Below, piece after piece: positions 1 through 64,000 of a stretch of DNA of 64,000 nt. Within the stretch, counting starts at the first letter, position 1, and the number at the start of each line of letters is the position of its first letter. The notes below the pieces were generated by a model. The model saw only the letters and a list, made by a program, of their open reading frames with translations, searched no databases and was not told the origin of the DNA. Made by a program: the position numbers and the translations under genes. The DNA is from Opisthorchis felineus (taxonomy: Eukaryota > Platyhelminthes > Trematoda > Opisthorchiida > Opisthorchiidae), in assembly GCA_004794785.1 (NCBI GenBank), contig SJOL01008491.1:39016-103015 (forward strand). The letters run 5' to 3'.

Positions 1-1889
1 TGACATGACATCAGCTTGACTGTCAAGGATCGAGTGTGCACTGCTGCAGTTCGATCTGCCCTACTCTATAAACCACGGGTGGGTCCTTTGAGTGTGGAAG
101 ATTTTCGATGACTGTCTGTGCTTGTCTGTCGGTTCCTCGGAAGCGCTACGCAAGTCTGCTGGAAACATCAGATCAGTACTGCTAACGTAAGCCAGATGGT
201 TTGCGGGAACGTTCACTTCCTTCATAGGTCAGCTGGTGATGCTTCATACGTGAGGTTTGTTGGGTTATGCACTTCTTATGCCAGAGAGCCGTTTGCGTCG
301 CATCGTCCTCTTTGTCGAGCCAGTTATCTGATGGAGACGACCTAGAGGTGGTCAGTCCATGACTTGTCAACGAAGCATGGGCTCTTACTAGTGAACACAG
401 TCTTCTTGGTAATAGCCATCTCCCCTGAATGAGACAAGCCCTGCGGATATGGTCATACCACGTAGCCAGTGGTGATCCTGTATCAACATTACCGCATTCA
501 CTGCGTAGTTTCCTCATCCCCTGCCGTACCGGACAAAAAGAACTATCTAACGTCAATGAACTCATTGATCCATCGCCGTCAGCGCGTAGCCTTCAATCCC
601 TTATTCCCAGTGAGCTAGTTTATAGCAGCTGGAACCACTGTACTTCGGTACGCGCTTTGTAGCTGGAAAACTTAAAATGCTGATTGTGTTTTGGCCTGAC
701 TGGCCGAGCTATAACCCGGCAACCAATTCTCTTTTTTTGGGCAACTTTACCGAGGCCAGCGATTCGAGTGTCTCACCCAACTGGTGGTGAAGGGCTAGTC
801 TTGTCTGTGGACGCAGGGTTTAAGGAATATTGTTTGACTGCTAATGCTGTCTAGCATAACAGTACGCTCGAAGTTTGAAGGTATTTCGACTGTATTAGAT
901 AGTGTGCAGAAGGTCACGGTCAACCGTTGGACGATTGGAGTGTACGGGTTTTCAGGCCGATCCTTCCCTACCCATCTTTTCTCGAGAGTAGGTCACATCG
1001 GTTCTTCCGTAAACATGGAGACGCCAGTCGCCTATGAAGAACACCTTACAGTTTATTGTCGCAGTGAACAGTGCAACTTTAACGCGGAACCAGCTCACAC
1101 CATATTTGCTGGTAGCAAGTTTACTGACTGCTCTCCGTTAAACTTCATGGCGTGGTAGCACCTTAAGAAACGAAGTCTCAGCCGAGAAGACTTTCGCAGA
1201 ACTGACCTCAGACCACTACGAAGGGGTGATAACTTTTGGCCGCGTACACATACGTACGACTATTAGGATGAGGTTTTCGGGGTGAATTGCCTCGTGGTCC
1301 TGTTGAGAAGACTGCATTGCAAGGACAAATCGTATTCTGGCTAATTTATGAGGGTCATGGAATCCATTGCTCTTTTCTGTATATTTTCTTGTTCTTACAA
1401 CGTAGAATGTGTGATATAATTAAAATAACTTAGGCGAGGACCATGATAGTGCACTAGAAAAGGAGCAAATTCCCGGGTGATTCAGTCACGTGACCACCGA
1501 AATTTGTTTTTTTTTTTAAGCGGGTGCAGTCCCTTGCCTATCCATTTGAAGAGGTTTTTTCGTACGCCGAATTCGACTGAAGAAAGCGATTCTAAGCATT
1601 GAGCGGGTAACGTTGTACCACCGCTCGCATCAGGAACCATAGTCGTGGTGGGTCTTGTGGTGATCGGTTTTACGCATTATTTTAAACCTTTGCATTCCAC
1701 TGGACTACGCCTTTGTCGTAGCGATCGCTGAATATGACGGAATTGTATCCCGCTTTGAAGATCTTGAGCTGATTTTAACCGTATCATCTGCTTTTCGGTT
1801 TTTATTAGGAATCAGCATCTTTCCTCCGGTGATAGCTGGATTGATAGAGGTCGATGGCTATCTGTGTGTCCTCGGTGGTACGGACATGT

Positions 1890-1960
1890 TTCTGAACCCA
1901 GCAGTCGCAAAGCTCGGCGAACAGATCAACAGCCACCTCGTCAACAATGAATGCGATCAG
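1890..1960 (-). repeat. Fragment of dispersed repeat R2
   Basis: A block reading GCTCGGCGAACAGATCAACA followed by GCCACCT matches copies at 13.9, 41.9 and 60.1 kb. It is a short, diverged piece. The family is not identified, and its repeated presence in introns and intergenic DNA suggests part of a retroelement. Confidence 0.5.
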
Positions 1961-4900
1961 CTCTGTTTTGCAATAGCGCTTGTATAACCTAGAAAGGGAG
2001 CACCACAAATGCTGCTACGTCTTTTCTCTAGAGGCTGTGTGCGAGATAACACTAATAAAGCAAATACATTGTTTTCGCACTCGACTGCACGTAAACGGGT
2101 CCATCAGTGTTTCATAGCGAATTCCTACCGCAGTTGTTATATTCCCCGGGTGGCATTCCCCTTAAGCTATGCCTTTGCTGTTGTTTTGTTCCCTCTGTAG
2201 CCAAACTCATAATTGTCCATTTTTAGGCAGTACGGGTTTTTCCAACAGGGTCCATTCACAACGAACGTCTTCCTGGACACAACGGGCTCCTACCGGTGAC
2301 CTGATATTAGGTTACAAGTCTGAATCGTCGTATGTGACAGTGGTACACTTCTATTACACCTGGATTCAGGACAGATTTGTCTTTGGTGGGGGGGTCCCCC
2401 GTAGTCATGGTTGCGCTTAACCTTACTCTTTCGACGCTACTGTCTCTCTCCCTAACTCTTAACCGTACTCCGATGACGTTCACATTCCACCGAGAGCTAT
2501 CCTGTGCACTGTTCGCCTATAATTCATTTCTGCGCTCCAGGTAGCCCAACATTTTACCACCCATGAGCCGGGTGCTTCACAATTCAACTACTGATCGTTT
2601 TAAACGTGGGTTCAGCGCCAGAAAGACAACCGGTCGTTTATCATTACACCTGAAGCCTAGGACATCCATTCGAGTCCGTTACTTTACTTACTGCCACGAA
2701 AAGGACACGGAAAAGAATTTATTAGCTGAAGTTAAGTGACTAGTAGATCCTTTCAGGTTATCTCACGAAGTACTTGGAACGGCCACGCTGGGTACCAATT
2801 CGAGACCATACTAGGAAACTTGGAGACCAAAGTTATCAGCGTTATTCAGAAAGATTTTTGTTTCACTACAGTACTCCTCCCGTGGAACCACCTTGAGGGA
2901 TATCAGGATGTAGAGGTAATTAAGTTTCAGATGTATCTGGATGTCTTGGGGGATTAATGGAGTAAGTTTCTTTGTATTGTCAGACTCCAGCAAAACAGCC
3001 ACAGCTTATTCAACTCCTGTCAATCATGTTTTCATCCTCAAGTACACCACGTTTTAACATACTTAGTGACTCATTCCTCCTACAAAATCATGGTGTTTTC
3101 GTTGCACAGGTTTCTCAACCCGAGTATGAGAGGTTCATCTTAGCGGTTATAACCGAGTGAGCGGTTTGCTTAGTCGGCGCTTAGCAGCAAGCTCGTTTTA
3201 AGACACTAACCGAATTGTCCAATATTGACTGCTGTCCTTAGTTTTGTGTAAATCAACTGAACTGCATCGCGATTGCTCATATCACCTAGAGCCAGTCTGA
3301 ATCTAGTGATGATGGTCACAGTCTGCAGTAAGCTCTATTCTGTTTTCGCGTATATGAGTTGGATCAATTGTAAACGTAGCTGACCATAACAAAAATCGGC
3401 ACTTGTACGCTAGGCGTAATGCAGGCACACAATTCTCTCATGACGGCTACTCGCTGAGGTTAGTGGGTTTTTAAAATTTGATTCTGTTGATCAACACTTC
3501 ATTTTTTTCCTAATGAAGCGTCTCCCGTGAATTCGTTCGAACTCAGTAAACCAATTCTTATTTTGCAACACATCTGTTTAACGACATACTTTGAATTAGA
3601 TCTAACATTTGCTGTGTGTTCCTTACCGTCCTCCAGCTCAAGTATCTTCTCGGATTCTGTAGTGCACGAGCAGATCAACGTGCTTCATGAGACTGAGATA
3701 GCTTGGGGGCTGTGGCTTTGGGCCTCTGAACTGGAAGTCCGTAATCTATTAGTGCTCTGGTGATAAAACGTTGAGTTCGTGTATCAAAAGACAGATACAC
3801 TAATAAAAGTTTGAGTATTACGTTTAGATAGATTACAAGATTAGGTGCACCCTATGAAAAGAAATACAATGCAAAAATAAAGTACGCCAGACTGGGTTCA
3901 CGGAACCTGTTGGCCAAAGGTCGTATTAATTGTCACGCTGTTGACGCGCGATTGTGAGGCAGGCAAAACAAAATGGAGATAGTAGGTGCAGGTGTGAAAT
4001 TGCTTGGGGGAGTAACTAAACGGAAGGGTAACCGTTACAAATCCGAACCTAACCTTGGCTTTTCAATCGTCCTTGACTAGGGTCAGGCAGCATCTCAACC
4101 CTCGTGTTTTTTTTTTGCGTTATGTGACAGTTGTGTACTTAACGGGTACCATGATTGAACTACTTGTCCTGCTTATTCTCAACTATATTGTGACGAGCTT
4201 TCGGTTATTTTCCGAAGCGTACGCGTCACTCTTTGGATAGCTAAGAAATTTTCGCGTTGCTCTTGCACAACAAGTTTCCAAGCAGCTTGACGAATTCGTC
4301 AGCTAAAAAGTGAAGATAGGTGTCGTCGGTCATGACAACTTTCCCTGATTTCACCTTGTCTGGGGTACGATCTTTTGCTGTTCTGCGGTTTTTGCCGGTT
4401 CTATTCGATATACCGCAACTATCAGAAGCTTCCTTCTAGGACGTTTCCCCATACCGCGAGCGTTTCCATAGGTATAACTGGTCACACCCATGTTGTATGA
4501 ACACAGTCAGAGGTTTCCCCGTAGGTTTCATAGACTATTTGATTTGATCGAAACGCGAGCGCATCCAACTTATAGGATATTCAATTCTGCAGTTTCTGTG
4601 GTGCGGATGGACCCAGTCTGTGCTGGAAAGTCAAGAAGCAATATACAAACGTTTCAATCTCTTTGGAAATCACCAGTTCTATCTGCCACACGGATTTACA
4701 GGAGGATTAGAATCCATAAGTTTCTTGAAAGGAGCCTGAGCGTTACACACGCGATAGACCAGCAGTTTGACATATACGCGGGCAATATACGCTAGTTCCA
4801 TATTGCTCCGTGTAAATTCGATCAAAACACCGTGCCCAAGGCTGTCATTTAGTACTGTTCTAGTTAACACTCAGGTGGGTTTCGTATCTATCGCGTTATG

Positions 4901-7900
4901 TAGCCAGCCAGAAATTTATCCTGTGCGCAGTATTTGACTCCTGTTAGCACAAGACAAAGCCCTTTGAACCAAACTCAAACTCTCACCTACATAATCTTTT
5001 AAGGACTGCGTTACTGGTTGGTGACACAAGCTTGTGGGTCTTGCCCCTACTCTCAACTAACGTCATTTTTCAGTATGGTATTTGCTTTTCCATACTACGT
5101 GTATTTCGCATTTCATAACCAGTTTTCCACTAAAGTTCATTTCCCTAGTCGTGTGCTAGACGGTATCATTCAGATTCGATAATGATGTACATTTCACTTA
5201 TGGCTTGCTACTGTATTCCGTTTTCTCTATGCGTTGTTGCTACAGTCAGCTGCATACTGTCTACTGCGGCTCTCAGCACCTGTCCGTGAGTGACATGCGA
5301 CGAACTGTCCGACTGGTCATGGTCATTATCGCCGTTGCTTACAGTCTGGTAAGCTGATTTGGTGCACTTGTTTCAACCCGTTTCTAATTCGTCGAGTGCT
5401 TTTTTAACCCCTTCTTCTTTCTTCCGACTTATCTGGGAAGCTCTGGCACTAGTCACGACAGAAAAGTCCGAGTTTGGGCCAACCTGGTGGCATTCCTGCT
5501 CTCACGCTTTTTTCGGGCAGCTCTCTACGACATGAAGTCATGGGTAACAGTGATGTTGCTTGAGAATGGGATACCTTACCAAACTACTTAAATGAGTACC
5601 AGAAGTCCCGGTTGGTCATACATACATACAGCCCCCCTCCGAAGGGGCCACATTAAGGGGGCGGTTAGAAGTGGCTTCCTCTGTTTTAGAGACTCTGGTA
5701 CGCTGAAGAAACGATTACAATGCAGCGACACAAATTCAAAATGCTGTTGACATCATCAAGGGGCCAGCAGCCCAATTTTTGAGCTTTTATTGTAGACCTG
5801 GACAAAACTCTCAGGGTTGTGGGACGTCCTCGGAGGCAGCATTAGCTAGTCATGACGTGCCATTCATGGGGCACCTTGTTTCCTTTTGGGCGTTTTTGCT
5901 TATTGGGGAGCAACTAAGATATTGGTTTGCCTCAAACGCTTCCGCTTTATGGCTCGGCAGTTGTTTGGAGTTACTATTTTAATGAGCGAAGATAGGATCG
6001 AACAACTCTTTATGCACTGGTAACAAGTGAATGTCATGCACTTCAGACCTATTCTCAAGTGATCGGAGCATATTAATTTTTTTTAAATGCGTGAGAACGT
6101 GATTTTGATCGGCGCCCCGTGGAACGGACAAGTCACGATATCAACTGTGCATTGTACGGAAGGAAGCCAGTTTTCCATTACCAGCTTCATTTTAGACTTG
6201 TTTTAGAGAGGTTGGTCGGTTGCGCAGAATTTCGACATTTGCAAATTTTCTGCACAAAACTACCACGTTGTTCGGAATTCTCATATATTTGCCTACTCAT
6301 GAGTAGTTAAAAAACATTTTTTCGGCCTTATGAAAGCTGTTCTAAACCCCGGTTGCAGTGACAGACACCAGCACAGTGAACTGAGTTGGGCGTTAAGCCG
6401 CTGTTTGTAGAAGAAAATTGGTTTGCTTCGAACCCCGAAACGTTCTTTGGCTCGCAGTTTTCCGGGTCGAGATAAGCATAATAGTCAGCAGTGTACAAAA
6501 TGAAGCATATGGATCCAGTTAAATTTGGAATTTAAGAGGTGTGGATTATCTGATTGAATGTGGTAGGTGCACACTCTCCTACAGAGCCAGTCGTATGTTG
6601 TTGATTCCGATTTCATTAATGACAATCAGTAGTGTTTCTGAGTGTCGAAATTCTCAAATTCGATCATGTGTTGCAGTCCTGAGATTGTAGATTAGGACTG
6701 AAACGAAATTACCCAATTGTTTGAGAGAGATTCCCGAAACAGAATGGATGGAAGTGTTTTTATCCGAGTGCGGTCGCACGACGGGGCTAATCTGTTTTCG
6801 GTAGACTCGTTAAGACTGATTATTTCTTCTCAATTTCAACATTGTTCTGTCCATGATAACGAACGAGTTCTACACCAGCACTTTGTGGCCATTAGCTTGA
6901 GCAAGTTCAGCTTTTTACAAGACCTCACAAGAAGATGATACCTGGTTGCTCAGTGATACATAGTTTGAGGTGTCGTCGAAAAGCGATCGGCAGTGTTAAC
7001 CTTCCACTGAGTGTTTCAGCGGTGCTCTTGTGTGGTAGCAGATATGGACATCGTTGTGGCGAACTCTTCCTCCCCCAACACGGTTGCTATAAAGGTGCAT
7101 CCCAACCCTCCAGACCGACTGTTTTCAACTTGGTGTTCATAGCCGAATATCTCAGCGTGGTTATTGTCCTCAGGACCGAATTACTTTCAGGGAATGCCTC
7201 ATTGGGTCACCCCCATCGTACAAAACGCCAAATGATTTCGTGGACCAGATTACTGGTATTGAAATGCATTTTGCACCGAATTACTCACGTATTCACAAAT
7301 GTCACCATCATGCATCATCAGTCTGTAAAATGGTAAATTCACGAACGTTTTATGCAGTTTCTGGGCGAGATGTCACCGTGACCAGGATGTGGCATCTGGT
7401 CACCTTTTTTATGGCGGTTAATCAATCAAGATAAGAGCTGCTGAATTTATGTAAGGACGCCCTCCTGTTGGTGTGTTTTGTCGATCGCATGAGAACCCCT
7501 GTCAGATTTCGATTTGTATTCATGGGTTGTGTAGGTTAGGTCCGTTGCTTCGTTTCATTTGTGACGTGCACTTGGCTTTCTTTCTTTACTTCGGGACAAT
7601 AGCTATCGGTTACAGTGCGTTCGATTCGGTCTGTTTGTCGCTACTGTCAGTATTTTCCAAACTGACGGGTTAAATGCTGACAATCAGTAACACTGTAAGA
7701 GAACGGTTGTTGATGGGAGTAGTGAGGGGCAGTCATCCTAGAATCGAGCGTATGTCGCTAATGCACTTCACCAGTATTGTATTCTCACGACAGAGTATGA
7801 AACGCATCAGTTAGTGAGCAGTAATTACGCTCGATTTTGATCCAGCTTGTCTGCGGCTGGAGTTGTCGGATTATTGCACATACACTAGGACTTGTTCTGG

Positions 7901-9018
7901 TGACGGACAACTAGCTAACCGAACCACCAGCGCGTGTGCATGCGTACATCTTTTCGAAAGATAGCCTTCACCTTATTTGTGCCAAAAATTGTACCGCCCT
8001 TTTCAAGCGAGTAATAAGCTTGTTGGAAATTTGGTGATCAGTGCTACCTAATGAGCCCCGACAAGGGCAAAACTGATGGTGCAGTGTCCGGAGTTTCCAT
8101 TGATCTTACCACTGTAACGATGAAGCATGCGAGTAGTGTCTGGTCTGGTGTCCAAACTCCGCCCCCGCATCTGATGGAAGGTGAACGTTACTACGGAAGC
8201 TATTGAACTGCTTTACAGTGTTTCTTCATTGTTGTTTGATATCCGAAGAACGTCCAGGAAAGTTCAAGAGGGCGCTTGAGAATGTTCACTTTTTTAAAAC
8301 TGTACAGATGAGATATTTCCTTTCGTGTCTAATGGCTTGTAACCGCTTAATTTGTGTTTGCTGATAAACAACTTCGCAGTCAAGGGCGTTTGTTTTTTCC
8401 CCCAGCATTACTGAACTTCACGCTCTAAAGGGGTTGCTTACTGGGGTGTCCCGCGTACGATATGGATTAGCCTGTGCGTAACCAGTACTTGAAGAAGCTA
8501 ACAACAAAATAATGGCTACAAGGATTTGTTTCAATTCTGAAATCGGTCAGTCCAAACATGGGCGCTATGTTGTGAGGACTGATCTCTTTAGGTTTCTCCT
8601 CTGCAAAACAACTTGTTGGTAGGAAGCTTATCGGAATATCAGCTGTACCTCTCATTTATGATCAACTTTAAGTGAATATGCTGCACAGATGGCGCCTGAT
8701 GTTTCTGTTAGTACGACTTTCGAGATGTCGCAGTATATTTTTTTACTGACAGATAACCCACTAATAAAGTTGCCGAAAACTCCTGGCTAGTCCACCACCT
8801 ATTCCTCTCTTCCTGGAACTCATCTAGCAAGCGAAATTCCCCAGTTTTCTTCTGTTTCGCTTCCTACCTAAACATCGATTTATACCAAAAGAGGGTTGTG
8901 TCAAGAAAGATCCTTCGTAGCTTGGGTGTTCTTTCAACTGAAACGTGACGCTTTGTCCAGCATATTCAGCTGAGTATTATGACGAACGAGCGAGAGATTC
9001 GATTGACACCCAGCTTAC

Positions 9019-9033
9019 TCTCTCTCTCTCTCT
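9019..9033. repeat. (CT)n microsatellite
   Basis: A run of alternating C and T of about 15 bases. Simple-sequence tract with no evident function. Confidence 0.8.
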
Positions 9034-9187
9034 GGTTAACAACAAGTTACTTTGCAAGTGAGTACAAAAATTTACTTACAGGTCCAGCGTCGAACTTCAT
9101 CCTCCCCTCGTACAGCAAGCACATTTATCCTCCCTCATTTATTTGGTTTCATGCGTATTCTTGTCATCTTATCTTTTCTTCCCACAG

Positions 9188-9373
9188 TTTGGATTTTTCG
9201 GCTATGTGGCGTTTGTCAATAGTGGTGAACTACCCGGGAATGTGTTCCTGATTTACCCGAATGATCTGCGCAGTTTATGCGTCCAGGCTGGCTTCTTGTT
9301 CACTGTGACTGTGTCGATTCCGCTCACCTTATTTCCTCTTCGTGAGTCGTTGAGCAGTTTTCTTTTCCACAGA
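9188..9373 (+). CDS. SLC38A10: SLC38 amino-acid transporter (SLC38A10-like), internal exon
   Basis: This exon encodes 62 residues of a sodium-coupled neutral amino-acid transporter of the SLC38 family, a multi-pass membrane protein. It starts after a strong pyrimidine tract ending in cccacag and ends at AGA|gtaagt, phase 0 on both sides. The peptide opens with FGFFGYVAF, followed by an ELPGNVFL segment and a helix running into PLTLFPLRESLSSFL. This matches the order in the family: Gly-Phe-Phe-Gly-Tyr, then Gly-Asn-Val, then a helix ending in the Pro-Cys-Arg-Gln-Ala-Leu region of vertebrate SLC38A10. It covers roughly the end of helix 7 and helix 8. A cryptic gtgagt lies inside the exon near 9340, but the conserved reading continues past it, so the later donor is preferred. 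The next exon joins in frame at 12168. The family call is firm; the A10 assignment rests mainly on the long C-terminal tail encoded downstream. Confidence 0.88.
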
Positions 9374-9404
9374 GTAAGTGATGCGCTTTTTATTTGTATG
9401 CGTA

Positions 9405-9500
9405 TCCTGTCTAGGCTTGGGCAACCTGGTAGTATCCCAGCCCTCGTACTTCCTTTGGGTGGCATGAAGCTAGGCACCAAATGGGTGTTACAGTCAAACA
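9405..9500 (+). repeat. SINE-like repeat, body only (head missing)
   Basis: Carries the family body: CCTGTCTAGGCTTGGGCAAC, then an AGTATCCCAG block, a CTTCCTTTGGGTGGCA block and CTAGGCACC. It matches the other SINE copies at 16.7, 20.7, 21.7, 31.3, 33.6 and 39.0 kb. The tRNA-like promoter part is absent, as expected of a 5'-truncated copy. Confidence 0.75.
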
Positions 9501-11249
9501 ATTTTTCGTATGCGTGCAGAAACCATTTGGTTTCACCCATGCTGATTGTCTTGAGCATTGCAATTGGAAAGGCAAGTACAAAACAAGATTGTTTTGACTG
9601 TCTTAGCGCTGACCTTATGCTTCTCAATCCGTGTCTCTGGACTCTTGATTGCCATTCTTAATTGAACGCCTGTTAAGGGTTGGTCCGAAGGTATGCAGCT
9701 TTTGTGCAAAAGTGGACTGTGCGCTGGCCTGCAGTTTCGTTGTGCATGGACTGTCAGAAGCGCGAACAACTGACGATGGTGTCCAGCTTCCAGGCTGATG
9801 CTGGGCAACACACACCATCATGTGGAATACAGTATTTTTCAAAAGGGTGGCCTTCCAAGGAAGGACCGCAATGGCATTCTCCGTCAACCAAGATTTCTCT
9901 CTTGAATCCCTTCGAAGGAAGGCTGAGTTCACCCTCCCCTTGTGGTAGTCTCTTTTTGAGGAGCACTTCAGTGTATATTAATTTATTTTCATTGTGCAGT
10001 TGCTTTGTTTGAACATGGTTTGGAAATCCAAACCTTGTTTTGTGGGAGGGAGGGAGTCAGATAGTGTTCTGGTATTTTTCTCGGTTCCCAGTTTTGCCGA
10101 CTCACGAAGTCAATGATATTTGATGACAGCAGAATGAGGTGAGGAATTAATACATCACTGAAGTTGAACACTTGAGTGGTGCCCAGTCAGGTCAGTAGAT
10201 GTAGCGACAGTTTTGCTAACATCGAGTACAGTCGGAATCTAATCCGCTATTTGAAAAAAATATGGTCGGTGATAAACTGAAATGCTTCATCGACAAATCG
10301 TAGCCCACCACTTCAATCATTGTCCCGTCCCCAGAAATTTCTTTTTAAAAACCTCCTCAACTCGAAATGAGACTGCAAAAGGTTGTTATATGTTCGGCTG
10401 CCAATCGGGAACGATGTAGCCCCGGAACTGATCACATTTCGAGCTCAAGCTTTCCCTCTATTCCTCACTGCCAATGGCAGAGAACCTGGTTTCTAGGTTA
10501 TTGTTCGGCCATCCTTTCATGATGTTTTTTCCGCAAACTGTAGTCATACTGCTAAGCACCTATCACAATGGATTTAGGGAATTTTCTCGACGGCTTGTGT
10601 CACGGAATGAAAAGACCAGGTAACAGTGTGTTGCTCAATCCTTTAATCGATTCTGGGTACCAGGTCAATCCTACCGAGTCATTTATGTTCATTTATAGTT
10701 TTGAGCAGGGGATAGAAAATTTTTCGCCAGATAATTCTCGGTAGCACTGAACCGATCGTGCTCGGATTTGTGAATCCTACTCGGTAGGTTGGAAAGCGGT
10801 TAATTCAGTCAACATGGACTGACGGGGCACCAATCAATTAATCAAATCGTCAAAAATATTAGCGGTTCATTTGGACGTTTCAGAGCCTCTGTTCCTCTGC
10901 ACAAGTTTCTTCCAATCTGCAACCAATCCGAAGAAGTGGTCTTCAAAACCCACATGACCTGCATTCTGTGTCGTACCTCACCGGTAGTCACTGGCCCAAT
11001 GTCCTACCCTTACCATTTCTGACTGGCAATCACCTGCGCTATGAACATACCTCCTCAGTGGAGCAGGTTAAGCACCGGTCGTTTTCTTTTTCAGGTTGCA
11101 CACAACCGATCAGGTGTACAGGATTCAATTGTCTTCCTTTTTCCCTCGTAGAAACATGTTGCAAAACAAGCTGGTTTTCTCCGGTGAATTTCAATAGAGG
11201 TTTCGTCCTCCCTATGCTGAAAAGCAGTGTACAACTGTTCTGTCCTTGT

Positions 11250-11350
11250 TGAGAAGCAGCAGTGCGCATCTCACCGCACTTCAGTGAGGAGTTTTGAACC
11301 CGCGAGCTTGCGGCCAGTGGTTGAACACTTAGCCGTTTGGCCGCGGGCGG
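11250..11350 (-). repeat. tRNA-like element (second SINE type or tRNA pseudogene)
   Basis: On the minus strand a segment GGCCAAACGGCTAAGTG resembles a pol III A box. It is followed about 30 bases later by CGCGGGTTCAAAACTCC, which resembles a B box. The long spacing and GC-rich pairing between them suggest a class II (long variable arm) tRNA origin. No clean cloverleaf with a matched acceptor stem can be drawn, so this is not called a tRNA gene. Confidence 0.45.
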
Positions 11351-11786
11351 CTGACCAGCAGTATGAGTTGTTACACTGACTTGCCAGTAACGGTTTTCAT
11401 TATGGGTTCTGAGCACCTTTTTGAATGTGGGGGTCGGATCGACTTCGTCTAAATCAATCACACACGAACCAGGAGCAGGAGTTACTGGTTACGTGTTTCG
11501 TTTTCAGCTTGGCCAGAATCACCCTCCACGAGCTTCACTGTTATACCCTTATATGCGCGCCGAAGTTTCCCCACGATAGGATGATTTTTTTCCAGAACAA
11601 TGGCGAATTCAACATCTTGACCACTGTATCCCGAAATCAGTCTGCTCACTCCTCCAGACCTGGAATATTTGTATGAAATGCAAAGCGCTTCTGTCAACCT
11701 CATCTGGTGGAGGTGGTATGCCGAGTATGGGGCTCCAGTATGCTAGCAGGTGCCCAAAGCAATATATGGGTTGCATACTAGACAGA

Positions 11787-11880
11787 AATATGGTCTTTGG
11801 TTTGTTCACTGAGCTGGACAATGTGATTGCAAACGTCTCGTCACCAGTCGAGGTGACATCATCAGTGCATTTTTAGGGAG
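11787..11880 (+). repeat. Fragment of dispersed repeat R2
   Basis: Contains TTTGTTCACTGAGCTGGACA, then GCAAACGTCTCGTCACCAG and a GAGGTGACATCATCAGTGC tail. This matches the 41.9 kb copy (GTTCGCCGAGCTTGGCAATT, then CGAACGTTTCGTC). It is a diverged member of the same dispersed family. Confidence 0.6.
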
Positions 11881-12167
11881 TGTAGCGATGGGTCGGTAGT
11901 TCTGCGTGGATTAGTGTTGCCTGTGTGCTAATATACGTGCAGCTATCCGGGGCTGACCTTCAATCACGATTAGCTGAACGGTCTTCCTCCTGTGTGTGTT
12001 TGACGATCAGAAATTTTTTTCCGAAGTGCCAACTTTTAACAGAGGACTGCAGGCTAACGTGATGTCAGCGCTCGTTTTCCGGAGATTTGGTCTGCAAAAA
12101 GCGGGTACTTTATTTCTCCCGTCTGCTGTCCATCTCCATACAGTCTTGTGCTTTCGTTTTTCCATAG

Positions 12168-12291
12168 AATCCATCGTGGACAGTTGACATCGATATCGGA
12201 TCGGATACTCCGGTGCCCAAGAACCGTTTTCGCCTGATGACTGTTTGCGTGCTGGCTGTATGCTTTGCACTCAGCTTAACCACAAGCAAAA
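12168..12291 (+). CDS. SLC38A10: SLC38 amino-acid transporter (SLC38A10-like), internal exon
   Basis: This exon supplies 41 codons plus one base. It begins after tttttccatag in phase 0 and ends at GCAAAA|gtgagt in phase 1. The peptide starts NPSWTVDIDIG, a short loop, then PKNRFRLMTVCVLAVCFAL, a membrane helix preceded by an Arg-Phe-Arg turn. In vertebrate SLC38A10 the same place has Pro-Pro-Leu-Arg-Phe-Lys followed by helix 9, so length and order both fit. The single overhanging A joins TT of the next exon to make Ile, giving LTTSK-I-EVIIQL, the counterpart of the vertebrate Ile-Pro-Asn-Val-Glu-Thr-Ile-Leu-Gly stretch. The exact phase match on both sides is good evidence that this is a true exon rather than a chance open frame. 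Confidence 0.88.
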
Positions 12292-13341
12292 GTGAGTCAA
12301 ACCGTTCAAAATTCCTTCGTTTGTGCGTCGGACTCCCCCCTCCCGAACCACCATGCAAACAACGTAGTAGAAATTTATTTTCAATCCTTTACAGATAACC
12401 GCTACGGTATGTTGTCCGCTCGTTGTTCTCTGTATCGTGCATTTGATGATTCGTTATAGTTGTCTGTTTCAATCGCACGCTTTATGCTCACTTGATGGTT
12501 ATTCTGGATCGTGAAGATGGGTTGACAGTCCAACCCTGTTTAGGGTTTCGTGGACACTTCGTTCATCCTCAGCGTCAGGAGCCGTCTTTTTTAGTCTTTA
12601 CGTTTAGTCAAGCCCAAGGTCAAACGTTTTCCCGAATGCCAACACACGTGTGTCTGCATGAGCCTTTAAAACTGCTGTCGATAACGCCTCGGTGAAATAA
12701 TTATGTGTGAAGGACACATGAGGCTTTCTTTTGGAAAGTTAATGAAGCAGGAGTATACCATTGATTGAATCGAAGTAGAGCCCATGAAGCAGCCTCAGAA
12801 GCACTTTCTTTTGGTGTCACAAATATTTGGGATCATGCGGTTCAGGCAGACTACAGCATTCATGGTAAATCTTGCGACCTGTAGGCGAATTCTGCTGCCA
12901 CGCTGAAATGGATGAAACATTTATTGGTTGTGGTCTTTGCCCGGATTCTATATGCCCTTTTTATGCGTTGCATCATCTTTTCAAATGCTTCTGGTATCCA
13001 TCAGATAACACAAATCCAGGGGGAGGTCCAGGTAACAAGAGATTTCGGCGCACTCTGTGAGTACGTCCGTTAGAAAGCGTAAAGTGAATGATCCTGGAAA
13101 CGTGTTGGCGACGAAAGAGGTAGTGTATAATCAGGATGCGCTCACACGTTCAGCTCTGGCCACTTTCGAGTGGAATTCAGCCAAAATCTTGATGGTACGG
13201 TGATCAGATTAAGTAAAGACGTGCTCTCTCTGCAGGTATAGAAATCTGGCTTTCAGTAAAAGCAGTACGATAAAGCCTGATCATCATTGCAGGCTGACAG
13301 GTCTTGGTCGTGAATCACTTTGACCGCTTTTCCGTCAGTCT

Positions 13342-13536
13342 TTAACATGGAATATCCCGGAAGAAAGGCCACTTCCCAGGAGAGCCAAAGGCCTCTCTGT
13401 AGGGACTAGGGTCTGTTAGTAAGTAACTCAATCGTGCTCCGAATTCCTCCTCATTTATGGCATCGTTCAGCGCAAAGATTACCTCAGGGTCCAAAATATC
13501 CAAAGCCTTTTTCGTAACAAATGGCATCTTTTCCAT
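13342..13536 (-). other. Unrecognised 64-codon open frame with protein-like composition
   Basis: Runs from an ATG in a favourable context (AAAATGG) to a TAA and encodes a mixed acidic peptide with segments such as LDILDPEVIFALNDAIN and PYREAFGSPGKWPFFRDI. The composition looks like an ordinary soluble protein rather than random translation, and the frame has no low-complexity bias. No family is recognised. It lies antisense inside an SLC38A10-like intron, without a strong pyrimidine tract before it or a good donor after it. It could be a nested short gene, an exon of an unseen minus-strand gene, a processed pseudogene or a transposon fragment. Confidence 0.3.
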
Positions 13537-13860
13537 TTTCTTAAGTTTTCACCACACATAATGTGACCGACTCTGGTTGCCTGTCTACAGTCTGTCTTCC
13601 AATTCCATCGTCCGAGGCTTATCCGAAAGGCTTCATCCCCAATTTTCAATCACTCTTCGTTGTCTCAAAGACGAAGGTGTGTGTACAGTGACTCTCTAAG
13701 AGAGACGCTTGGTAGTAGTTCGTTCCTCTGGAGGGAAAACTGGGTTCTCCATCAAGAAAGGTCTAATTTTAATTGCCCCCGAGAAAGACAAAGTATTTCT
13801 AACCCTCGTCAGGGTCGTATATAGTAATGTGATGGAATATCGGTAGCTCGGGTGCATTCA

Positions 13861-13958
13861 TTGGTAATTGTTCAGATGACTGTTGTTCTGTTCGCCGAGC
13901 TTAAAAGTCGATTGCCAACCTCGGCGAACAGATCAACAGCCACCTGATCAATTACCAA
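13861..13958. repeat. Inverted repeat, 39-bp arms, made of two R2 repeat pieces
   Basis: The left arm (13861-13899) and right arm (13920-13958) are reverse complements at roughly 35 of 39 positions, around a 20-base loop. Each arm is an R2 fragment containing GTTCGCCGAG or its complement CTCGGCGAAC. In the intron transcript it would fold into a long hairpin. It probably arose from two R2 copies joined head to head. Confidence 0.8.
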
Positions 13959-14851
13959 GGTTATTATATGTTCTCTCGTCCCTTCCTGAACGTAGCAGAC
14001 CGCTTCCGTAGGCCTGAAGCAGGTTACTTGTTGTCTTTACCGTATCCGCGTGAGTGTCATGTTTTTCTCGTAACTAACTTGTTCATCGCACAAGCTTCCG
14101 TAATGGTAATTTCCGTTTTTTCGCACATCCGTTCAAATTAGTGTATGCTTGATTTTGTAAATCGTTTTTCAGTAGACTGGTTTACAGTAGTAATTTTTTT
14201 GTTGACCATCCCTTTTCGAGCGTTGTAGAAGAACTTTGCGTAGGTCGTCTCACATTTGGGTTGTTTATTTTAAAGTATCTAAAGATCATACTGATTCAGT
14301 CAACGATTTGTGTGATTTATCATGCTAAATCGTCAGGCCAGTTGTATCAACAATAAAAAAGCGACATCCGCGGCACATGGCTAATGGTCTCTAACCACCA
14401 GAGTCCAGTGGCGCTCGTGCATCAAAGCTATCGCCTTCAACGCTTAGGTACCCAGTTCCCGAACTACCCAAACATGCCATCTTCTCCAAGTTTAGCTGTT
14501 TGCCCCATACACTCCCACTTTCTCTTGATCGAAACTGTAGCAGCTAGAACTATTGTGCCCATGGTACACGGTTTATAGCTGATAAATTTAATTGGACGAT
14601 TGCTGGAGTTCAGTCAATTAAGTCCTACTTCACTCTGCTGCCTCAAATTGGTGACTTATTTTGGTCGTGTTTGAATCATATGGCCAAACTGCACATTCGA
14701 AACTGAGCGCGTCGTAGACATGGTTTCATCCTCTGTATTCTGCCTTTTAGCTCAGGTAAATAGTTGAAAATTTAATGAAGTGATAATTTTTTGGTCCACT
14801 TCTCACTACTCCATTGTCTCGTCCCTCCAATCCCTACCAATTGGATCGCAG

Positions 14852-16155
14852 TTGAAGTCATCATCCAGTTGACGTCCACTCTGGCAGGCTCTCTGGTCGG
14901 TTACATTCTACCTGGTTTGACGGCTACGTACGCATTTACGCATGACAAATCGGCGCGTCAACGACGCCACGCAACCATGGTCTTGTTGGTCGGAGTTATG
15001 TTGCTTGCTTTCAGTCTTCTAACTGCGCGTTACGCACCGGAATCCATCGGGTCCCTGCCCGCAGTCCCTAGTCTAGATGCAGGCATTCAGCCTGCAATCC
15101 CGCCGCCGCGTTTCAAGGCTGAGCCAGATTCCGTTGCCATAGCTGAACGTGCTGATGCAGAGCCGCCAAAGTCGATCGATGCAGCTCTCGATAAACCGGA
15201 TGGTTTAAAAAACAGGGGCATTGATGTCAGACTGGAACCAAGGGCTGTCAAACAAGACATGAATGTGAACGGTTCCGAACGAAAGCCTTTGGTCATTGAC
15301 GGTAATCTGAATGGACCAGCACGCATTGATCGAGAGCCGAACGAGAACAAATTGGAGTCCGCTGCAAAGAAGCCGGTACAATCAATTGAAGGGCCTGAGT
15401 CAGAAAAGCTGTCGGGTAATTTGGCAATGCCCGTGATTCATAGACAGGCGGTGACAACTTCAGCGGATGCTGATGTGAAGTCTAAGGAAAACGATGGACT
15501 TGCTCGTGTTGATCGAGAACCGAACGATGACAAACCGAAGCGTGTTATTGTGAACAGACCAACTGAGACTATTGAGAAACTCCCAACGGGGCCCGCGAAA
15601 GACGTCGCTTTGTCGACATCGGCAGGGGTTCCCCAAATAAAACGTGCTGATGAGCAGCCTCTGGTTTCTTCATTAACAAACGGAGCTGACGTAGACCTAA
15701 ACCCGCCAGGACGTATTGAAACCCAGGAAAAACACGTCAAACGATCCATCCAGCCTGAGCAGCTTTTGGTGCGCAACTCAACTCTCGCAGACTCCGTAGG
15801 GTCCGCTAGAGTAAAGGATAGACGGAATTCAAAGAGCACTTCTCCTGCTCCGCTGACTGAAATGGGTATCCCAAGCCTTGAAGAAAATGCTTCCAAAGTC
15901 AGGTCCACCAAAGTCAAACATGAAAACATAGCAGCTGTCCAACAACAAGGTCCTGCAACTGCTGCCCCGGGGACTTCGACTTTACAAGTGCTAACCACAA
16001 ATATACCTGTTAATAATATAGGTATTCAACAGCCATTAGGAAGAAAAAAAATATCCGTTGATGAGAAATCTACTCTTCCCGTGAAACAATCGCAACAAGT
16101 AGCAGCCGATGAACAAGGGGAAAAGAAACCCCCGGTTCGGTTGGAGGTAAGGTGA
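14852..16155 (+). CDS. SLC38A10: SLC38 amino-acid transporter (SLC38A10-like), terminal exon with long cytoplasmic tail
   Basis: The exon starts after aattggatcgcag and supplies 433 residues and a TGA stop. The first 65 or so residues hold the last two membrane helices: EVIIQLTSTLAGSLVGYILP (helix 10) and, after a basic KSARQRR loop, MVLLVGVMLLAFSLLTAR (helix 11). The rest is a hydrophilic, Pro-, Lys- and Glu-rich tail with no predicted helix. Such a long tail after helix 11 is typical of SLC38A10 and not of the shorter SLC38 members. The tail contains an imperfect duplication of about 60 residues marked by ARIDREPNENK (about 15319-15351) and ARVDREPNDDK (about 15499-15531). A good donor (GAG|gtaagg) lies at 16147, two codons before the stop, so the tail may continue into another exon in some transcripts. 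The transporter part is firmly called; the end of the protein is uncertain. Confidence 0.85.
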
Positions 16156-16463
16156 TTAGGTGAATACAGTCCATCAAACTCCTCACCCCACCTGACCGTT
16201 CTGGCTGTAACAAGCTAGTCATTTTGCCTCAGGTTCCGTTTGCGGATGCACTTTTCCATCACTACAATCTCCGTTTCTACCGACTTCTTTCTTTGGTACT
16301 TCTCTTTTGTCAGTACCGTTTGCCGGACCTCACTTTTTTATTCTGTGGCGACTTGTGTTTGTACAACCGGTGGAATGTGATCATTTTGTTTACCACCATG
16401 TACCAGCCTGTAGGTTTCCGGTTCACCTCGATCTTTCCGATGATATTTGTGGAGTATGTTTAA
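16147..16463 (+). other. Possible alternative last intron and C-terminal exon of SLC38A10-like gene
   Basis: A strong donor GGAG|gtaagg at 16147 precedes the TGA at 16153. Two in-frame acceptors follow: tgcctcag at 16232 and the better ttctcttttgtcag at 16313. Either one would extend the protein in phase 0 to a TAA at 16461-16463, adding 76 or 50 residues. The added peptide is hydrophobic and aromatic, unlike the charged tail, which makes it less likely to be coding. It could equally be 3' untranslated sequence. Confidence 0.35.
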
Positions 16464-16716
16464 AACAGTTGCTGTTCTTTTATGTGAAACTGACATTTTT
16501 AAGTTGGTTTACTTCATCCAGTGTAGTAACTGATTGCGACCAATCGAATGTCAACTGAGTAAGCTTGGGAATATGGAGAGAAATTTGGCTTTCGGAATTG
16601 TCACTCTAGTACATTTGATGAAGCCCGAACTGACGGACCCTTAGGATTGCCCACGTTGTTTCAAATGGTTTTTACAACAAATACAGTAAGCCCTCTACGA
16701 GATTTCCAGAATAACA

Positions 16717-16880
16717 TTCATAGCCTGCATGCCACCCTAAACGAAGAGCGAGGGTTTAGATACTGCTAGGTTGCCCGAACCTGGACAGGAGCAGTCGAGT
16801 TGGTGCTGTTGGGTTCGAACCACTTTACCTTCCGTTCGGTTAGTTCGCACCCTAACCACTGAGCTTTCTCGAACAGTTTT
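16717..16880 (-). repeat. tRNA-derived SINE-like repeat with A and B boxes
   Basis: On the minus strand it begins GAGAAAGCTCAGTGGTTAGG (A-box-like). About 30 bases later follows GTGGTTCGAACCC (B box), then the shared body with CTGCTCCTGTCCAGG and a GGGCAACCTAGCAGTAT block. One of the best preserved heads of this family in the window. Confidence 0.8.
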
Positions 16881-18611
16881 CAGAAACTCCATTGGAATAA
16901 ACACGTGCGCCCATGGTGAGTCACCAGTTTCAACCCCACCTGATTTCCCTTTGAAAGCGGGTATTTTATATTTCGCCAACCAAAGTTTATCTCGAGGATC
17001 TTCTGAACAGCAGTTTTGAAAACTAGTGGATTTTCAGTGCAGTAATGCCCCAAAATAAGCCACTTCCGAAGACAGTCTGCAACAGTCTGCATTCCACGCA
17101 AGTCCTTTAAACTCTCTTGAGAGGCCACGCCTCCTTACTCACAGAGTCCAAGAGTTTGTTTTTCGACGATAGGTCTCGCCTCCGAAGTTAGTCCATGAAC
17201 CTAATGATCTATGGGAAGAAATAATGCTCCAGAAGCCCGACGGTAATTTGGAACGCCATGAATGTGTGACCCCGGTGACGATTAGAATGTTCGAGGCTGA
17301 CTAAACTGGTCTTAAAAATACAAATTCAGAATTTTATCAGTAGCACTTTGGTTCAAGCCTACCCTTACGTTGTAAAGGGCAACCCCCAACCTCAGTTCCT
17401 TATTCTCAGTGTCACTCCTTTTGGCTTCTTATTCGCACATGAGTAGTGATGTTGTAGTTTATAATCGTACGATATTTATGTACCACTTGCGGGTTTTAAT
17501 GGATGAGGGACAGAATCATCGTAGACTGCAATCCGCCAGTAATAACTACTGGTACTCACTACCGCACAACTTTGCGTGGAAGTAAAAAGTGGAGAGGAAG
17601 AGAACGCAATGTTGGAAGAATGCCTGATGTCTCCAGAAGGAAGGATCAAAAACAATGTGTTCACGGCTTCGAAAAGCATTAGATCTCATCAACTGGATGC
17701 CTCCGCTGTACTCGACCTAAGGCCAACGCACTATAAGCAATGCTTGCCTGGCAGTCCGATTGGAAAGCTACAGCCAATGGGAACCTTGTGTCGTGTTCCA
17801 ACCATGTTCAAGGAAGCCGTGAAAACCCCCCAGAGCATATTAGCCGCTTTCCCGTTGGTCTGTTTTTTACTGCCATCGAGGGTTGTATTGGCGCATGACG
17901 TAGTCTTTGGCGTCGCACTTCAGCATTACTAATTATGTGTGTAATGCTTCGAAGTCACTGGTGGTAAAAAAAAAGAGGCAATCTTCTCTAGTTTTCAACG
18001 CACGGCGGCCAGCCTTCATGACCGCAAAGCAATGTTGGACGCACTGGTGCGTCGTAGGCCCTGCCTTCCACTGACAGGCCAGTGTTTCGTGGACTCCAGA
18101 GGTGTCTCAGCTGAAGCTAAGCAGAACAGCCTTCGGGAATTCTAACATCGCTCAAGTGTGAATGCATTCGCCTTTTCAGACGTCAATTCAGGTGTGTGAA
18201 GCATGAGCTGGTGCAGCAATGGTATTACGCTCACCTCGCATGTTAAATGTTCAAAGTTTAAGCTCCAGCACGGCCATGGGTATGCAATGTTGATGAGCTC
18301 TAATAAGAGCGAAATTCGGATCCACTGCTCCCCCCTTTGATGTGGACTCACCGGAATAATTGCACCACGACAGGAGGACGACGGTTCAAACGAGAGTGAT
18401 GTGAACGTGAATTCTACGAATCCCACAACTGCCACTGACTCCGTCAGAATTGCTGCTAGGTAAATTTGTCCATCATGTCTAGTGGTTACGATGCCATGAC
18501 CAGCTTTGCGGTCCACTAGCTGAGTCTTGTGATAGCACTTTGGAGGTGCATACTAAAACGCATGGCAACATAATTTAGATTATTCAGTGCATTTTGTGCC
18601 TAGATAGGATA

Positions 18612-19260
18612 TTAAACAAGTAGTACAATATAGTCCGCATGCTCCACGTCTCCAAGTTCTCCCCCTGAAACAAGCTCAATGTCAGGGGTAGAAGGAATAG
18701 CGAAGGTTTCTTCGATAATTGATCCAATCATGAAGTTGAAGAGGAAATGGGAGAGAGGGCAGTCCCGATGGATGCCACTCTTGCTGGTGGACTTAGGAGA
18801 ATGTTCTTTATAGGCTTTCACGCACCCACAGTTGTTGGAGCATTAGCATTGGAGTGTGACGGCAGACGTTAGAAGGAGGAACGGCCAACTGGTCGACTGA
18901 GTCCAGCGCTGGTTTGGGATCAACGACAACTGTTGGCCTACTGTAGTTGTGGCGGTGTTCGAGAACTCAAGGTGTCCATGACCCGATTGGAACCCTGCTT
19001 GGTTTTCACACCTTTATCTCTCACGCATGCTCGTGAGCCTGGGTAGTGTAACATCTGTGAGTAACTTACAAGCTATGGCGACTAGCCTAATAGTCCGACG
19101 GTTCTCACATTCATATCTAGCACCTTTTTTGAAGACGGGAACAACATGAGATCTGTGGCACTTTCTTTGTCTTCCAAATGCTCTCCATAAGTTCTGTAGC
19201 TGTGAACGAGTTCTCTCTCATCTTCATATGGCAGGGGAGACAGTCAGGCTCAAGTACCTT
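18612..19260 (-). mobile_element. Decayed CR1-like LINE reverse transcriptase fragment
   Basis: Minus-strand translation, shifting frame several times, gives the ordered motifs of a CR1-type reverse transcriptase. They are VVPVFKKGA near 19.13 kb, ENRRTIRLVAIACKLL, ENQAGFQSGHG near 18.99 kb, HRHNYSRPTVVV followed by a PALDSVD block, then STSKSGIHRDCPLSHFLFNF and finally ELGDVEHADYIVLL, where the catalytic Y-x-D-D is degraded to Y-I. Order and spacing match the fingers and palm of CR1-group enzymes. Frameshifts, an in-frame stop and the broken active site show the copy is dead. The 5' ORF1, endonuclease and 3' end were not found next to it. Confidence 0.85.
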
Positions 19261-20172
19261 GCTTCGCTTCGCAAGTTGGGTTTCACGTTATATCGGCACC
19301 AAACAGTTCATGTTCCATCGCGAAGCTGCTGGTGCGTTGAACGTTACGCTGGGCAATTCAGGTCAGCTGAAATCTGCGAATCGGTTCGCCAGCCAAAGCA
19401 GGTGTTGGGAATTTGAGTAAACCTTTGAGCCCCATCGGCCTTCATGACATGATTGAACCTGGAAGAACCAAGTTCCAGTCAGTTCAGCGCGCCGGGCGCA
19501 TTATAACATCCAAGCTCAACCAAAACGTCAAATGCCTACTACTGGTCGTAGACGCGATCTAGCCATTTCAGTTTTGGTGCGTCACGAGGGTACCAGTGAT
19601 TAGCGGTTTGAGTACAAATAAGTAATGTTGCAGGTTATCAGACACTAGACACATGTATGTTTCGCCATTGTACGGCTGGGACAAATACCGAAGAGGCGAG
19701 TACGACTTATGTTCCAAAATATCCCCAACGTTACCTAAGAACTAGTTAGACCTAAGGTGGAAGTTGATTCGCGATAACCAACCATTGTTCAAATGATTTC
19801 CGGATGATGCTGCCGGATATTCTCGGTTCTCGCCGCTTACTGATACCCATTTAAGATGACCATCATCCTGGACAGAAATGCATCAGTAATGGGTACTGCC
19901 GTTGTTATGAAATCGTATGTACAGGGACACGGAGATCCCGTTGAAGGTACTTCAAAGTTGCCAATCAGATCCAGCAGGAGATGACGGATAACGTTAACAG
20001 ATGAGTGACATCCAAAACTGCATTTAGACAGGGGGACCAACAAAGTGAGGAACCACGCAGTACTTCGTCTTCAAATTGATTTCCGGAAGCTCTCAAATTC
20101 TGTTCAGATCTACAGTCTGGTTCGTCGATGTCAGATATTGCTCCGCAGATACGTCAAAAAATCCCTTCCATC

Positions 20173-20625
20173 CTATTGGCTTTCCTTCGCAGATGGCGCG
20201 GGGTGAAGAAGAACAATCCTCGGTAGCTCGATGGGCCAGTTACTCGTCCAGTAAGCGATAGGTTGGATATTCGATGACATCTTCGGAGGCGTCCATACAA
20301 CAAATGCGCAGACATCATGTTTCGAATTCTGGCGTCGATTCATCCACAACTTGCGAAACATAGGATTCGGTGGTGCAACGTGTGAATTGCGTATGTAGAG
20401 GTTCAGCGCGTATAACATGATCACCATATTGTCCAATAACTTGGACATTTGTTCAATCGCGATTTCCCCGTCGCCGGGGATCAAGGCGTAAGTATTTGCA
20501 GATTCAGTAGTAATGACGATTGAACAGGTGATGCACTCGGCGAGACAACATTCTCTGCACATAGAAAATAGGATACAGATGTCCCGGGTGGTGCACGCGA
20601 CGGATGCATCTACGTGAAAAAACAA
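20173..20625 (-). other. Unrecognised 150-codon open frame
   Basis: A minus-strand open frame with no recognisable domain, no membrane segment of typical composition and no strong flanking splice sites. It is near the upper end of what chance would give in 64 kb. It is recorded because of its length and its CpG-rich sequence. It may be old transposon coding sequence. Confidence 0.2.
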
Positions 20626-20698
20626 ATATGATCATTTCTCTGTGGATAGCCGAAACCGACCAAAGGCGCGTGCGAACAATTCTGCCGAACGGATTTTA

Positions 20699-20840
20699 GT
20701 CGTTCAGCTGTAACATCCTTCCGGTGCCTAGCTGCCGTGCCACCCGAAGAAAGCATGATGGCTGGAATACTGCCAGCTTGCCCAAGCCTAGACAGAAGTC
20801 AAGATGCAGAGGTCGGGTTCGCACTCGAACGGATTTTGAT
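20699..20840 (-). repeat. SINE-like repeat
   Basis: On the plus strand it reads GTTCAGCTGTAACATCCTTC, then GGTGCCTAGCTGCCGTGCCA, TGCCCAAGCCTAGACAG and GAGGTCGGGTTCGCA. This is the reverse complement of the family body, and the B-box region is damaged. Confidence 0.8.
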
Positions 20841-21687
20841 AGTGCATGAATCTGAAACACCCTCCGGGGATTTCCGCTGGTCATTCCTCAGTTTTATCGG
20901 TCTTGTTTTTTATGAAGCTGTTATTTGACAAAGCGAATCGAATGCAGACATTCGCATTTAGCGAATAGCACCAATTACTGTTACGTGGGTAAAATCCCTG
21001 GCGGATCGACTTCCCTCATCTTTTAAGTTCAGTAGTCATCATCCGACAGCCCGTACGAATATTTCGAAGGTTAACGTCATGACATATCAGATGACTGGTA
21101 CTCAATACCAGCTCCTCTACGAAGGCGGCTTGAGGGGGGACAGAGGTGACAACTACTAAACACGCTGCAACATTTATTTCTTGACTTGATATTGACACCC
21201 GGTGTTTATAGTGTCTCTGGCCAGGAGACATCGTATTGTTTACTTGAGCTGACTTTCCGCTTCGGTTTTCTCCTACGAGTCATTTTTTCCAAAGGAGATT
21301 CGGTTGCAGAAACCTGGAGTCGTATAAAAGCTAAGCGGATCTATATATATCCCGAGAGCATCAGGTACGAACGATCCAATATGAGAAGACCTTTTTTTAG
21401 AAGCATAAGATTCGTCTGTCAAAAAAATCTGCGCTCCTTTCATCAAGTTTTGAAAACGGCCTCTATCCTAGTCGACACACCTAAATGCTTTGGTCATTTG
21501 CATCATTAGCCGAGGTCACAAGTACCAAGTAAAAAGAACCCACTGTATCACACAGTACATTCTCCGTTAGGTTTTGTTGTACGCCGATATTTGTGCAGCA
21601 TGTAGTCAGAGGTGTTACAATGCGGTTGACTTCCGTCCTTGAGATAACGTAGTCACAAATTGCATACCTCCGTGTCACAGGGACAGT

Positions 21688-21850
21688 TTCCCTTACTTAA
21701 AGGCATGAGCTTGAGCTACCTAAGTGGGTACGGCGCGAACTTGCCATTCCGAATACCCGCGGTTCGACCCCAACCCCAGCACCTTCAATGCTCCTGTCCA
21801 GGCTTGGGTAAGCTGAAAGTATTTCAGTTCTTTCATGTAGCATGGGTGTT
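21688..21850 (+). repeat. tRNA-derived SINE-like repeat with A and B boxes
   Basis: Plus-strand copy. TTGAGCTACCTAAGTGGGTA is A-box-like and CGCGGTTCGACCCC is a good B box, followed by the body marker GCTCCTGTCCAGGCTTGGGT. It lies just past the TPPP poly(A) signal, in the opposite orientation. Confidence 0.75.
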
Positions 21851-21956
21851 ATAACGGTGTTCTAAAGGATGTTATAACTGGACGGTTTTTTAATCAGGGG
21901 TATTGTTTCAACTACATCTCTTTTGGCTAATCAACAAGGGGTACATGAAAGTCCAG

Positions 21957-22228
21957 TTTATTCACGTAGATATATTCATCGAAGTATTACGTGTGGTAAC
22001 GAAGAAAAAGTGAATACTGCTTCAAAGGTTCACCATATGTGAATAACAAACAAATTACTTGGTTGCCAAATAAACGGAACAAAGAACAACTTCCAGTCTG
22101 TTTGCCAGTTACAAATAAATTGCATCATGTGTGTGTAGAAATACTGTGGTTGGTTATAAAGATGATGGTGTGTTTGTGGAAAATGCGTATGTAAAAGAAC
22201 TGCAGCCAAAAGCGAGTTTGTGCATGGT
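21957..22228 (-). other. TPPP: TPPP 3' untranslated region with poly(A) signal
   Basis: The complement of 21957-21962 is AATAAA, about 270 bases after the TPPP stop codon. No other canonical signal lies closer on this strand, so this is the likely 3' end. The exact cleavage point cannot be read. Confidence 0.6.
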
Positions 22229-22396
22229 TCATTTCCGAGGTGCCGATATACCAGTAGTTGTAAATGCAGGTGGCTTGTTTTCACGACCCTCTTTCCCGCG
22301 ACCTTTTCCTGTCTCCAAATCGAACCGTTCCTTGTGTGAGCCGGTGAATCCCTTCACATCTGTAAGCCTTGAGGTTGTAGCGTCGGCTGATACTTT
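22229..22396 (-). CDS. TPPP: TPPP/p25-alpha protein, terminal exon
   Basis: This exon encodes the last 55 residues and a TGA stop (22231-22229). It opens after acgtgtag in phase 0 with [16 protein letters not shown], followed by [10 protein letters not shown] and then [10 protein letters not shown]. These are the most diagnostic features of the p25-alpha family: Leu-Thr-Asp, then Thr-Gly-Ser-His-Lys-Glu-Arg-Phe-Asp, and the glycine-rich G-x-G-x-G-x-x-G-R motif, here GKGRGKEGR. The aromatic before Thr-Gly is Phe rather than the usual Tyr. After the motif only 15 residues remain, where vertebrate TPPPs have roughly 30, so the C-terminus is short. The acceptor has a weak pyrimidine tract, but frame, phase and homology fix the start. 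The exon joins the one at 23279-23426 across an 882-bp intron. Confidence 0.95.
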
Positions 22397-23278
22397 CTAC
22401 ACGTAAATAGGGAATTCATAAAAAGTTCCGATGGGTCATATTCGCATGATTTTTACAGCTGTTCAAAGACAGCCTAGAATTCAATATTTGGGCTACTGAC
22501 TGAGAGGTTCGAATCCGCTGCTGCATGTTCGATTATTTCCGTATGGAACTGTGCGGTCTGAAAGCAACTCAACCTACCTATCCAATGACACTTCTTGGTT
22601 AAAACAAAACCACTGCTGAACAATGTGCATTCTTTCTAATGTGAAATAGTGCGAATCGATAAAGCGACCAATTGCTATTATGCGTATGGATTTGATCAGT
22701 CACAAAAAAATGTATTTAACCACCCCAGCATCAGGGCGACACAAAACAAGGTTGATTATCAACTCCGTGTGGTACCGAGATCGTCTTCAATCTGGGCAAC
22801 GACTAACTCGGGTTTAAAACACTTGGTACTTTACTCACAGTTGCAGATGAGTGGTACCAAGGCTTTGGTGTACATAGTTGGTCATTCTTGCCTGTGAATT
22901 CGGATACATGTCCTTGAGTTCCGTTCCTAGTGCAATGTGATGGTGCAACGTCATGACGAAATTTCATCGTGCGTCCACACCAATGCTAAGGGTGACGAAG
23001 CGCATCAATTGTTAACCGCGTTTTTAGTGCCACAGATTTAGGAGACAATTATCCTATTTTGTTGCGTGCTTACACCACAAGATTCTCTGGTCTCAATGAG
23101 GGAAAGGGACGTTTAGTAGTGTATCGGAATATTGGTGGCCTGCGCGGGTTTATTCATTGTTGAACTGAGGGTCAGAGTCAGCAAATGGCTTGCAAAAGTT
23201 TCAACACAAGTCGAATAGATAGCGTCAGAATGCGCGCACCGATAATATGGAGGAAGCGCATGTCATGCTGAAACTTAC
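22397..23278 (-). other. TPPP intron 2
   Basis: Phase 0 intron of 882 bp, gtaagt to acgtgtag. A B-box-like GAGGTTCGAATCC lies near 22.5 kb without a matching A box. Nothing else is recognised. Confidence 0.85.
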
Positions 23279-23426
23279 TGTGGCGCCATGAGCAACTGGG
23301 TTGGTGTCAGCAATTTTTCTCCGCAACTCAGCAGCGGCCTCTTCCTGAGTGATTCCATGGGATGATGCATAGACTTTTGCCAAACGCCCATCAACGAATT
23401 CCAAAAATTCCTTGAAGTCAACGTAT
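23279..23426 (-). CDS. TPPP: TPPP/p25-alpha protein, middle exon
   Basis: A 148-base exon bounded by tttttttacag|A and GCCACA|gtaagt. Its first base completes the Arg codon begun in exon 1, and it then encodes 49 residues starting YVDFKEFLEFVDGRLAKVY and ending in a NPVAHGAT segment. In the p25-alpha family this part follows the Val-Asp-Ile-Phe core: an aromatic-x-Phe-x-x-Phe helix, then a helix with the Glu-Glu-Ala signature (here ITQEEAAAELRRKI), then Pro-x-x-x-Gly-Thr. It corresponds to the second half of the folded alpha-helical core, which contributes to binding tubulin and stabilising microtubules in characterised TPPPs. Splice sites at both ends are strong. Confidence 0.95.
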
Positions 23427-23925
23427 CTGTAAAAAAATGAGATATGGGACATTCCAAAACTATTTGAACAAGACAGACACCTGCTAATTCCACATTTCGT
23501 TTTCTTTATCATACTTTTGAGGCTACTTTGTGGCTCGCCAAACGATACCTTATGTTCATTTTTTCCTGCATGTATGGCAACTGTAGTTCGTCCTGACTAT
23601 GACAGATGGATATATTGGATCCGGTATTTACCAACTACAAATGGAGAAACGTTTTCACCACATACTTATTCATACCAGGAAGGTGACTCGCCTTTTCGAT
23701 GCCATGGAACTGGGATCCCGGACGTCAGTTCCCATCCCTAACCCCCACCCTATCCATTTCAGTTGCTCGTTTGGTACGCATATCTACGTGAATTTTCGAG
23801 CCACATGGACCAGTTTGTACCATCTAAGTTTCTGAGGGAAAGCGGAACAAACGTAGCACGAAATATTTTCCGAATGATATGGAATTCAGGGAGGTTAGAC
23901 TGTCAGAGACAACCGAGTGCCACTG

Positions 23926-23941
23926 AGAGAGAGAGAGAGAG
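23926..23941. repeat. (GA)n microsatellite
   Basis: About eight GA units. Simple-sequence tract. Confidence 0.8.
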
Positions 23942-26900
23942 GAAATGTCTACAATTATTCCGGAAGGTTTCCGTCTTATATAAAAAAACCCAGTAGGCTG
24001 AACAGAGTGGTCGCATTGCGCGCCACAGAAGACCCGATAACTGAATGGATGACCCAACTGCTTCTACAGTGTGCATATGGATGCACATTCTCGCCAGCTA
24101 AGTGAAACAAATGCACACTCATTACCTGATTGGATCCATCCTGCAACGTGTAATAGCTTCTCGCACAATTGGGATAATAATATACACCTAGCGCCTCGTC
24201 TATCGTGCCACCTAGACAGCTGGGGGGACACGAAAATCAATACCTCTTTGACTATCGAAAATCCGAAATTAATGGAGTCAGCGTCGCGAACTCGTATGAC
24301 AAAGGACACAGAAGATGCCTTTGCGTCGAATCGGCTTACATAAGGTTGCCCTTCATCAGTTACTGGTCACAGCGATAGCGAAGATATAAGGGAATTTCTC
24401 TTCTGACGGTAATGAGGCTGCTCATTACTCGAGATGTGTTGCTCGTAATGCACCTACTCCCCCCAAAAAACGGGTTCTGTTTGAAGAGAACAGAACCTGT
24501 ACATTGAGCGTAATCAGTATTTTGTTGGTAAAGTCATTCAGGATGTTCACTTATAACTCTTGAAATTTCTTCAGATAGCCCATTCAGACTTATTGTTTTG
24601 CATATTCATACAAAAAGTTCAGAGACAGGTTGTACGATATGAGCGGACAATGAAGGTGCCCTCCTTGGGTCATCCTCCGATTCTCCACTGTTTCGTTCGG
24701 ATATTTGCGTTCGGGATGGATGCATGAGAACTCATCCTGTGCAAATGAAGCAGCATTAGCTAAACTCATGTTCCCCGGATTTGAAGTTCCCACATATGTG
24801 GGGTGCTTATGTGATATGACTACAAAAACTAACATTTAGGATCCTTACAATATCAAAGGATCCGCCTGACCAATCAACGTTTAATGTGGTACAACGAGCT
24901 TCGCAAAACTCGCTTCGTCGGCAAACCGGATGGACAGGTAATTCTGGCAGTCTGCAAACCGAATGCGGAAAATTTGTAAGCTTTCTCAATTATCCTGGCG
25001 CAGACCGCAAAAAGTACAAATCCAACGTAGCTTCATTCACGGTGTGGTCTATCTCCACAAGTGCCGTAACGTTTCAGTTCGTGATAAACAACATACGGCC
25101 GGTAAGTACATAGTTAGGTTGTGCAGCCCAATTGTTGCTCGACCGAGTTGCAGCAGTCCAGGTCACAGTCAACCAATCTTGTTTGTGGATTACATGCGAA
25201 ACACTGCGTTCAAATAGATGCATTTAAGTTTTCGACCGGGCAGAACGAACGTTAGCCGAATTTCGTCGTGTGAAACCGTTCCGTGGTCAACAAGGCTGCT
25301 AGCAAGCATTGGCAGAATCAACCACATCCTCAGCCGGTATGGAGGTTGTCCTCAGGACCTCATATTGAATTGTTTTACCGTACTGTGGGATTAAGATTTG
25401 AAGGATGAGAAAGTGTGAGTTTATGGCGGTAAAATTTCCGAGGAGCCAGAAATAGAGGCTTGCTTGGTTATTGTTCGTAAGGAGGATTGCGATTGTGTAA
25501 TATCCCGAAGTACTACCAGTTTCATTTTTGCTTACCTTGGCGTTTCTTATTGGGGGTTGCACTGTAGTTTACTGGGAGGAGTGATCCGAGTTGTACACGA
25601 GGTGTAAAATAAGCCAAAAGTTCTCCCGTCTGGAATCACTCAGAACACACAGGACTCGTAAAAAGAAGCTGAGCACCTGCTGTTATTCTAAGAACCAGTT
25701 TTCTTTCTCTCTATATCTCACTATCATTCCTTGTGAGTCGTCTGCAGTTCACTGTCCTGACACCAATCCGTGATATAATCAATAACGCGTGGAATGTATT
25801 TCACTCAGTGCCTAATGCTGGACAACAGAATGGAACTGTGGTCACCTCTGTTTTGGACTCGCTCCTGCTTATTGACTACACCTTACACAAATGGATGAAT
25901 TTCTGAATCTGAACCACCAAAATCAAATAATATCACATCCATCACGTTCTCACTTCCGGCTGAAATCGAGTTTAAACATAGGTATCTCAAAAACCAGGGC
26001 ATAAACTCATGAAAGGTAGGGTGACTTTTATTCATCTGTTTTGTTTCTATTGACAATAACTTGTCCACTTTACCCCGTTTTTGGCACTTTACACTGGTTT
26101 GTGAAGAAAACTGGCAGTCAAATTCGATAGGACATTTCGTTGACTGACATAGATGCATAGATGAATAAAGTTAGTGGGTCTCTACCTGATACATGGACTT
26201 TTCTTGAACAGTTCACCTTGATAGGCCATAACGAATCTGTCAGCTCAGTTCTTAGGTTACGAGCCGAATAGCCTCAGAATGCGGTGCTAATCAAAACTCG
26301 GTGGTCGCACCATGTCGTTGCGCTCCAGTGCAACCGCATTGAAGGATTTTCATGACTTGCAACAAAATTTCACGCATTGTATTGACTGAAAAATTCATTC
26401 ATCTTCGAGGAGCTTTTTGAACTGCAGGTATGCACTCAACACAGCCACCGGGGATGCGTTACAGAATTCTGGTAACATTTATCAGTACGTAATCGTCTGA
26501 TCGTACCTAAATCAAGGAGGATGTGCTTTCCGGTAATCTGGATCTGTTACTGGACTGAAATGAAATGAACAAACGCTTCGAACTGGGCAAAAGTTGTATC
26601 GTAGCTGCCAACCAGACCAGGTAAAAGAAGGTCAGCTACTGATCACCTGTTGATGACACAGATGTAGATCGATTCTGTAGACCTGCCTAAGAAGTTTAAA
26701 ACTTTTTATGCAGCAAGACGTGGATCGTTCTTGTTGTAAATGTTTGTGTGTTATTTGCAGGAACAGCATTTTTGGAGGAAGGGTTCCGATAACACTAAAA
26801 TCTCAAGCGTTAAAGAAGTGTTAGCTTTCCGTTGTGGCAGGCCTTCGATAAATGTTAGAATATCACGGGTCGTCTACAATCTCAAAGTGCCAGTAACCCT

Positions 26901-28694
26901 GTCACGCTGCAGAGGGCGTTTGCGGCTTATTTGCGGCCAAATTTGTATCTAAACTATGGTGACTCATTTCCCAACGTGATCATCTCTTGCTATGAAATAG
27001 GTTCAACTCATTCCCTTGAAGCTTCCTCTAAACGTCTGAAGTGTCTCTAAGAAAAGACACACATCCACTGGATTAAAAATTTGTGGCCATTATTTTGGCA
27101 TTCTCGGCTGTCACCTTGATTTTCGCATCTTTTTCCTACCTTTGTTTGGCTGCTTGTTAAAACTGAAAGTATTTTTACTGTTTCTCCGAGGAAATGCGGA
27201 AAAACTTGCTCGCATGCCGGTTTGTAGTTCGACATTATTGACCTTGTTCTACCTAGCTCCACCATTTTAACCTAGTTCCAGACAGTGCGATTTGCCAATT
27301 TGAATGACACATAACACTTGTGGAAATTTGTTGTTCAGCCATGCGACGATAGTGGCATGGACTTGTTTCCGATCGTTCTAGTGTTATGTTGGTGACTGCC
27401 GTTCGAGTAAACCCACTACAGCTATCATCATCGCTTATCAGCGAATGTATGATTTACTGGCAATGACCAGGGGAGCAAAGTACCTACTAATCTTTGTCCA
27501 GTCATTTGCATATACGGTGTCACACACTAACCTTGAGGTCATTTTCAACGTTGAAATCACATGGGAAAAAAGTTTGTAACCAACATCAAAATCTAGGTGA
27601 TATCGGCGTTTTGACAGTATTTGTTCGGTGTCTGTTCGAGTGGATTTACGAGCTCCGCAGTTCTGAATTTTATTGTTTTCATCTAATGGACCCCGCCCGA
27701 CCTATGATGGGGTTGGTGGTATGATGCGAGGTTTTTCTTAAATCAGCACCAAATTCTTTAGATGAATTCTGTTGGGAAGTCGGTTTAAGTTGGTATGTAA
27801 TATGTCGGTCGATGTGGTAGTTTCAACTCTAGAAGGAAAAGGGGCAGTGTTCAGAGGAGAGCACGACTGGAATCAGTAACCGGTGGATAAGCATTTGATT
27901 TGAGTCTTTATCACCACCATCGTCAAATCTACTTGAAACAGAACCGAAAAGTTTAGTTCTTCAGCATGCGTGACACCATTATATGGAGGTGGAAGTAAAA
28001 TGTCGCTTGAAATGGAAGGCCGTCAGTTAGCGCATGTATTCCCTTTTTATTGTATATATATAGGCCCTTACAAAGTATCAAAGACCACACTTAAAATGAC
28101 CATTAAATGAAATGACCACACGGCTGCTGATAAAATCTGGAAAATGTCTAACTATAAATCCACGGTCTTGTTGGATGGGCCACCGTTATTAAATACCAGT
28201 TTCCGTTGGTCTTCAAGTACCCGTTTCCAGTGAGGAACCTCTTAGAAGATATCCCTCAGGACTTCACATTTTTCGCGGCCCCTTCAAGTGGTCTATCCGG
28301 AGATAAACAATTGCAATAATTATTAAGACTAGTCAAGGTTGGCCCTCTGGTAGAAAACTGGTTGGAAGCAAGAACATCTTCCAAAGTAATTTGAATAAGA
28401 CGTGTCAACAGTTTCTTTTCCCATAAAATTCACTGGGCTTTTAGAATTCTTAGTCCAAGTTGGATGAAGCAACAGTAAGAGAACAAATTGTTTCTTGAAC
28501 TTTGCTGCGCTGCGCATTCTACTCGGAATCAACAGCGGAATCAATAAATTTCCTCCCCGATAGATAACTGAATCCTGCGAATCAACCTGACTCGTGAGAA
28601 CGGACTTCCGTCACTAAATGTTTTCAGTTCAAATAAAAATCGTATTCCGTTTTTGCACAAATGACGGAAGACTGTCCTTTGCCTTGCGAATGAA

Positions 28695-28696
<2 letters not shown>

Positions 28697-28734
<38 letters not shown>
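28697..28734. repeat. (TG)19 microsatellite
   Basis: An uninterrupted run of 19 TG units inside TPPP intron 1. Likely polymorphic in length. Confidence 0.97.
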
Positions 28735-28736
<2 letters not shown>

Positions 28737-31107
28737 GAGGAAGGTTGCTAAGACTGAGGCGTTGTACACGGCTTCTGAGAAGTCGGGTTGCTGCATCAAA
28801 ACTAGGAATACTCAGTGTGTTTGCATAAAGAACGAATTTGTCCTTCCGTGTCATTAAAACTAGGATCACCTACTCTTGTAGGCCAAACTACGTATTCCGC
28901 AGTTGTTACGACGAGCTTCGTTCAACCTTAGTGGCGTTCCTTTCGAGGTCACCCCTGGTCGTAAACCGGATAAACCGTGTACTTTCTCGTGTCACATCAT
29001 GCATCTGCATGGGTACATTCTATGCCTGGCAGAAAACGGTGTGATTTCGAGTACTACATCTTGCGCCTACGTTTTCATTACATTGCTGTGTAAACCCATT
29101 CGTCCCAAGGATAGGCCACCCCTAGAGGAGGCCAAACTCCATCTCTTCCCACAGTCGTTGCATTTTTTGAACCCGGTTCGTGTTTCCCCCTCTTTAGTTT
29201 ATGGAACTGCTGCGCGCACTGAAGAATAAATTTTTATTCCAGTCATAAACCTCACGACCTAACAGACCATGGTAATGGGTATGCAGCCGAAACTAGGCTT
29301 ATGCGAGTGGACATTCTAGTTGCCGGACATACTTGGTTACACAGCATACCGTGTTAAACTGGTCGGTGCTGCCCGAATGTGAGTGTGCTGAAAATAAACC
29401 GACTGACTTCTGACTCATCGCAATTGTTTTTGATGAACCGATGCATTTTCGCACGTCGGAAGACATAATACCAATTTTGCAAGAGTAATGTTAACCTTCC
29501 GATCGATCTGTGTAGAAAGCGGGTAAACAAGTGCGCCGGTGCAGAGAGCAGGTAGGGTTATAAACGGTGTTAGGTTCACACAGAAACAACAAATTTACAT
29601 TCAGTAAGCGCATCCAGTTAGCAAAGTCTTCCTTCGCTTCTTTGAAAACTCAGTCACTAGGGTTTTCAGAATAGGACCCAAATATCTTGCAACTGATTGC
29701 CTGAGCCGAATTGTAAACTGAAAAGGTCACCTTCTACAGTAGAATGACAGAAAGTGCTGCCAGCTTCTGAGACAAACTTTTCGATGTGCATCACAGTTGG
29801 ATCATTAAAACTGTCGAACTTAGTTCTTGGACTTCTAGGCCAACGTGAGATAACTTTCACGTTCCTCTTTACACTTTTTCATTGTATTGACATGTGTTGT
29901 CTAAATTGTGCAATGAGACACTGGTGAAACATTCTCAATAGAAGAGTAAAGAGTGAAAAATGTCATTAGTCCGTCGTCTTCCATGATTAGACCTACTTCC
30001 CAAGAAAGATAAACCTATCTGTATTGTGGTTGCATTTCAAGCCCACTATTCAAACAAGCTGCATATTTGGAGGAGATAATCCTGATCAGGCGACGAAGGT
30101 AACCGAAGTCACTGGTTGATATGACTTCAAAGCCACCGAGGCAAAACATTCAGACTAGATGATGAAATCAATATTTTAGTAAGCGCACCACGCAGAAATG
30201 TCGTCTTTGTCGATAAAAATGTTTCGTCCCACTCCGTATGACCCAATCGTGGATTAGTTTTGAAAAATTTGCCCTTGGAACTGACTTCACATGAGACGAA
30301 TGACATGACTGTTTATTTCCACAGCAGTCTAACTGAGAACAGAGCATTTTGCCGCTTTGCAGTAACCGGTACGTATTTTCACCCACGTCCCAAATAACGG
30401 AAACGATAATATTATTTTCCATTTTGGGAGTATTTTGCGAGTCACGCGCATCACATGACACAGTTTTCGTCCATCAACTTCGGTATACAACCAAAAGTTG
30501 GTACATACCGTGTATTTCTTGGGCAAGTATTGACGTTGCAGCTCAACATGAAAAGCCAACAGGACCATCCTACTTCTCGTTACTATTTCCTTAACCCCCT
30601 TTGTTTTGCTGTTAATGAAACCCAAACTAGGTTGTATGCATATTCGGCTTTATATTCCGCTGTGGCAAATAACATGCCAAAGTAGTGTAAACTACAATGG
30701 GTGCATGAGGAGAACAACAATGTAGCCAGTAGACACAACTGTTACCTCGAATTTGTTGCTTAATTACATCGGTTGGACATGCATTTCCCTTGTTGAGTAA
30801 TGCCCGAGCGTGCGTTATCAATCACCCTAAAGTCCAAATGTGAACCTTGGGAATACGGCTGCTGTATAGAAGGAGAGATTGTCGAATCACTGGCTTTTAC
30901 ACTACCATCCCTGCGAAAAATATCAGGCGATGAATGCGAAATATGATGGTACTTTTTTCTCGAAAAATATCAGGAATTTGAGATTCTGCCTCAAATCACA
31001 TGAAAAGTGCATCAAAGTTGTACAGATGGTTTGAGCTGAGTGCTACTTTGTGATAAGCCGGTAGCTGGGTGAATGGTTCATCAGACGTGATGCAAGAAGA
31101 TAAAACA

Positions 31108-31150
31108 GGATATGGTCGTTGGTTTGTTCGCTGAGCCGAGCTCTGGTTAC
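31108..31150 (+). repeat. Fragment of dispersed repeat R2
   Basis: GGTCGTTGGTTTGTTCGCTG followed by AGCCGAGCTC resembles the 11.8 and 41.9 kb copies. Short and diverged. Confidence 0.45.
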
Positions 31151-31270
31151 GGCCGGAAAAAAATTGATATCAATGGCCTAGTTGGACTAACGTGTGGCCG
31201 CCATGACCCTCGAAAATGAAAGTAAGATTTTATTACACATATGGTGAGTTTGCGCTGACACACGGAGAGA

Positions 31271-31453
31271 GCGTTCAGCTGTAGCACTCTTCTGGTGCCT
31301 AGCTGCCGTGGCACACGAAGGAAGTACGAGGACTGAGGTGCTGCTAGGTTGCCCAAGCTCAGACAGGAGCAGTCAAGATCCCGAGGTTGGGTGAGAACCA
31401 CAGAACTCAGAGGTCAATAAGTTCGCGCCGTAACCACTGAGCCATCTCGGTTT
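31271..31453 (-). repeat. tRNA-derived SINE-like repeat, near full length
   Basis: On the minus strand the element begins CCGAGATGGCTCAGTGGTTA (A box), passes a B-box-like GTGGTTCTCACCC that is damaged, and continues through CTGTCTGAGCTTGGGCAACC, a TCCTCGTACTTCCTTCG block and CAGCTAGGCACCAGAAG to GTGCTACAGCTGAACG. This copy best defines the order of the family. Confidence 0.85.
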
Positions 31454-32639
31454 GTGGTATTTTTGGGGCATAGTCCTTTTAGGTGGGAAAACCCATTTGG
31501 TAGTCGTTGAGAGAAGGAACTTAACCGATTCCCACCTCAGGACATTGGCCGTTTCATCACTCCCGAAGAAGTTGAGGGTTGCTCTTTTAGTACATTACCT
31601 TCAAACATGGTCATGTGGTACTCAACGTAGCTCAGGCCATTGAATTATGGAAAATGTTCCGCAACAGTAAAACGGTGGATTTGTCTGATCTTGAGACAGG
31701 TTTATGTGGCTGATCATGACCTTCAACAACAGAGGTCTATGAGATTTCATGAAAATGGGAAATTTTAAGTGAAATTCGCCTGCTGTTTGACAGAGAGAAT
31801 ATTTGAGAAGATGCTCCCAATTATGGTTGATGGGTTTGTTTTCATCTTAACTCAACTGGCTACTTTCTCATCATACCTTGTGTGTTTATACGGGTCGAGA
31901 AAGTTGTTCATGAAAGACGATTTACTTACATACTCAACCAATATGTCAGTGAATTCGGAGAACAGCTGCAACATCTTACCATCTAGGGGAAACAGACAAT
32001 CAACAATGTACCTCTGCTGGCATCGTATGAAATGTGCAAGCCGTCTTTAGCTTTGCTGATCACCCAAGCAGTTGGGCGACCACGTAGGTAACGAGGCTCA
32101 GCTGGTTGCGCTGATAAGAAAGCACATACGTTGAGATTGTGGTCGTTTGGTCGGGTATGCTTAATTCAACAGACATAGTGCAATGTTCGAGGCAAGCGCG
32201 AATGGTACGCTAACAAACGATGTGTGAGCGAAGGATGAGCGTGCGTGGGCGAAATTTTATCAGTAGATAACTTTATCTGCTAAAGGTCTCGTTTATGTGC
32301 GAGGTAAGTCAAATGGGACGTCAACCTCTGCGACAGGTAAGATATGATTTAATCTCAATCACTGGGTTTACTAAACGTCAGATACATTGTACAATTGGGA
32401 TCCAGTGTGTCGGTACAAACTTCATTCTTGCGAAATCAATAAAGTATGATCAACACCTTCGCACTCTCAGTATGTATATGGAAATCGATGTGCATACACC
32501 GACTAAAACTGAATTCTTTACTCCGTTAAAACATGCTTGAAGTTTGACGGGTAAGAGAACCACGAGTGTGAATTCGTCCTGCCTATATGCTAAGGAACCT
32601 GGTACATTCGTTTTCTGATTTACGGTGGACCGGTAGCAT

Positions 32640-32715
32640 TGGGTAAATTCGGAATATCGAACTCACGACCTCGTCCACCATTCTCAACTTGGGCTTGGAC
32701 TAACCACATTATCCT
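32640..32715 (-). repeat. Possible tRNA-like repeat relic
   Basis: On the minus strand GTGGTTAGTCCAAGC followed by GTCGTGAGTTCGATATTCC resembles decayed A and B boxes. No cloverleaf can be closed, so this is only a candidate relic. Confidence 0.3.
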
Positions 32716-33567
32716 TCGGTAAAACATCAATCGAGTGACCTACCGATTTGCCGACCACGATTCAGGGAATCCTTACTCGTGAGCTCAATGTTCGAACAAA
32801 CCAACCTGTGCATTGAGCAGAGGGTGGGGTGAGAAAAGTTGTCCTACTTTACCGAACAGGAAGAAACTAGCAGACAAGTGGGTTGCACTGGTGCGGTGTT
32901 GTAGGCGCGTATTATGTGGAAAGTGTTTCGTGGATTGGGGCGCCCAATTCCAGTGTGTACCTGGGTTGGTAGGTCACCGGGACAGATAACAGATTATACC
33001 TAACCCCTTAAGGCGAAAAAAATAGGAGGAACTGGTTTGCTAACCTTTTCTTACCTACGGCTGGACCCTGGATGATAGTCTGATAGGACAAAACACGCTA
33101 ATCTGATAGGCGAAATTGATAGACTCAAACGACTCCATTGTGTGTAGATAGCCACTCAACTCATAACGCATACCACAACACCAGTTCCGAATGGTCCCAA
33201 CTTACAGTGTTATTATCCGGTTCCCGAAATTATACAAACTGGAGGCCAATGAACCAACCGCCAAAAGATTAGGTGTGCACATGTGGCCGTTTATTTTCTG
33301 GAACTGCGTTGTGCCGCATAACATTTTCGAATAGCACAACGCAATGTTATTCCGTTCATGTGACCAAGAGGTATCGAGAAGCGTTTCAAGATGGTGTGGA
33401 AAGGCGGACACTTGCTATTTGATTCGCAAAAAATCTGGCAACATGCAATAGGCTTGGGAAGTAAGCAAGTTGGTCAGTCAGGTGGAAAATGTCACAAATG
33501 TAACTTCGTTGATATTACGTCCGCTGCAAGGAGAATACGAGATCAGAATTAGCTTCAAGATCTCTGC

Positions 33568-33648
33568 ATCTCGACATCCCTGTCTAGGCTTGGGCACCCT
33601 GGCAGTATCCCAGCCTTCGTGCTTCCTTCGGGAGGCATGACAGCCTGA
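33568..33648 (+). repeat. SINE-like repeat, body fragment
   Basis: Contains ATCCCTGTCTAGGCTTGGGC, GGCAGTATCCCAG and a CTTCCTTCGGGAGGCA block, all body markers of the SINE family. The head is missing. Confidence 0.75.
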
Positions 33649-34520
33649 TGGTCATTTACTCGCAGTGAATAAAATGCGCCTGTTTACCCAGATAATTAAT
33701 GATTCTGAGGTCGGAGATCCATGAAGAAATCACGTCTTTGGAATTCTGTTGCTGCAAGTTGAGGACCTTACGACTGTTGGTACAAGAAAGACCAATTCCA
33801 ATTTGTCATCCCGAATGATAGATCGGACTGCCCAGCGCAATATTGTGACAAATAAAGGATGAAGCAGCATATCATTGGAACAAAGTCGTTCAACGACCTA
33901 ATAAGACAACACTCAAACGAGGATCATGTAAACTTGAGAGATACGATCAGCTGGAGCGCAAAATTTCCATTTACTTGAGTTCAGGAGGCGTTGGTAAAAC
34001 ACTCGTTGTACCGCGTTATAACGAACCATGCCAATCGCTATGATGAACTTGTCTCAGAGGAAGACTTTCGGTCTGTTATGCTTTTGTACCCCTTTAACAT
34101 TAACTGAATTTTCTCAACTAAGGACAGTTATTCAATCAAAATTTTGTTCAGTAAGTGGTGTGCCTATGTCGAAAAAACGAGAATCACCGAAATCCTCGTA
34201 GATATTTGGCAACTTGATCATGTAATCAAATAAATGACCGACGATTTTTCCAACTGTCTGATTTTTTTCCAGTCTTTCAGGATGCTGTAACCTTTACGGA
34301 GTTCCGATACTATGTCTGGGTTTTGACTTCATCTGTATGTTAACTAACGTCATAGAAACAGTCAACATCAGGTTTGCGGGAATCGAATTACTCGCAAATT
34401 CACGAGTTCTAGCTGAGTACGGTATTGCACCGCATAACCAGTTCCGTGGCTGAAATGTCCAGTAAGTGGCATATTGAGTGCGTTCCCCGTAGCGAAGTTA
34501 GCAACACAGTAAGGGGTTAT

Positions 34521-34733
34521 AAACTACTCATAAGGTTGCTGAAAATTCTTCGACAGCCCACGACCGGATTCGCTCTTCTTTGGGATCATCAAATAGGCCC
34601 AGTTCCCGAGTTTCCGTCAACATTATGTTCGCTTTGAACCCAAATTGGACAGATTTCGACAAATACACTCATTTGCATATCAAGTTGATTTTGACGGGAG
34701 ACTTACCTGGAACCCAGCTGAATCTCTCGTTTA
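34521..34733 (-). repeat. Hammerhead-ribozyme repeat, copy A (degenerate ribozyme)
   Basis: Read on the minus strand the copy runs from the head (CAGCTGGGTTCCAGGTAAG in its partner arm) through GAGTGTATTTG to the ribozyme at about 34555-34603 and the tail CAGCAACCTTATGAGTAG. The ribozyme has TTGATGA in place of CTGATGA and GAAT in place of GAAA, so the core is broken. CCGGTC followed by GTGGGC is kept. Confidence 0.8.
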
Positions 34734-34809
34734 CGCTGCTTTTTATCTTTAAAAAAATACACCATAAACGAAAGATTCAGCTGGGTTCCAGGTAAGTCCC
34801 CCGTCAAAA
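34689..34809. repeat. Near-perfect inverted repeat, 45-bp arms, at the head of repeat copy A
   Basis: The arms 34689-34733 and 34765-34809 are reverse complements at 43 of 45 positions, separated by 31 bases. Both arms are the head end of the hammerhead repeat (TTTTGACGGGAGACTTACC, then the CTGGAACCCAGCTGAATC block). A second, partial copy is thus joined head to head, and the transcript would fold into a long stem. Confidence 0.92.
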
Positions 34810-37800
34810 CCGAATCGATATGCAATAAGGGGTTGATATTGTCACATTTAACAGGCCAAAAGTTGTTAGTTCGATTGGTCAGTTTGGGAAGATTGAGCTA
34901 GATGATCGTGTTGTGACTGCCGCGGCAGCACCAGAGGAATAAAATGAGGGGCTCAAACTAAACCGAAATCGAAAACGTTGAGTATTGTAGCCTTCAGTTG
35001 AAGAATCATCACCGAACATATTTAAAACGAAGGATCCGTTAGGTGTAGTAAAGCATTAAGGACTCGTATTCAACGCAATCAGTCAAGCTGAATGTCAATA
35101 GCTGTCGACATCCTGCGAAAGTAAGCAGAAGACTCTGATGGTGAAATTAGTGAACATCTTTTGTACGAATTTCAACAGCGGCATAACATCAATTCAAAAC
35201 ACGTAAAAGCACATCCGCAGAGTCCTGCGGCACAATATCCAGCTGTTGTGATTCCATCTTTGTCATGTGTCTGTGAACCAGCGGGTATAATAAATCTCGA
35301 TAAAAGTGTGGTGAGGAAGGGTTTTGTTTATCCTGCATAATGATACTGTACATACGCTTATTCGGCTCAAGTTTGACTTTCGTAAACTAGCCAAACTCGC
35401 TAGTTCTGCTACTGAGTTGAAATTTAACTTCTAGCCTACAGAGTTAAAATAATGTGTTTCTTGGGTCTAACACCCGAACAGTTTGCAACCTTTGGCACTT
35501 TTATAGTCTCATGATGTACGTCTTGCTGGATAACCAGTTAGACTTCGTGTAACTCTCGAGGGGAGGTGAAAACTCCAGATATGATGCCTACATGGAGATG
35601 CCGGTTAAAATACCGAGTAGTTTAATGTGTCATACTTATATGGCTTATAGGTTGACAATTCAGTCAAGCTGTGATATGCCTCCAGATGTAAAAGTTTCGA
35701 AAAACAAATTGCAAACAAGCTTTACAACTGGCTATCCTACACCATGTATCAAGTATTTTTCAGGAACACTAAGTGTGAGAACGGGTTATGTTTCTTCGAG
35801 AAGCCAATCCTCTCGAAGTGAACAACTTTTAACTGTACGGATATGTTCGTTTCATGGGGAGACCAATTCATTTGCCAAAAACGCACGTACATTTTTCCAT
35901 CATCATGCTCTAAGGTGGGCGAGCCGGATTACTACTTGGATGGATTATGTGCCAAGTTGTGTGTACCTGGAATTCGAATTCGTATCCATACCAGAGTGCT
36001 TACGCATTCACACAGCAGGGCTTGTATCGTACTGCAACATGCATCACTCATGTATTCTCGCTGAATATGCTTAGCACGTGAAGTTGTGCTTCACGGCCCA
36101 TAGTCGCCACACGCTTCTGAAACGTTCAGTTGGACAGATCGTTCAGCATATTTGGAGAAATCACACCCTATTATTAGATTTTGGCTATTCCTAACAAACC
36201 CTGTCGATTTCATCGATGACGAAGACGTTGGGACAAAAATAATGCGTATCTGTATAGACGTAATACATTCGACCAATTTTTGCGTTTTTATTAGTTAAGT
36301 GTTATCTTTCCCGGTGACTACCATCCTGAGAGGTGTTCCCCGGCCTACTACACACTTTCAAAGCATACATAACTACCACCCTGTGTCTGTTACTTTTTCC
36401 GCATTTCGGTAGGGTGCTATTACAGTCTTCTCTCCCCATCATGTTTATCAGTGCACAGAGTGATGTGTTCAATGCTCACGTATTAGGATTCTGTGATCCA
36501 GTTCCACTTCTGAATAGTGGTCGCCAAATCAGCAGCTCAGTTGGTTGATGTCTTGCAGAAGCGTAATGTTGGTATGCCCAAATGCAATCTGCGAATTACA
36601 GTTTGTTCTGGAGGAATTTTATATTAAACGTTACTTCACCCTTTTCGAACACCATCTGGTTGACCTTGATCACATCACAGGTTCAAGGAAGCATAATCTG
36701 GTGTCTTTGTGGTTCTAACCATCGGTTTACGGAGGAAACCTACGCCTGTGTCCAAATCAGTGAGAATAGAACAGTGACCGTAGATTTTGTGCACGTTTAA
36801 TCATACGTTAACGTCTCAGGACTAAGTTGGCGAGTGCTACTTGTGATCTACGCCATCAAAATGCACTATTATCCATACGCCAACAAAACTGGGCAAAAAC
36901 GAGTTGTGTATCGTCCGTAACAGCTGTAAACAATCGACTGGTCCGAACAACCGATTAACTGGGAATCTTGTTGAACTCCGATATAAACCCACCTTTTCAT
37001 TTTCCTTCTACGGGTAACTACCGATACCAACTTCAGTTGGTATAGAAATGTAATATTATTTTGTAACTCTGAGTCAAAATCCTCATCAAAAAGTTCACTA
37101 AGTTCGTCAGTATCCACTTGTTTTTTTCTTGGCACATATATGTGCACTTTCTCCGAGTATCCCGCGTTTGTTGTTTGCAGAACGCATCAACGTTTCACAC
37201 ATTTTCAGTCACATGACACACTAAAAATAGATTAAAGCGCCCGACTCATCACAGACCTCCCCTCTAATTTCGTTTCTTTGTCCTGTAAAGTAATTTTAGA
37301 AATTTCGGTTTAAAAAACTGCAACCAAAGGAGCCACATGCCAGCAACCAGAGTGTTCTTCCCATTACACCAACGAACAATCATAAATTGTGCACTGTAAG
37401 TCAGTACCAATAATTAGATTAAGAAATCATCTGAAAAATCCATTTCGTACCGTTTTCTACTGGTTCCGTGAGGAGACGTCCCACAGTTGTCCTACTGTGA
37501 GAGCGGCAATAGCACAACCAGCGATGACAGTAAGAAGGACGCCAGAAAGATATCAAAGAAAAGGTATCTGTTATTTGGATGCAAATGGGCAAAAGAAAGA
37601 TCTATACCTCTAAAGAGCTTACGCTTCGGAGAGGCGTAAAACTTCCACCAGTCTTATGGATGTCCCTTCTCGGGAGATGTTACCGTGTAAACAAACGGCG
37701 TTTAGATGCACCAAGTGTGACAGTCTCCTGATGTTTACGCGTCACAAATATGTTGAGTCATACCATTATGTGTCTAATCCTGGGTCAAGCATATTTAGTG

Positions 37801-38937
37801 CTTCATACGTAAAGGTGTTCTTTATGGTCAGGAGGCAACTAAAAGCATCTGTTGCAAGAGTATTTTCGTACACTAACTGAAATCGGTTTGCCAGAACATT
37901 TTGTCGGATTTAATGACGTACGTAGCACCGATCGATTTCGTCTGTTGTCTTTGGAGGATACGCAGGAAACAATAACTTAAATAAAACTATCTACGATACC
38001 CATATATTTTAACTATCCACATAACCGTGATGGTCAAACCATCCAAGTTAACTTCCGACGTGTTTTGAATTCGCTTGCGCACTCGCCAACGCACGCTTGT
38101 CCAGTAATTTAGATGTGCTTCGTCGAAACTCGCCTACCCCATTGGTGGATTGGAACTGGTTGTATCTTTCCTCTAACGTGACTGTCATTATGGTTTGGTG
38201 AAACTCTATCTCTCCTCACTTTTGCCTGTGGGATTTTTTTATCTGGTCGTTTATGTTGGAGTTGTTGGGTGAGACAAGCCAAATGGGGAAATGTAAACAT
38301 GCAAAACCTCCCTACATCACGCTGTTTTTCGTCAGTGTCTACGTGTCCCAAAATTGGGGTTTGAAATTCTCCTGCTGGTGACATGACTGAGATTCGGAAA
38401 TTCTCAGGCTGGTCTTGGGTCGCAACCTTCAAAATGATTTACCACGAAACGTTTCAAAAAATAAATTTTCGCAAAGTACACGACAAGTTGCGATCCTGCA
38501 TCCACATTCTTTTCATGTGAAATACCAATATAATGTTGAGTTTTTGGGAAAACATTCCAATAGAATCTCAACTTTTTGGGAGGTAAATATGACTACAGAT
38601 GTATGTTTTTATGCAATGTGGAGACAACAGATGCACAATTCAAATCAAGTCATTTAAGGTTGTTTGTCGTGTAGGGTACATTTTTGCCACGCGACTTAAA
38701 ACAGGTACCCAGTAATGATGATGACGTAAGCTAAACCATAAACAGAACACAAAAATGTGAGAAAGATGCCAAGTTGTTATGCAGGTTGTTGAGAGTGACT
38801 GAAAACCAAGCCAAGTGAGGGCTGACATAATGCGGAGTGTTGGTGGTAACATGTGTCCTTAATTCATATATCCAGAGGACGTGGCTTTGGTGTGTGTGGC
38901 TGATGAAAACGAAAAACGTTGGATATGATTTATTGAG

Positions 38938-39122
38938 TCGCTAAACCGTAGCGATCTTTCGGTGCGTAGATGCCATGCGAACCGTGGGAAGCATGAGGGC
39001 TGAGGGAATGTTTGGGTAGCCCATCCCAGACAGGGACAGTGGAGATGTCGGATTTGGGTTCGAATCACGAATCTTCCGGTTAGTAAGTTTGAGGCTCAAA
39101 CACTGAGCTATCTCAGGCTCAT
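38938..39122 (-). repeat. tRNA-derived SINE-like repeat with A and B boxes
   Basis: On the minus strand it starts GAGCCTGAGATAGCTCAGTG (A box), with GTGATTCGAACCC (B box) about 30 bases on, then ACTGTCCCTGTCTGGGATGG and the body. The head is well preserved. Confidence 0.8.
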
Positions 39123-39948
39123 TTCACTGAGTTAAAGTGGGACAATTATAAAAAGACATGCTTTTCGCAAAGGCAACCCAGACGTAACATAAGGTAGCGC
39201 TGTATTCAAAGACGTGTTTTAGCAAACAAAAAATGAGGATGGGACAAAGGGAACCAAAGGAGAAAAAACCTCTTCGGTTATTGAGAGCTCTAACGGAAAT
39301 TTATCTAGTTAAAACAATTTGTCAATTGAGATCTCGTACTGTAAGTGATGTCAATATTCGTGGGAAAACACCTTGTAAATGTTCCGCCCTTAGTTGGAAT
39401 ATTCCTTAGTGCGTCCCTTAGGCATCCCCAGGGTATTTCAGTCCGCAGACTTCGTAGCCAGTAGTTGATAGATAAACTGTTCGGCCACGAGCATATGATC
39501 AGCAAAGTGACTGACTCATATCCAACCAGTATACAGTTCCAGACATCCTTCAGCCATCATCATCTGATGGTCATCTGCTGGCTGGCTCCATGAAGCACTC
39601 TTTTTTGAAACAGAAACCTATTTCTCTAAATTTTCTTTATACATTTAGAAGGGTCGTTGGATTCCCCCACTTGAGGTAGTTCAAATACTTGCAACAATGT
39701 GTTTGCACGTCAGTGATAGCATTGTTGGCCGGGAGCATTCACTTCAAAGATAAATTCCGGTTTACTATGACGTTCATCTGTGTGGTTACATTCGAAAACC
39801 GTGAAGTTAGCCAACTTATCTTGGTACATTTAAGCAGTTACCACTCTGAGGTGTTTTTTAATACGTAAAAATTTGTCATATCTGCTAGGCGCGGAAAGAT
39901 TTTCTTTTACGACGAATATCAGAAGCTCGACAAATAGTTTCATTCGCA

Positions 39949-40095
39949 CACGAATTTGTTTTGACGGGAGACTCAGCTGAATCCGGATGATCCTTGAATA
40001 TTTCAAGTGCGGCGGCCTTGTGAAGAACAATCAGTTGAAGCGGACAAAATATTCAGCTGGAATCCAGTTGAGTCTTTTGTCAAGACCAAATTCGT
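39949..40095. repeat. Imperfect inverted repeat at the head of repeat copy B
   Basis: CACGAATTTGTTTTGACGGG with the following GACTCAGCTGAATCC block is mirrored after about 65 bases by the CAGCTGGAATCCAGTTGAGTC block with TTTTGTCAAGACC and AAATTCGTG. This is the same head-to-head arrangement as at 34.7 kb, but older. Confidence 0.75.
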
Positions 40096-40250
40096 GTGAA
40101 AATGAGGATATTTGTCGAAATCCGTCCATTTAGGTTTAAGTAGAACATAAAGTCGATGGAAACTCGGGGACAGCGCCTACCTGATGGAACCGAAGAAGGG
40201 CGAAGGAGCATTTCATCAACCTTACGAGTAATGTGCGACGTCTAGACAAC
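40046..40250 (+). repeat. Hammerhead-ribozyme repeat, copy B (degenerate ribozyme)
   Basis: Plus-strand copy. The ribozyme at about 40170-40212 has CTGATGG for CTGATGA and CGAAGG for CGAAAC, and the stem III and cleavage region is lost. The tail CATCAACCTTACGAGTA is retained. Confidence 0.75.
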
Positions 40251-40782
40251 AATATTAGAAGCTCATTAGCTAGCCCAAACGCATTGTTAGAACCCTTACT
40301 TTTCTAATAATTCTCGCCTCCCATAGTCAGCGATATTGGTTTTCTAGTCATCTATATACTTGGTTTAGCTTCTTCATAAGAGAATTCTAAAACCAGAATA
40401 ACTGACAACTTTTGCAGCATCAGTGTGACAGTCTCACATAACGTATGAATTAATTTCATTACAAGGAAACTACTGGTTCAGAAATCAACGACTACTGAAT
40501 GAAACTTGACACTCATTTGTTGCATCTTCGAAACCACATCTTTCACCTTCGCAGAGGCCGTCCGAAATATGTGAGTGATTGAAGTTGGAACCGTAAGCAA
40601 GCTGTGTTTCAAAGCATAAGTGACACGGGAAACACAAGATTACCTGGGCTATATCAAGTGAAGGAGCTATCGCGTTCTGATAAGCGGCAGGACTCATTAG
40701 GTTACACAAAGCAGACTGTCTCAAAACGCACACTCGCATGAATTTCAGTTACAAGAGTAAAGACAAATAACTATAGTGCTTG

Positions 40783-41025
40783 AAAATATCATAAGCGAGA
40801 GATTCAGCTGGGTTCCATGTGAGTCTCCCGCAAAACCAAAGTTGTTTGCAAATGAGTGTATTTCGCTACTTTCCTGCAATTTGAGTTCAACTAGAACATG
40901 AGGCTGACGGAACATCAGGGACTGTGCCTACCTGATGAGCCCCAGGAAGGGCGAAACCGGTCGTGAGCTGTCGAAGAGTTTTCAGCAACCTTATGAGTAG
41001 TGTGTTACGTCTATATAGTGTTTTG
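40783..41025 (+). repeat. Hammerhead-ribozyme repeat, copy C (intact catalytic core)
   Basis: Plus-strand copy from ATCATAAGCGAGAGATTCAG through CAGCTGGGTTCCATGTGAG and GAGTGTATTTCGCTA to the ribozyme and the tail CAGCAACCTTATGAGTAG. It is antisense to TPPP. The repeat has no open reading frame and looks non-autonomous. Confidence 0.88.
40924..40970 (+). ncRNA. Hammerhead ribozyme, minimal stem III type
   Basis: A self-cleaving RNA motif. C3-A9 is CTGATGA at 40932-40938. Stem II pairs 40939-40942 with 40949-40952 (GCCC with GGGC) around a CAGGAA loop. G12-A15.1 is GAAA at 40953-40956. Stem III is ACCGGT at 40956-40961, a three-pair stem with zero loop. H17 is C at 40962, with cleavage predicted after it. 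Stem I pairs the CCTAC before the core with GTGAG after the cut (C-G, A-U, U-G, one mismatch, C-G, then G-C). All core bases known to be required are present. The zero-loop stem III is as in schistosome Sm-alpha and Penelope-like-element hammerheads, which act best as dimers. Activity itself is not shown by sequence. Confidence 0.88.
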
Positions 41026-41403
41026 TAGATTTACTGTTACTTCATTCCTTGTCTCCCCTTTGAGTTTTGTCGGGAGTCGAACTGCTAAAAGATGAGGGTC
41101 GGTTGAACCTGAGAACAACTCGACTTACCATTGCGTACCAACCAGCATGAGCAGTCAGTCATTTAACTGAGCTTACGTGAGGCGGCAGTCTTATCTGTCA
41201 GTCAAGATGAAAGTCTTTTGAAGGCACTATCGCAGGAACTATTATTTCGTTAGCCGTAGTATTGCCATTAGCACTTTGATGATGGAAATACTTGCTCACG
41301 GTACTTTCTAACACGTCGAATCGAAAGTATGGTACGGCACTCTCCTCACAGAGCACATTATTTGAGTGAAAAACGCTCATCCAGGAAAAATATCAATGTC
41401 GCA

Positions 41404-41765
41404 AAAAACGAATTTTTTTGCAAATGAGTGTATTTCGCTAATTTCGTGCAATTTGGTTTCAAGTAGAGCATGAAGTTGACGGAAACTCGAGGACTGCGCC
41501 TACCTGATGATCCCCAGGAAGGAGCGAAACCGGTCGTGGACTGTCGAAAAATTTTCAGCAACCTTATGAGTAGTGCGTTACTTATATACATGTATCGCGA
41601 TATTTCGAATATCGTAGCAACTGAAACATGAGACGGCCTGATGCAGCACAGTCAGTTGCCTGGAAACATCACAAACGAGAGATCCAGCTGGGTTCCAGGT
41701 GAGCCTCTTGCAAAAAAAAAACAAATTTGTTTACAAATGGGTGTATTTCGCTAATGTCATAGAAT
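41404..41765 (+). repeat. Hammerhead-ribozyme repeat, copy D joined in tandem to a partial next unit
   Basis: Copy D runs to about 41690, where the head of a second unit (CAGCTGGGTTCCAGGTGAG) follows directly. The shared GTGTATTTCGCTAAT lies at 41428 and again at 41741, a period of 313 bases. The second unit ends before its ribozyme. The junction carries the linker GATATTTCGAATATCGTAGC, also seen in copy E. Confidence 0.87.
41497..41542 (+). ncRNA. Hammerhead ribozyme, copy D (core kept, stem II weakened)
   Basis: CTGATGA is at 41504-41510, GAAA at 41526-41529, zero-loop stem III ACCGGT at 41529-41534 and cleavage C at 41535. Stem II begins with U opposite C and has a bulged A, so it is less stable than in copy C. 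Stem I keeps C-G, A-U, U-G and C-G pairs next to the core. Possibly weakly active. Confidence 0.78.
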
Positions 41766-41867
41766 GTTTTTACTCGGCATATCTTGGCTGGCCAGAGTAA
41801 CTCACCGTGTTTCTCAAATACTGATTTTTACTTTAGACATGTAAAGTGTCATTTTTCTCGCCTGTCA

Positions 41868-41970
41868 GTTAGTTGGTAATTGATCAGGTAGATGTTGATC
41901 TGTTCGCCGAGCTTGGCAATTGACTTGCGAACGTTTCGTCCCCATTCGAGCAGACATCTTCAGTGTGTTG
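41868..41970 (+). repeat. Dispersed repeat R2, best copy
   Basis: Reads TTGGTAATTGATCAGG, then GATGTTGATCTGTTCGCC, GAGCTTGGCAATTGACTTGC and GAACGTTTCGTCCC, ending near ATCTTCAGTGTG. Other pieces are at 1.9, 11.8, 13.9, 31.1 and 60.1 kb. Family unknown. Confidence 0.65.
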
Positions 41971-43400
41971 TTGGTGCACTATTCTAATTTCCTTGTTCAT
42001 TTAGGATAAATCTTCTTATTAAATCGGTGTATCGTTTTTAGTTACTAAGAGTTAGAAGGCAGGAAATTTACTCATTCAGGTAAGCCAAGATGATAGCGTC
42101 CTAAAGACTAATACGCATGTGCACCAGGTCATGCAATAGCATTGCAAATCGGACATGCCTCTCGGGATGTTCTCAGCCCGCATTAGAAGAAACACTGAGT
42201 CAAAACAAAGATTACTCTTCGGCTTAGTCAATTTCAGAGTAATCACAACAGAACTTTATTAGGTATGAAAGGAAAATATCAGTTATCCACCAGAAGATGC
42301 TAACAGTTCCGCCTTAGTCAGAAACGGTGACTAAAGGACCCGGAATACTACCGACAAGTAAAAAGGGTATGCGACGCACTTTGCGCAGATAATCCTTGCG
42401 TCCCACATATTGGAGATACTCTGATGGGGGTATCCTGCTCAAGCGAGGAGTAGTTTGAGTTTTCCGACCAGAGCATTCTAAATACGCTCAGCTACAAACG
42501 TCAGTCACAATTATGTACACCTCCCATAGTCTGCTGTAGGTCACAGACTGCCCGCAGAAACTTTGGCTTTAAAATCACAGTCAACTTCACCTAGCTGGCC
42601 ATAGATTTACTGTAAGGGCAGAAGGAGCAGACGATAGTCAACGATTCGGTAGTTACACCCTGTTTGCTTCTAAAATTAGAAGACGCTTCAGCTCAATGGG
42701 GTGAGACTGAAAACTTTAGATTAAAAAGCTTATTGACCTAGAGGGAACGAAATAAAAAACGACAGTATATGAAAACACTAGATGAAATGTATTAACACCT
42801 GCACAGATTTATGCAGGTGCTTTAGGGCGGCCCTGTGCAGCAACAACCGATTGTGTAATAGAACCGGACGTGTGTGTGCGCTGTGTATACTTAGAACTGC
42901 TCCCTCCTATCTTCAGACTACATCGTCGATAAGGATAGTTAGCATTTATTTAAGTCAGTGTTTTGCTAAACATCTGAAATAAGATTTTGTCCCTCGAGGA
43001 AAACTGATGATAAGTGAAGACTTGCAATTTTCAATTGGACGAAGCAGCAATACCTAGGTGACTATTTCGGCTGAGCACTATTGGTTTTCGTCTTTATGTT
43101 GTGATGATTCGTATGTTGCAAAATCTTCAAGAGACTAGTGTTGACCTATGGTGAAAGCGGGCAGTTTCTGTGGGAAGATCCTGTCGTCAAGCTTCAACAA
43201 TAACGTTGCTAGCCAGCTGAACCATACAAAAATTTTGGGTCAATTGTTGTTACGCTTATCATTTGGAAGCGTATGAAGCTTCTATTTGTGCGCATGGACA
43301 CGGATTCGAACTTCAAGGGACGCTATTGCTAACGGCACCAGCCTTGCTAAGTTTTACGCATGATATTTCGTCAACAAGCAGGGTATATTACATAGATGCA

Positions 43401-43765
43401 ATACACTAGTCATAAGGTTGCTGAAAACTATTCGACAGCCCACCACCGGTTTCGCCTTTCTTGGGGCTCATCAGGTAGGCCCAGTCCCCGAGTTTCCGTC
43501 AGCCTTATGTTCTACTTGAACCCAAACGAAATTAGCGAAATACACTCATTTCCAAACGTATTTGGTTTTGCGAAAGACTCACCTGGAACCCAGCTGAATC
43601 TCTCGCTTATGATGTTTTTAAGCAACTGAATGTGTTGCACCTGGCCGCTTCATGTTTCATTTGGCACGATATTCGGGATATCGCGATACACGTATAGACG
43701 CAACAAACTACTCTTGAGGTTGCTGAAAACTTTTCGGCAGCCCATGCTTACGACCTTCTTTAGGT
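43401..43765 (-). repeat. Hammerhead-ribozyme repeat, copies E and F in tandem
   Basis: GGTTGCTGAAAAC, the complement of the tail, occurs at 43416 and again at 43718, giving a unit of 302 bases. Copy E is complete from tail to head. The second unit (F) breaks off inside its ribozyme near 43760. The linker between units carries a near-palindromic CGATATTCGGGATATCG. Confidence 0.87.
43436..43483 (-). ncRNA. Hammerhead ribozyme, copy E (cleavage base mutated)
   Basis: On the minus strand CTGATGA (43474-43468), a three-pair stem II, GAAA (43453-43450) and ACCGGT (43450-43445) are intact and stem I is well paired (CCTAC with GTGGG). Position 17, at 43444, is G instead of C, A or U. G17 is not cleaved in known hammerheads, so this copy is expected to be inactive. 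Confidence 0.82.
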
Positions 43766-45054
43766 CAACCTTCTGATATGTAACAGCCAATTTACTTTCC
43801 TACCTTGTATCTGAATCTTATTTTAAATGGCTTAAATTCGTCTTAGGACTGAAGCCTGAGAACAGCTAAATTAATTGACCAGCATTAAGCTATAAAGTAT
43901 GAAATCTCCGCCAAGATTCATCCAGTAAATAAAAAAGTATGTCCTGAAAAGTGAGTGCGTTCTTTCTTGCAAACTTAATAGGCCATGAAATCAAGCTTCC
44001 CTGACGCTTGATCAAGGTGGGAAAAAACTCATGAAGAAATCAAACAGGTCTTTCACACCTGTCGATCCAGAGCGCGTCGTAGTAATCACATTAAAGTACA
44101 GTTTTCCATCCCCTAGGTTTATCGACCACAGATAAGCCTGTTTTCGTTAATCCGTGCTTTGATACCGTACAAAACTGTCAACCTGAACCGTCTTGTAGAC
44201 CACAAACACTTCTATATGTTTGCAGTTGGGATTTTGCCCTGCAACTGAAGCCAGTCTGTGCTGAAAAACCGAGAAGCACTGTTCAGCTGTTTCTTCCTTA
44301 CTGGAATCATCCGAAAATCCAGAGTTTTTTTATTTGCTGTCTGTAGCACAGTCTAATACCATATCCGTTTGCGATTCGTACACGTTTCACCAAGTTTCTC
44401 GACTAAACACTCGGCTTACTTCGTCTACGTGAAATAGCTTGTTTACCTAAGCGTGACGAAAACGGTGTTTATCAGTTGGCAGTCACTGGTTGCTAAAGCT
44501 CTATAGTTAAGTTTTACAGTTCATCGAATCTGTTGTACGGTTTGGATCACCTGAATCCTATCCTATCCTCGGTAACTATGGGGAGCCATTCCGTAAAAGC
44601 TTTGATAAGTCTGACGGCTACATCCATAGGTTAAGTTGAACATAAACATTTAACAGAAAACTAGCAACCTGTATTGGGTAGTTACCTCAAATGTAATATT
44701 CCACTAACATGTCCAAATTATTTCTCCCATTGTCGTAAATGTTTGTTCTTGAATGAATCGAAATGAAAAGTCGGCTTGTAGAATTGATAATTTCAACAAT
44801 ATCCATGTTCGGAACACCCAATAAATAAATACGCTCCAAGTTCCCAAATTGTGTATGCTGGCTGAATTCTTTTGAAGAGCTACACAGAAAAGCCTCTGAA
44901 GGTGTGAAGACACGAAGGTATCATGACGGTGTCTAGCTATAAAATACTGTTTTGAAGGTACTGATTCGAAGACCTAGGCAGATTTACCTTATTCTTCACC
45001 AACTACAACCATTTGCGCACTAATTAAGTTTGAAAGCGAGACTCATCCTAATCC

Positions 45055-45095
45055 ATTTGACCATCATAAACAAGAGATTTAGCTGGATTAGACCG
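45055..45095 (+). repeat. Head fragment of hammerhead repeat
   Basis: CATCATAAACAAGAGATTTA followed by GCTGGATTAG matches the head of the family (CATCATAAGCGAGAGATTCAG then CTGGG). No ribozyme follows. Confidence 0.5.
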
Positions 45096-47004
45096 AGTAC
45101 CTTGTTCGGGGGCGCCGATCCATGGGCTGCCCCTACCTTCACCGAGCTTGGCACTTGGCTTATGGACCAACCGAGGAGGCATCATTTGGGGATAGTTGAG
45201 TGTACTAAGGGTGCAAGCCTCTCGGCTAGTTTGGTGAGCAGTTTCTGTACTTCATAAATTTTTCTAGCGAAGCTGCTTTACAAATTCTATTGATCTTAAC
45301 CTAATCTAACTCGGAAAGCGCTGCATCTGGAGAATGTGGCCGCTCTAGTTCGAGATGGGACCATATATGCAAACGACGTTTTTGGGTAAAGCCAGAATAA
45401 AAATCAACACAGCAGCCCCTGTAAGTTGTGCAACTTGGAAGTGCAGACAGTGGTGAATAAAAATGGCCAGAAACTTCGGGTCACTTTGTCTGAGAAACTT
45501 AAAGAAAGACCTAATACGGCAGACTTTTCTCCACTCTAGTCATACGAACACAGAAACACAGTAGAACACCTTAAAAGCTATTCTTTAATTTAGAACTAGC
45601 TTAAAACTCATTTGATCAAACCAGTCAGAAATCGGGCTACCAGCTGGTCTTTTTGGAGTGAGAAAGCTGTATAACAAAGACGGAAACAGTTTTTTGAGAT
45701 GTATAAAGAATGAGATTTCATGACTCTTCGCGGCTGTGTGGAAGGAAATTGGAAAAATCAGTGTTCATCACTGAGTATGGTCATATTCAGCAAACAGCGT
45801 TAAACAATACCTGAGATTTTTCAACTTCAATAATTCATCCATAAAATATTTCTGTGGGGTAGAGCATTCTTACTTTGGTGGTATTCTCGTTCTCATATAC
45901 AGGTATTCTCAAGCAGATTCTGAAAATTGATAAACAGCCTATATCCGGTTTATCCTGCTTACACCCTTTGTGCTACGTTCTCTGCTAAACAGCGTCAACG
46001 TGTATCAATTAGTTCCAGAAATTACGTGGTGCAGGATATTTAGAAATAAGTTTAAGACCAAAAAACTTCAAAGTTGTACAGTGAAGCCTAAAATTCCGTG
46101 GACTGGAGGTGAGACTCGGAAAGAAAGAAACAGGAAAGGAGTTTAATGCAGTCTTGAGTATTGCTTATATTCTAAGCCAAGACCATTTGACGGATTATAT
46201 TCTTGATGGAATTTCGAGGCAGTTTGTCTGCTATCATTCTGTTGGGACATACCACCATGTTGTCAAATTCCACGGATGCAGTCAAGCATTTTGTTTTAGC
46301 AGCCGCTGTAATCATACCATCGATACTGTTCTAAAACTGGTCCCGATCTGTTGCTTGAAATTTCACCAACTTATGGAAACTATTGTTGAACGCCCTGTAT
46401 ATAGAACGCCAATTTAACAAGGCCTTCCAAATATTCTAGCAATAGTTGTGCGAGGCATGACTTTTTGCCTGTTTGCTTTTTGCTTACAAATTACTTGGCA
46501 CACGACAGCAGGAGAAGACCTAAGGCAAACCTAGGTCCCCATAGCAAGACATAGCAATGTGACACATGCTTGCTTAAAGATAAGTGGAACAGTTTGGCAG
46601 CTACTCAGCGCACATTATGTAGACGCATTCGTTCGCCATCGACAGACTCATGAGTAAGCACGATTTACAGACTGGTATTTATTTTGTTTGTGAGTAATGC
46701 AGACGCATTTAAGACGTACACTTATTTCGGCTTTGTTCGTCATGTTAGTTACTGGGACAGTTTCAGTCTTATTTTTGCAAACCGGGACAAAGTTATATAT
46801 CGATCAGCAATGAAAATGTGATTAACTTTAGCCCAAAAGTGTAACCCAGGTAGACATCTGGGCGAGCCGCTAATCGATCAAAAATGCATTTTCTGAAGTG
46901 CTGGCTGTTAGACTTTCTACGAGCATCGCCTGCTTTTATGGTAAGACCGTCTGATTTTTCAACGGTAAACAGTGCGTTGATAGTCAGTATCTATTCACTA
47001 CGTG

Positions 47005-47357
47005 GACAGTATAAAATACTACATTATAGTATAGCATATCATAGTACATTATTGCATTTTATTCTACATAACATTTTTGCATGGTTAAGCAAAGTTAGTG
47101 TAGTGTGAACCAGAGTAGATAAAGTAGAATGGGGCACAGTAGAGTAGAGCAGAGTAGAGTAGAACATAGTGCAGTATGCAGAACAGAGTGAAGCAAGGTA
47201 TTACATACTGTTTAGAGCAGTGGTATAGTAACATATAGTGTAGTGTGGTATAGTATTATTTAGTGCAGTTTAAAAGACAATATATATGCTTAGTACGGAA
47301 CTTAGTAGTTTAGTATTGTATGGTAAAATGGAGTGTAGTAAAGCATAGCAGAGCATA
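47005..47357. repeat. Degenerate pentanucleotide (TAGAG/TAGTA-like) array
   Basis: About 350 bases with 5-base periodicity, clearest at 47135-47175 (TAGAG TAGAG CAGAG), drifting to TAGTA-like and CATAG-like units at both ends. Purines dominate one strand in the centre. A decayed microsatellite within TPPP intron 1. Confidence 0.8.
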
Positions 47358-48573
47358 ATGTATGAACTCATCATGTTCGCAATGCCAGCACGAACTCATC
47401 ACAAAACATTCAGTCTGCTCCCCCGTACATCTTCATTATGGAATATTAACATGCTGAGCCATAGTTCCTCTTTCTGTTTTGTTTCATTTATCTTCCCTGT
47501 TGTGACTGACTGCTGTTCCCGTTCCAGTACCTTATTGTCGGAAAGAGATTCGCCAACAAGGAACACAACAGACTTATGACGAGCGAGCGAGTGCCAAAGT
47601 TACAAGGGACCTCGCAGTATTTAAACCGCACTTTTGACCTTGATGCAGGCTGGCCGATCAGCCTTGGATGAGCACCCATCGTCGTCGGCCATGCTTCTAT
47701 GATTTACCAGAACACTTATCATTGTCGAGCGTTGCTGAATTGATCGGCTGACTGAGCATTTAATCGGAAGCTGGCTTCTCTGGCTCGTATGCTTGGCGGT
47801 TTTTCCACTGCGAATTTGGGGGAGGGTTAAGTGTCTCAGTAGGTTTCGGGCATTCTGAGCGCATTTTCAGGAAACTGACCTTCCTTCTTTCTCCACTCTG
47901 ATTGGTTCACAGGAATAGGCCCTTCGTAGGATCGTCAAAGGCATCCAAATTACGCGGGTTGTGCGTACTTGTCAATAATCTACCGTCACACAAACTCTTA
48001 TATCTATCAGGAATATTGAAGGCTATAACGACCTCAGTAGAGGCTTAATACGCCTTAATCGCATATACCGATGACGTCAAATAATTGCAAAACTTCTTAT
48101 TTGTCCCTCCAAACTCCGAGACTTCGTGTAAGTTGTGTGTAAGGTGTGCTTAACCACCAACATTCGTCATTAGGTGTTCGTCGTGACTGTTTCTGAGTTA
48201 AGTACTGTCTCATACAGTTTAGGCTCATGTGTTCTAAGAGATTTTACAGGCTCATCGCTAACCAGGAAGTCCTCCAACAGCCATTTTAATTTGGCATAGT
48301 CTCTGTGGCGAACAAATATCGAATGGACAGACAAACTAAAGCTATTTGCATCGTTTGGTCGTCGACGATCCCATCCATTGACAAAGCTGGTAAATCTCAG
48401 TAAAACCCTTCAAGGCACCTTTGGTTTCAACCTCCTATTTATACCGGTTAGCTCTCCCTGTCAGTTTACACACTTTAGCCAACGAAAAATTGTGAACGGC
48501 ACGCAACACTGCTTCCATTCTGTTTGTGGGAAGATCTATAGATTTTGATGGTTCTGACCAAATTTTAACTTAC

Positions 48574-48876
48574 TTTGCCTGGAGCAGCCGTCATCTTGAA
48601 AATGAAACGTCACCAAGCGAGCAATCCACCGACTGTTTTTCTCCCAAAAACTTTGGAGACGATTAAATCCCCTTCCATTCACTTGAGCTAATGGCCCAAT
48701 TGGATCAAAATTAATTCCACGGGGACCAATAATCCTAGGGTCGAAATGTTTTCCTGTGAGGCTGCAAAGGCTACTACTGAAAATTTCTAATGGAAGTGGA
48801 TGTATTAATCCTTCATTTCCGATCCGTAAATCGACCCGCAAAATCCATAAGTTTGTGTATTGCTCAGCGTTTAACG
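48574..48876 (-). other. Possible unrecognised exon or coding relic
   Basis: A 101-codon open stretch bounded by an attctag acceptor (weak tract) and a textbook donor CAGGCAAA|gtaagt. It has protein-like composition, with segments such as KHFDPRIIGPRGINFDPIG and NRLQSFWEKNSRWIARL. No family is recognised. It lies in TPPP intron 1 on the same strand. It enters in phase 1 and leaves in phase 1, but the TPPP exons already join perfectly without it, so it is not needed for TPPP. It could be an optional exon, a nested gene or old transposon sequence. Confidence 0.3.
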
Positions 48877-48982
48877 CTAGAATGATCACGCCTCAATCGT
48901 TTCCTGAAACTGAATTTTGAATCGAAATATCTTAAAACATGGTTGCACGCCATCATAGTCAATCTCATGATTTAAACGTACC

Positions 48983-49150
48983 ACCTTACTCATAAGGTTG
49001 CTGAAAAACCTCTGACAATCCATAACTGGTCTCCCCCTTTTTGGGGATCATCGGTTGGGCGAACCATCACAAACGGGAGATTCAGCTGAATTCAGTTGAG
49101 TCACCATTCAAAACCGAACTTCTGTGCAAATGACAGCATTTGTCCCAATC
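48983..49150. repeat. Hammerhead repeat copy G, rearranged (tail inverted against head)
   Basis: 48983-49055 is the minus-strand tail and ribozyme portion, with CCGATGA for CTGATGA and a lost GAAA. It is followed directly by a plus-strand head (CATCACAAACGGGAGATTCA then GCTGAATTCAGTTGAGTC). This is the third locus where the repeat changes orientation at its head. Confidence 0.65.
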
Positions 49151-50973
49151 CCATGAGTTCCTTCTTTTTTCCCTTATACCGGTTTAAGAAATGCCTTTCC
49201 GACTAAAGTCGAATCAGCTCACGTTAGACTTTAGCTGTTCCCGGTCGTCATGATGCATACGAAGGCAGCTGGCACCCATCAGTCTTACAGAAATTTCGGA
49301 AAATGTGTTATCCAGTGATACAACATGATGACAGCAGGTCCAGTCTTGGGTTGCATTGCGTTGCGTTGCTATCACCACAAGCTCTAGAATTAACCAACTG
49401 ATAGAAAATAATTGTCAAGCAGTTATGTGTATTGATTGTGTAAATCATTTTACTTCGCCCTGTAGATACCAACGGAACTGAGGAAAGCGGAACTTTTTCC
49501 GTTTTGAGTTAGTGTTCACAAGGAACTGGCATGCAACCGATTCCAACTTACTTGAATGGCGGTAGCAGACGGTGCGATACCAGAATAGATGTTTTTGTCC
49601 AGAATGGTTGGACAAAGGTGATAATGCAAGCAGTTAAATCCAAATGTACCCAACAGGAGCACATCGTGTGTGGCTAGTTCACGGTGTAATAATACCAAGT
49701 TCTCGTAAAATACGTTGTAAATTATCTGAACTAACAAGACAGCAGTCCTTGCTGGATTCTGAAGAAAGAAAGGTTATTTGTGTTCAAATGAGCAAAAATA
49801 AGCCTTTTAGCTTACATACTTTCTACTGTAAATCATAGCTATCAACCGTAAGTTCCAAATGAAACAAAGCAGGTTGCCGATCTGTTTTAAAACAAAACAT
49901 ACGTGTGGTTTGGACTTCTCAGTGCTGAGAAATGCAGCGTCTATGTTTCAGAATAATATGAATCGCATGGACCCCTTAGCTATGCGCAGCTGCGTATCAG
50001 GTAGTTTCAGAACCAGATGGAAATGTCTGATGATGAGGAGACCTCAAAATTCTACCATCAGTTTCTTTAGTATTTTGGCCAACGGCTTGTTGCATTCAAT
50101 GAAGTAACTACTGGTCGGCTAAATGAAGAGTCGTCACAATAGATCTGCCATCAGTTGCAGATATCGTGAAGTGTGAACATTCGAATCATGGTCAATAAGT
50201 CGCTTAATAAAATTGCTTCATAAAACTTCTCCCTAATTGCTCCCTCATAATTTGATATCTGTATAAGACAAATTGAAATAAGGACGAAATATTGCACACT
50301 TCAACTGAATAAGAAGTTTATGGAATATCTGCGTGGGCACTGGACTTATTGCATTCCATTAGAATCGATATTTGGCAAAATCGTCAAGTTACTGCCCCAT
50401 ACATTTAGAAGCACGCACACCATGTCTGATTTATAGCTTGATTAGTCCGAGCCGATATAATTCAACTTCACCGCTATTATTCGTTTATCGACATCCTGAT
50501 TCGCTAATTAACGGCATGCGCTACGTTTGATATTTACCCAACGGATCGCCGTGTACTACGCATACAGTTATAAACGACCGCAGTAGCCGTATTAATTTTA
50601 ACTTTATTGGTCATTCATTACCTACTGTCTGTTAAGACGTCCCGTCACCAACAAAGGAATCTTGGAATGTCTCTGCAGAAGTCTAAATTTGACAAAATAT
50701 CATGAAAGGTTGTGCTGGATTCAGCGCCAAAAGGGAACACGAACTAGGTCAGCTTTTACTTGAAGATGCCTACCTACTCATCCTAAGAATTTTATCCAAC
50801 CGTCTTTTAAAATTTTCCGCAAGGTCATAACACAAAAGGGCGTGAGGCGTTTTCAACGAAAGGATTACATTGTGTTCAAATTTCCACATCTCTTGCTGTG
50901 TACTCCATCAGTTCGTGTGAGTAAAAATTCATCGAAATTCCTGGTGATCGTACGGTGTTAGGGTATTGCTTAC

Positions 50974-51152
50974 CGTTTCGTGTTGCCGATGAAGGCGCGG
51001 AATTCTATATCCACACGATTTGCATCCAAGCCTTTTCCGTAGATGTGGCAATCCGTGCAGATTTTTTTTAACGTTTTGTCAGTTGCTGTAGTCGAACCTT
51101 TTTTGACAAAATTACAGAATGCGTTGAACGAGTTATGTAATTCCGTGGTCAT
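50974..51152 (-). CDS. TPPP: TPPP/p25-alpha protein, first coding exon
   Basis: The exon runs from ATG at 51152-51150 to AAACG|gtaagc and encodes 59 residues plus two bases of an Arg codon. It starts MTTELHNSFNAFCNFVKKGS and continues through KKICTDCHIYGKGLDANRVD to an IEFRAFIGNTK end. This is the first half of the p25-alpha core: a helix with the Phe-x-x-Phe pattern, then Lys-x-Cys-x-Asp-Cys, Gly-Lys, and Val-Asp-Ile-x-Phe. TPPPs bind tubulin and bundle or stabilise microtubules in the cytoplasm; in flatworms a cytoskeletal or ciliary role is the natural guess. The upstream frame is open for 14 more codons without a Met, so this ATG is chosen, and it matches the short N-terminus of non-vertebrate forms that lack the disordered extension of vertebrate TPPP1. 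The whole protein is 164 residues. Confidence 0.93.
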
Positions 51153-51174
51153 TGGATTAATTAGATCGAAATTC
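51153..51174 (-). other. Possible 5' untranslated segment with splice acceptor before TPPP ATG
   Basis: On the minus strand acctcctag ends at 51175, 22 bases before the TPPP ATG. It may mark joining to an unseen upstream non-coding exon or trans-splicing of a spliced leader, which is common in trematodes. The pyrimidine tract is short, so this is a weak call. Confidence 0.35.
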
Positions 51175-53199
51175 CTAGGAGGTCGAGTGCTCAATTTGGA
51201 AGCGGACGGGAGCGCATGGTATCCGTGCGGTGTGGATTCAGCACAGCCAACTGGTGTTCAGTCGGTTAGCTGTCTGACGGATTAACCCACCAATCATAGT
51301 GCGGCATGTATGTCTGTCCCTAAGTGTGATCGAGCAGGCACGGCCGATCCAGCAAATTTGATCGATTGGACAATTTCTACCACTGGAACTGCAGCGCGGT
51401 GTGGTTCACCTGTCCGCGCACGCCCGATTCTGCCCCGTCTGGAAAATCACGCCGGTAGATGAACGGGAAAACACCAAAAGCGAATAGAGATGGGTGGAGC
51501 CGAGCTACAGTGCCGATATTAACTCCACCAATCCAAACAGTTTATTCTGCCTTAGCTGATCTTTCTGTAAAAAGAGGTCGCTTAAACAGCCGTAAAAATG
51601 AGCTAGACGATCGATCAATACGCCTGAAACAACGCTAAATCATTCTCTTCCAATATACAGGGAAAATGATGAACTTCGTTCATGTGAGGTCTCCACAAAG
51701 CAGACTAGAAGCTTGCAGCGAAGTACCCTTTATTACAAAATAGGCGTTCCAACGTAGGCTAAGATAATGTCATGGTCTTGAATGGCAGCACAGGCTCAAG
51801 GATGAGACGGACGAAGCAATAGTTCCACGATGAGATTAGGTCCACCAGCGATGCTTCAATAGTATGTTGGTGAGCGCACCATTAGAATGAGCTTTTGTTT
51901 GTTTGGTTAGCGCGAGTTCTAGGAGCGGACATTATCTTAGCCATTATTATCTTAGCTGTTTACGTCTGACCGAGGTGTCGTCCTCCGTGATTATAGGCCG
52001 CACAATTTTCTCGTTGTCTGTCCCCAAGCGAGCCGAAATTTGCAGCAAAATAATTCAAATCGTATCTGACTACAGGCCCCCAATTAGGCACTACTTTTCA
52101 GCTCTATCGTGTATAATATGAAAAGTGCTAATGGTTTTCTGGTTGTTTTGCCCACATTCAACTTCAACCTTCAAGACATCAATCAAGCAGGCTCTGTCTA
52201 CTGAATTTACTGTTAACAGCGATTAGGTACACACACAATTCATACGTGCATGCTGGAAAGTACTCAACACCCATAAGACAACTTCATTGATCTAAGCGAT
52301 GGCTGCATTTGGGCCGTATTTGACTTGTGCACTACGCCACGTCATGCTTGCAGTGTTCCCGTTGTTGCTCGTCAGTCATTGACAAGCTGTGATGCAGAAA
52401 TGGACAACACCTTAGTGCTTTTGAGTCGGTTGTCATTGACAAATAGAGAAGTCACATACGTCTGCAGCGATGCTGGAGTGAGCACCGGATGCACTCCAGC
52501 GAAAGCTGCTTGATCAGTTTCCTGTCTAACAACCCTGATTTCGTTTCCACTCAGACCCAAGGATTACAATAAACTCTGTAGAGCAGTGCCAAACGGAAGT
52601 CGTTGAGAGCGGTAATGAATATGTTTCGTGCACATTATCGCCCATTCGCATTTGATTTCTGGGCATGCCCAACAAGCACTCCGAGAACCTCCACGTTTGA
52701 AACACACGGAAATTGGCAGGGTCCTAGCTGAATAATAGATGCACTGAATGGAAGAAAATGATACGCAGAGCTGATAAAATTCGAGATTTGACCGGCAAGT
52801 GGGTCTTTGTTAGCTACCTGCACAGTACAGGAACAGAAGAGAGAAAGCACGGAAGCTGAAGTAAGAAAAGAAGACTTTTGGTGTCCAATGTCATCAATTG
52901 GTTTCACTACATTGCACTTCGGTCGGAGAGCAAGGGACATTTTTGATGGTTTGCATTTGTGTTGTTTTGTGGACACCTATTAGAAGTGCTCGTTTTTGGT
53001 ATGGTTTTCCTCAATAGATTTTTTTTAGCAGGGACTGGTCCCTTTAAAACCATAAATTGAGTGCACCGAATGTCAAATAAGCAGCTCATACTGTACAGCT
53101 GGATGACCTATGATACGTACAACACACGCGGTTTGATGTCTGTGAGCCTATGAATCTGATGAAATCAGAAGGAATAGGGTTAACTAGCAGAGGCCCGTT

Positions 53200-53914
53200 G
53201 TGACCAATCAGCTGGCCCAAGCTGGCAATCTAGGGGGTCCTGCTTGACTGATTCACCTATCCACGATTGTCTCACTCAATATTCACGTGCATACCGGGTG
53301 TAGTGTGGCGGAGCGACATCATATTGAAACCAAGTACCACTGGTTAGATTATACTCCTCCAGATGCAGAACTACCTGGTGTTGCAACAGATTCTTTTAGG
53401 ATGAGACACTTCACGTTAACCTAAAAGAAAAACATTCCGAAATTTATTATACCAAGAATGTACGCCCAAACCACCAGCCTAGCAAGTTGTTGAATCGATG
53501 CGGGGTGTATCTAGCTCAGTACCAACTTTTTACAGAATTCCCCATTTGCGTAGAAAACTGCCTCATCGCCAAGCGGTATAGAAGATATCTCTGAAGCCTA
53601 AGAATCGATCACATAAGGTCACTCGTTTATCCAACCCATCCCGATGCAACTGCTGGACCATGAGACCTCAACACCTTCCCTATATGCAGTGTACACCTCG
53701 AAATGATGTTTTTCTCATCAATTCTTCGTGTGCTCCAATCGGAATTTCTGTCCAGTTCGCGGAGAATTTCATATGCAGAACAATCCTCGGTGGTAGCACG
53801 TGGACGGCCCATCCTTTTTGCGCCGTCTGAGCTACCAGTGCGTTGGTATTTTACCACAAGTTCCCAAACGTATCTACCATGGAACATAGGCCTACAGTAA
53901 TTGAACTGAATCAA
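53200..53914 (-). pseudogene. Decayed Tc1/mariner-superfamily (IS630-type) transposase
   Basis: Minus-strand translation gives the ordered landmarks of this family across frameshifts and stops. An N-terminal helix-turn-helix region ends in KYQRTGSSDGAKRMGRPRAT (the Gly-Arg-Pro-Arg signature). It is followed by ISRCTLHIGKVLRSHGPA (second helix-turn-helix), GDEAVFYANGE with the first catalytic Asp near 53.54 kb, a VVWAYILGI strand, and FQYDVAPPHYTRYAREYL containing the second Asp near 53.31 kb (usual form Gln-Gln-Asp-Gly-Ala-Pro-Pro-His). The final Ser-Pro-Asp-Leu segment is only dimly visible near 53.22 kb. At least three in-frame stops and several shifts make it inactive. Terminal inverted repeats were not found. 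Confidence 0.8.
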
Positions 53915-56900
53915 CCAGCAATCTCATAAGCATTGTAACTGCAATCATCCTACATCAGCACGATCTACAATTGCGGATCCAATAGCAAAACAATCGCTTT
54001 ATAGTTGACAGTGGACCCTGGGGTAAGGACTACTTCCATTTCCACTGACGTATGAGGTGTGAGCTACGTTACCGCATTACTTTGTTTGGAGGCACTCGCA
54101 GACACACCGACCGTGCCAATTGTGTCTTGTCATGCGTAAGATCAGCACAGTGCGTGAGACCATCTAGCGCTGTCCAGCTGTGCAGCTATCTAAATGTCCA
54201 GAGAGCGCTTGCTGTCGCTCTACCGAATTTCAGTAGACCTCGCCACGGTGGGCTTATCGCAGTTGGCTGAAGTCGCTCTCAGACTCGTGAGAATGTGAGC
54301 ACAATACCGCGTCTTAACAATTGCACTGAGCACATCACATCTTATCTTTTGATTTTCATGTTATGCACAAACGAGCACAGTGCAGCGTTTTCTCTGGTTT
54401 GATCAAAGCCTTTCGGACCGAAAGTGGATAAGCTCCATACTGGGCTGGTAACGTGGTTGTTGTGCTTGCTCCAAGTTTCGTCAGTTTCTACTACTTGTTT
54501 CCTACTTCTTCTTTCAGTTCCCTTTCGAGTAACTGACCCATTCTCAGGTGATTAGGAATTTCATCTCTTTGTATCGGAAAACAACGGATGTTTCCCTAGA
54601 AGGTTGAAGATTCCTGAAGGCGTCATTTTTACTAAATACACAGCACGGTATCGCACATTGGGCGCATTGTGCACTAATATTATCTGAGAGTGGTTGCCGT
54701 TAACTTTGCTCCATCTGATAACCTTCGCTGAGCAAAGGTCGAGTTGGAAGATTGCCCTTAAGTGTCGGTGGAATTTTGGCTTTTTACTGTAAGTAAAGAG
54801 TTGAGCTAAAATTTCATCATCCCCACTTAGCAACTGTGAAAATTTTGTGGGTTTTCTAGCGGATAGATAGATCTATTCCTAACTAGGTGAGAGGCCTAGT
54901 AGGTTTAGCCATGCACCCTGGCGGACAGCCCCAGACTCCAAGCCAGCAGTACATTGGCTATAGACAAGTGCCCTAAGGGTGATTGGTCTATTCGTATGGA
55001 ATGGATGTCTCGATACAAGCAAGTTGAAAAAGAGTGTTACAAGCGCTGAGAGTGTATGATAACTTTGGGCATAGAAACTCAGAAAATGCATTCGTTGGTT
55101 CGGGTATGCAACGTCTGACCTCAGTAAGGTGGACGAAACAAGATCAGTTTGAAATCCGGAATCACACGTACAACATAACGTCTAACCTGTCAGGAACTGA
55201 CCAGCGATACCCTCGTTAGGAATGACTTTTCAATTAACGTCGGGTAAAAACTACCCTGTAACTCTTCATCCAAAGTGAACCTTAGATGAAATCGAGAAAA
55301 GACAACAATAAAGGATGTCAGCCTATTACAAGAAAGAGCGTTTTGACTTGTCCCTACAGTGCACCCCTGTGAGGGTTCAAATACCGAGCGGACCGCTGTA
55401 ACTAAGCGCTTATCGGGATACGTGATATTTCAAAGATCACCGTGTTATGCTTGAATTCCTTTCATAACCTCACATTGACGGACACTGAGTGCAAACACGA
55501 GTACTCAGTTTTGTACCGTTTGCGAGCATTCGTGGTTCTGCTGAAACGTTGTCCAAACTTCTCTTTGCTTCAAATTTACAAATCTGGTAATTCACCGTCG
55601 ACAAAAGCAAAAGTCGAGCATGGTAGATGCATAGACCAACACTTGGCCAGATACACTATTTCTGGCGCTGTTACAACCACTGTTCTCACGAGACAATCGA
55701 ACTACGGCCTTGGCAATCAAGCAACTGCATTTGCATCTTAATGAGCTGTAAAACGCTTATTCTCCTAGCACTCAGTGTTCCGGAATTACCAATCAGCTTG
55801 CAAAAATGTTCTTTTAGTCTTTTTCAGAAGGGACTTTTACCAGCCCTTCCATATCGCTAACTGCAATCAAAGGGCATGAGTAAGATGAGTATTACCATAG
55901 GGTATTTAAAGAGAGGAAGGATCAGTTGTCCTTTTGACGCGTTGATTTTTGCATATTGAGGATTAATCCGCGAGTGAACCTTTTCGATTAGTTGAAAACA
56001 TTTTCCCCTGAGGACTATCACGTGTTGATACGTCACTTGTTAGAGCGAATGGTGTGTGAATCAAAGGTTGTTTAATCATTGTTGACTTCGTATATTCAGA
56101 TATTTCCAATTGCGGTGTTCCCGAACAACATATGGTCCTTACAAAACCATGATTTTTTGGAAATTTGGGCTCGCTGGTGCAAGGGTAAAGACCGCCCTGC
56201 TCAAGTTTTGGAGTGAATTGCTCTTGGTTAGTAGTAGTAACCAATTTACCAAATTACCGGGTTCATTGGTGTATTCATTTGCTATTTAGTTTTGCTGCAC
56301 CACTGCTCTACTCCATTTCATGAGAAACACGATTGACGATCAATCAAATTGTTTCGTAAATTGCAGTATTGCTCACTTAGAAAATAAGCCTAAAATAAAG
56401 ATGTGGCAACCTTTGTTTTTAAACAGTTTTGAGTTTTACAACGGTTTTACAATCACTGATAATTAGCAGCTGAGAATATTGTCAATATTCAGCAGAAAAT
56501 ACGGTGTAATCCAAAATTACTAATGCATTACTTCAATTCTGACGAACCACTAATTGGCAGATTCTGTTCTCAAAGTATGGTTTTCGCTTGCAGGACCTGT
56601 CTTCCCATTAGCAATCCCTCCTACCTGCTGTCGTTTTTCGGCGCCTTTTCGTTGTGAAGCAGGAGCTATAACTGACGGGACTTGAAGTGTGTGTAGGCAA
56701 CCTTCCGACCGCTAAAGCCAGTCTTGCCATGAGGTGCAGTCTCTCCAGGGAATAAAGACTTTCGTGGGCTAGCCAGCACAAAAATTATACTGTTGACTCA
56801 TCACAATTATACCAGATGATTCAATAAGCAATGAGCCGTAAACTGTCGAAAACTCATCCTATGGATGAGTATAATTCAGTTTGCTTAAATGAAGTGAGGG

Positions 56901-59059
56901 TGGTAGGATAAAGCCCCAGTTGTTCATCATTCGTTTGATATGTGTCCCACCTGAATGTCTCCTTTTCAGTCACCGGAGGATTTTCGCAAAATGGAATAAT
57001 CAATCCGTACTTCTATCCACTGAACGTGATTCGTTTCTGGGCAGGTTGCAGTGAGTAAACTTACTTGTTATCACACTGAACCACACGATAGCTTTCTGGT
57101 TGTCAAACTGTTCTACCACGGTAATCCCACTAACTTAGTAATTAGGCCAGAGGGATAATTTTGACGTGGCGCTTATTGTGTCTTTAGGAGATCATTTGTT
57201 TCTTTTGTTAGTCTGAAGGAACAGCTATCTACTGAGGACGTTAGTTTGAAGTGACGACCTATTGACTAATTTTTTACTGCGTCGTCACCGTAGGTAAGGA
57301 AATTGTTCTTTGCGTGGTTTCGTTTCAGGGTGTACTTCTGCCGTCCCGGGTGAAGTCCTTCAGGGACTGACTGTATAAATGTAAAATCCTGTTGGTTTTG
57401 ATTATGCCCACTGAGTAACTTCCGGTTAAAGGAAGTACAACGCTTGGCCTTTTAAGAACAACTATGTGCTTTCTGAGGTAATGGAAAGAACAATTAAGGA
57501 CACTGGTTTCAGGACTTGTCTTGTGAGTATCGCACACATCTGTCCTCAGAAAAAGAAGCTTGGTCGGAAAAAGAATGCAAGGCAGTCATTACCGATCTTC
57601 ATGTTACTATTGTTGTCGTGAATTTCTGATCCTTCACCAAGCCACTATCTGCTGTTTGGTCTTCTCCGATTATGGCGTCGCAGCTAGAGTTCCTGCCTGA
57701 AGTGTCGACACTTTCCGCGCAAAAGTAGCGAGCTATTTTAAACCCTACACCCCTTATTTTTTATACTCATACCAGCATTCAGCAGGCGTTGTTCTGCCCC
57801 GCAGTCGAATTCCAGATCACACAGAATTACAATGTTAAATTGAACCTAATGATGGGATCCCGGTGACTCAGCAACACAAGGGAATTCAGTCGAAATGAGG
57901 TAGAACAAGGAGAATGCATTATCGACATGCCTACCAAACGTCTGGTTAGTAGTTAGATTTGCCGAACTCAGGGCTTGATCAGACATTCGTCAGTAAATTT
58001 GATTTGTTTAATGCAGTCGTTCAAATGACAGACTAACAATGACAGATTACTAAGATGCATTAAGCAAGTCCATTAGTTTATCGAAACTAGCTGCACAGCT
58101 CCAGAAATTGTCAAACAATTTGCATCGAATTGAGTAGGTCGCCTTTGGTGAAGTCCTGGAGTAACGGAATGGTAACTAGCGTATTCGCAGTGCAATGATT
58201 GTTCAAGACGACCTATAAAATTTCAGCACTAAAAATACTGATAATGTAAACCGCAACTGAAGATGCTGGAGTGAATGGACAATAAACCAGAATTTGTCCT
58301 ATATTTGTACAATACTTTGAAGACGGCAGAATAGTTGACGGGACAAACGGTCTCCAGATGTTTCTGATGCTGGTCCTACCAACACCAACATGATAGACAT
58401 TCACATACGCACAGCGTCCGCACAGACGACACGCGGAATTTCACAAACACTCCCAAAAGGTCAAGCTCAGCGTCCCGTTTGCAAACGACGGATCGATCGT
58501 CCATAAGTAGCTTTTTGTACTAAATAGACAATTTCAGAATGCTTGCTTCCCCCTTAAATATTTTCATCCCATAGATGCAAAGAGTTAGTCGGTGTCACTA
58601 GGCACGTTTCTTTATCGAGAAACTTAACAAAAAGCATTAACTCATGCTCTTACATTTTTCACATCTGATAGTGCTACCTTGTTTTTTTGTGTGACTGTAT
58701 CGACATGCATGGTTCAATAAGGAGAGGCCCGTTAATGAGTTTAGTAGAACAGAAGGGATTACTGGATGCCTCTTGTTTTATCTATTGCCTGTGTAGTATC
58801 CTGCTTCCAAACGATAATCCGGATGGGCCATTCGCCCTGCGTGGTGTACATGGCTATTGTAGTTTTTTGAGCGAATCAATAAGCGCAATGGTCGCCCAAA
58901 ATTATAAACGTGATTGATAAATGCATATACATGCTGGTTTTAAAGCGGTTCCTCTAATTTAAGCACGCAGAGGCTCCAGTAGCTGACCTGTAGGCTGAGC
59001 ACTGTGGATTTGAGTTCCAACAAAGTCATCAACAGATGGAGTTTTTGGAAGTGGACGTA

Positions 59060-59180
59060 AAAAACTACTCATGAATGTGCTTAAAGCTTTTTGACTGTCC
59101 ACGATCGCTTTTGCACTTTTGAGGGCTCATCAGATAGGCGCAGCCCGTGAGCTTCCGTCGCCCTCATGTTCTACTTGAAC
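59060..59180 (-). repeat. Hammerhead-ribozyme repeat, copy H (degenerate, 5' truncated)
   Basis: On the minus strand GCGCCTATCTGATGAGCCC is followed by a degraded stem II, AAAA in place of GAAA, and GATCGTGGAC. The tail side is diverged. It lies outside TPPP, showing the family is dispersed. Confidence 0.7.
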
Positions 59181-60117
59181 AGGGCTCAGTTAATCACAAC
59201 AACCTAATCTTTTACCTCATCACAGGTGCACTGGACGTGTAGACAAGGGTTTCTGCAGTATGTAAAGTTCCGCCTACTGAGGTGTACTGATCTGTTTGCT
59301 CTCAACCTAAAAAATCCCTATAAACCAAGGGTTATGTTCGATTGTGCCATGCATATTCCTTAAACAAATTCCTTTTCGTAAGGTTCGTAGGCTCACTGGT
59401 GTCCTTAGGCTGATATTCAAAAAGTGAGCCTCTGTATAAAATCACGTATGTGGAATCAGGTTTGCTGACTGGTCCAAACAACATATTCTAAGTCATCAAC
59501 ATCCGTTTGACACAACAGCTTCAGCACCGATGGCGCTTTGGAGTATTGTCCGACACAACGAACATCAGTTGTTGAAAGAAGCAAATGCCATCATTAAAGG
59601 TAGTTTTCATGCGAGTGACGATATGGGGTCACTGAACACTTTTTCGAGGCCAAACTCATGGTAGGAGAACAGAACGGCTCCCTCAACATTTAAGTTTCGG
59701 CCAGCTCAATTTATGACACCAAACTTAATGAACGTTGAGATTTTTTCGGTATTTATAAGCTGAATGAATCACGATAAATTTCGCCACCGCAGATATGCCA
59801 ATCATTAGCAGAGGAGCTTGGTATTGTTGCAAGTCTTATGTTCTCAGGAGTTTTTAACAGAACGGCCACTAAGTATATGAACTCCAATGCTGCACACCCT
59901 TTACCTCATCAGAGAGTGTTAAACGTGCAGTTTTCAATTTTATCGTGCGTCCTAACAGCTTACGTCAGAATTCTGCGTGAGACGTGAAATTCAGTGCAGC
60001 AGATGAGCCGCAGTTTCAAACAATGACAGTTTTGGCATCCGTAGTCTCAATAGCAATAAATAGGCTACACTTTGATGACGCACCAAAATATTGGTGGCTC
60101 GGATGCGTTGATTATTT

Positions 60118-60205
60118 GTAGATCAAGTGGCTCTTGATATGTTTGCCGACGTCAGCAATTTACTTACAGACTCCTCGTCACCAATCATGGAGACATTACG
60201 AGTGG
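60118..60205 (+). repeat. Fragment of dispersed repeat R2
   Basis: GATCAAGTGGCTCTTGATAT followed by GTTTGCCGACGTCAGCAATT matches the R2 segment that contains GTTCGCCGAGCTTGGCAATT. Confidence 0.55.
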
Positions 60206-60654
60206 GAAGTTGAGTGGATAATTCCTCCTTACATGATGACGTCTGTGTCGGTTGTATTGTGAACCACAGTTTTCTCAATGCCTTCTTAATACCGTGAACC
60301 CGAGTCTGGATAGTCACTTGATAGCCTGATGCGCTTAGCCAAACCAGAAAACCAATGAACGTGCGAATCAGCCGATCTATTGAACGCGGACGCGTACAGG
60401 CGCGTCATATGCAGCCGAAAGCGGACTTTTTATAAAGTTCACGTGGGAAGGTCTAGGCGGGCCAAAAAGTGATACCGAAAATAGAACTCAACTGTCAAGG
60501 GCAACTGAAGAACAACCAATTAAAGCTGTCTCAACGGAAACGGTTATTCCATTGGTAGTTGTGTAGTCCAATTACTTTTGGAGCTGATTCTCCCAATAGT
60601 TTGTAAACGACTGGTTAGTACCTCTTGACCTGAGTTACTGAGTGAGAATCAGCT

Positions 60655-60873
60655 TTATCGTAATTTTGTTGGTGCGTTTACGATTTGCACTTCATCGTGA
60701 TCCGGAACCCTCAAAGTAAATTCGATCGGTTTACAAAGCAGATTCCTTTCGGGAGATTTTGTTGCATTTGACCAGAGTTCCTTTGCTACCCAGTCGGGAT
60801 ACTGTGTGAAGTCATTTTCCATCACGTATCGGGAGAGCATTCCTGGACGCTCCTCCAAAAAATTTGGACACAC
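60655..60873 (-). other. Unrecognised 72-codon open frame with protein-like composition
   Basis: The peptide contains DFTQYPDWVAKELWSNATKS and ends IEFTLRVPDHDEVQIVNAP before a basic tail and TAA. A possible acceptor ttagtcctag lies just upstream. It follows, on the same strand, the PHD-like piece of a CR1-type ORF1 at 61.0-61.3 kb, so it may belong to the same dead element. No family is recognised. Confidence 0.3.
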
Positions 60874-61043
60874 ACTTTGTTGCTAGGACTAAGATGTCTC
60901 TGGGTTACCGAGGGTTTCGTAAGGTTCATAAACATCTGGAGTGAGTTAGAGTCGCAGCTCCCGAATTTGAGCCAGTCAGCACAAAGACATTTTGGACCCA
61001 CTGTAACATTTGTCTGATTGTAATAGAAAATGAAAGTTGCATA

Positions 61044-61307
61044 TTATTGAGGGCAGCGGGTGGACCTGAGCTGGCCCGATTGGGTTCTCAGAGTTTTCGC
61101 TGGTGCGTCGTTGAGGTCGGTGTATGTGTAGTGAAGCCAGGACTTGCAACTACTGCAATGCAACCCGCCCCTTATGTTTTTGAGGCGGTCGTCCCACCTG
61201 CATATTGAATGGCTTCCACTTGTCCCTCCTAATAGGGTACTTGACGATGGGATCATGTATCTTGTGCGTTTGGTGCATGAGGCCGGAGACCTCAAGGGTT
61301 CTACCAC
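61044..61307 (-). mobile_element. CR1-like LINE ORF1 remnant with PHD-type zinc finger
   Basis: Minus-strand translation shows CRWDDRLKNIRGGLHCSSCK followed by SWLHYTYTDL. This fits the second half of a PHD finger (Cys-x-x-Cys, Trp-x-His, then Cys), with the last Cys changed to Tyr and the first Cys pair incomplete. PHD fingers of this kind occur in ORF1 of CR1-group non-LTR retrotransposons, and a CR1-like reverse transcriptase fossil is present at 18.6 kb. The flanks contain no continuing ORF1. Confidence 0.6.
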
Positions 61308-64000
61308 GAACTAAACATAATATAGAAGCTACCAAAACTAAGTGGATATGTCGGTGGAAATCATGGAAAAACCTGCTAAATATCACAGCCTTAGATCCGC
61401 ACCTAATGAATTTATAAAACTGAGCGGAAAGTAAAACCAACTTCAAATGTATCACCAAACCAGATGAAAGTCGTGAGACTCCTCGCCACTTTCCGTGGTT
61501 TTTCGTTGTTGTGTTGCGAAGGTTAACTGGTGATTGCGGTGAGCACTTTACTAGCATACTTCGAAATGGAGGGGGCAACCGCGTGTTTACTTCTGAAATG
61601 TGGTATCAGCGGGTGATGTGGGTGCCATAGGCAGATGAAAATTGCAACTAGAAGCATGTCTTTAAATCCACTTGTCTTTACTGGTCGCACTCATTTGTGT
61701 GAATCACAAAGAATGACTTGCAGAAACATCAAGTTGGAACAATAAAACGGCGTACTTTCCCCGCGCATGCTTTTGCGCACTGTGCCGTTGCGGCGTTTCG
61801 TGCATGATATTAGATGCAAAAATGGGACCCCAGGAAACTCCGATAATACGTGCATCATCGAGCTGCAAAGTTGAAGTTACGTGATTCATGTGCGAGTGTA
61901 AAACGATGCAAAAATCTCCACAGGTTAAATTTTTGCATGCTAATATCGGTGTTATGACGCAAGAGATTCCATCACGGTCAACAGTATATTTCACGAACAG
62001 AATTTGTTGTGCCCTGATCGTTTCCTATCGAATGTAAACCTAGAATGCTGTAAGGGCAGTTTGTTTATGTGAACTGCAGCGCACAGATTGTGTTCTAATA
62101 AAATACGGAGAGATAAAGCTAATTTTCAAGTAGTTGAATCCGGATTGTTTCCTCAGATTCGGTTAAAGCACCCTTACAGCGCCTAGACATATGGTATTTA
62201 AAATACACTTCAAAGCGTCTTTTTGTCCTTGGTACGTGTGTTTGTGCTCTGTGCTTAATTGTTACCCCAGTTATTTACAAAGTCTTTTAATTTTTATCAC
62301 GATGATTTGCTTTGTGGCTGTAGGGAACTTTTGGTGCGCACATTTCCTGCGACCTCAGTAATATAGGAAGCCAAGGTAGAGAAGTGAATTAAAATCGAGG
62401 TCAGTTAGTGAAGCACTGGGCGACTTAAGTAATGTGAGACTCGTCTGTAAAGATTAACCCAAGCAGTAAAACATTCCTGACACAAGCAAAAAATGTTTTG
62501 ATAAATTGACGTACTGAGTCCAGTGTTTTTGATCAAACACATCGATTATTCCGGAAAACTCTCTGACCGTTTCCAGGTGGATGAAGCATCGGAGTCTCCA
62601 ACTACCAAGTGACTATGGTTCATTACTCCGAATGTCGTACGATCCCTGCCTACTACAGAAATGTATTTCTAACGTGCGAGCATTTTACGGGCATTTTTAT
62701 GGAGGCTAGAATTGTTTCTGAGAAGCGCATGGCTCCACTGCCAGCCTCATACCTGTCACAGCCCATACACTACTTTGTCTTGTTATTTCTGAATAAATGC
62801 TGAGAGCCCCTCATATCCACCGGATTAGCTGGCAAAACCACATAGTTTGCTTAACTCTCTACTTTCTGGAGACCGAAACTCCACCCCTGTATGAAGCTAA
62901 ATCCTCTAGCATGAAGTCCGAAACAGCCTTGAAGCTACCATTTAAAAATTTTCTCAGTGAAAATGTCACCTCATGGTTTGAGCCCAGTTATCTTCCAATT
63001 ATCTGACGGCTGCTGCCCCTCCGGAATGCAGCTCGCAGGCAAAAATGGTGTCACATTAATTGCAATCAATGCTTTCTGCTTCCGCTTGAGGTCACTGCAA
63101 TAATGCTAATACCCACTTCTGCAACACAAAACATTCATATCGTTCGCTGCAAGATTGCCTCATCCATTTCTCCCGCCTCCACTTACTTCCTCCTTTCTGT
63201 CAGAAAAACCAGGAGATTCCTTGGTGTAATTTTTGTGGTTTCAATCCACACTTCCGAGCGTCGATTGGCCCATAGCTTTGAGGAAAAATGCAGCATGAAG
63301 CGGGGAACACAGGGGACCAAAACTGGTTTTTGATTTAATCGTTTTTGATTTAATTACAGTGAATGAACAAGAAAGACGATATGCAGTGATATGGTAAAGT
63401 GTTTAGGGAAGGAATGCATGCTTGTTCCAAAACTTCAAGCAGGAACCTGGTAGCTTTCAGGATGGAAGTTAGGCCAACTCACTTCAAATGTTCAAAACAC
63501 AAACCAATCTGGTTCATTGTCAAAGGCACTATTCGCAGTGAAATCAAAAGGGTCAAAAATGCAGTTGCAGTCGAGGTGGGTCAGCAGTGGTGGGTTCATA
63601 GGTAAATCTATATTTTCCAACTTTGTACCAGCCAATAAATTAATGTTTACCGAAACCAACTGTCCTCAAATTCCGAATTTTTTATTGATGGTCACCATTG
63701 CGAGGCATTTAGGTTGGTTTTCTGCGATGATTATTCTTCACCTTTAAGTATTAGTAACGTTTGCTCGGTACTATAAGAATGCAAAACAGCCTGCACATCT
63801 TAGTGATACTTTTTGTATAGTTTTGAAGCATTTTTGAGTTTAAAGTAACTACGTTGCGCTCTCTACTTTCCTCCAGGGCAAATTGGTACGAGAGTCGATT
63901 CACTCTCAAGCCAAATCCAACGGAATGACTGGCTGAGCCCTCCAACTAAGCGATCCACCAACTGCATCCCGTAGTAGTTTGGTCCGATGTGCTAAGTATG

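What the first reader, a model, noticed from the sequence alone, without database searches (positions are those of the whole stretch)
34521..59180. A hammerhead-ribozyme repeat family dispersed through a fluke genome
At least eight copies or fragments (34.5, 40.05, 40.8, 41.4, 43.4, 45.06, 49.0 and 59.1 kb) share a unit of about 300 bases whose only conserved functional-looking part is a hammerhead: CTGATGA, stem II, GAAA, ACCGGT, then C. Seen directly: the core, and compensatory-looking pairing in stems I and II. Established: Schistosoma Sm-alpha satellites and Penelope-like elements carry hammerheads with similarly tiny stem III. Inferred: this is a non-autonomous retroelement or satellite of that kind in a non-schistosome trematode, possibly undescribed as a family.
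Basis: partly seen in the sequence, partly recalled or inferred. Interest (0 to 1): 0.88.

Follow-up and report, generated by a model that had tools for sequence, protein, structure and literature searches.

The report
Gene-less hammerhead retroelement in fluke genome
Scattered through a liver-fluke-like genome are at least two thousand copies of a short, gene-less mobile element that carries a self-cutting RNA motif, and the way its copies are inserted suggests it borrows the copying machinery of a known class of jumping genes called Penelope elements.

Summary
The repeat is real: six clear hammerhead-bearing copies in the window plus decayed ones; only 40932-40962 keeps an intact core, stem II and cleavage base. 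The host is, by protein identity, an opisthorchiid fluke. Its 630-Mb genome holds 2,327 exact copies of a 31-nt intact hammerhead (reversed control 0).

The unit is about 307 nt, has no gene, and occurs singly, in head-to-tail tandems, or with a head-to-head inverted arm. In 24 of 30 head-to-head inserts the outer ends lie at two recurrent unit positions; about a third of inserts (21 of 63) have 9-15-bp end duplications, mostly exact. Three head-to-head copies of resident Penelope-like elements (PLEs) have 10-14-bp repeats at their ends too.

Best reading: a gene-less, retrozyme-like element mobilized in trans by PLEs. It shares no pLTR sequence with the PLEs compared. The hammerhead core is more conserved than its surroundings, but insert 5' ends do not sit at the cut, so cleaved linear RNA is not the usual template. 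Hammerheads in retrozymes and PLEs are known; the insertion anatomy linking them is the new part. Activity, expression and circular RNA are untested.

The parts
40779..41013 (+). Copy B: single 235-nt insert with the only fully intact hammerhead of the window
   Evidence: nhmmer 1e-83, in the profile; ends fixed by 7-bp TATAGTG repeat, chance P 0.054
40932..40962 (+). Hammerhead core of B: CTGATGA, 4-bp stem II, GAAA, CCGGT, C17 (predicted cut site)
41398..41766 (+). Copy C: more than one unit head to tail (hammerhead 41504-41535, linker, next unit's 5' part); stem II has a 1-nt insertion; no end duplication found
43389..43764 (-). Copy E: about 1.2 units head to tail; hammerhead 43474-43444 with G at position 17; no end duplication found
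34519..34825 (-). Copy A: full arm on - strand joined head to head to an inverted 5' arm (+ strand, about 34757-34825); decayed hammerhead
   Evidence: 9-bp exact duplication TAAGGGGTT at 34510-34518 and 34826-34834, P 0.003
39929..40250 (+). Copy H: head-to-head insert; hammerhead core removed by a deletion
   Evidence: 13 of 14 bp duplication at 39915-39928 and 40251-40264, P 0.0003
48971..49145 (-). Copy G: hammerhead half on - strand, inverted 5' arm on + strand
   Evidence: 10 of 11 bp duplication at 48960-48970 and 49146-49156, P 0.016
44995..45097 (.). Fold-back of 5' parts only, no hammerhead; weak profile match
   Evidence: nhmmer 0.014 and 0.034; 9 of 10 bp duplication at 44985-44994 and 45098-45107, P 0.05
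59054..59180 (-). Copy F: 5'-truncated copy, decayed hammerhead; no duplication found
8640..8873 (-). Old copy with linker, decayed hammerhead at 8782-8838; no duplication found
   Evidence: nhmmer 8e-11; model R1 E 0.0014
8002..8108 (+). Old hammerhead fragment (8040-8093)
   Evidence: nhmmer 2e-7; model R1 E 1e-6

Best explanation
A non-autonomous retroelement of about 307 nt with a minimal type I hammerhead, like a metazoan retrozyme, copied and inserted in trans by PLE protein (telomerase-like RT plus GIY-YIG endonuclease). Inferred steps: tandem or circular unit RNA is bound by PLE protein; the endonuclease makes staggered cuts in both target strands; each strand primes RT at an internal site on the RNA, one at unit position about 290-309 (roughly 50 nt past the hammerhead cut) and the other at about 150-166; both cDNAs run towards the RNA 5' end and are joined head to head, leaving a duplication of roughly 9-15 bp. 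Shown by sequence: unit, tandem period, head-to-head joints, two recurrent outer ends, duplications, the same style in three resident PLE copies, core conservation. Not shown: transcription, RNA cleavage, circular RNA, PLE protein acting on this RNA.
For: Abundance: 1,143 + 1,184 exact 31-nt hammerheads, reversed control 0; 6,221 first-look candidates for copy B, 40 scored. Set 1, 43 inserts in loci around the 40 scored hits to B: 22 head-to-head, of which 18 have one outer end at 150-170 and the other at 296-313 of a 313-nt consensus; 20 of 21 one-direction inserts end at the second site. Set 2, places taken in contig order from the exact-hammerhead list: 6 of 8 head-to-head inserts use both sites (145-172; 285-307 or up to 12 of a 307-nt reference copy). 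Duplications with score 9 or more: 14 of 43 (about 1.7% in the random pairs, which include repeats) and 7 of 20 (0.47% in its flank-only control). Resident PLEs: the three head-to-head PLE copies examined (L056, L088, L090) have exact 12-, 14- and 10-bp repeats near their ends, P 0.0005, 0.0005, 0.0025. PLE copies with open frames of 800 aa or more exist. Hammerhead core columns: 2.4% mismatches against 6.0% nearby, block permutation P 0.0026, 0 of 104 slid positions as conserved. 40 of 58 hammerheads in 39 loci chosen by similarity to B have intact core and H17. Literature: adjacent inverted pLTR, 8-10-bp duplications and a tail in rotifer PLEs (PMC3846280, passages); both target strands cut and extended, RT start internal and past the hammerhead in an Anolis PLE (PMC11167929, main-text section read).
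Against: The PLE pLTRs compared (L072, L088) share no sequence with the unit and no parent PLE was found; of 30 PLE loci four contain the unit, none as the PLE's own pLTR. In set 2, 4 of 12 one-direction inserts end at neither site and 2 of 8 head-to-head inserts do not fit; 3 of the 12 end at the first site. 42 of 63 inserts have no strong duplication. A first look at the PLE ends with fixed bounds gave only 5- and 4-base matches in L090 and L056; the repeats were found after reading the flanks and widening the windows. No covariation among young copies. Set 1 was chosen by similarity to B. Units in tandem arrays count several times in the core-conservation test, so its P is too small.
Confidence: 0.75

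Rival explanations
1. Solo pLTRs and pLTR tandems left by a PLE that itself carries this hammerhead (now lost or unsampled), rather than an element mobilized in trans.
For: In the Anolis PLE the hammerhead lies at the ORF start (PMC11167929). Here too an ATG lies in the core and opens a short frame beginning MSPR in copy B, and the resident PLE frame holds MMSPR at the same place, with other codons. Only a small part of the PLEs was looked at.
Against: Among 60 fetched loci (115 kb) PLE-like protein matches occur in three (L045, L047, L048), none directly continuing the unit. Tandems keep a short linker instead of an ORF. The short frame ends at a stop, and its substitutions fall most often on codon position 2, unlike coding sequence.
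Confidence: 0.2
2. Classical retrozyme cycle: self-cleaved linear monomers, or circles made from them, are the templates, so the hammerhead defines the copied RNA. (Not exclusive of PLE machinery.)
For: 307-nt tandem unit with type I hammerhead, as in metazoan retrozymes (PMC7229834, passages). Core constrained. Inserts longer than one unit need a tandem or circular template.
Against: 5' ends do not pile up at the cut: 2 of 75 within 250-254 and 0 of 28. This speaks against linear cleaved monomers, not against circles.
Confidence: 0.35
3. Ordinary satellite DNA spread by unequal exchange and fragmentation.
For: Tandem arrays with a period of about 307 nt (L048; C14 array).
Against: Dispersed copies with exact duplications and recurrent ends.
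Confidence: 0.03
4. SINE moved by a LINE.
For: Short, gene-less, dispersed, with duplications.
Against: No poly-A or simple 3' repeat seen at the 3' ends of nine window copies; a head-to-head inverted arm is a described PLE trait.
Confidence: 0.05

Closest known systems
Metazoan non-LTR retrozymes (Cervera and de la Pena 2020, PMC7229834, passages)
   Same: Gene-less tandem units of about 300 nt with a type I hammerhead; duplications, when present, longer than 4 bp; the axolotl ones have helix III of one pair capped by a palindromic tetraloop
   Different: Head-to-head inverted arms with two recurrent outer ends are not mentioned in the passages seen; circular RNA unknown here
Penelope-like elements and their pLTRs (PMC3846280, passages; PMC11167929, section read; Cervera and de la Pena 2014, title only)
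   Same: Minimal hammerhead, palindrome near the 5' end, head-to-head inverted arm, duplications, 3' end past the hammerhead
   Different: No RT-endonuclease ORF; the two outer ends about 140-150 nt apart instead of a 30-40-bp tail; no sequence shared with the two resident PLE pLTRs compared
Newt satellite hammerheads (PMC7229834 and PMC6155905, passages)
   Same: Very weak helix III, working best as dimers; here the dimer is only expected
   Different: Unrelated host; sequence not compared
Schistosome Sm-alpha family
   Same: Fluke repeat with a type I hammerhead, called a non-autonomous retrotransposon in PMC6155905
   Different: Sequence not compared (none at hand); a structured stem III there is recalled, not tested

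Membership tests
Metazoan retrozyme | Tandem units of about 170-400 nt carrying a type I hammerhead | tested here: met
   About 307-nt units: L048, L026 unit, C14 array
Metazoan retrozyme | No protein gene | tested here: met
   Only a 21-codon frame; no RT match in the 64 window ORFs scanned
Metazoan retrozyme | GC under 50% | tested here: met
   46.6% in one reference unit
Metazoan retrozyme | Canonical type I hammerhead with loop-loop contacts | tested here: inconclusive
   Stem III is A-CCGG-U, weak as in axolotl retrozymes; loop-loop contacts not testable
Metazoan retrozyme | Expressed as circular RNA | not testable with these tools
   No RNA data
Penelope-like element | ORF with RT and GIY-YIG endonuclease | tested here: not met
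   The 307-nt unit leaves no room for one; no PLE ORF continues it in the 60 loci checked
Penelope-like element | Minimal type I hammerhead | tested here: met
Penelope-like element | Head-to-head inverted arm, with target-site duplication | tested here: met
   22 of 43 and 8 of 20 inserts head-to-head; duplications in 11 of those 22 and 4 of those 8
Penelope-like element | 3' end internal, past the hammerhead cut | tested here: met
   Main end about 49-56 nt past the cut
Sm-alpha | Sequence homology to Sm-alpha | not tested

The most novel reading that the evidence does not exclude
The unit is a PLE-parasitizing RNA with two RT start sites: the two protomers of a PLE dimer each start on one site of the RNA, one per target strand, so each head-to-head insert is a record of paired, two-strand target-primed reverse transcription, and the conserved hammerhead serves binding or template choice rather than end formation.
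Probability: 0.3. Interest if true: 0.75.

Novelty: new variant of a known kind. Interest (0 to 1): 0.5.

Why it matters
Which autonomous element moves animal retrozymes was left open in 2020, with LINEs or PLEs considered and PLEs called a strong candidate (PMC7229834, passage). Over two thousand copies with an intact hammerhead, many with readable ends, beside PLEs with long open frames, make that question testable in one genome. The two recurrent outer ends also bear on how PLEs insert, where self-priming (PMC3846280) and extension of both target strands (PMC11167929) have been put forward.

Tried and rejected
Hammerhead cut as the 5' end of inserts: looked for and not found (2 of 75; 0 of 28). 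Mini-ORF as a coding gene: the frame stays open in 66 of 87 copies, and in 63 of 75 without indels against 52.8 expected (P 0.003), but the ATG is part of the core and substitutions by codon position (54, 109, 86) are not coding-like; in six window copies a neutral simulation kept all frames in 0.05% of runs, without clear codon-position bias. Shared motif between the two outer ends: not significant (shuffle P 0.06; 344 of 18,369 unit window pairs as good), dropped. Parent PLE: an old insert about 350 bp upstream of a truncated PLE in L055 is taken as chance; in L076, L080 and L087 unit and PLE are apart, in L077 they abut at their outer ends. Transcription start near unit 60-79: 27 of 75 insert 5' ends in set 1 plus window, only 5 of 28 in set 2, left open. 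Monomer folds are no more stable than shuffles (z -1.05 to +1.15). Viral and prokaryote contig scans found nothing. Paper searches pairing hammerhead with Opisthorchis or Clonorchis returned one unrelated paper each, seen as listings; two searches were seen as listings only; subscription papers were not searchable. nhmmer failed on input format and ran.
Full report
Observation. The window copies were aligned and searched with a profile (built from copies A, B, C and E) and with a covariance model built from six of them. The model's other matches, not used in building it, are 8040-8093 (1e-6), 8782-8838 (0.0014), 18291-18317 (0.0023) and a poor 43732-43771 (2.3). Rfam does not name the motif at its curated threshold; HH9 is the nearest, and younger genome copies score better (L009, L026: 5e-6) but still under the gathering score.

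Structure. The hammerhead sits on a long imperfect hairpin (ACATAAGG ... CCTTATG) that extends stem I. In copy E the unconstrained fold contains that hairpin and stem II. In a common genome unit the hammerhead-compatible fold lies 2.6 kcal/mol above the minimum (-37.3 against -39.9). Copy B's own minimum is different (-33.1 against -27.7). Over seven window copies 6 of 31 pairs show changes on both sides; for this measure 7 of 500 shuffles do as well, and 14 of 500 for the share of cells paired; the structure was drawn on copy E, which favours it. Among 46 distinct young hammerheads there is no covariation signal. Stem III is one A-U pair around CCGG, and ACCGGU is self-complementary. Axolotl hammerheads with such a helix III cleave poorly alone and well as dimers (PMC7229834, passages).

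Host. One window ORF (458 aa) matched three proteins, from Clonorchis (85, 84%) and Opisthorchis viverrini (80%).

Insertion anatomy in the window. Of nine inserts tested, A, H and G have outer repeats of 9/9, 13/14 and 10/11 bp (P 0.003, 0.0003, 0.016); B and the 45-kb fold-back are borderline (P about 0.05); F, E, C and the 8.6-kb copy show none. The four head-to-head inserts (A, G, H, 45 kb) are all among those with repeats.

Genome. The window lies in a 630-Mb assembly of 1,848 contigs. Loci around the 40 scored hits to B were fetched. Without L013, the edge group and the L048 array, 43 inserts remain, including extra ones in the flanks: 22 head-to-head, 21 one-direction. Eighteen of 22 head-to-head inserts pair one end at 150-170 with one at 296-313 of the 313-nt consensus; one has both at the second site, none both at the first, three fit neither pattern. 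L012, L018, L022 and L041 have 13-bp exact repeats, L032 14, L038 15, L015 and L039 12. Because these loci were chosen by similarity to B, a second set of 20 places was taken in contig order from the exact-hammerhead list, leaving out one tandem array. It gave 20 inserts in 19 loci: 8 head-to-head (6 use both sites, with wider bounds on a 307-nt reference), 12 one-direction (5 end at 285-307, 3 at 145-172, 4 elsewhere), and repeats of score 9 or more in 7 of 20, among them 14, 13, 12, 12, 11 and 9 bp exact. The 100 listed hammerheads include an 11-member array at 307-nt steps on C14 and pairs 293, 304 or 307 nt apart.

Candidate machinery. A GIY-YIG search scored 150 of 553 candidates and found six places over the cut-off; three of these loci carry PLE RT or endonuclease fragments. 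An RT fragment then gave 150 scored matches of 2,873 candidates, some with long open frames, and two loci with tandem PLEs at a period of about 2,780 nt. In L072 a hammerhead-like core holds the ATG of the PLE frame, as described for the Anolis PLE (PMC11167929). Three head-to-head PLE copies have exact end repeats of 12, 14 and 10 bp; with fixed bounds L056 and L090 had shown only 4 and 5 bases, so these were found after reading the flanks. The pLTRs of L072 and L088 do not resemble the unit. Four of 30 PLE loci contain the unit; in L076, L080 and L087 it lies apart from the PLE, and in L077 the PLE's outer end (2957) and the unit's outer end (2960) abut.

Role of the hammerhead. Core columns vary 2.4% against 6.0% nearby, a sign of past constraint on master copies. 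The test uses the B-chosen loci and the window, and counts array units separately. Intactness (40 of 58) is inflated by choosing loci similar to B. The cut site is not an end of inserts (2 of 75, 0 of 28), and several arms run through it, so template RNA is uncut or re-ligated. Constraint without end use is the open puzzle; protein-assisted cleavage reported for the Anolis PLE offers one lead.

Novelty. Type I hammerheads in PLEs, in retrozymes and in schistosome repeats are known. I found no open paper on an opisthorchiid hammerhead family (listings) and none holding PLE, head-to-head and target-primed reverse transcription together, within the limits of an open-access library. The element is therefore filed as a new variant: retrozyme-like in unit and ribozyme, PLE-like in insertion.

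Noticed in passing
window 18275-18343 (+); L060:67-134: A second hammerhead type: HH9 E 0.008 in the window (C3 changed to U) and 2e-8 in L060, with near-identical stem II; in L060 stem III is a palindromic ACTCGAGT. The genome search for it did not complete.
   Followed up: partly
window 11791-11883 (-): Fragment matching residues 19-49 of the resident PLE frame at 81%, probably an old PLE pLTR remnant.
   Followed up: no
window 34705-34793: Rfam microRNA models mir-1305 and mir-944 hit the head-to-head fold-back of copy A below their thresholds; read as a hairpin artefact.
   Followed up: partly
L090:506-4740: Nearly perfect (99.3%) 4.2-kb palindrome made of two head-to-head PLE copies.
   Followed up: partly
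L077:2957-2960: Outer end of a PLE copy and outer end of a unit insert abut within two bases: a nested insertion, or a composite made in one event.
   Followed up: partly
window 9062-16152: Exons of a putative SLC38A10-type amino acid transporter (Aa_trans match and ORF 14779-16152).
   Followed up: no
G000 C68, C76, C90: Some tandem hammerhead pairs are 293 nt apart instead of 307, which suggests a second unit size class.
   Followed up: no
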